Below, in pieces: positions 1 to 20,311 of a stretch of DNA of 20,311 bases (the first letter of the stretch is position 1; each line of letters begins with the position of its first letter). The notes below the pieces were generated by a model that made no database searches, was not told where the DNA came from, and was given only the letters and a program-made list of their open reading frames with translations. Both the position numbers and the translations under genes were made by a program. Source of the stretch: a virus; IMG/VR virus record IMGVR_UViG_3300045952_000104, positions 1 to 20,311 of that record; one strand, given 5' to 3'.

Positions 1-1
1 G

Positions 2-103
2 GGAGTCTCAGGAGAGGCCTCCGGAACAATCTCTCCCCAGGTCCGACGCCGTGAGTCGCGATGGGCGACGGCGGCGCGCGACTACACGCGACGGAAGCCG
101 TGA
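2..103 (+). CDS. C-terminus of an upstream gene, possibly small terminase subunit (partial)
   Basis: An open frame enters from the left edge and ends with TGA at 101-103, leaving 33 residues. The visible tail is basic, ending RRRESRWATAARDYTRRKP. Its stop overlaps a GTG codon of the terminase gene as GTGA (100-103), the coupling style used throughout this genome. The small terminase subunit commonly lies just upstream of the large one, so that identity is a positional inference only. The remaining sequence is too short to show a domain. The competing frame on this stretch stops at 52-54. Confidence 0.5.
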   Translation, partial: GVSGEASGTISPQVRRRESRWATAARDYTRRKP

Positions 104-1482
104 CGCTCCCGGCCACGATCGCGCGACCGAAGCGCGGCGTCCAGGTCCCGCGCATCGCTCCCCCGCGTCCCGCGCGGAGCCTGATCCGCGAGTTCCGGAA
201 GGTCGCGGTCGAAGCCGGGATCGTCCTCATGAAGTGGCAGGACACGGCGGCGATCTACCTCACGGCGCGCGGGCCGACGGGCTGGATGTTCCGCGAGATC
301 GCGGTCGTCGTCGCGCGGCAGAACGGGAAGACCGAACTCCTCGTCCCGCGCATCCTCCTAGACCTGAGGGCGGGGAAGCGGGTCATCCACACGGCGCAGA
401 ACCGGACCCTCCCCCGGGAAGTCTTCCTCCGGGTGGCCTCCCTCCTGGACCCCGACGAGGTCCGCTTCATCCGCTACGCGAACGGGCAGGAGATGATCTC
501 GATGAAGAACGGCGGGTCCTACCGGATCGTCGCTCCTCAACGAGGCGCGCGCGGCCTGACCGGGGACACCCTGATCTTCGACGAACTGCGCGAGTTCGAG
601 GACTACGACATCGTCGGCGCAGCGGGTCCGACGCTGACGGCGTCGCCGGACCCTCAGGTCATCTACCTGTCGAACGCGGGGTACGACTCGTCCGTCGTCC
701 TGAACGATCTCCGGCGTCGCGGCGAGACCGGCGGCGACGGGGACCTCTGCTATCTGGAATGGAGCGCGGACCCGGACCGTCCGGCCCAGGACCGGCGCGG
801 GTGGGCGGAGGCGAACCCGGCGCTCGGGACGATCATCTCCTGGGACTTCCTGGAGCATCAGTACCGGACCCGGCCTCCGGCGATCTTCGAGACGGAGCAT
901 CTCTGCCGATGGACCGCGTCCTCGAACCCGACCCTCGTCTCGATCGGGGCCTGGGCCTCGTGTCAGGCGAAGATCACGGAGGACCCGGTCCGGCCCTCGA
1001 TGGCCTTCAACATGGACCCGTCCGGGAAGCGCGCGTCGGCGGCGATGTCCTGGACGATGACCGACGGTCGGGTCGCGCTCGTCGAACTGGAGGAGGCGAC
1101 GGGGGACCCGATCGCGGTCGAACTGCTCGGCGCGCGGCTGAAGGAACTCGCCCGGACGCATCGCGCGCGGCGGATCGCCTTCGCATCCTGGACCGACAAG
1201 GACCTCGCGCGCTATGTCCCCCGGGCCGAGGCGCTCGACGGGAAGGAGTTCGCGAACGCGTCCGAGAACTTCGCGCGGCTCGTGGCTCAGGGTCGGCTCG
1301 CATGGGAGTCGGCGGACCACATCTCCGAGGACCTCGCGTGGACGGCGCGGAAGCCTCACGAGTCGGGCGCATGGCAAGCCGTCCCAGTCAATCAGGAGCG
1401 GGCGGTGACATCGGTCCTCGCGGCGATCCGCGCGGTATGGTTAGCCTCGGCTCCTCGCCCTCCCGTTCCGAGGATAGGTTAG
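100..1482 (+). CDS. terL: Terminase large subunit (DNA-packaging ATPase/nuclease)
   Basis: This is the motor that cuts and pumps phage DNA into the prohead through the portal. A Walker A variant, ARQNGKT, lies near residues 72-78, and a Walker B run, DTLIFDE, near 156-162; both are typical of HK97/P22-like phage terminases. The C-terminal half (about 280-440) should hold the RNase H-like nuclease; candidate acidic residues occur in FNMDPSGK and ASWTDKD, but I cannot assign the triad. The start is uncertain. GTG at 100 overlaps the upstream stop as GTGA and gives 460 residues. ATG at 61 would give 473 residues but has no ribosome binding site and overlaps the upstream gene by 43 bases. Portal follows two bases after the stop, the usual order. 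The product is certain; the start is moderately supported. Confidence 0.93.
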   Translation: MTLPATIARPKRGVQVPRIAPPRPARSLIREFRKVAVEAGIVLMKWQDTAAIYLTARGPTGWMFREIAVVVARQNGKTELLVPRILLDLRAGKRVIHTAQNRTLPREVFLRVASLLDPDEVRFIRYANGQEMISMKNGGSYRIVAPQRGARGLTGDTLIFDELREFEDYDIVGAAGPTLTASPDPQVIYLSNAGYDSSVVLNDLRRRGETGGDGDLCYLEWSADPDRPAQDRRGWAEANPALGTIISWDFLEHQYRTRPPAIFETEHLCRWTASSNPTLVSIGAWASCQAKITEDPVRPSMAFNMDPSGKRASAAMSWTMTDGRVALVELEEATGDPIAVELLGARLKELARTHRARRIAFASWTDKDLARYVPRAEALDGKEFANASENFARLVAQGRLAWESADHISEDLAWTARKPHESGAWQAVPVNQERAVTSVLAAIRAVWLASAPRPPVPRIG

Positions 1483-1484
1483 AG

Positions 1485-2834
1485 ATGGGACTTCTCTCGC
1501 AACTGGCCGAACTCTTCATCCCTCCTCCGGCAGAGGAGCAGATGCGCGTCGTGAACTCCGAGGACTTCATCCTCGCGGACGAAGCGAGCGCGATCGACGA
1601 CAACTACCTGAACTTCGTCGCGATGATCACGGCGCGACGGAACGGCGGGTCGTACCGCGTCCCGTCCGTGGACGAGGCGCTCGGCGTCCCGGCGGTGTGG
1701 GCGGCGACGACGCTCATCGCGAACACGGTCGGCTCGCTCTCGATGGAGGCCTACCGGAGCGGCGTCCTCCTGGAGCCGAAGGAGACGCCGAGGCTGATCC
1801 AGAGGCCGAACCCGTTCACGACTCCGCGCGAGTTCTACCGGGATACGGCCTACTACCTCGCGACGCGCGGGGAGGCGTGGTGGTGGATACCGACCCGGGA
1901 CACGGACGGCTCGGCGCTCGCGCTGTACCCGATCCCTCCCTGGGAGATCAGCGTCGAACCGAACGGGCGGAACCGGCTCCGTCCGACGATCAAGTGGGGG
2001 AGGGAGACCGTCGCGAACGACGACCTCCGGCATCTGACGATGATCCGGGGGAAGGACGGGCGCGGGGTCGGCCCGCTCCAGAAGTGCGGCTCGGCAGTCT
2101 CCGTCACGGTCGAGGCGCAGGACTGGGCGGCGAACTTCTTCTCGGGGAACCTCCCGTCGATCATCGGGACGACGGATCAGGACCTCGACGAGGGCGAACT
2201 GAAACTGCTCGACAAACAATGGGCGGAGAAGGCCGGGAACCTCCCGCGCTGGATGACCCAGGGGATGAAGATCGCGCCGTCGCCGATCTCGCCCGAGACG
2301 GCGCAACTGACGGAGGCGCGGAACCATCAGATCGGGGAAGCGGCTCGGATGTTCTCGATGCCCGGGGCGCTCCTGGAGTTCCAGATGGGCGGGTCCTCGA
2401 TCACCTACCAGAACCAGCAGGACATCTGGTCCGACTTCCAGCGGCGGTGTCTCTCGCCGAACTACCTCGAACCGATCGAGCAGGAGATGACCGACCTCCT
2501 CGTCCGCTCGACGACCGCGCGCTTCAACCTGAAACAACTGCTCCGGGCCGACGCGAAGACGCGCTTCGAGGTCCACAAACTCGCGATCGAGGCGGACATC
2601 TACGACTCGGAGACGGCGGCTCGCGAGGAGGGCTACGCTCCGGGATCGGTGGACTTCGCTCCGGTTCCGTTCGCGGTCCCTCAGGCGGTCCCGGCGCTGA
2701 TCCCGACGATGACCCGCTCGGAGGCTCCGCTCCAGGACCTCCGGTGTCCGAAGTGCGGATGGCTCGCGGGCCGCGTCGCAGGGCGGGCGGAGATCAAGTG
2801 TCGGCGCTGCGGGAAGATCGTCGAGGCGGCATGA
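1485..2834 (+). CDS. Portal protein with C-terminal Com-like zinc ribbon
   Basis: This is the dodecameric ring at the capsid vertex through which DNA enters and to which the connector attaches. The 449-residue protein resembles the HK97-type portal family: an N-terminal VPAVWAATTLIANTVGSL segment, a central WEISV/MIRG region, and MGGSSITYQNQQ followed by LSPNYLEPIEQEMTDLL in the C-terminal half. After a Pro/Val-rich linker (about 390-415) the chain ends in a two-knuckle zinc ribbon with Cys at 421, 424, 439 and 442. Its pattern RCPKCG...EIKCRRCGKI resembles the Mu Com mRNA-binding family. The same frame is open upstream through the terminase gene, but that part is an out-of-frame shadow. The start chosen is ATG 1485, directly after the terminase stop. 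Portal assignment is firm; the Com-like reading is by motif only. Confidence 0.92.
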   Translation: MGLLSQLAELFIPPPAEEQMRVVNSEDFILADEASAIDDNYLNFVAMITARRNGGSYRVPSVDEALGVPAVWAATTLIANTVGSLSMEAYRSGVLLEPKETPRLIQRPNPFTTPREFYRDTAYYLATRGEAWWWIPTRDTDGSALALYPIPPWEISVEPNGRNRLRPTIKWGRETVANDDLRHLTMIRGKDGRGVGPLQKCGSAVSVTVEAQDWAANFFSGNLPSIIGTTDQDLDEGELKLLDKQWAEKAGNLPRWMTQGMKIAPSPISPETAQLTEARNHQIGEAARMFSMPGALLEFQMGGSSITYQNQQDIWSDFQRRCLSPNYLEPIEQEMTDLLVRSTTARFNLKQLLRADAKTRFEVHKLAIEADIYDSETAAREEGYAPGSVDFAPVPFAVPQAVPALIPTMTRSEAPLQDLRCPKCGWLAGRVAGRAEIKCRRCGKIVEAA

Positions 2835-2835
2835 G

Positions 2836-3162
2836 ATGAACAACCTCCTAACGGTCACGGCGGGGGACGATCGGGACCTGGAACTGACCCTCGTCGATGG
2901 GGCCGGATCGCCTCTCGATCTGACCGGGGCGTCCCTCTGGTTCACGGTCGAGGGTCTATTCCAGAAGACGATCGGCGATGGGATCACGGTCTCCGTCCCC
3001 ATCGACGGCGTCGCAGTCATCTCCGTCTCCGCCGCTGACACTTCCGGCGTCTCGGTTCGGACGGCCCGCCGCTACGATGTCCAGGTTCGGACGGCGGCGG
3101 GGAAGACGAAGACTCCAGTCAAGGGGACCTTCGTCATCCTGCCGGATGTGACGGAGGACTAG
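2836..3162 (+). CDS. Small beta-rich virion protein, BppU N-terminal-domain-like
   Basis: This 108-residue protein starts one base after the portal stop. The pattern TVTAGDDRDLELTLVDGAGS, then a DLTGASLWFTV strand, a central GITVSV...ISVSAADT, and a closing RYDVQVRTAAGKTK...GTFVILPD resembles the small beta-sandwich found at the N-terminus of BppU-type baseplate proteins and in short phage structural proteins. No signal peptide or membrane segment is visible. It begins a run of three structural genes between portal and capsid protease. It may decorate the head or form a fibre; the sequence does not decide. Assignment is by pattern recall, so family level only. Confidence 0.55.
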   Translation: MNNLLTVTAGDDRDLELTLVDGAGSPLDLTGASLWFTVEGLFQKTIGDGITVSVPIDGVAVISVSAADTSGVSVRTARRYDVQVRTAAGKTKTPVKGTFVILPDVTED

Positions 3163-3166
3163 GACT

Positions 3167-3592
3167 ATGGCGGCGGGAACATGGACTCTCCCGGACTCGG
3201 CGCGAACGGACCTTCTGAACGGGACCTTCGACATCGACTCCGACTCGTGGAAGATGGCGCTCTTCCTCTCGTCCTCGAACATCGGGGCGGGATCGACGAC
3301 CTACGCGGCGCTCACGAACGAACACGCGAACGCGAACGGCTACACAACCGGCGGGATCGCGATCGCGCTCAACCTGTCGGGGACGACGAGCGTCAAGGTC
3401 GATATAACGACGGACCCGGTGTGGACGGCGTCGGGCGGGTCGATCGTGGCGCGATTCGCGGTCATCTACGAGGTCGGCGGGCGGGTCCTCTGCTACTGCC
3501 TCCTCGACTCGACTCCGGCGGATGTGACGGCGACTGACGGCAACACGCTTACGGTTGCCGCTCATACCTCGGGAGTCCTCACCCTGGCCTAG
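3167..3592 (+). CDS. Putative phage structural protein (141 aa)
   Basis: The frame opens at ATG 3167, four bases after the previous stop. The protein is beta-rich and non-basic with no membrane segment. Features are an N-terminal TWTLPDSARTDLLNGTFDID, a middle YAALTNEHANANGYTTGGIA, and a closing TDGNTLTVAAHTSGVLTL. This layout, with an L(x)G(x)DID start, a GYTTGG centre and a final G-V-L-T-L strand, recurs in small structural proteins of many tailed phages whose exact role is unknown to me. Context between portal and capsid suggests a virion component, perhaps a head decoration. I do not assign a function. Confidence 0.55.
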   Translation: MAAGTWTLPDSARTDLLNGTFDIDSDSWKMALFLSSSNIGAGSTTYAALTNEHANANGYTTGGIAIALNLSGTTSVKVDITTDPVWTASGGSIVARFAVIYEVGGRVLCYCLLDSTPADVTATDGNTLTVAAHTSGVLTLA

Positions 3593-3595
3593 TCG

Positions 3596-5155
3596 ATGGC
3601 GGTCACTCGGACCGGAGGGACTAGCAGCAACCTCTCGTCGGGGACATCGAGTCCGGTCGATGTCGCGTTCACCCTGCCTGGAGGGACGGACTATCTGCTC
3701 GTCTGCTTCAGTCTCGGACTAGCGGGCGGCGCGATCTCCTCCGTCACATGGAAGCCGGACTCCGGCGACGCCTCGAAGAACCAGTCGCTATCCCTCCTCG
3801 CCCGGAAGGACGGGACCGGGGATGTCGAGATGTGGGGACTCAAGAACCCGACCGCGACCGTGACTGGGAGCGTCGTGACTCATGCCCACACGGGCGGCGC
3901 GAAGCGCGTCATGGGGATTCACGCGCTCGGAGGCGTCCTGAGCGCGGGGACTCCCGCGAGTACCACATGGAACACGACCTCCGGGAGCGTCGCTCCAGCG
4001 AGCGAGTCCGGCGCGCTCGTCTTCGATGTCCTCTACGGGCAGAACAGTACCGGGACCTACACGGGCGGCTCGACTGAGCGGTGGGATACGAACACGACCG
4101 GAGGCCTGAACAACCTCCGGGGATGCGGGCAACAGGCGACGGGAGCCTCGCCTACGGTGACGATGTCCTGGACGACCCCATCGACGAACTGTACGCAACT
4201 GGCGATCTCGTTCAATCCGTCGAACCCTCAACTCGTCACCCCGCCGACGGCGTCCCTCGTCACGACGAAGTTCGCGCCGCAAGTCAACCTCGGGATCATC
4301 CCTCCGACCCGGAGTCTGACGGCGACGGCGTTCGCGCCGACGGTGACGGCGAGCGACCACAAGCGGGCGACTCCCCCGACGGCGGCGCTGACGCTGACGA
4401 CCTTCGCGCCGACCGTGACGGCGACGGCGAACGCTCCGTATGTCCCGGGGACTGCGTCCCTGACGCTGACGGCCTTCGCGCCGACCGTCTCGACGCCGGT
4501 CCTCCTGACGCCGACGACGGCGAGCCTGACCCTGACGATCTTCGCGCCGACCGTCTCGACCCCGCAGACGGTCGTCCCTGGGACGGCGTCCCTGACCCTG
4601 ACCGGCTTCGCTCCGTCTGCGTCGATCGGCGAGATCGTCACGCCGGGGACGGCGTCCCTGACCCTGACGGCCTTCGAGCCGACGGTCCTCACCCCGACGA
4701 CGGTCGTCCCTGGAACGGCGTCCCTCACTCTGACGGGCTTCGAGCCGTCCGTCCTGACTCCGGTCCTCGTCGTCCCTGGAACGGCCTCTCCGCTCGTTCT
4801 GACGGGCTTCGAGCCGACGGTCTCCATCATGAACCTCGTCGTCCCGGGGACGGCGTCTCTCGTCCTGACCGGCTTCGAGCCGACCGTCCTCACCCCGCAG
4901 ACGGTCACGCCGGGGACGGCGGCGCTCGTCCTCGCGGCGGAGGCTCCGTTCGTCCTCGTCCAGGGACCGGGCGTCTTCGGCTCGTTCCGGCCCTACGCTC
5001 CGGTCCAGGGGTCGATCGCGGAGGGCGGCGACGGAACCGGCGGGACCGTCGCTCCGGCGGAGCGGTCGTCGGGGTCCATCGCTCCGGTCGAGCGGATCGG
5101 CTCGACCCTGGAGCCGGAGCCGACCGGGATCATCCGAGGCGAGATCGAGGGCTGA
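3596..5155 (+). CDS. Repeat-bearing virion protein, possible head fibre or adhesin
   Basis: This 519-residue protein starts three bases after the previous stop. Residues 1 to about 205 form a beta-rich globular part containing TDYLLVCFSLG, VTWKPDSGDASKNQSLSLLA and TVTMSWTTPSTNCTQLAISF, reminiscent of phage lectin-like or fibre-base domains. Residues about 215-460 are roughly eleven tandem repeats of mostly 22 residues with core PGTASLTLTxFxPTV. The last 60 residues hold a second, shorter repeat pattern around GSIAPVER. Gly/Thr/Pro/Val-rich repeats of this kind are typical of surface-exposed rods. Its position between portal and capsid, away from the other fibre genes, is unusual and favours a head-attached appendage. 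Which surface it occupies is inference. Confidence 0.6.
   Translation: MAVTRTGGTSSNLSSGTSSPVDVAFTLPGGTDYLLVCFSLGLAGGAISSVTWKPDSGDASKNQSLSLLARKDGTGDVEMWGLKNPTATVTGSVVTHAHTGGAKRVMGIHALGGVLSAGTPASTTWNTTSGSVAPASESGALVFDVLYGQNSTGTYTGGSTERWDTNTTGGLNNLRGCGQQATGASPTVTMSWTTPSTNCTQLAISFNPSNPQLVTPPTASLVTTKFAPQVNLGIIPPTRSLTATAFAPTVTASDHKRATPPTAALTLTTFAPTVTATANAPYVPGTASLTLTAFAPTVSTPVLLTPTTASLTLTIFAPTVSTPQTVVPGTASLTLTGFAPSASIGEIVTPGTASLTLTAFEPTVLTPTTVVPGTASLTLTGFEPSVLTPVLVVPGTASPLVLTGFEPTVSIMNLVVPGTASLVLTGFEPTVLTPQTVTPGTAALVLAAEAPFVLVQGPGVFGSFRPYAPVQGSIAEGGDGTGGTVAPAERSSGSIAPVERIGSTLEPEPTGIIRGEIEG
4238..4966 (+). repeat. About eleven tandem 66-base repeats inside the 3596 gene
   Basis: The encoded unit is about 22 residues, for example VPGTASLTLTGFEPTVLTP. 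The first three copies are most diverged and slightly longer, copies four to ten are closest, and the last is degenerate. Identity is higher at protein than DNA level, and copies differ at many third positions, so the array looks old rather than freshly expanded. Boundaries are approximate. Confidence 0.85.
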
Positions 5156-5159
5156 AGAA

Positions 5160-5179
5160 GTGGTGCGTCCGCGCACCAC
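5160..5179 (+). terminator. Perfect hairpin after the repeat-protein gene, possible weak terminator
   Basis: GTGGTGCG (5160-5167) and CGCACCAC (5172-5179) form an 8-bp GC-rich stem with a TCCG loop, four bases after the stop at 5155. There is no T-run, so it is not a classical intrinsic terminator; it could be a pause site, a 3'-end stabiliser or a boundary before the promoter at 5196. Confidence 0.5.
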
Positions 5180-5195
5180 CGAGCGAGAGACCGAT

Positions 5196-5224
5196 TTGAC
5201 GGACTACACGGGGTCGTGTATCAT
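5196..5224 (+). promoter_or_regulatory. Strong vegetative-type promoter P1 upstream of capsid genes
   Basis: TTGACG at 5196-5201 and TATCAT at 5219-5224 are separated by exactly 17 bases, close to the housekeeping sigma consensus. Transcription should begin near 5231. It lies in a 122-base gap, after a hairpin and before the small gene at 5278. TTGAC appears in only two intergenic places in the window, and both have a TA-CAT box at the correct spacing. Confidence 0.75.
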
Positions 5225-5232
5225 CCACTAGA

Positions 5233-5253
5233 CGGACCGGAGAAGCCGGTCCG
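5233..5253 (+). promoter_or_regulatory. 5'-leader hairpin directly downstream of P1
   Basis: CGGACCGG (5233-5240) and CCGGTCCG (5246-5253) form a perfect 8-bp stem with an AGAAG loop. It begins about two bases after the predicted start site and ends before the GGAAGGA ribosome binding site at 5261-5267. A stem at the extreme 5' end could protect the transcript from degradation; a protein-binding operator is an alternative. Confidence 0.55.
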
Positions 5254-5277
5254 CGCAGACGGAAGGAAGCGCCGACT

Positions 5278-5478
5278 ATGACACGGGACATCCGTCCCCC
5301 AGGAACGATCACGCTCGACGACCTGAAGTCGCTCGTCGATCCCCCGCAGAAGGGGACGAGGGCGACGGATCAGGAAGTCCACGAGGCCGCAGTCAAGGCC
5401 CTCGACGGTATGCGCGGGATGTCTCTCGCGACGAAGCGTCGGGTCGTCCGACGCGCGCTGAAGATTCTCTCGGCGTGA
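5278..5478 (+). CDS. Small hypothetical protein (66 aa)
   Basis: The start ATG 5278 follows a good ribosome binding site (AAGGAAG). The protein has a Pro-containing N-terminal stretch, [13 protein letters not shown]-like, then a helical, basic C-terminal half ending in [13 protein letters not shown]. No cysteines, membrane segment or recognisable domain are present. It is the first gene after promoter P1 and its stop overlaps the next start as GTGA (5475-5478), so it is translated with the metallopeptidase-like gene. The helix-rich basic end could bind nucleic acid or a partner protein, but I do not recognise it. Confidence 0.6.
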
Positions 5479-5813
5479 AGGTCGTCGAGTACGGCGTCCA
5501 GGAGGTCCCTCGCGGGCTTCCTGGACTCCGGGGCATCTTCGTAGGCGGCTGCGTGGATCGCGGCGTCGGGAGTTCGTTCCGGGCGCGGGGACACGCGCAC
5601 AACCGGCGCGGCGACTCGAACCTGGGATGGGTCTGTATCCGCTCCTCGAAGCGGGTCTTCACGGCGCGCGGGTGGCCGACGCGTCTCCTCTGGCACGAGT
5701 ACGCGCACATCCTCACGCCGGGACACGGCCACGACGACAAGTGGAGGGAGGCGATGCGCTTCCTCCGGCAGCCGATCCCGGCCCGCTACCAGAAGCGGCG
5801 GACGGCGATGTAG
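5475..5813 (+). CDS. Small HEXXH zinc metallopeptidase-like protein
   Basis: This 112-residue protein starts at GTG 5475, overlapping the previous stop. Residues 74-78 are HEYAH, a zinc-protease HEXXH helix, followed eight residues later by H86 in a GHDDKW motif. The HEXXH...GHDxxW arrangement matches minimal SprT-like/WLM-like peptidases, with H74, H78 and H86 as zinc ligands and E75 as catalytic base. The N-terminal half is basic and lacks a signal peptide. It sits between P1 and the prohead protease-capsid gene, so roles in virion maturation or in cleaving a host protein are possible. Length is near the minimum for this fold. Catalytic motif confidence is high; function is unknown. Confidence 0.7.
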
Positions 5814-6048
5814 GATCGGAGACGGGCCGGGACGAGCCGTCGGCGCTGCGCGATGCGGCGGTGGGTCCGAACCCTCGGGACCGATCCGTCCCTCGGGACT
5901 GATCGGGAGGCCATGACTCCCGGCCCTAGACACGCGCCGACCTGATCGGCTACTCTCGCGGCGAACTGAAGTATCGACCGACGCAGGACCTCAGAGTCCG
6001 TCGGGCAACGGAAGGCCTCCGAGCCTACGCGCTAGGAGGTCTTTCTCT
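5814..6048 (+). other. 235-base non-coding gap before the capsid gene
   Basis: I see no convincing gene here. It holds two copies of CCCTCGGGAC (5872-5881 and 5890-5899), 18 bases apart. A GGGAG/CTCCC-type stem follows at about 5904-5922, with a seven-base loop and no T-run. The gap ends in the ribosome-binding-site hairpin at 6013-6042. No TTGAC-type promoter was found. It most likely acts as leader or intercistronic regulatory RNA for the capsid gene. Confidence 0.5.
6013..6042 (+). promoter_or_regulatory. Hairpin that masks the capsid-gene ribosome binding site
   Basis: AGGCCTCC (6013-6020) can pair over 8 bp, with one G-U pair, with GGAGGTCT (6035-6042) across a 14-base loop. The 3' arm contains the near-perfect Shine-Dalgarno AGGAGGT (6034-6040), which is eight bases from ATG 6049. 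Initiation of the capsid fusion could therefore be gated by RNA folding. Confidence 0.5.
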
Positions 6049-7761
6049 ATGTCAGACGAAGAGACGGTCGATCTCGAACCGAGAGAGACCGACGCAGTCG
6101 AGGCAGAGGTCCAGGTCCGCGACGCTGCGCTCCGCGAGGTCGAGTTCCGGATCATGCCGTGGAACACTCCCGTCAACACGGTCTTCGGGCCGGAGGAGTT
6201 CGACCGTGGAGCCTTCGCTGAAGTCGATCCGAAGAAGGTCCTTCTCATGGGACCGGAACACGAGGCCCACTTCGGCGTCGGTCAGGACGGGAAGCCTCGT
6301 CTCACTCGGCGTCCGATCGGGCGGGGGAAGTGGCTGGAGGAGCGCGACGACGGGGCCTACATGGGCTTCCGAGTGGCGGCGACTCAGGCCGGGGACGAGT
6401 ACCTCGTCCTCGCTCAGGAAGGGGTCATCGACTCGGCCTCGGTCGAGTTCGTGGAGCGTCTAGGCGGGACGCGCTACACGGTGAAGAACGGGAGGCGGCA
6501 CAAGGTCCACGCGCGCGTCGATCTCCCGGCAGTCTCGCCTACATACCGACCGGCCTATCCAGGCGCGGCGGTGATCGCAGTCCGCTCGGCGGAGGAGGAA
6601 GAGGAACCGATGGCAACTTCAACGAAGGCGGTCCAGGAGGACCCGGCTCCCGAGCCGACGCCTCCCGACGAGCCTCAGGAACCGGAGAAGGTTCCGGAGG
6701 GCATCCAGGCCCGCTCGATCCAGGGCTACTTCGACCGGATGGACGCGAGCCTCGCGGACTTCGCGGAGAAGTTCGTCTCCCGGCTGGAGTCCGTCGAGGA
6801 GCGGACCCGGTCGCAGTTCATCGTCCCCGCAGTCGAGGACGAGGCTCCTTCGACCTCGATCGGCGAGTGGACGGCTCTCGTCTTCAAACTGCTCTCCGGG
6901 GATCGCATCCCTGAGTCGCAGATGCGGACGGTCGCCGACCTGATCACCCCGGACAACGCGGGCGTCGTTCCGGAGGCCTTCGTCTCCGAACTGCGCGGCG
7001 TCATCGACCCGAGCCGTCCGTTCATGGAGTCCACGCGACAACTGCCGATGCCGACCTCCGGGACCTCGATGCGTGTCCCGAAGATCACGCAGCGTCCGAC
7101 CGTCGCGGAGCAGGAGGACGAGAAGGACGAACTCTCGTCTCAGAAGACGATCATCACTTCCGAGACCTTCGAGATGAAGACGAAGGGCGGAGTCGGGGAC
7201 CTGTCGCTTCAACTGCTGAAGCGGTCCGATCCGTCGTTCCTCGATCTGTATGTCCGGCTCCTGGCCGAGGCCTACGCGATCGAAACGGACGACGAGGCGG
7301 TCCACGAACTGATCGACGCGATCGGTTCGGTCGGAGCGGCAGACCCGATGGACCCGGAGAACCTCGCGCTCGGCGCGTCGTTCCAGACTTCGTTCGACGC
7401 GATCCGTCGTCCTCCGGACACGATCTGGCTCTCGACGGAGGCCGTCGGTTCGTTCATCGACGCGAAGGCGACGGGGACGAACGCTCCGCTCTACCCGGGC
7501 CTTCAGGCCTCGGCGACGGCGGCGGGCGGGATCACGGGGACGATCTCCGGACTCCGGCCCGTTCATGTTCCGGCGCTCGACGCTCACGGGGCCTACGCGA
7601 TCGTCGGACCGTCGTCCGGCTTCGCATGGGCGGAGGACGGAACCTACACCCTCCAGGTCGATGTCCCGGCCCGCGCGGGTCGCGATGTCTCGATCGTCGG
7701 GATGGTGTGGTTCGTTCCCTGGTATCCCGACGCGTTCTCTCTCTACAATGTGGCCTCCTAA
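6049..7761 (+). CDS. Fused prohead protease, scaffold-like linker and HK97-fold major capsid protein
   Basis: This 570-residue polyprotein builds and matures the capsid. Residues about 20-180 match the prohead serine protease family (U35/S78): EFRIMPWNTP, LLMGPEHEAHFG with likely catalytic H71, and GVIDSASVEFV with likely nucleophile S131. Residues about 185-280 are acidic, Pro/Glu-rich then helical (FDRMDASLADFAEKFVSRLE), like the HK97 delta/scaffold region. Residues about 285-570 are the capsid domain, with VPEAFVSELRGVIDPSRPFM, the SETFEMKTKGG strand and a closing DVSIVGMVWFVPWYPDAF. The strong ribosome binding site AGGAGGT lies inside a hairpin. An internal ATG at 6610 has its own ribosome binding site and may make capsid alone. 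Connector genes follow 29 bases later. Confidence 0.92.
   Translation: MSDEETVDLEPRETDAVEAEVQVRDAALREVEFRIMPWNTPVNTVFGPEEFDRGAFAEVDPKKVLLMGPEHEAHFGVGQDGKPRLTRRPIGRGKWLEERDDGAYMGFRVAATQAGDEYLVLAQEGVIDSASVEFVERLGGTRYTVKNGRRHKVHARVDLPAVSPTYRPAYPGAAVIAVRSAEEEEEPMATSTKAVQEDPAPEPTPPDEPQEPEKVPEGIQARSIQGYFDRMDASLADFAEKFVSRLESVEERTRSQFIVPAVEDEAPSTSIGEWTALVFKLLSGDRIPESQMRTVADLITPDNAGVVPEAFVSELRGVIDPSRPFMESTRQLPMPTSGTSMRVPKITQRPTVAEQEDEKDELSSQKTIITSETFEMKTKGGVGDLSLQLLKRSDPSFLDLYVRLLAEAYAIETDDEAVHELIDAIGSVGAADPMDPENLALGASFQTSFDAIRRPPDTIWLSTEAVGSFIDAKATGTNAPLYPGLQASATAAGGITGTISGLRPVHVPALDAHGAYAIVGPSSGFAWAEDGTYTLQVDVPARAGRDVSIVGMVWFVPWYPDAFSLYNVAS
6610..7761 (+). CDS. Probable internally initiated capsid protein (383 aa, nested in frame)
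   Basis: ATG 6610 is in frame with the fusion gene, at its residue 188, exactly between the protease and the scaffold/capsid part. It is preceded by a long purine run, GGAGGAGGAAGAGG (6591-6604), five bases upstream. The first codons (GCA ACT TCA ACG) are unusually A/T-rich compared with the GCG/ACG/TCG used everywhere else, a common feature of real initiation regions. The product would hold the delta-like region and the whole capsid domain. This would allow many capsid copies per protease, like the nested scaffold of the lambda C gene. It is inferred, not demonstrated. Confidence 0.5.
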   Translation: MATSTKAVQEDPAPEPTPPDEPQEPEKVPEGIQARSIQGYFDRMDASLADFAEKFVSRLESVEERTRSQFIVPAVEDEAPSTSIGEWTALVFKLLSGDRIPESQMRTVADLITPDNAGVVPEAFVSELRGVIDPSRPFMESTRQLPMPTSGTSMRVPKITQRPTVAEQEDEKDELSSQKTIITSETFEMKTKGGVGDLSLQLLKRSDPSFLDLYVRLLAEAYAIETDDEAVHELIDAIGSVGAADPMDPENLALGASFQTSFDAIRRPPDTIWLSTEAVGSFIDAKATGTNAPLYPGLQASATAAGGITGTISGLRPVHVPALDAHGAYAIVGPSSGFAWAEDGTYTLQVDVPARAGRDVSIVGMVWFVPWYPDAFSLYNVAS

Positions 7762-7777
7762 CGGGGACTACTGAGTA

Positions 7778-7790
7778 GAGGTCGGACCTC
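7778..7790 (+). promoter_or_regulatory. Short hairpin covering the connector-gene ribosome binding site
   Basis: GAGGT (7778-7782) pairs with ACCTC (7786-7790) across a CGG loop, ending immediately before ATG 7791. The GAGGT arm is the only ribosome binding site candidate. Like the capsid leader, this could lower initiation of the connector genes relative to capsid. It is short and could be coincidental. Confidence 0.3.
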
Positions 7791-8072
7791 ATGGCATGGC
7801 CTACGGCGGCGGACCTGAAGAAGAGACTCGACATCCCTTCGTCCGACTGGGACGAACACATGGAGAGGCTAATCGGAGGGTCCGTCGCATGGGTCAAGGC
7901 CCAGGTCGGCGACTGGGACGAGGAGACTGACACCCCGGACGACGCGCTCGCTCAGGCGGCGCTCGAACGAGCAGTCGAACTCGCAACGAACGGGGAGCAG
8001 GAGGAACCTCGCGCCGTCTCGAAGGCGCGGGCGCTCCTGTACGGACACCGGAGGAGGTTCGGGATCGGATGA
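7791..8072 (+). CDS. Head-tail connector (gp6-like adaptor)
   Basis: This 93-residue protein starts 29 bases after the capsid stop. It opens with WPTAADLKKRLDIPSSDWDEHMERLIGGSVAWVKAQVG and is otherwise helical, ending in ALLYGHRRRFGIG. A helical protein of about 90-110 residues with a T-x-x-DLK-x-R-L opening and an aspartate-rich loop, immediately after the capsid gene, fits the HK97 gp6 / SPP1 gp15 adaptor family that docks on the portal. Its stop overlaps the next ATG as ATGA. ATG 7791 is used; a nearby ATG at 7796 is out of frame. Confidence 0.72.
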   Translation: MAWPTAADLKKRLDIPSSDWDEHMERLIGGSVAWVKAQVGDWDEETDTPDDALAQAALERAVELATNGEQEEPRAVSKARALLYGHRRRFGIG

Positions 8073-8209
8073 GCGATCAGACGAGAGACGCGATCGGGGA
8101 GCGCGAGCGGCGATCTCGGGGCGAACCGGCTCCGAAGGAGAAGAAGGACAAGGAGCCGAAGGACGAGAAGGCTCCGGCGGAGAGTGGCGGGTCTGAAGGG
8201 AGCGCGTGA
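8069..8209 (+). CDS. Small highly charged protein (46 aa)
   Basis: This short gene starts at ATG 8069, overlapping the connector stop (ATGA), and ends at 8207-8209. The product is mostly Lys, Glu, Asp, Arg and Pro (for example APKEKKDKEPKDEKAPAE) and should be disordered. Its last 26 bases overlap the start of the next gene. Codon third positions are G/C-rich as in neighbours, supporting real coding. I do not recognise it; it could be a flexible connector accessory or merely a coupling peptide keeping ribosomes on the message. Confidence 0.5.
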   Translation: MSDQTRDAIGERERRSRGEPAPKEKKDKEPKDEKAPAESGGSEGSA

Positions 8210-8600
8210 GGCGAAGGCCCGCGCGCGAGCGATCCAGGCTGCTCCTCAGAAGGTCCGGAAGGACTGGCAGAAGCGGGCCGTTCAGATCACGAAGGCCGCG
8301 ACGCCGTCCGTCACGGGGAAGACGAGGCGCTCGATCAAGGCGCGACACGGCGGCGGCGACACGGCTCAGGTCGTCGGGAACGCGCCGGTCCTCTTCATCG
8401 ACCGGGGCGTGAAGGCTCACGACATCGAGCCGGTCCGACGGCGGGCGCTGAAGTTCAAGGGTCGCGAGGCGATCTTCCGACCGAAGGCACACAAGCCTCG
8501 ACAGGCCGCGAAGCCGTACCTGAAGAAGGCGGCTCGACTCGCGATGGAGGCGGTCGATCCGGAGGACGCGGTCATCCGTCTCTGGAACGGAGCGGCGTAG
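8184..8600 (+). CDS. Tail-completion / neck protein, HK97 gp10-like
   Basis: This 138-residue basic protein starts at GTG 8184. It shows the hallmark order of the HK97 gp10-like family: TPSVTGKTRRSIKARHGGG, then VGNAPVLFIDRGVKAHDIEP, then ALKFKGREAIFRPKAHKPRQAAKPYLKKAARLAM. The usual pattern is TG-L-SI..., Y-x-x-V-E-x-GT..H.I, and a final H-P...aqPFL helix; here Phe-Ile-Asp-Arg-Gly-Val replaces the E-x-G-T piece. The family joins connector to tail. Its gene lies between connector and tail terminator, the expected position. The start overlaps the 46-codon gene; a CGGAG site precedes it. Confidence 0.75.
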   Translation: MAGLKGAREAKARARAIQAAPQKVRKDWQKRAVQITKAATPSVTGKTRRSIKARHGGGDTAQVVGNAPVLFIDRGVKAHDIEPVRRRALKFKGREAIFRPKAHKPRQAAKPYLKKAARLAMEAVDPEDAVIRLWNGAA

Positions 8601-9044
8601 ATGCCACGGTACGCGATGCGTCAGGCGATGCGAACGGCGGCGGTCGCGCTCCTGAACGACTACGCGGCATCTGACGGCCTGACCCTCCAGGTCTACCCGG
8701 GCCGACCTCGATCCTTCTATCCCCCGACCGCGTTCGTTGACGCGATCAACGAGCCGGAGATCACCTACACCGGCCTCCGTCAACGGAAGGTCCAGGTCGA
8801 GATCATCCTCGTACACGGCCTCTACGACTCGGCGGAGGCGGCGCTCCAGGTAGACGAGTTCATGGACGAGTTCCTCGACTGGGTCACGGACAACGCGGCG
8901 GAGTCCGGACCGGCGACGCTCTCGGCGATCATCTCGACGGAGGACATCCCGGCCTTCGTCCCGGACTGGCTTCCGGAGGACGAGCAGAAGTCCTACTATG
9001 CGACTCGGGTCACATTGGAGGGTCTCGTACTGGACGGGAACTGA
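8601..9044 (+). CDS. Tail terminator-like protein
   Basis: The ATG at 8601 directly abuts the previous stop. The 147-residue protein opens with a helix (MRQAMRTAAVALLNDYAAS) then a mixed strand/helix body: LQVYPGRPRSFYPPTAFVDAI, RKVQVEIILVHGLYDSAEAA, FMDEFLDWVTDN, and a closing YYATRVTLEGLVLDGN. Size, alpha/beta layout and position just before the tail tube gene fit the lambda gpU / HK97 gp10-neighbour tail-terminator group, which caps the tail at the head end. The call rests on gene order plus general shape, so it is moderate. Confidence 0.6.
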   Translation: MPRYAMRQAMRTAAVALLNDYAASDGLTLQVYPGRPRSFYPPTAFVDAINEPEITYTGLRQRKVQVEIILVHGLYDSAEAALQVDEFMDEFLDWVTDNAAESGPATLSAIISTEDIPAFVPDWLPEDEQKSYYATRVTLEGLVLDGN

Positions 9045-9107
9045 TCGGCGGTCACACTCGGGTCCAGCCTCGGACGGTAGAGGTCCTCAGCGTAGGAGTG
9101 GAAGCAG

Positions 9108-10175
9108 ATGCCTATCCAGGGATTCACGCGACTTCGGCGGCACATCTTCGGGCGGCAGGGCGCGTTCGGGAACGCGGAGCCGGGACAACGGGCCTACCCG
9201 TTCCAGGGGACTCCCGATGTGGACCTCTCATGGACCGACCCGGAGGGCGACTTCGGATCGTTCGACCCGGTGGCTCCCCCGTACCGGGGCGCTCCGGAGA
9301 TCGGCGCTCCGCTCACGGCTCCGATCCTGAACTACAACGACCTCCCGCTCCTCCTCTGCGCGTTCTTCGGCGGAGGCGAGACTCCGACCGGCGGCGGGAC
9401 GGCGAAGACCTGGGCGCACACTCCCGCGTCTCTCACGGCGGACGCGTTCGATCACTTCACCTACGAGTTCGGGGACGATGTCCTGACCGACTGGTATCAA
9501 CTGCGGGACGGCATCCTCCAGGAGTTCGAGGTCTCCGGATCGGAGCAGGGTCCGCTCGAAGCGTCGATGACCTGGATGTTCGGACACGCGGCCTCGACCG
9601 GCTCGACGGACTCTCCGGTGGACGGCTCCGTCCCGGCGAACGAGGTCGTAGACGCGAGGGCGATCCCGCTCTACCTGAAGGATATGTCCCTCTACATCGA
9701 CTCGACCCCGGGCGCGCTCGGCGGGACGCAGATTCTCGACGCGGTCCACGGGATCAGGCTCCGGCACTCTCAGGAACTCGATAAGAAGCGGTTCTCGAAC
9801 GGCGCGCAGGAGTTCGAGATCAACGGCTACGGGCGCTCGACCCGGACGATCGAACTGGAGATGACGCTCGCGAAGACGACCGACACGGTCGGGACCGGCT
9901 CGGAGTCGGACGCGTGGATGTCGGACGAGGCGGTCGATCGGTATCTCCGGCTGGAGTTCATCTCGACGGCCTTCGCGCAGACGGCGGGGTCCCCCGACAT
10001 CCCGTACTCGTGGCGCGTGAACCTCCCGCTCCGCTACTACACGCGGGCGGAGGGCGAGATGGGCGGGAACACGACGATCGTCCTGAACGGTCACGCGTTC
10101 CTCGACGATACCCTCGACTATGTCTACGACTCGACCCTCGTGAACACGCTCGCGCTGACGGACTTCCAGTCGTGA
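9108..10175 (+). CDS. Major tail tube protein
   Basis: The 355-residue protein forms stacked rings of the tail tube. It is beta-rich with no membrane segment. Its N-terminal GFTRLRRHIFGRQGAFGNAEP, the segment TPDVDLSWTDPEGDFGSF and the C-terminal SWRVNLPLRYYTRAEGEMGG resemble major tail proteins of siphoviruses. It sits immediately upstream of the frameshifted chaperone genes and the tape measure gene, which is the diagnostic order. A 63-base gap with TAGGAG and GGAAG purine stretches precedes ATG 9108. The stop overlaps the chaperone GTG as GTGA. It may carry an extra domain, since many tail tube proteins are closer to 200-250 residues. Confidence 0.85.
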   Translation: MPIQGFTRLRRHIFGRQGAFGNAEPGQRAYPFQGTPDVDLSWTDPEGDFGSFDPVAPPYRGAPEIGAPLTAPILNYNDLPLLLCAFFGGGETPTGGGTAKTWAHTPASLTADAFDHFTYEFGDDVLTDWYQLRDGILQEFEVSGSEQGPLEASMTWMFGHAASTGSTDSPVDGSVPANEVVDARAIPLYLKDMSLYIDSTPGALGGTQILDAVHGIRLRHSQELDKKRFSNGAQEFEINGYGRSTRTIELEMTLAKTTDTVGTGSESDAWMSDEAVDRYLRLEFISTAFAQTAGSPDIPYSWRVNLPLRYYTRAEGEMGGNTTIVLNGHAFLDDTLDYVYDSTLVNTLALTDFQS

Positions 10176-10702
10176 GTCTGAACGGGACCGGCGGGATACC
10201 TCCGGTCGAGGTCCGCGTTCCGTGTCCATGCCCAGGCACTCCACACGCGGACGGCGACATCGTCCGTCTGAAGCCTCGTCTCGGGCTTCAGGCGGGCGTC
10301 GCCATTCAGAGACTCGTCGTCGATGCGAATCAGCGGCGGGGGATGGATCAGGCCGAGATCGTCGGCGTTCTGGCCGAGGCCTATCTGATCCACGGGATCG
10401 AGTCCTGGACCTTCACGGACGCGGACGGACGCGACCTGATCGTCACGCCGGAGTCCATCCGGGCGATCCTCCTCGACGACTTCGCGCTCGCGGCTCCGAT
10501 CGCGGACGAGGCTGACGACATCTATCAGGCGGCGGTCCTCCTCCCTTTAGTGGAGCGGGCGAAGAAGTCCTCGCCCACTTCGCGGACGGGAAGATCGACA
10601 TCTCGGCGCTCGGGTGGTACGCGTACTCGGAAGACTCAGAAGCGGTCCTCGCGATCCTCGACTTCTACTACCCGGACGGGAGGCATCGCGACGACTTCAT
10701 AG
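10172..10702 (+). CDS. Tail assembly chaperone, unshifted product (gpG-like)
   Basis: Starting at GTG 10172, which overlaps the tube-protein stop, this 176-residue product carries an N-terminal VRVPCPCPGTPHADGDIVRL motif, with Cys-Pro repeats that I associate with actinophage chaperones. A helical body follows (MDQAEIVGVLAEAYLIHGI, LLDDFALAAPIADEADDIY). Chaperones of this class coat the tape measure protein during tail assembly and are not in the virion. True coding signal ends at the slippery site (10543-10549). Beyond it, this frame reads a strange 50-residue Arg/Ser/Thr-rich tail to TAG at 10700-10702, because the coding pressure there belongs to the other frame. Confidence 0.8.
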   Translation: MSLNGTGGIPPVEVRVPCPCPGTPHADGDIVRLKPRLGLQAGVAIQRLVVDANQRRGMDQAEIVGVLAEAYLIHGIESWTFTDADGRDLIVTPESIRAILLDDFALAAPIADEADDIYQAAVLLPLVERAKKSSPTSRTGRSTSRRSGGTRTRKTQKRSSRSSTSTTRTGGIATTS

Positions 10703-10839
10703 TCGCCCGGTGGCGGCTTCAACTGATCGCGGAAGTAGAGGTCGGGACGGCATCCCGAAACCGGAACCGGCAGGAGGATGCCCAGGTGTCCCGACTGAAG
10801 AAGGCGACGGCGCGGAGGAGGGCTAGTGGCGCTCGCTGA
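10172..10839 (+). CDS. Tail assembly chaperone, -1 frameshift fusion (gpGT-like)
   Basis: After a -1 slip at CCCTTTA, translation continues in the frame of AGT 10549 and ends at TGA 10837-10839, for about 222 residues. The added 96 residues have normal composition: EEVLAHFADGKIDISALGWY, SEDSEAVLAILDFYYPDG, RDDFIVARWRLQLIAEVEVG, then a basic end, KKATARRRASGAR. This is the T part, which recruits tail tube protein to the G-coated tape measure. The region lacks a sensible separate start, third-position G/C bias changes frame exactly at the slip site, and the tape measure gene follows with a 14-base overlap. These three points make the frameshift the simplest reading. Confidence 0.85.
10543..10576 (+). 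promoter_or_regulatory. Programmed -1 frameshift site: CCCTTTA plus downstream stem
   Basis: The heptamer C CCT TTA (10543-10549) is in zero frame and fits X XXY YYZ exactly. Seven bases later GGGCGA (10557-10562) can pair with TCGCCC (10571-10576) over an eight-base loop. An alternative stem, GCGAAG (10559-10564) with CTTCGC (10578-10583), competes with it. TTA is a very rare codon here; I found only one other in frame, at 1441-1443. Confidence 0.85.
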
Positions 10840-12841
10840 TACCGCGCGGCTCGTCTCGGAGATGGTCCTCCTCGACAAGTTCTCGGGGACCGCGAGGAAG
10901 TACGGCCAGTCCGTCTCGACGATGGAGCGTCAGACATCGACGCTCGGGCGCGTCGGTCAGACGGCGGCGGGCGGCATCGGGACCGCAGTCGGGAACCTCG
11001 CGAAGATGGGAGTCATCGGGGTCGGCATCCTCGGGACTCAGGTCGCGGCGGGCATCCGATCCCTCGAACGGCTCGAAGAGGTCGTCGTCGCGACGAATAC
11101 GGTCATCGCCTCGACGGGCGGCGTCGCGGGCCAGACGGCGGACGACATCCGGAACCTCGCCGAGAAGTACGAGGGACTGAACGCGACGATCGACGACAAG
11201 GTCATTCAGTCGGCGGAGAACCTCCTCCTGACCTTCACGAACATCCGAGGAGAGGCCTTCGAGCCGACCCTCGAAGCGGCGTTGAACATGAACCAGGCCC
11301 TCGGCGGCGGGGAAGAGGGACTCCAGGGGACCTTGATCAAGGTCGCGCGCGCGCTCAATGATCCGGTCGCGGGCCTCTCTGCGCTCTCCCGGGTGGGCGT
11401 CCAGTTCTCCGACGAGCAGAAGGACCGGATCAAGCAAGCCGTCGAGGAGAACCGGCTGTACGACGCGCAGACGATCATCCTCGACGCGCTCGCGGTGAAG
11501 TTCGGCGGGCAGTTCGCGGCGGCGGGGGACACGGCGGCGGCGAAGTTCGCGAAGTTCCGGGACACGATCGAGGACGCGCAGATGTCCCTCGCGACCGCGT
11601 TCCTCCCGGTCCTCGTCAAGGTCGCGGACAAACTCGGGGAGTTCCTCGCGAAGCCTGAGACTCAGGCGATGATCGCCGAACTCGGGGAGGGACTGGCCGA
11701 CGCGTTCGATCAGGTCGTCGAACTCGCGGGCCGCGTCCCGTGGACCTCTGTCATCGACGCCTTCAAGATCATGGGGACCGGCTCGAAGGCCCTACTCGAC
11801 GCGTTCGTCGCGCTCCCTCCCTGGGTCCAGACGGCGGTCATCACGGGATGGGGCCTGAACAAACTCACGGGCGGCGCGCTCTCGACGATCTTCTCGACCC
11901 TCGCGTCGGGAGTCATCCGGGGCGTACTCGGGATCAACGCGGGCGTCGTCAACCTGAAGGCGGCGACGGTCGTCGGCGGCGCGGGAGCGGGCGCTCCCGT
12001 CGCAGCGGGCGGCGGGGCGGGCGGCGTGATCACGAAGATACTCGGCGTCGTCTCGGCGGTCGCGCTCGGCGCGCTCATCGGGAACGAGATCGGACACGCG
12101 ATCTTCGATCCGACCGTCAAACCGGCGGTCGAGTTCGAGCAGTCGCAGTTCGACCGGCTCGTCGCGTCCCAGGACCCGGACGCGATCCGACGAGGCCTCC
12201 AGGCGATCGAGGGCGGACTCGACGACCTCGACGCGCTCGGCCCGCTGAAACTGCTCGCCGGGGATCAGTACGACATCCTCGTCTCGCAGCGGGACACCCT
12301 CCGCTCGATGCTGACCGAACTGGGCGAACCGACGGTAGTCCCTCCGGCGAACCGACCGACGGGTCCGGTCGCGACGGGGACGCAGCCGGTCCCAGTCGCG
12401 GTCGCGGGGAACCCGGCGAACGATCTCTCGCAGTCGCGGCAGTTCCTCGCGAACATCCAGGGCGCGACGGCGACGACGAAGGAGAAGCAGGCGGCGAACC
12501 TGGAGGCGGCTCGGCGGGGGAACCTGATCGCCGGGGACGAACTCTCGACCTCGAAGCGGTCGTCGATGCTCCGCTCGTCGGAGTCGATCCGTTCCTTCTT
12601 CGCCCAGGAGCGATCGACCGGGGCGACGAAGACGGCGGCGATGATGGCGAAGGGCGACGCGGTCCGGGACTTCTTCACGCAGATCGGACAGATGGGACTC
12701 CTCCGGATCATCGCGTCGAAGAACTTCTCGCCGACGATCATCGTCAGGACGACGACGAACACCAGCATCTCCGGGAAGACGGTCCAGTCCACGATCACGC
12801 AGCAACAACTGAAGGTCGGAACCGGCCCGACGCCGTTCTAG
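10826..12841 (+). CDS. Tail tape measure protein
   Basis: This 671-residue protein sets tail length and is ejected with the DNA. It starts at GTG 10826, overlapping the chaperone end. Residues 1-50 are helical (LADTARLVSEMVLLDKFSGT). A hydrophobic Gly/Ala segment lies near 50-80 (GVIGVGILGTQVAAG). A conserved tape-measure core follows: ENLLLTFTNIRGEAFEPT, VARALNDPVAGLSALSRVGV, DAQTIILDALAVKFGGQFA, and FRDTIEDAQMSLATAFLPVL. A second hydrophobic region is near 360-425. At about 0.15 nm per residue the tail would be roughly 100 nm, short for a siphovirus. No lysozyme or peptidase domain is visible in it. Confidence 0.9.
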   Translation: MALADTARLVSEMVLLDKFSGTARKYGQSVSTMERQTSTLGRVGQTAAGGIGTAVGNLAKMGVIGVGILGTQVAAGIRSLERLEEVVVATNTVIASTGGVAGQTADDIRNLAEKYEGLNATIDDKVIQSAENLLLTFTNIRGEAFEPTLEAALNMNQALGGGEEGLQGTLIKVARALNDPVAGLSALSRVGVQFSDEQKDRIKQAVEENRLYDAQTIILDALAVKFGGQFAAAGDTAAAKFAKFRDTIEDAQMSLATAFLPVLVKVADKLGEFLAKPETQAMIAELGEGLADAFDQVVELAGRVPWTSVIDAFKIMGTGSKALLDAFVALPPWVQTAVITGWGLNKLTGGALSTIFSTLASGVIRGVLGINAGVVNLKAATVVGGAGAGAPVAAGGGAGGVITKILGVVSAVALGALIGNEIGHAIFDPTVKPAVEFEQSQFDRLVASQDPDAIRRGLQAIEGGLDDLDALGPLKLLAGDQYDILVSQRDTLRSMLTELGEPTVVPPANRPTGPVATGTQPVPVAVAGNPANDLSQSRQFLANIQGATATTKEKQAANLEAARRGNLIAGDELSTSKRSSMLRSSESIRSFFAQERSTGATKTAAMMAKGDAVRDFFTQIGQMGLLRIIASKNFSPTIIVRTTTNTSISGKTVQSTITQQQLKVGTGPTPF

Positions 12842-12842
12842 C

Positions 12843-14846
12843 ATGAGTCAGGTCATCAGCATCGACGGGGTCGATCGGGCGAGTGTGATCCGCTACCCGG
12901 GGTCTACCTTCGACTCGAACGCGTGGAACGGGGAGGCGGGGACCGGGACGCTCCTCCTGGAGGACGAGGCGGCGGTCCTCGACTTCCCAGGGCTGAAGAT
13001 CGTCCGGATGACGGAGGACGCGTCCGGCTCGACGAAGCATCTCTATCGGGGACGGGTCATGACGAAGGAGTTCGCGCGCGGCTCCTTCCGGGCGGACGAC
13101 TCCCATCAGAAGGTCGTCAACCTGTCGGACTCGAACTGGGACCTCCGGCGGCTCCGGGTCCATCAATGGAGCCGACCGTCGGAGACCGGGCGGGCGCGCG
13201 TCGTCGCGCTCGCGGCGTACATCCTGAACGGCGCGTCCTCCACGGTGACGAACGCGACGAAGCGGAACTCGACCGTGATCAACGCGACGACCTATGTCCC
13301 GAACACGAACCTCGTCACGATGGACGCTCATGTGTACGACTCGACCGATCCCTACGCGGTGATCGAGGAGTGCGCGCGGGCGGAGGGGAAGACCTTCTTC
13401 GTCTTCGCGGATGTGACGACCGGGAATATGTTCCTCTTCTACGACCTGGGGACCTCGACGGCGATAGCCTCGACGGTCTCGATCACGGACGAGGACCCCG
13501 ACGGCGAGACGACCTTCGCTCCGGCGGAGGACGGCTCCCCCGGAGCCGAGGACCCGACCGAACTCCTGAGCGGCGCGGGGATGGTCTACGGGCAGCAGGA
13601 GACGATCGCGGAGTCTCGACCCGCGATCGCGACGGCGCACGATGTCGCCGAAGACACGATCTACGACTCGGGCGCGGGGAGCGACGCGGCGACGCGGCTC
13701 TCGAACTTCCTCGATGTCCGCGAGGAGGAGGAACTCCGCTACTCCTGCTCGATCGAGGTCCGCGATGATCAGGCCCATCTCATCCAGGCGGGACAGACGA
13801 TCTCCTTCCGGTGGGCGGCGGCGAACGCGCTCACGCCGACGATTCAGCGGATCGTCCGCTGCGCGCCGGAGAAGATCGAGCCGGACCGATACCGGCTCCA
13901 TCTCGAACTCTCCTTCCCTGAGAAGGTCCGGCCCAGGATTCAGAATCACGGGCAGGGGACCGTCTCGATCCGGCGGGTCCTCGCGCAGACGAGCCTCGGG
14001 GCGAACATCAACACGGACCTCGGGACGACCACGATCGTCGAGTCGGAGGGCTACGCTCCTCCGGGCGCGTGGAATACCGGCGTCCCGAACTTCCAGGCCG
14101 ACATCGGCGTCGATCTGACGGGAGCCTCAGGCTCGCCCGTCTGTGATCCGTCGCCTCCGAAGTACCTCTGGTTCGACGAGCGTATCTACTTCGGGGCGAT
14201 CTACACGGTCGCGTCGATCCCGGCGGCGGGGTCCTATGTCGGCCTCCGTCTTACCTTCGAGAGTTCCTGGGACGCATGGTCGGAGGGCATCCACGGCGGG
14301 ATCAACGGACGGGACTCCGATCAACTGGGTCCCGTCCTCGTCGTCGCGCTCTCCGGGGCGACGCTCGTCCCGTCGGACATCTACGGCGGGGGACCGGCGG
14401 TCCTGTCCTATATGGGGGCCAACGGGCCGAACCTCGAACACGAGGTCACGATCCCGTACAACTATGTCAACTGGGGCGGCGGGATGCGCTTCGTCTTCAT
14501 CCCGCTCTTCCGGGTCTTCGTCCATGCCATCTGCGAGGACCTCTACTCGCCGACTGTCGGACAGGGCGGATGTCACATCGGGAACGAGACCTTGAAGCCG
14601 ATCTCCGTAGACTCGATCGGGTGGATCACGAATAGCGTCGTCGGGACGCAGGACGGCTTGAACGGAGCCTTCACCCTGCTCGGCGGATGGGAGGAGATCG
14701 AGTCGGTCTCGATCAACGGCCTCGACTACGGCCTCGACGGGATCAACCTCGACTCGGGATCGCCGAACCTGGAGTTCCTGGGAGGCTTCGCTCCGGTCTC
14801 GACCGATACGGTGATGGTCCGCTACCGGATGAAGACGGCTCCATGA
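12843..14846 (+). CDS. Large tail-tip / baseplate protein
   Basis: The gene begins one base after the tape measure stop. The 667-residue protein has an N-terminal half consistent with a tail hub or distal-tail role: VISIDGVDRASVIRYPGSTF, the LYRGRVMTKEFARG strand pair, WDLRRLRVHQWSRP, and a helical VALAAYILNG. The middle has IQAGQTISFRWAAANALTPT. The C-terminal part, from about residue 370, is strand-rich and Gly/Tyr-rich (YNYVNWGGGMRFVFIPLFRV) and ends in a compact VMVRYRMK module. Immediate position after the tape measure fits the distal-tail or hub proteins of siphoviruses. Exact equivalence cannot be shown here. Its stop overlaps the next start as ATGA. Confidence 0.65.
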   Translation: MSQVISIDGVDRASVIRYPGSTFDSNAWNGEAGTGTLLLEDEAAVLDFPGLKIVRMTEDASGSTKHLYRGRVMTKEFARGSFRADDSHQKVVNLSDSNWDLRRLRVHQWSRPSETGRARVVALAAYILNGASSTVTNATKRNSTVINATTYVPNTNLVTMDAHVYDSTDPYAVIEECARAEGKTFFVFADVTTGNMFLFYDLGTSTAIASTVSITDEDPDGETTFAPAEDGSPGAEDPTELLSGAGMVYGQQETIAESRPAIATAHDVAEDTIYDSGAGSDAATRLSNFLDVREEEELRYSCSIEVRDDQAHLIQAGQTISFRWAAANALTPTIQRIVRCAPEKIEPDRYRLHLELSFPEKVRPRIQNHGQGTVSIRRVLAQTSLGANINTDLGTTTIVESEGYAPPGAWNTGVPNFQADIGVDLTGASGSPVCDPSPPKYLWFDERIYFGAIYTVASIPAAGSYVGLRLTFESSWDAWSEGIHGGINGRDSDQLGPVLVVALSGATLVPSDIYGGGPAVLSYMGANGPNLEHEVTIPYNYVNWGGGMRFVFIPLFRVFVHAICEDLYSPTVGQGGCHIGNETLKPISVDSIGWITNSVVGTQDGLNGAFTLLGGWEEIESVSINGLDYGLDGINLDSGSPNLEFLGGFAPVSTDTVMVRYRMKTAP

Positions 14847-15718
14847 GCGCGCCGCAGATCGACCTCTCGCGACAGGTGAAGATCGGGGAGGACTTCGCGC
14901 TCGCGAAGGAGTCCGGCGGGACCGGGCGCGCGGACGCGGGGACACCCTGGACGATCGTCCAGGTGATCAACCTCTCCGGTTCGTCGGTCGCGCGGGGGAC
15001 GCTCCTGAAGTACGACACGAGTCCGATGGGCGGCGGCGGGAGCGGGACCGGACCGGGGATGGGCGTCACGCCGACGACGGCGGTCTCCGACCGGCCTGTC
15101 GGGATCGCGCTGGAGGACATCGCGAACGGGGCCTCCGGCGATATGGCGATGCTCGGCTCTCCGGTCTATCTGCTCACGACGGGGACGATCAACGACGGGG
15201 ACCTCCTCGTCCCTTCGACGACATCGGGACGCGCGAAGGCGGCGGCGGCGTCCCTGTCGGAGGTCGGCTTCGCGACGGCGCTCTCCGAAGCGAGCGGGAC
15301 CTCGTCTACCTGGGCGGCTCTCGCCGGACCCTATCAGGCGGTCGGCTACTCCTTCTTCCCAGGCTGTATCAACCTGATCGTCGGGGACGGCGTCAATGTC
15401 ATCTCGACCGGCGTCTGCGCGGACCTCCGGTGGCCGTTCGCGGGGACGCTCACGCGATGGACCCTGCTCGCCGACATCGCGGGAGCGATCGTCTTCGACA
15501 TCTGGAAGGACTCCTTCGCGAACTTCCCTCCGGTGATCGCCGACACGATCACGGCGTCCGCGAAGCCGACCCTCACGGCCTCCGACGACGAGGCAGAATC
15601 GACGACCCTCACGGGCTGGACGACGGCCTTCGCGGAGGGCGACATCTTCCGCTTCAATGTGGACTCCGTCGCGACGATCCGGCGAGTGACCCTGGAACTG
15701 AAGTACCTGAGGACCTGA
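14843..15718 (+). CDS. Tail fibre / receptor-binding type minor tail protein
   Basis: Starting at ATG 14843 (ATGA overlap), this 291-residue protein has two parts. Residues about 30-175 form a beta module, IVQVINLSGSSVARGTLLKY then GIALEDIANGASGDMAML and SPVYLLTTGTINDGDLLVPS, like capsid-decoration or fibre-shaft domains with a repeated G-D-x-V pattern. Residues about 180-291 are a distinct C-terminal domain, with STGVCADLRWPFAGTLTRWT, GAIVFDIWKDSFANFPP, DTITASAKPTL and TLTGWTTAFAEGDIFRFNVD. That block is a recurrent C-terminal domain of phage tail fibres, often at the receptor-binding tip. The next gene follows after one base. Confidence 0.7.
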   Translation: MSAPQIDLSRQVKIGEDFALAKESGGTGRADAGTPWTIVQVINLSGSSVARGTLLKYDTSPMGGGGSGTGPGMGVTPTTAVSDRPVGIALEDIANGASGDMAMLGSPVYLLTTGTINDGDLLVPSTTSGRAKAAAASLSEVGFATALSEASGTSSTWAALAGPYQAVGYSFFPGCINLIVGDGVNVISTGVCADLRWPFAGTLTRWTLLADIAGAIVFDIWKDSFANFPPVIADTITASAKPTLTASDDEAESTTLTGWTTAFAEGDIFRFNVDSVATIRRVTLELKYLRT

Positions 15719-15719
15719 G

Positions 15720-16787
15720 ATGGCGCTGAAGTGGTTCGACGGCTTCGACTTCTGGACGGGCGACACGCAACCGTCCGGGGATACGGCGGCGTTCTACGAG
15801 GCCGTCTCCGGCGGGACGCAGGGGTCGCGCTCGACCTCGGCGGTCCGGTTCGGGCTGGCGGGCTGGCGGATGTCCGTGACTTCCGGCGGGAACGCGGGGA
15901 ACCGATGGATACGGAAGACGATCGGCGGGACGGAGGACACGATCATCGTCGGCTTCGCGCTCCGGGTCACGAACAACGACTCGGGGTCGGTCTGTCTCTG
16001 CTCGCTCCAGGAGAACGGGACCCGACACTCCGAACTCTGGATGTCCACGGGGACGACGACCTACAACCTGATCGCGACGCGGGCGGGGACGACGCTCGGG
16101 ACGGCGACGGCGGCGATCACGGACGGGACCTGGATGTATGTCGAGTTCAAGACGACGATCCACGACACGACGGGGACCTTCATCGTCAAGGTCAACGGAG
16201 TCGAGGTCCTGAACCTCTCGTCCCAGGACACACGCAACGGCGGGACCGGCTATGTCGATCAGGTCGCGCTCGGGAACCCGAACGGCAACAACAGCAACCA
16301 CACGATCGACTTCGACGACTGGTATGTCCTGGACGACACCGGCTCCGCTCCGAACAACGACTTCCTCGGCGATGTCCGGGTCGCGGCGCTCCTCCCGAAC
16401 GGCGCGGGGAACTCGACGCAGATGACGGCCTCTGCCGGGTCGAACTACCAGACGGTAGACGAGAACACGCCGAACGGGGACACGGACTATGTCTCGGAGA
16501 CGACAGTCGGCGAGAAGGACACCTACACGATGACGAACCTCCCGACGAACGCGGACGCGGTGTACGGCGTGAAGGAGGCCGTGTACGCGCGGAAGGACGA
16601 CGCCGGGGCGGTGACGCTGCGACAGGTGATCAGGACCGGCGGGACCGACTACGAGGGAGGGGACATCGCGCTCCTCGACTCGTACAAGTTCTTCCAGGCG
16701 ATCCGCGAGCAGAACCCGAACACGACGGCGGCGTGGACGCAGTCGGACATCGACGGGATCGAAGCCGGTCAGAAACTCCAGGCCTAG
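15720..16787 (+). CDS. Concanavalin A / laminin-G-like minor tail protein
   Basis: This 355-residue protein starts one base after the previous stop. Residues about 1-200 have the jelly-roll pattern of Con A-like lectin domains in tail proteins: WFDGFDFWTGD, WIRKTIGGTEDTIIVGFALRV, SELWMSTGTTTYNLIATRAG, GTWMYVEFKTTIHDTTGTFI, VKVNGVEVLNLS and a closing DFDDWYVLDD. Such domains usually bind carbohydrate on the host surface. The rest (about 205-355) holds RVAALLPNGAGNSTQMTASA and a C-terminal RTGGTDYEGGDIALLDSYKF, seen in several phage minor tail proteins after a Con A-like domain. Ligand and copy number are unknown. Confidence 0.7.
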   Translation: MALKWFDGFDFWTGDTQPSGDTAAFYEAVSGGTQGSRSTSAVRFGLAGWRMSVTSGGNAGNRWIRKTIGGTEDTIIVGFALRVTNNDSGSVCLCSLQENGTRHSELWMSTGTTTYNLIATRAGTTLGTATAAITDGTWMYVEFKTTIHDTTGTFIVKVNGVEVLNLSSQDTRNGGTGYVDQVALGNPNGNNSNHTIDFDDWYVLDDTGSAPNNDFLGDVRVAALLPNGAGNSTQMTASAGSNYQTVDENTPNGDTDYVSETTVGEKDTYTMTNLPTNADAVYGVKEAVYARKDDAGAVTLRQVIRTGGTDYEGGDIALLDSYKFFQAIREQNPNTTAAWTQSDIDGIEAGQKLQA

Positions 16788-16790
16788 CAG

Positions 16791-16991
16791 ATGGCCGGGA
16801 GCCGGACCTCTCAGAAGGTCGTCGAGACCCTCTACACTCCCGCGTCTCCGGCGGCTCGGACATCGCAGCGGGTCGTCGAGACGCTCTACACCCCGTCCGG
16901 TCAGGCGGCGCGAACCTCGCACCGGGTCGTCGAGGTCCTCTACAAGCAGACGCCTCCGGCCCAGGGTCCGCAGATCGTCTGGATAGACTAG
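16791..16991 (+). CDS. Small protein of three 18-residue repeats (ARTSQ-VVE-LY type)
   Basis: This 66-residue protein starts three bases after the previous stop and is almost wholly repetitive. Three consecutive 18-residue units begin RTSQKVVETLYTP, RTSQRVVETLYTP and RTSHRVVEVLYKQ, followed by GPQIVWID. A similar A-R-x-S-Q-x-x-V-E-V-L motif recurs in minor tail proteins of actinobacterial phages, sometimes at the end of longer chains. Here it stands alone as a separate gene next to the fibre genes. It could bind or cap another tail-tip protein, one repeat per partner surface. Function is unknown. Confidence 0.65.
   Translation: MAGSRTSQKVVETLYTPASPAARTSQRVVETLYTPSGQAARTSHRVVEVLYKQTPPAQGPQIVWID
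16803..16964 (+). repeat. Three tandem 54-base repeats in the 16791 gene
   Basis: The units start at 16803, 16857 and 16911, each opening with an R-T-S codon series and a GTCGTCGAG core. They are diverged at many positions but keep exact 54-base phasing. Confidence 0.85.
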
Positions 16992-16996
16992 GCCCG

Positions 16997-17098
16997 ATGG
17001 AACTGCTCTCCGGCCTCGAACTGCTCGCGCTCGGACTCCTGATCGGCATCCTTCTCGGGATGTTGTTCGTCCTGATCCTGACCCTCGTCCGACGCTAG
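16997..17098 (+). CDS. Small single-span membrane peptide (33 aa), lysis-associated
   Basis: The frame runs from ATG 16997 to TAG 17096-17098. The 33-residue product is almost entirely a hydrophobic helix (residues about 9-30), with a glycine face, GLLIGILLGML, and a positively charged end, LVRR. This predicts N-outside or N-terminal insertion with a cytoplasmic basic tail. It lies five bases after the repeat protein and ten bases before the endolysin, within the lysis region. The G-x-x-x-G-type spacing favours helix packing in the membrane. A holin, antiholin or pinholin-like partner is plausible; no homology is claimed. Confidence 0.55.
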   Translation: MELLSGLELLALGLLIGILLGMLFVLILTLVRR

Positions 17099-17107
17099 AC
17101 TTCGTTC

Positions 17108-17941
17108 ATGTTCGCGAACCCGCTCCCAGGGCGCATCCAGGCGAAGGAGGAGGCGTGGCGGGGGACGCCGACCTTCCGCGTGACCTCGACCTTCGCTGAT
17201 CATGTTGCGAGCGGCAGGGGTCACGGCGTAGACATCGGGAACGGACGCTGCGGGGATCAGGTCTTCGCGATGGAGGCCGGGGTCGTCTCGGCGAACTTCC
17301 GGGACCCGGGGAACGGCGCGGTCATCGTCCGGGTCCGACACGCGGGCGCGCTCGCGGCCTACGAGTCGGGCTACGCGCATCTCTCGACGACGCTCGTCGG
17401 GGTCGGCGCGGCAGTCCGGCGCGGACAGGCGATCGGGACCGTCGGGATGACAGGCGCGACGGCGTGTCATCTCCATCTCGGGATGAAGAAGAACGGGGTC
17501 GAAGTGGACTCATGGCCGCTGCTCGACCAGAACATCGCGCAGACTGGAGGAGGAGTGGATGTGATCCAGGGGACGAACCCGACGGCGATCGTCAACCGGA
17601 AGACGAGCGTCAAGGGGAACGCGACGAACTTCCGGGCGGACCCTTCGACCGCGAATCCGCAACTGGCGCAGTTCCAGGCGGGCGCGGTCTTCCTCCCTGA
17701 CTTCGGGGTCCAGGGCCAGTCCGTCTCCGGCTCGGCCTTGTGGTACGCGGGCTTCATGCTCGTCAACGGGAAGCAGACGCTCGGCTACTTCCACTCCTCG
17801 ACGGTCGGCGAACTGACGCCGGTCGAGGCGACGGGAGGCTACACGGAGGCCGATGTCGCGAAGGCGAAACTCGACGGCGCGAACGAGCGCGAGGCGGCAT
17901 GGGAGGCGTGGAACACGGCGGCTCAGGGGAACAAGCCGTGA
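17108..17941 (+). CDS. M23-family peptidase endolysin with C-terminal SH3-like domain
   Basis: This 277-residue protein cleaves peptidoglycan cross-links. Residues about 20-140 are a LytM/M23 zinc peptidase: DHVASGRGHGVDIGN with D42 as ligand and H32 or H39 as its histidine partner, YAHLS (H91), and the HxH motif CHLHLG (H121, H123). The first motif departs from the textbook HxGxD spacing, resembling M23 proteins with an H-x6-GG-x-D pattern. Residues about 155-235 (AIVNRKTSVKGNATNFRADP...GFMLVNGKQTLGYFHSST) look like a bacterial SH3 wall-binding domain, followed by a helical tail. There is no signal peptide, so export needs a holin. Holin-like genes lie on both sides. A tail-associated role is less likely. 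Confidence 0.85.
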   Translation: MFANPLPGRIQAKEEAWRGTPTFRVTSTFADHVASGRGHGVDIGNGRCGDQVFAMEAGVVSANFRDPGNGAVIVRVRHAGALAAYESGYAHLSTTLVGVGAAVRRGQAIGTVGMTGATACHLHLGMKKNGVEVDSWPLLDQNIAQTGGGVDVIQGTNPTAIVNRKTSVKGNATNFRADPSTANPQLAQFQAGAVFLPDFGVQGQSVSGSALWYAGFMLVNGKQTLGYFHSSTVGELTPVEATGGYTEADVAKAKLDGANEREAAWEAWNTAAQGNKP

Positions 17942-18315
17942 ACGCGTCGGCGACGACGACGCAGGAGACGAGCCTCGACCGCGTCATCCGCTACGCGGTC
18001 GCGATCATCATCATCGAGTCGCTCCTCTTCTTCCTGTACCTCGCCCTCCTCTCCCTGAACACGGCGGCGCTCTCCGAGTCGGCGGAGGGGATCATCGTCG
18101 GCGGCTTCGTGTCGATCATCTCGATCATCGTGACCTCCCTCTTCCAGGGGATCGCGACCGGAGCGGCGGTCCGACAGGCGGTCCAGGCGACACAAGCGGG
18201 AGCGAACGCGGCGCTCTCGACGCCGGGGATGACGACAACGATCGACGAGGGACCTCCGACCGTCGTCACGACGGGACCGACTCCGGCGGTAGACGAAGGA
18301 TCGCCGACCGGCTAG
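17938..18315 (+). CDS. Two-helix membrane protein, holin candidate
   Basis: This 125-residue protein starts at GTG 17938, overlapping the endolysin stop as GTGA. Two membrane helices are clear: residues about 15-42 (RYAVAIIIIESLLFFLYLAL) and about 50-78 (GIIVGGFVSIISIIVTSLFQ). A short acidic loop, LSESAEG, separates them. The C-terminal 45 residues are a soluble Thr/Pro/Gly-rich tail with acidic groups (TPGMTTTIDEGPP). Two closely spaced helices, small size and endolysin adjacency fit class II-type holins. It is the last gene before the strong terminator at 18359. Confidence 0.75.
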   Translation: MNASATTTQETSLDRVIRYAVAIIIIESLLFFLYLALLSLNTAALSESAEGIIVGGFVSIISIIVTSLFQGIATGAAVRQAVQATQAGANAALSTPGMTTTIDEGPPTVVTTGPTPAVDEGSPTG

Positions 18316-18358
18316 TCTCGGACTGCCATCCGGCGCGGTCTCAGGCTCCGGTCGGCAT

Positions 18359-18400
18359 AGGAGGCCCGTCGGAGGCAGAACTGACGGGCCTCCTTCTCTC
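18359..18400 (+). terminator. Strong hairpin terminator ending the structural-lysis operon
   Basis: AGGAGGCCCGTC (18359-18370) and GACGGGCCTCCT (18383-18394) form a perfect 12-bp stem with a 12-base loop. It is followed by a pyrimidine-rich stretch, TCTCTC, rather than a pure T-run. It lies 43 bases after the holin stop and only a few bases before promoter P2. Confidence 0.85.
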
Positions 18401-18405
18401 ACTCC

Positions 18406-18435
18406 TTGACACCGGATCGCACCAGGGCGTACCAT
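18406..18435 (+). promoter_or_regulatory. Vegetative-type promoter P2 for the downstream operon
   Basis: TTGACA (18406-18411) and TACCAT (18430-18435) are separated by 18 bases. The arrangement matches P1 (TTGACG-N17-TATCAT), so both likely use the host housekeeping sigma factor. Transcription would start near 18442, and the first gene begins at 18500 after an AGAAGGAG ribosome binding site. Its place right after a strong terminator supports a separately controlled operon. Confidence 0.75.
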
Positions 18436-18499
18436 CGGATCGCGTCCCGGGAGACCGGCTCACATGGACCCCGGGGCGCTCTGAAGAAGGAGTTCTGCC

Positions 18500-18625
18500 G
18501 TGTCCTTCCTCCACTCTCTCGCCCGTCGATGGCGGCTGCGAGGCTCCGAGACCTGGGTCCTCGTTCCACCCTACCGGGGACTCTGGAACGAGCCGAACCC
18601 GGCCCGCTGGCTCCGGGTCCGATGA
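18500..18625 (+). CDS. Small hypothetical protein (41 aa), first gene of the P2 operon
   Basis: GTG 18500 follows an excellent AGAAGGAG ribosome binding site (18485-18492) seven bases upstream. The product is basic and Trp-rich (SLARRWRLRGSETWVLVPPY, then WNEPNPARWLRVR). Its stop overlaps the next ATG as ATGA (18622-18625). No domain is recognised. A start farther upstream in a different frame would run through the promoter itself and is rejected. Being first after P2 and well initiated, it is probably real, perhaps an early regulator or host-interaction peptide. Confidence 0.55.
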   Translation: MSFLHSLARRWRLRGSETWVLVPPYRGLWNEPNPARWLRVR

Positions 18626-18834
18626 TCGACCGCTTCCGTCGATGGCTCTACGAGCCGGACGAGGAACTCGCCGAACATCTCCGCGAGCCTCTGACCTTCC
18701 GGACCCTGTCGATCAACTTCCCATCCCGGACGATCACGATCGACGGGACGACGCACACGATCGAGGCCGACTCCGTCGCGATCCCGATCCTCTCGACTGA
18801 GCATCCGGTGATCCCGGGCGGGAGGAGATGGTGA
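18622..18834 (+). CDS. Small hypothetical protein (70 aa)
   Basis: ATG 18622 overlaps the preceding stop. The product starts MIDRFRRWLYEPDEELAEHL, a short amphipathic helix, then has two strand-like segments, FRTLSINFPSRTITIDGTTH and TIEADSVAIPILSTEH, and a basic end. The D-G-T-T-H-T-I-E-A-D turn suggests a small beta-hairpin or OB/RHH-like fold, but nothing is recognisable. Its stop overlaps GTG 18831 of the nuclease gene, so translation is coupled to it. Confidence 0.5.
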   Translation: MIDRFRRWLYEPDEELAEHLREPLTFRTLSINFPSRTITIDGTTHTIEADSVAIPILSTEHPVIPGGRRW

Positions 18835-19604
18835 TCCCGAAGGAGGGCGCGTTCCGGTCTCCGGCTCACGACTACTGGTTCAACGGGGAAGGCCCGCTCC
18901 CAGGCGCGACGCGACCGGCGGGGGAACTGTCGAAGGACGCGGTGATCAACTGGGCGAAGACGGAGGCCGCGCGCTGCGCGATCCAGAACCTCGACATCGT
19001 CGCCGACCTCGTGAAGCGGGGCGGGGAGGAGGCGGCGATCAAGTGGATCGCGGCGCTCCCGGACTACAAGCGGGACAACGCGGCGACACTCGGCTCGTCG
19101 GTTCACACGATGGCCGAACAGATCGCGCGCGGCGGGGAAGTGACGATCGGGGACACGGAGCGTCCGTACATCGAGGCGTATCAGGCCTTCATCGAGGCGG
19201 AGAAGCCGACCTCCGTCAAGGTCGAGCGGATGGTCTTCAACTTCGAGGTCGGCTACGCCGGGACCCTGGATATGCTCTGCCGACTGAAGGACCCGAAGAC
19301 CGGGCGGACGGTCCTGACCCTGCTCGACCTGAAGACGGGCGCGAGCGCGGGCGGCGTGTGGCCGGAGACGCGGCTTCAACTGGCGGCGTACCGCTACGCC
19401 GAGTTCGTCGGCGTCGTCGGAAACCCGCGACGGTTCGCGATGCCGAAGGTCGAGCGGGTCGCGGTCCTCTGGATCAGGCCCGACAAGGTCGCGCAGGGCT
19501 ACCGGCTGATCGACTACCCGATCGACGAGGCCGACTTCGAGGCGTTCAAGGCCGCTCTCGCGATCCATCGCTGGAAGAAGGCCCTCGGAAGGAGTCGCTC
19601 ATGA
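18831..19604 (+). CDS. PD-(D/E)XK nuclease, RecB/Cas4-like exonuclease
   Basis: The 257-residue product carries the nuclease signature in order (numbered from ATG 18828): LGSSVHTMAEQ with H93, GYAGTLDML with D148, LLDLKTG with D167 and K169, and QLAAYRYAEF with Q184 and Y188. This is the RecB-family pattern shared by lambda-exonuclease-type and Cas4-like phage enzymes that resect DNA for recombination or replication. No four-cysteine iron-sulfur cluster is present (only scattered Cys), so it is not a true Cas4, and no CRISPR array is nearby. GTG 18831 overlaps the upstream stop and lies five bases from GGAGG; ATG 18828, two bases from GGAGG, is the alternative start. Confidence 0.8.
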   Translation: MIPKEGAFRSPAHDYWFNGEGPLPGATRPAGELSKDAVINWAKTEAARCAIQNLDIVADLVKRGGEEAAIKWIAALPDYKRDNAATLGSSVHTMAEQIARGGEVTIGDTERPYIEAYQAFIEAEKPTSVKVERMVFNFEVGYAGTLDMLCRLKDPKTGRTVLTLLDLKTGASAGGVWPETRLQLAAYRYAEFVGVVGNPRRFAMPKVERVAVLWIRPDKVAQGYRLIDYPIDEADFEAFKAALAIHRWKKALGRSRS

Positions 19605-20005
19605 ACCCGTCCATCGAGAAGATCACGGAGGGTCTCGACCTCGTGGCCGAAGGACTGGCCGAACTCGCCCACTCCCTCCGGGCGATCGAGGCCGGGTCCA
19701 GGCCTCAGGAGCGACCTCAGATGGAGCAGTCGGCGACGATCGAGGCCTTCGACCGGGGAGCCGTAGACGACGGCTTCAGCGTCCAGGCGACGAGCCGTCG
19801 AGCGCGTCCCGTCTCCGAGGAGGGCGTCGAGTACGGTCACGAGGCCGTCTGTCCGAAGCATCGCATCCCGTACTCCGACAAGGGTCGCGGTCCGTTCTGC
19901 TCCGCGAAGTCGGACGAGCCTCGATGGACGAACGAGAAGGGCTACTGCCAGATCACGCCGAAGTCGGCGGCGGCGTGGCTCGCGCAACACGCGGTCGGGC
20001 CGTGA
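19601..20005 (+). CDS. Putative zinc-binding protein (134 aa), nuclease operon
   Basis: ATG 19601 overlaps the nuclease stop as ATGA. Residues about 1-32 are a coiled-coil-prone helix (SIEKITEGLDLVAEGLAELA). A polar, disordered middle follows. The C-terminal 55 residues hold a likely zinc site: CPKH (C84, H87), FCSAKS (C100) and GYCQITP (C116), ending WLAQHAVGP. I recall a similar C-P-x-H...Y/F-C-x-x-K...Y-C module at the end of phage proteins encoded near exonucleases and single-strand-binding proteins. A DNA-binding partner of the nuclease is a reasonable guess, not shown. Confidence 0.55.
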   Translation: MNPSIEKITEGLDLVAEGLAELAHSLRAIEAGSRPQERPQMEQSATIEAFDRGAVDDGFSVQATSRRARPVSEEGVEYGHEAVCPKHRIPYSDKGRGPFCSAKSDEPRWTNEKGYCQITPKSAAAWLAQHAVGP

Positions 20006-20166
20006 GGATCGAGCGGTGTCTCGTCTGCGGTCGGTTCGTCTGGCCGTGGCAGCGTCAGGGCTGGATCGTCGGCGCGGCTCGATGGCATGGGGAACACCCT
20101 CCGACCGAAGCGGAGCGGATCGCGCTCTACCTGGAAGTCCAGGCGCGCGCTCCGGACGACCGATGA
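20002..20166 (+). CDS. Small C2H2-like zinc protein (54 aa)
   Basis: GTG 20002 overlaps the previous stop as GTGA. The 54-residue protein has CLVC (C6, C9), a Trp-rich middle (VWPWQRQGW) and HGEH (H29, H32), followed by a short helix, PPTEAERIALYLEVQAR. Two cysteines and two histidines spaced this way suggest a single treble-clef-like zinc site. The function is unknown. Its stop overlaps the next ATG. It joins a chain of small cysteine-bearing genes behind the nuclease. Confidence 0.5.
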   Translation: MRIERCLVCGRFVWPWQRQGWIVGAARWHGEHPPTEAERIALYLEVQARAPDDR

Positions 20167-20311
20167 TTCCGTGTCATCCGGGCGACTACGAGCCGGAGAT
20201 GAACGCGGTCTGCGTCGCATGGCGGGCGGTCGTTGTGGACGGAGGCCTCGGACCTGAGGATACGGAGTGGACAATCCGGACGGAGTGCGGGGATGACGGG
20301 ACGCTCTTCCT
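20163..20311 (+). CDS. Truncated gene at the right edge
   Basis: ATG 20163 overlaps the previous stop as ATGA and the frame stays open to the window end, giving 49 residues. It starts MIPCHPGDYEPEMNAVC and continues with a Trp/Val-rich run, WRAVVVDGGLGPEDTEW. Cysteines appear at residues 4, 17 and 42. Too little is visible for a function; it continues the same operon. Confidence 0.5.
   Translation, partial: MIPCHPGDYEPEMNAVCVAWRAVVVDGGLGPEDTEWTIRTECGDDGTLF

Follow-up and report, generated by a model that had tools for sequence, protein, structure and literature searches.

Loss of many restriction-type sites from a tailed phage genome, very probably under selection by Type II restriction systems

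The elimination of Type II sites is an established phage strategy (Rusinov et al. 2018, PMC6286503); elimination is reported to be strongest in phages without DNA modification of their own and tends to be weaker in temperate ones, and the excerpted text of that study describes little avoidance of asymmetric sites of Type IIG and of Type III. Purging of GATC has been published for haloarchaeal tailed viruses, as stated in excerpts of PMC8651126 and PMC4284463. Also, for broad-host-range plasmids, the excerpted Shaw et al. 2023 (PMC10359461) associates wide Type II exposure with stronger avoidance of 6-bp palindromes. Site avoidance is known, but in a bacterial phage it is rarely so total over so many sites as in the sequence presented here; among the titles and abstracts listed by our literature search, none describes this phage or a bacterial phage with this many sites eliminated.

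The window, i.e. the whole stretch of DNA that was analysed (20,311 bases), belongs to the genome of a tailed phage. Genes were called by a purpose-written script. The following are all found on the plus strand: the terminase large subunit (61–1482, 473 amino acids), which is similar to annotated phage terminases and was used as bait for relatives; the portal protein (1485–2834; Pfam Phage_portal match in the longer open frame 3–2834); the major capsid protein, which includes a head-maturation-protease-like stretch (6049–7761; phrog_2263 and phrog_80); a tape-measure-like tail protein (10826–12841); an M23 peptidase or endolysin-like protein (17108–17941); and a predicted exonuclease (18828–19604), assigned through homology (a blastn block) to positions 5779–6561 (phrog_298) of the relative G001. 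G001 (34.5 kb) is a close relative: identity to the window is 95.2% across 12 equal-length genes, with one blastn block at just 82%. A second relative, G006, has the same GC content as the window and shows 68% identity in the terminase and 57% in the capsid. Concerning the host, the terminase matches are mainly actinobacteriophages (about 25–29% identity). A genome scan with the terminase gave one match (35% identity), on a contig of 4.3 kb that belongs to an Armatimonadetes MAG; 23 of 396 genomes of Armatimonadetes have a terminase match, those outside that MAG not being strong (best E-value 2.9e-46).

An earlier note had claimed that AGCT, ACGT and TGCA are totally lacking although about 60 of each are expected. 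Both statements hold: exact counting over the whole window (20,311 bases) gives zero for each tetramer rather than tens of sites, and base composition predicts 61.6 per tetramer. The second-order Markov expectations are 32 (AGCT), 81 (ACGT) and 8 (TGCA); shuffling of synonymous codons predicts 44, 62 and 11, respectively. TGCA is the weakest case of the three, because CpA/TpG words are generally scarce in the window. The synonymous switching which had been described before CTN Leu and GTN Val codons is total in every tested context of the called genes. Before CTN, Glu is GAA in 27/27 cases (other contexts: 41/329), Lys is AAA in 8/8 (3/183) and Gln is CAA in 12/12 (12/185). Before GTN, Asp is GAT in 16/16 cases (other contexts: 48/351), and the T-ending codon is used for Asn in 3/3 (9/182), for His in 3/3 (21/76) and for Tyr in 11/11 (15/127). 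The example words quoted for this are found in place on the plus strand: GAACTGAAACTGCTC at 2196–2210, with GAA-CTG and AAA-CTG avoiding AGCT, and CTGAAACAACTGCTC at 2529–2543, with AAA-CAA-CTG avoiding AGCT. The tetramers said to be abundant are kept at 225–375 copies each (TCGA 264, GATC 244, CGCG 375, CCGG 272 and GCGC 225).

The set of missing sites is wider, and this was overlooked in the first reading: only 10 of the 64 six-base palindromes are present in the window and 54 are absent. Many of these 54 have a low expectation anyway, the window being AT-poor. Among the absent hexamers with higher codon-shuffle expectations are GTCGAC (28), CCGCGG (22), CGGCCG (22), GCCGGC (18), CTCGAG (15) and GGATCC (12). 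Restriction-type sites of degenerate, gapped and asymmetric kinds are likewise absent. Across positions 1–20,311 there are no sites of AGCT, ACGT, TGCA, GTCGAC, CTCGAG, CCGCGG, CGGCCG, GCCGGC and GGCGCC, of the further hexamers CGTACG, ACCGGT, AGCGCT, ATCGAT and GGTACC, of the degenerate or asymmetric patterns RGATCY, GDGCHC, CASTG, ACCTGC, CCWWGG and RCATGY, or of the gapped patterns GCCN5GGC, GCCNGGC, CCAN5TGG and AGGN4CCT; the 25th pattern, GGCNGCC, has one site over the same positions. Palindromic, gapped or degenerate in form, most of the missing patterns correspond to what we take to be Type II sites, presumably those of BglI (GCCN5GGC), PflMI (CCAN5TGG), Bsp1286I (GDGCHC), BstYI (RGATCY), TspRI (CASTG), StyI (CCWWGG) and BspMI (ACCTGC). 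To our knowledge, no enzyme matches GCCNGGC, GGCNGCC or AGGN4CCT. Near-miss words are kept above the Markov expectation (CTCGAC/GTCGAG 92, ATCGAC/GTCGAT 54, ACCGGC/GCCGGT 41). The non-palindromic GAGCCC and AGATCC are missing from the window, as is ACCTGC. Words with CA/TG (e.g. GCAC and CCAA) are broadly depleted, and some asymmetric absences may reflect word bias.

Synonymous-codon shuffles (n=100), in which the protein and the codon usage of each gene were preserved, were used as the null. For the 25 patterns, the window has 1 site against a shuffle mean of 411 (lowest shuffle 380), and G001 has 2 sites against a mean of 644 (lowest shuffle 591); several patterns were picked after inspection of the window and G001 themselves, and these two sequences are not mutually independent. 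A pattern was considered eliminated at an observed/expected ratio below 0.1 with an expectation above 15. Based on this, 17 of the 25 patterns are eliminated in G001, with codon-shuffle expectations above 15 and 0 or 1 site. Also, 17 of the 25 are individually depleted there (Poisson p <= 2.1e-7), and the remaining eight reach just p 2e-5 to 3e-3. The depletion spans the window and G001, in structural as well as non-structural genes, and is achieved mostly via synonymous codon choice.

The relatives serve as a natural control. Elimination of palindromes was compared across 53 random contigs, 57 relatives and 4 isolates. The random contigs are those of at least 6 kb among 80 stretches, themselves taken from at least 120 matching ones and used whatever their GC content, the lowest GC shown being 0.46; the relatives are the loci of at least 7 kb among 77 newly listed loci of the capsid family, and include G002, G003, G006, G007 and near-duplicates. 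The eliminated fraction of testable palindromes is 24/43 in G001 and 18/35 in the window, and it is 8/44 in G002, 3/45 in G007 and 1/46 in G006. For a set of 24 patterns the total occurrences are 967 in G006, 1043 in G007 and 737 in G002, whereas G001 has 2 and the window none. Elsewhere in the capsid family, phages have different eliminated sets. A sharing of eliminated sets between G001 and a phage of the same metagenome is suggestive only: L084, from the metagenome of G001, has 5 of 6 eliminated palindromes in common with it (p 0.053), the related contig G405 has 8 of 9 (p 0.023), and L090, from a different sample, overlaps at p 0.014; all three p-values are uncorrected and many loci were tested.

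Ongoing selection was tested on 12 of the 24 window genes, those with orthologues of equal length, which hold 377 differences between the window and G001. Random placement of these differences with their types retained produces 65 (55–82) forbidden sites, where the window shows none of the set. Introduced singly into G001, 29 of the differences would each make a forbidden site; they are offset in the window by neighbouring differences, and 29 is fewer than the 65 expected, yet not zero. These numbers fit a site-free pattern that would have been maintained since the window and G001 diverged.

Concerning the origin of the pattern, the earlier note had offered one relaxed activity as an alternative, and AGCT, ACGT and TGCA do all fit a weak-strong-strong-weak outline, as expected if a single nuclease with relaxed specificity for these cores had removed the sites. 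However, the fourth palindrome of that outline, TCGA, has 264 copies, while all the hexamers with a TCGA core (GTCGAC, CTCGAG, ATCGAT and TTCGAA) are absent despite its abundance. CCGCGG, CGGCCG, GCCGGC, GGCGCC, RGATCY and the gapped sites are absent too and have no common core, and no one relaxed motif covers the missing sites yet spares CGATCG (46), TCGCGA (39), CGCGCG (40) and TCCGGA (19). The words kept, together with missing sites that lack a common motif, rule out such an enzyme, whose probability we consider negligible. An origin in codon usage, in GC content or in a bias of mutation alone is no more credible, at a probability just as close to nil. Composition does bring TTAA, AATT and most W-rich hexamers near zero, and CA/TG words are scarce overall, but the shuffles predict hundreds of sites in both sequences, near-miss words are not depleted, and relatives of equal GC contain hundreds of the sites that the window lacks; on these three grounds this bias is ruled out.

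An aversion to all palindromes or hairpins, through structure, recombination or packaging, would agree with the 54 absent hexamers and with the deficit of perfect 8-base palindromes (47 observed vs 123 expected). It is nevertheless very unlikely: ten hexamer palindromes stand at or over the codon-shuffle expectation (among them CGATCG with 46 vs 32, TCGCGA with 39 vs 25 and CGCGCG with 40 vs 26), the palindromic CGCG, TCGA and GATC are plentiful, and the losses of the non-palindromic ACCTGC, GAGCCC and AGATCC go beyond any such aversion. Half-palindromes of 4 bases spaced by 1–11 bases occur at about chance frequency, which argues against aversion to inverted repeats in general; the palindromes kept and the separated repeats at chance rule this explanation out. 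The phage, or a companion element, could also make restriction-type nucleases against host DNA and have to spare its own. Some viruses encode restriction enzymes, according to the excerpted text of PMC8651126, but the scanned frames of G001 and the window contain no restriction-type nuclease family, just an exonuclease-like gene (many genes of G001 match no family and may include small novel nucleases), and at least 17 specificities in one 34.5 kb genome are implausible; the chance that this is the cause appears very small.

The sites have very probably been purged from the phage lineage by selection, exerted by about 17 or more specificities of Type II restriction. We favour this explanation because the missing words are of restriction type, near-misses are kept, a relative of the same GC content does not have the pattern, and the pattern has held since divergence. 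Long selection by several host restriction systems, as first proposed, therefore fits the evidence, except that 'several' is too few with 17 of 25 patterns depleted. Each missing pattern would be a past or present target of a restriction endonuclease in hosts that the phage entered unmethylated, and each infection may have favoured variants with fewer sites until none were left. A phage with no recognisable methyltransferase would rely on site absence: no methyltransferase or base-modification family was found by Pfam in 49 frames of G001 and 11 of the window, although many genes have no match at all and may include a novel modifier. The phage appears to answer restriction through its sequence and not through modification enzymes. 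The breadth of the set would point to a single host group whose Type II repertoire is unusually large and varied, or to regular passage through several host species. Concerning lifestyle, an excisionase-like protein in G001 (12973–13170, minus strand; phrog_1840, E 1.4e-7) hints at a possibly temperate life, which would speak against the favoured reading; no integrase was found by Pfam or PHROGs in the frames scanned, and a tRNA search of G001 found none.

It is possible, though somewhat short of an even chance, that the genome shows in negative the restriction arsenal of a bacterial group, with at least 17 Type II specificities that bear simultaneously on a single lineage of bacterial phage and were gained after its split from relatives such as G006, including those for GCCNGGC, GGCNGCC and AGGN4CCT, for which no enzyme is known to us. 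If so, the host group or host range would have a restriction breadth so far undescribed for any phage of bacteria, and these three specificities could be read from the phage ahead of the discovery of their enzymes. More generally, one could infer from a phage alone which restriction systems its uncultured host possesses, and new specificities could be predicted. The pairing of a close relative that has the same purge with a homologous phage that does not have it, at equal GC, is rare, and the set allows the speed of site purging by a phage to be asked about.

Compared with the known systems, the window phage resembles those in the excerpts of Rusinov et al. (PMC6286503) in its near-zero observed/expected ratios at what appear to be orthodox Type II sites and in the apparent lack of self-modification. 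It differs in having about 17 or more patterns eliminated together, where elimination concerns 7.5% of the (phage, site) cases of one dataset of that study. The absence of the asymmetric ACCTGC speaks against the favoured reading, given the little avoidance described there for asymmetric sites of Type IIG and of Type III. The plasmids in the excerpted PMC10359461 show graded statistical avoidance, whereas the loss in the window phage is total. The lytic phage T7 has many sites eliminated too (21 of 75 testable; GATC 6 vs 149 expected), but the fraction is smaller than that of G001, and T7 carries Ocr against Type I systems (by annotation). The archaeal virus HHTV-1 is equally purged, with 33 of 54 testable palindromes eliminated (35,164 of its 49,107 bases analysed) vs 24 of 43 in G001, and a contig like it (IMGVR_UViG_3300003635_000006) has 26 of 55 eliminated. 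Both are haloarchaeal tailed viruses unrelated to the window phage, and HHTV-1 eliminates other words (CATG 0, CTAG 0, GCGC 5), all of which are kept in the window. The window phage is therefore a case of a known kind of restriction-site avoidance, at an extreme degree.

The tetramers AGCT, ACGT and TGCA, which the earlier note had described as wholly missing, have an exact count of zero each in the 20,311 bases of the window. Base composition predicts 61.6 copies of each, in agreement with the previous estimate of about 60, a second-order Markov model predicts 32, 81 and 8, respectively, and the proposed check by synonymous-codon shuffling gives 44, 62 and 11. The codon switching described there was also borne out: Glu is encoded by GAA in 27/27 cases before CTN (41/329 elsewhere) and Asp by GAT in 16/16 cases before GTN (48/351 elsewhere).

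The site loss is wider than these three tetramers. Ten of the 64 six-base perfect palindromes are present in the window (CGATCG, 46 copies; CGCGCG, 40; TCGCGA, 39; GCGCGC, 32; TCCGGA, 19; AGGCCT and CCCGGG, 15 each; ACGCGT, 12; TGATCA, 10; TCATGA, 4) and 54 are missing. Many of the missing ones are AT-rich, with a near-zero expectation, but GTCGAC, CCGCGG, CGGCCG, GCCGGC, CTCGAG, GGATCC and GGCGCC are absent against codon-shuffle expectations of 11.7 to 28, whereas the near-miss words CTCGAC, ATCGAC and ACCGGC show no depletion. Degenerate sites are lost in the same all-or-none manner: RGATCY (19 expected), GDGCHC (66), GGYRCC (29), CASTG (11) and CCWWGG (11) are all at zero, as are the gapped sites GCCN5GGC (13), GCCNGGC (11) and CCAN5TGG (6) and the asymmetric site ACCTGC (12). 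Three of the eliminated patterns (GCCNGGC, GGCNGCC and AGGN4CCT) are not known to match any enzyme. Concerning CA/TG-containing words, GCAC, CCAA and ACCA are strongly depleted beyond codon usage across the window, yet some copies remain, which points to a second, graded word bias beneath the site elimination.

The window carries terminase, portal, capsid, tape-measure and M23-peptidase genes. The matches of its capsid protein (6049-7761) are to two families, major head and head-maturation protease, and the protease and capsid look as if they are fused in one frame. The close relative G001 (IMGVR_UViG_3300045966_000100; 34,523 bases) shares 96% terminase and 95% capsid protein identity with it, and blastn blocks of 82-96% at the DNA level, short repeats aside. 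A 127-base exact terminal repeat suggests that the G001 genome is complete. G001 shows the same site loss over its full length, including the non-structural half: the three tetramers are at zero and 12/64 hexamer palindromes are present, namely the window's ten, one GGCGCC and one TCTAGA. No methyltransferase was recognised by Pfam in 49 G001 and 11 window frames. G001 also groups a nucleotide-sugar epimerase, a hexapeptide transferase and a short DegT-like aminotransferase at 7820-9725, a sugar-gene cluster that is unusual in a 34.5 kb phage, and encodes an excisionase-like protein (12973-13170, minus strand), which may hint at a temperate lifestyle; the scanned frames yielded no integrase.

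Across 25 patterns, counting a site only if no earlier pattern already explains it, the window contains one site (GGCNGCC) vs 411 in codon shuffles (lowest of 100: 380), and G001 two (one GGCGCC, one GDGCHC) vs 644 (lowest 591). Individual Poisson p values in G001 are at most 2.1e-7 for 17 of the 25 patterns and 2.3e-5 to 3e-3 for the other eight, those of degenerate and gapped patterns being optimistic because several were chosen from these same sequences; testing of the palindromes covered all 16 tetramers and all 64 hexamers.

In 12 genes of equal length (7,839 bases), the window and G001 show 377 differences. Random placement of these differences among like positions produces 65 (55-82) forbidden sites; of the 24-pattern set (the 25 without GGCNGCC), the window contains no site at all. 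Counter to a simple reading, 29 of the differences would each, if introduced alone into G001, make a site; neighbouring differences cancel them in the window. Site loss in this lineage is probably still under selection.

Based on a rule of order-1 Markov expectation of at least 5 and observed counts of at most 10%, 18/35 testable palindromes are eliminated in the window and 24/43 in G001, vs 8/44, 3/45 and 1/46 in the relatives G002, G007 and G006, the last despite terminase and capsid identities of 68% and 57% and a GC content of 0.68. Of the capsid-family loci among the matches listed, 57 measure 7 kb or more; three of these have eliminated AGCT, one TGCA and none ACGT (cut-off 12%). Different sets are lost in other family members, e.g. 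CCCGGG (retained in the window); this would be expected of lineages that each follow their own hosts. CCGG is nearly eliminated only in the capsid-family relatives L141 and L144 (2 vs 49 and 2 vs 34); the window keeps 272. L084, a relative from the metagenome of G001, has eliminated AGCT, CGGCCG, GGCGCC and ATCGAT, as has G001, holds CGTACG once vs 15 expected, and retains ACGT, TGCA, GTCGAC, CCGCGG and GCCGGC; its overlap with G001 in eliminated palindromes is only suggestive (p 0.053).

The window is a genuine example, and a very strong one, of a bacterial phage whose restriction sites have been eliminated. It is established that Type II enzymes cut unmethylated phage DNA at their sites, so that site loss is protective (PMC6286503), and a report on broad-host-range plasmids describes the same tendency to site avoidance (PMC10359461). 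The window/G001 lineage would thus meet, or have recently met, enzymes cutting all the missing sites, which may be carried by one host group or by several hosts.

In a random panel of 53 viral loci of at least 6 kb, among the matches listed, the density of the 24 patterns is 16.6-39.3 per kb (window 0, G001 0.06); 33/53 loci eliminate no or one palindrome, and the maximum is 15/33 (L191). This locus lies on IMGVR_UViG_3300003635_000006, a relative of the haloarchaeal virus HHTV-1; taken whole, this contig eliminates 26/55. HHTV-1 itself eliminates 33/54 testable palindromes, T7 21/75, phi29 5/45 and Dismas 5/47. The window is thus an extreme case without being the only one. This kind of adaptation is already known. 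What is new is how broad the eliminated set is, how sharply the lineage differs from close relatives, and the presence in the set of three patterns not known to match any enzyme. Among the viruses compared, HHTV-1 equals the window lineage in degree; the sets eliminated by HHTV-1 and its related contig differ from that of the window.

Follow-up and report, generated by a model that had tools for sequence, protein, structure and literature searches.

A phage gene that encodes a prohead protease, a scaffold, and an HK97-fold major capsid protein in one open reading frame very probably yields two in-frame products: a 570-residue protease-scaffold-capsid fusion and a 383-residue scaffold-capsid precursor, predicted to begin at an internal start codon. 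The gene lies in a 20,311-base virus record with a G+C content of about 67%, which is referred to here as the window. Use of the internal start is strongly suggested by its conservation, and that of its codon choice and its position at the protease/scaffold junction, among related fusion genes. The fusion gene itself is already known in small phages; our searches of the open-access literature found no report of an internal start within such fusions.

The open frame runs without interruption through the protease region and the HK97-fold capsid domain. When compared with PHROGs, its translation matched phrog_2263 (major head protein) over residues 22 to 551 (E = 7.6e-51) and, more weakly, phrog_80 (head maturation protease; E = 6e-9). 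The Pfam S78 profile matched 18 of 26 fusion proteins, and the window protein alone scored 18.2 bits, just under the cut-off of 21; the expected S78 catalytic pair, His71 and Ser131, did not vary across the 26 proteins. An AlphaFold2 model of the fusion protein, built from 20 sequences (mean pLDDT 68.8), placed a beta-rich protease fold at residues 30 to 179, a helix at 224 to 254, and a capsid domain that extends to the C-terminal end. Confidence was low (pLDDT <50) over residues 180 to 235, with no secondary structure before 224. Foldseek comparison of the capsid part with the PDB returned phage Cozz, HK97, Bxb1, and other HK97-fold capsids (best E = 1.7e-10). The coordinates of these features are collected in the table.

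Features of the protease-scaffold-capsid fusion gene (positions in the window)
Feature	Positions	Strand	Basis
Ribosome binding site for full-length product, AGGAGGT	6034..6040	+	Sequence; pairing -11.4 kcal/mol
Protease-scaffold-capsid fusion gene, 570 aa	6049..7761	+	PHROGs matches, translation
S78-type prohead protease domain, residues 28-179	6130..6585	+	Profile matches, model
Putative catalytic His71	6259-6261	+	Invariant in fusion proteins
Putative catalytic Ser131	6439-6441	+	Invariant in fusion proteins
Disordered Glu/Pro-rich linker, residues 180-223	6586..6717	+	AlphaFold2 model
Internal purine-rich ribosome binding site (predicted)	6591..6606	+	Pairing -11.0 kcal/mol; purine run in relatives
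Internal start codon ATG, codon 188	6610..6612	+	ATG/GTG in all 10 non-redundant fused genes
Predicted nested product, 383-residue scaffold-capsid precursor	6610..7761	+	Inference from conserved start
GCA, second codon of predicted short product	6613..6615	+	7/7 alanines in column are GCA
Scaffold helix, delta-domain-like, residues 224-254	6718..6810	+	Model; role by analogy with HK97 delta domain
HK97-fold major capsid domain, about residues 271-570	6859..7758	+	Foldseek

With an S78-type protease carrying His and Ser, and an HK97-fold capsid domain in the protease's own frame, the window gene belongs with the protease-scaffold-capsid fusions of small actinophages. These fusions are described from several clusters in PMC7302621 and PMC5513430; S78 protease, scaffold, and HK97 capsid form one gene in clusters EE, AN, AX, FE, CW, DM, and RRH1 and also in AM, AU, and EL. 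In the descriptions consulted, they are treated as a single fusion protein and no internal start is mentioned, whereas the window gene has a predicted internal start. Scanning bacterial genomes with the whole fusion protein identified no relative, and searching phage records at the DNA level with the protease part identified no match.

The ATG at 6610 shares its frame with the ATG at 6049 and is codon 188 of 570, which leaves 383 residues for a product that begins there. In the AlphaFold2 model, residue 188 falls in the low-confidence linker (180 to 235) between the protease beta fold and the helix from 224, in agreement with an earlier sequence-only reading that had placed this ATG at the protease/scaffold boundary. 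That reading had also pointed to a long purine-rich ribosome binding site, and a 16-base purine run, GGAGGAGGAAGAGGAA, is indeed present, with AGGAGG at 6593 to 6598, 11 nt upstream of the ATG. Computed against a 16S tail that may not be the host's own, the pairing energy of this run was close to that of the gene's own start; at the other listed ORF starts of the window, values ranged from +0.4 to -11.9 kcal/mol, and only one was stronger than the internal site. The RNA around the internal ATG was unusually open (top 1%). The same reading had drawn attention to A/T-rich codons after the ATG; the five codons that follow it are A/T-rich in the window (5th percentile within the gene), but this property was not common to the relatives, and we rejected it as a conserved feature.

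To assess conservation among close relatives, we scanned viral contigs with a profile and obtained ten further fused relatives (L017 to L026) that were 50 to 64% identical to the window protein in the best segment. L022 duplicates L021 and was left out, so that there were ten non-redundant genes including that of the window. Another close relative (L001), at 95% identity, was too similar to inform. The sequence-only reading, which proposed the fusion and a capsid precursor as two products of this gene, had stated that loss of the internal start among relatives would count against it. We found the opposite, in support of that proposal: a start codon was kept at codon 188 in all ten genes (ATG in five, GTG in five), and a comparable purine run was present as well, weaker in L025, where pairing at the internal start was -4.6. 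Among 524 ungapped columns, codon 188 was the sole one with a start codon in every gene, and on the tree of the fused genes, ATG and GTG must have been exchanged at least twice. All five valines at this position were encoded by GTG, which accounts for 28% of valine codons, and all seven alanines at the codon that follows were encoded by GCA, which accounts for 11% of alanine codons. Codon 188 was the only one of 32 valine columns to be 100% GTG, and the codon after it was the only one of 47 alanine columns to be 100% GCA. Under site independence, the probability of these patterns is about 0.0016 for GTG and 2e-7 for GCA, although the counts come from related, not fully independent sequences, so that the true figures are less extreme.

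Shine-Dalgarno strength at the junction did not exceed that of synonymous-codon shuffles (combined p = 0.96) because the Glu-rich peptide alone makes such sites. Since shuffles of the same peptide were equally strong, we did not take this strength as evidence by itself, and the purine run alone could thus be a by-product of the Glu-rich linker. We nevertheless give very little credence to the view that no initiation occurs and that purine run and start codon are either such a by-product or a site where ribosomes pause for a domain to fold. This view leaves unexplained the restriction of the Met/Val exchange to ATG and GTG, the GCA second codon, and the excess of junction starts over capsid segments and other frames (see below). 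The signal above chance is the conserved start codon together with the codon choice around it.

Distant fusion families showed a similar arrangement. Of 176 ORFs with matches to both protease and capsid references, we retained 109 that were non-redundant; the P[A]Y/F motif at the end of the protease served as anchor, and Shine-Dalgarno-like sites were called at a threshold of -4.5 kcal/mol, both of which were our choices. In the EE-type and Gordonia-type families, in-frame ATG or GTG codons with a Shine-Dalgarno-like site clustered 20 to 39 residues past the protease end, a junction bin that was prominent along with the one at the gene's own start, and almost no such starts occurred in the other two frames of the junction. 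All 10 genes of the close clade had an in-frame start with such a site in the junction interval, as did 47/66 and 32/33 genes of two other fusion families. Capsid segments of the same size in the same genes contained one in 17%, 33%, and 22% of cases (10-, 66-, and 33-gene families, respectively), and the +1/+2 junction frames contained one in 3/0, 8/0, and 6/0 genes. Valines with an upstream Shine-Dalgarno-like stretch were encoded by GTG in 24 of 41 cases at the junction versus 126 of 360 elsewhere (p = 0.003), and in this larger fusion set the excess of Shine-Dalgarno strength at the junction was moderate. Two EE-type genes (L238 and L246) have a junction ATG at which the site is weak. A mixed alignment that was tried for a profile search contained no stretch of sufficient conservation. 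The junction start was absent from roughly one third of Gordonia-type genes, those of EricDab, SallySpecial, and Emperor among them; thus, fusion phages can live without one. Collectively, these comparisons confirm, at the level of sequence, that an internal initiation signal is conserved in an already known type of fusion gene.

A junction ATG with a purine run was also present in two Lactococcus phages, Q54 (orf21, M144) and Nocturne116 (ORF18, M145; PDB 9sz9, 9sza), whose protease-capsid fusions are 516 to 517 residues long and which, unlike the window phage, are low-GC Firmicutes phages. For these two phages, the protease-capsid fusion was only suggested by the authors (PMC8306868). The solved Nocturne116 capsid (PDB 9sz9/9sza) is deposited as one 516-residue major capsid chain, protease part included.

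The conserved junction could instead reflect protein processing. Here, only the fusion would be made, each capsid subunit would once have carried a protease, and the protease would cleave itself at the junction, with [Met/Val]-Ala after the acidic stretch as the cleavage site. A protease could recognize Met or Val followed by a small residue in an acidic, disordered linker, and autocatalytic cleavage has been proposed for the capsid polyprotein of Pseudomonas phage PAJU2, a proposal cited in PMC8306868. The Gordonia-type fusions that have no start are consistent with self-cleavage, as is Pseudomonas phage MD8, whose gp5 holds protease, scaffold, and capsid in a single gene (PMC8508860) and which, by eye, has no clear junction start and ribosome site; on these grounds, we did not count MD8, whose protease is ClpP-like and not S78-type, as an independent example of internal initiation. 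A cleavage site, however, needs neither GTG over other valine codons nor GCA over other alanine codons. Furthermore, the residues around the start vary between families (the one after it is Ala or Gly in the window's clade and Thr, Asp, Glu, Pro, Asn, or Ser in others), while the start codon and purine run persist. We consider it improbable that self-cleavage takes the place of internal initiation; as an addition to the internal start, cleavage at the junction is possible.

Initiation at two sites in one gene, which we favor, would have simple consequences for head assembly. Ribosomes that start at ATG 6049 would make the fusion, and those that start at ATG 6610 would make the scaffold-capsid precursor. 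Because the scaffold and capsid parts are common to both products, the two would co-assemble into one procapsid. The short form would predominate in it. The fusion would bring a sub-stoichiometric dose of protease into the procapsid, and the protease would then remove the scaffold segments and itself. Of this two-product arrangement, we infer the use of the start, the ratio of the products, their co-assembly, and the cleavages.

Nested head genes have precedents. In phage lambda, an in-frame start inside the protease gene C gives a shorter product, Nu3, with the same C-terminus; the overlap of C and Nu3 was reportedly described by Shaw and Murialdo in 1980. The comparison with lambda-like nested scaffolds made in the sequence-only reading is apt for the in-frame nested start: at the level of sequence, the window gene likewise has an in-frame boundary start and a shared C-terminus, and the start is conserved among relatives (10/10, 32/33, and 47/66 genes). 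It does not hold for the product. Nu3 is the scaffold alone, with the capsid protein E separate, whereas the frame from 6610 holds the whole HK97 capsid domain, and the predicted nested product includes scaffold and major capsid protein; thus, the window gene would resemble lambda C/Nu3 in how it works but falls outside that type. The lambda protease also belongs to another family than the S78 type of the window. Herpesvirus UL26/UL26.5 combines a protease-scaffold with an abundant nested scaffold that has the same C-terminus and dilutes the protease. The window gene is like this pair in its predicted nested form with a shared C-terminus, but the herpesvirus short form, UL26.5, has its own transcript and is without capsid protein.

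Relatives with separate genes suggest where the internal start came from. Their capsid gene's best start often lies about 100 nt past the protease stop, and at 13 of 59 such loci (some duplicates), protease and capsid share a reading frame that is divided by a single stop codon. The internal start may thus be the capsid gene's original one, plausibly retained when a formerly separate capsid gene became part of the fusion. L035, L036, L050, L062, and L095 are among the in-register loci and are one mutation short of fusion. As a tentative generalization, about which we have more doubt than confidence, small phages might fuse successive head genes by loss of stop codons while each start is kept, which would give one frame with nested products at a fixed ratio. 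Most S78 protease-capsid fusions would fall under this scheme, across a range from actinophages to lactococcal phages, and some Gordonia phages would take it further, to a holin-like segment that precedes the protease and has an internal start of its own.

The one-to-one protease-capsid annotation of this whole phage class leaves open how a shell holds hundreds of proteases. A conserved second start, if true, would be a simple answer to this stoichiometry, with many shell subunits per protease, and would serve as a model for how gene fusion is tolerated where copy numbers must differ. The annotation of these capsid genes would also be corrected across many phage genomes, and solved capsids such as PDB 9sz9 would be affected in how their chain is defined.

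The annotated protease-capsid genes of EricDab (L007), SallySpecial (L012), and Emperor (L013) carry an extra N-terminal, membrane-spanning, holin-like segment, after which an in-frame ATG with AAGGA (M117, M134, and M121, respectively) lies just before the protease. In these phages, annotation may have set the start too far upstream, or the gene may be a fusion of three genes. A similar segment is present at the N-terminus in Coeur (L006).

Elsewhere in the window, a 927-residue portal ORF (51-2834), whose N-terminal half has no family match, overlaps ORF 61-1482 in another frame. We rejected it as a further fusion: ORF 61-1482 is probably the terminase gene, the N-terminal half of the portal ORF looks like an out-of-frame reading of it, and a portal gene start near ATG 1485 is more likely. 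A 519-residue ORF (3596-5155), for which no family match was found, is situated between portal region and capsid gene; it contains about eight 22-residue repeats, with a 66-bp tandem array at 4378 to 4921 (TASLTLTAFAPTV-like).
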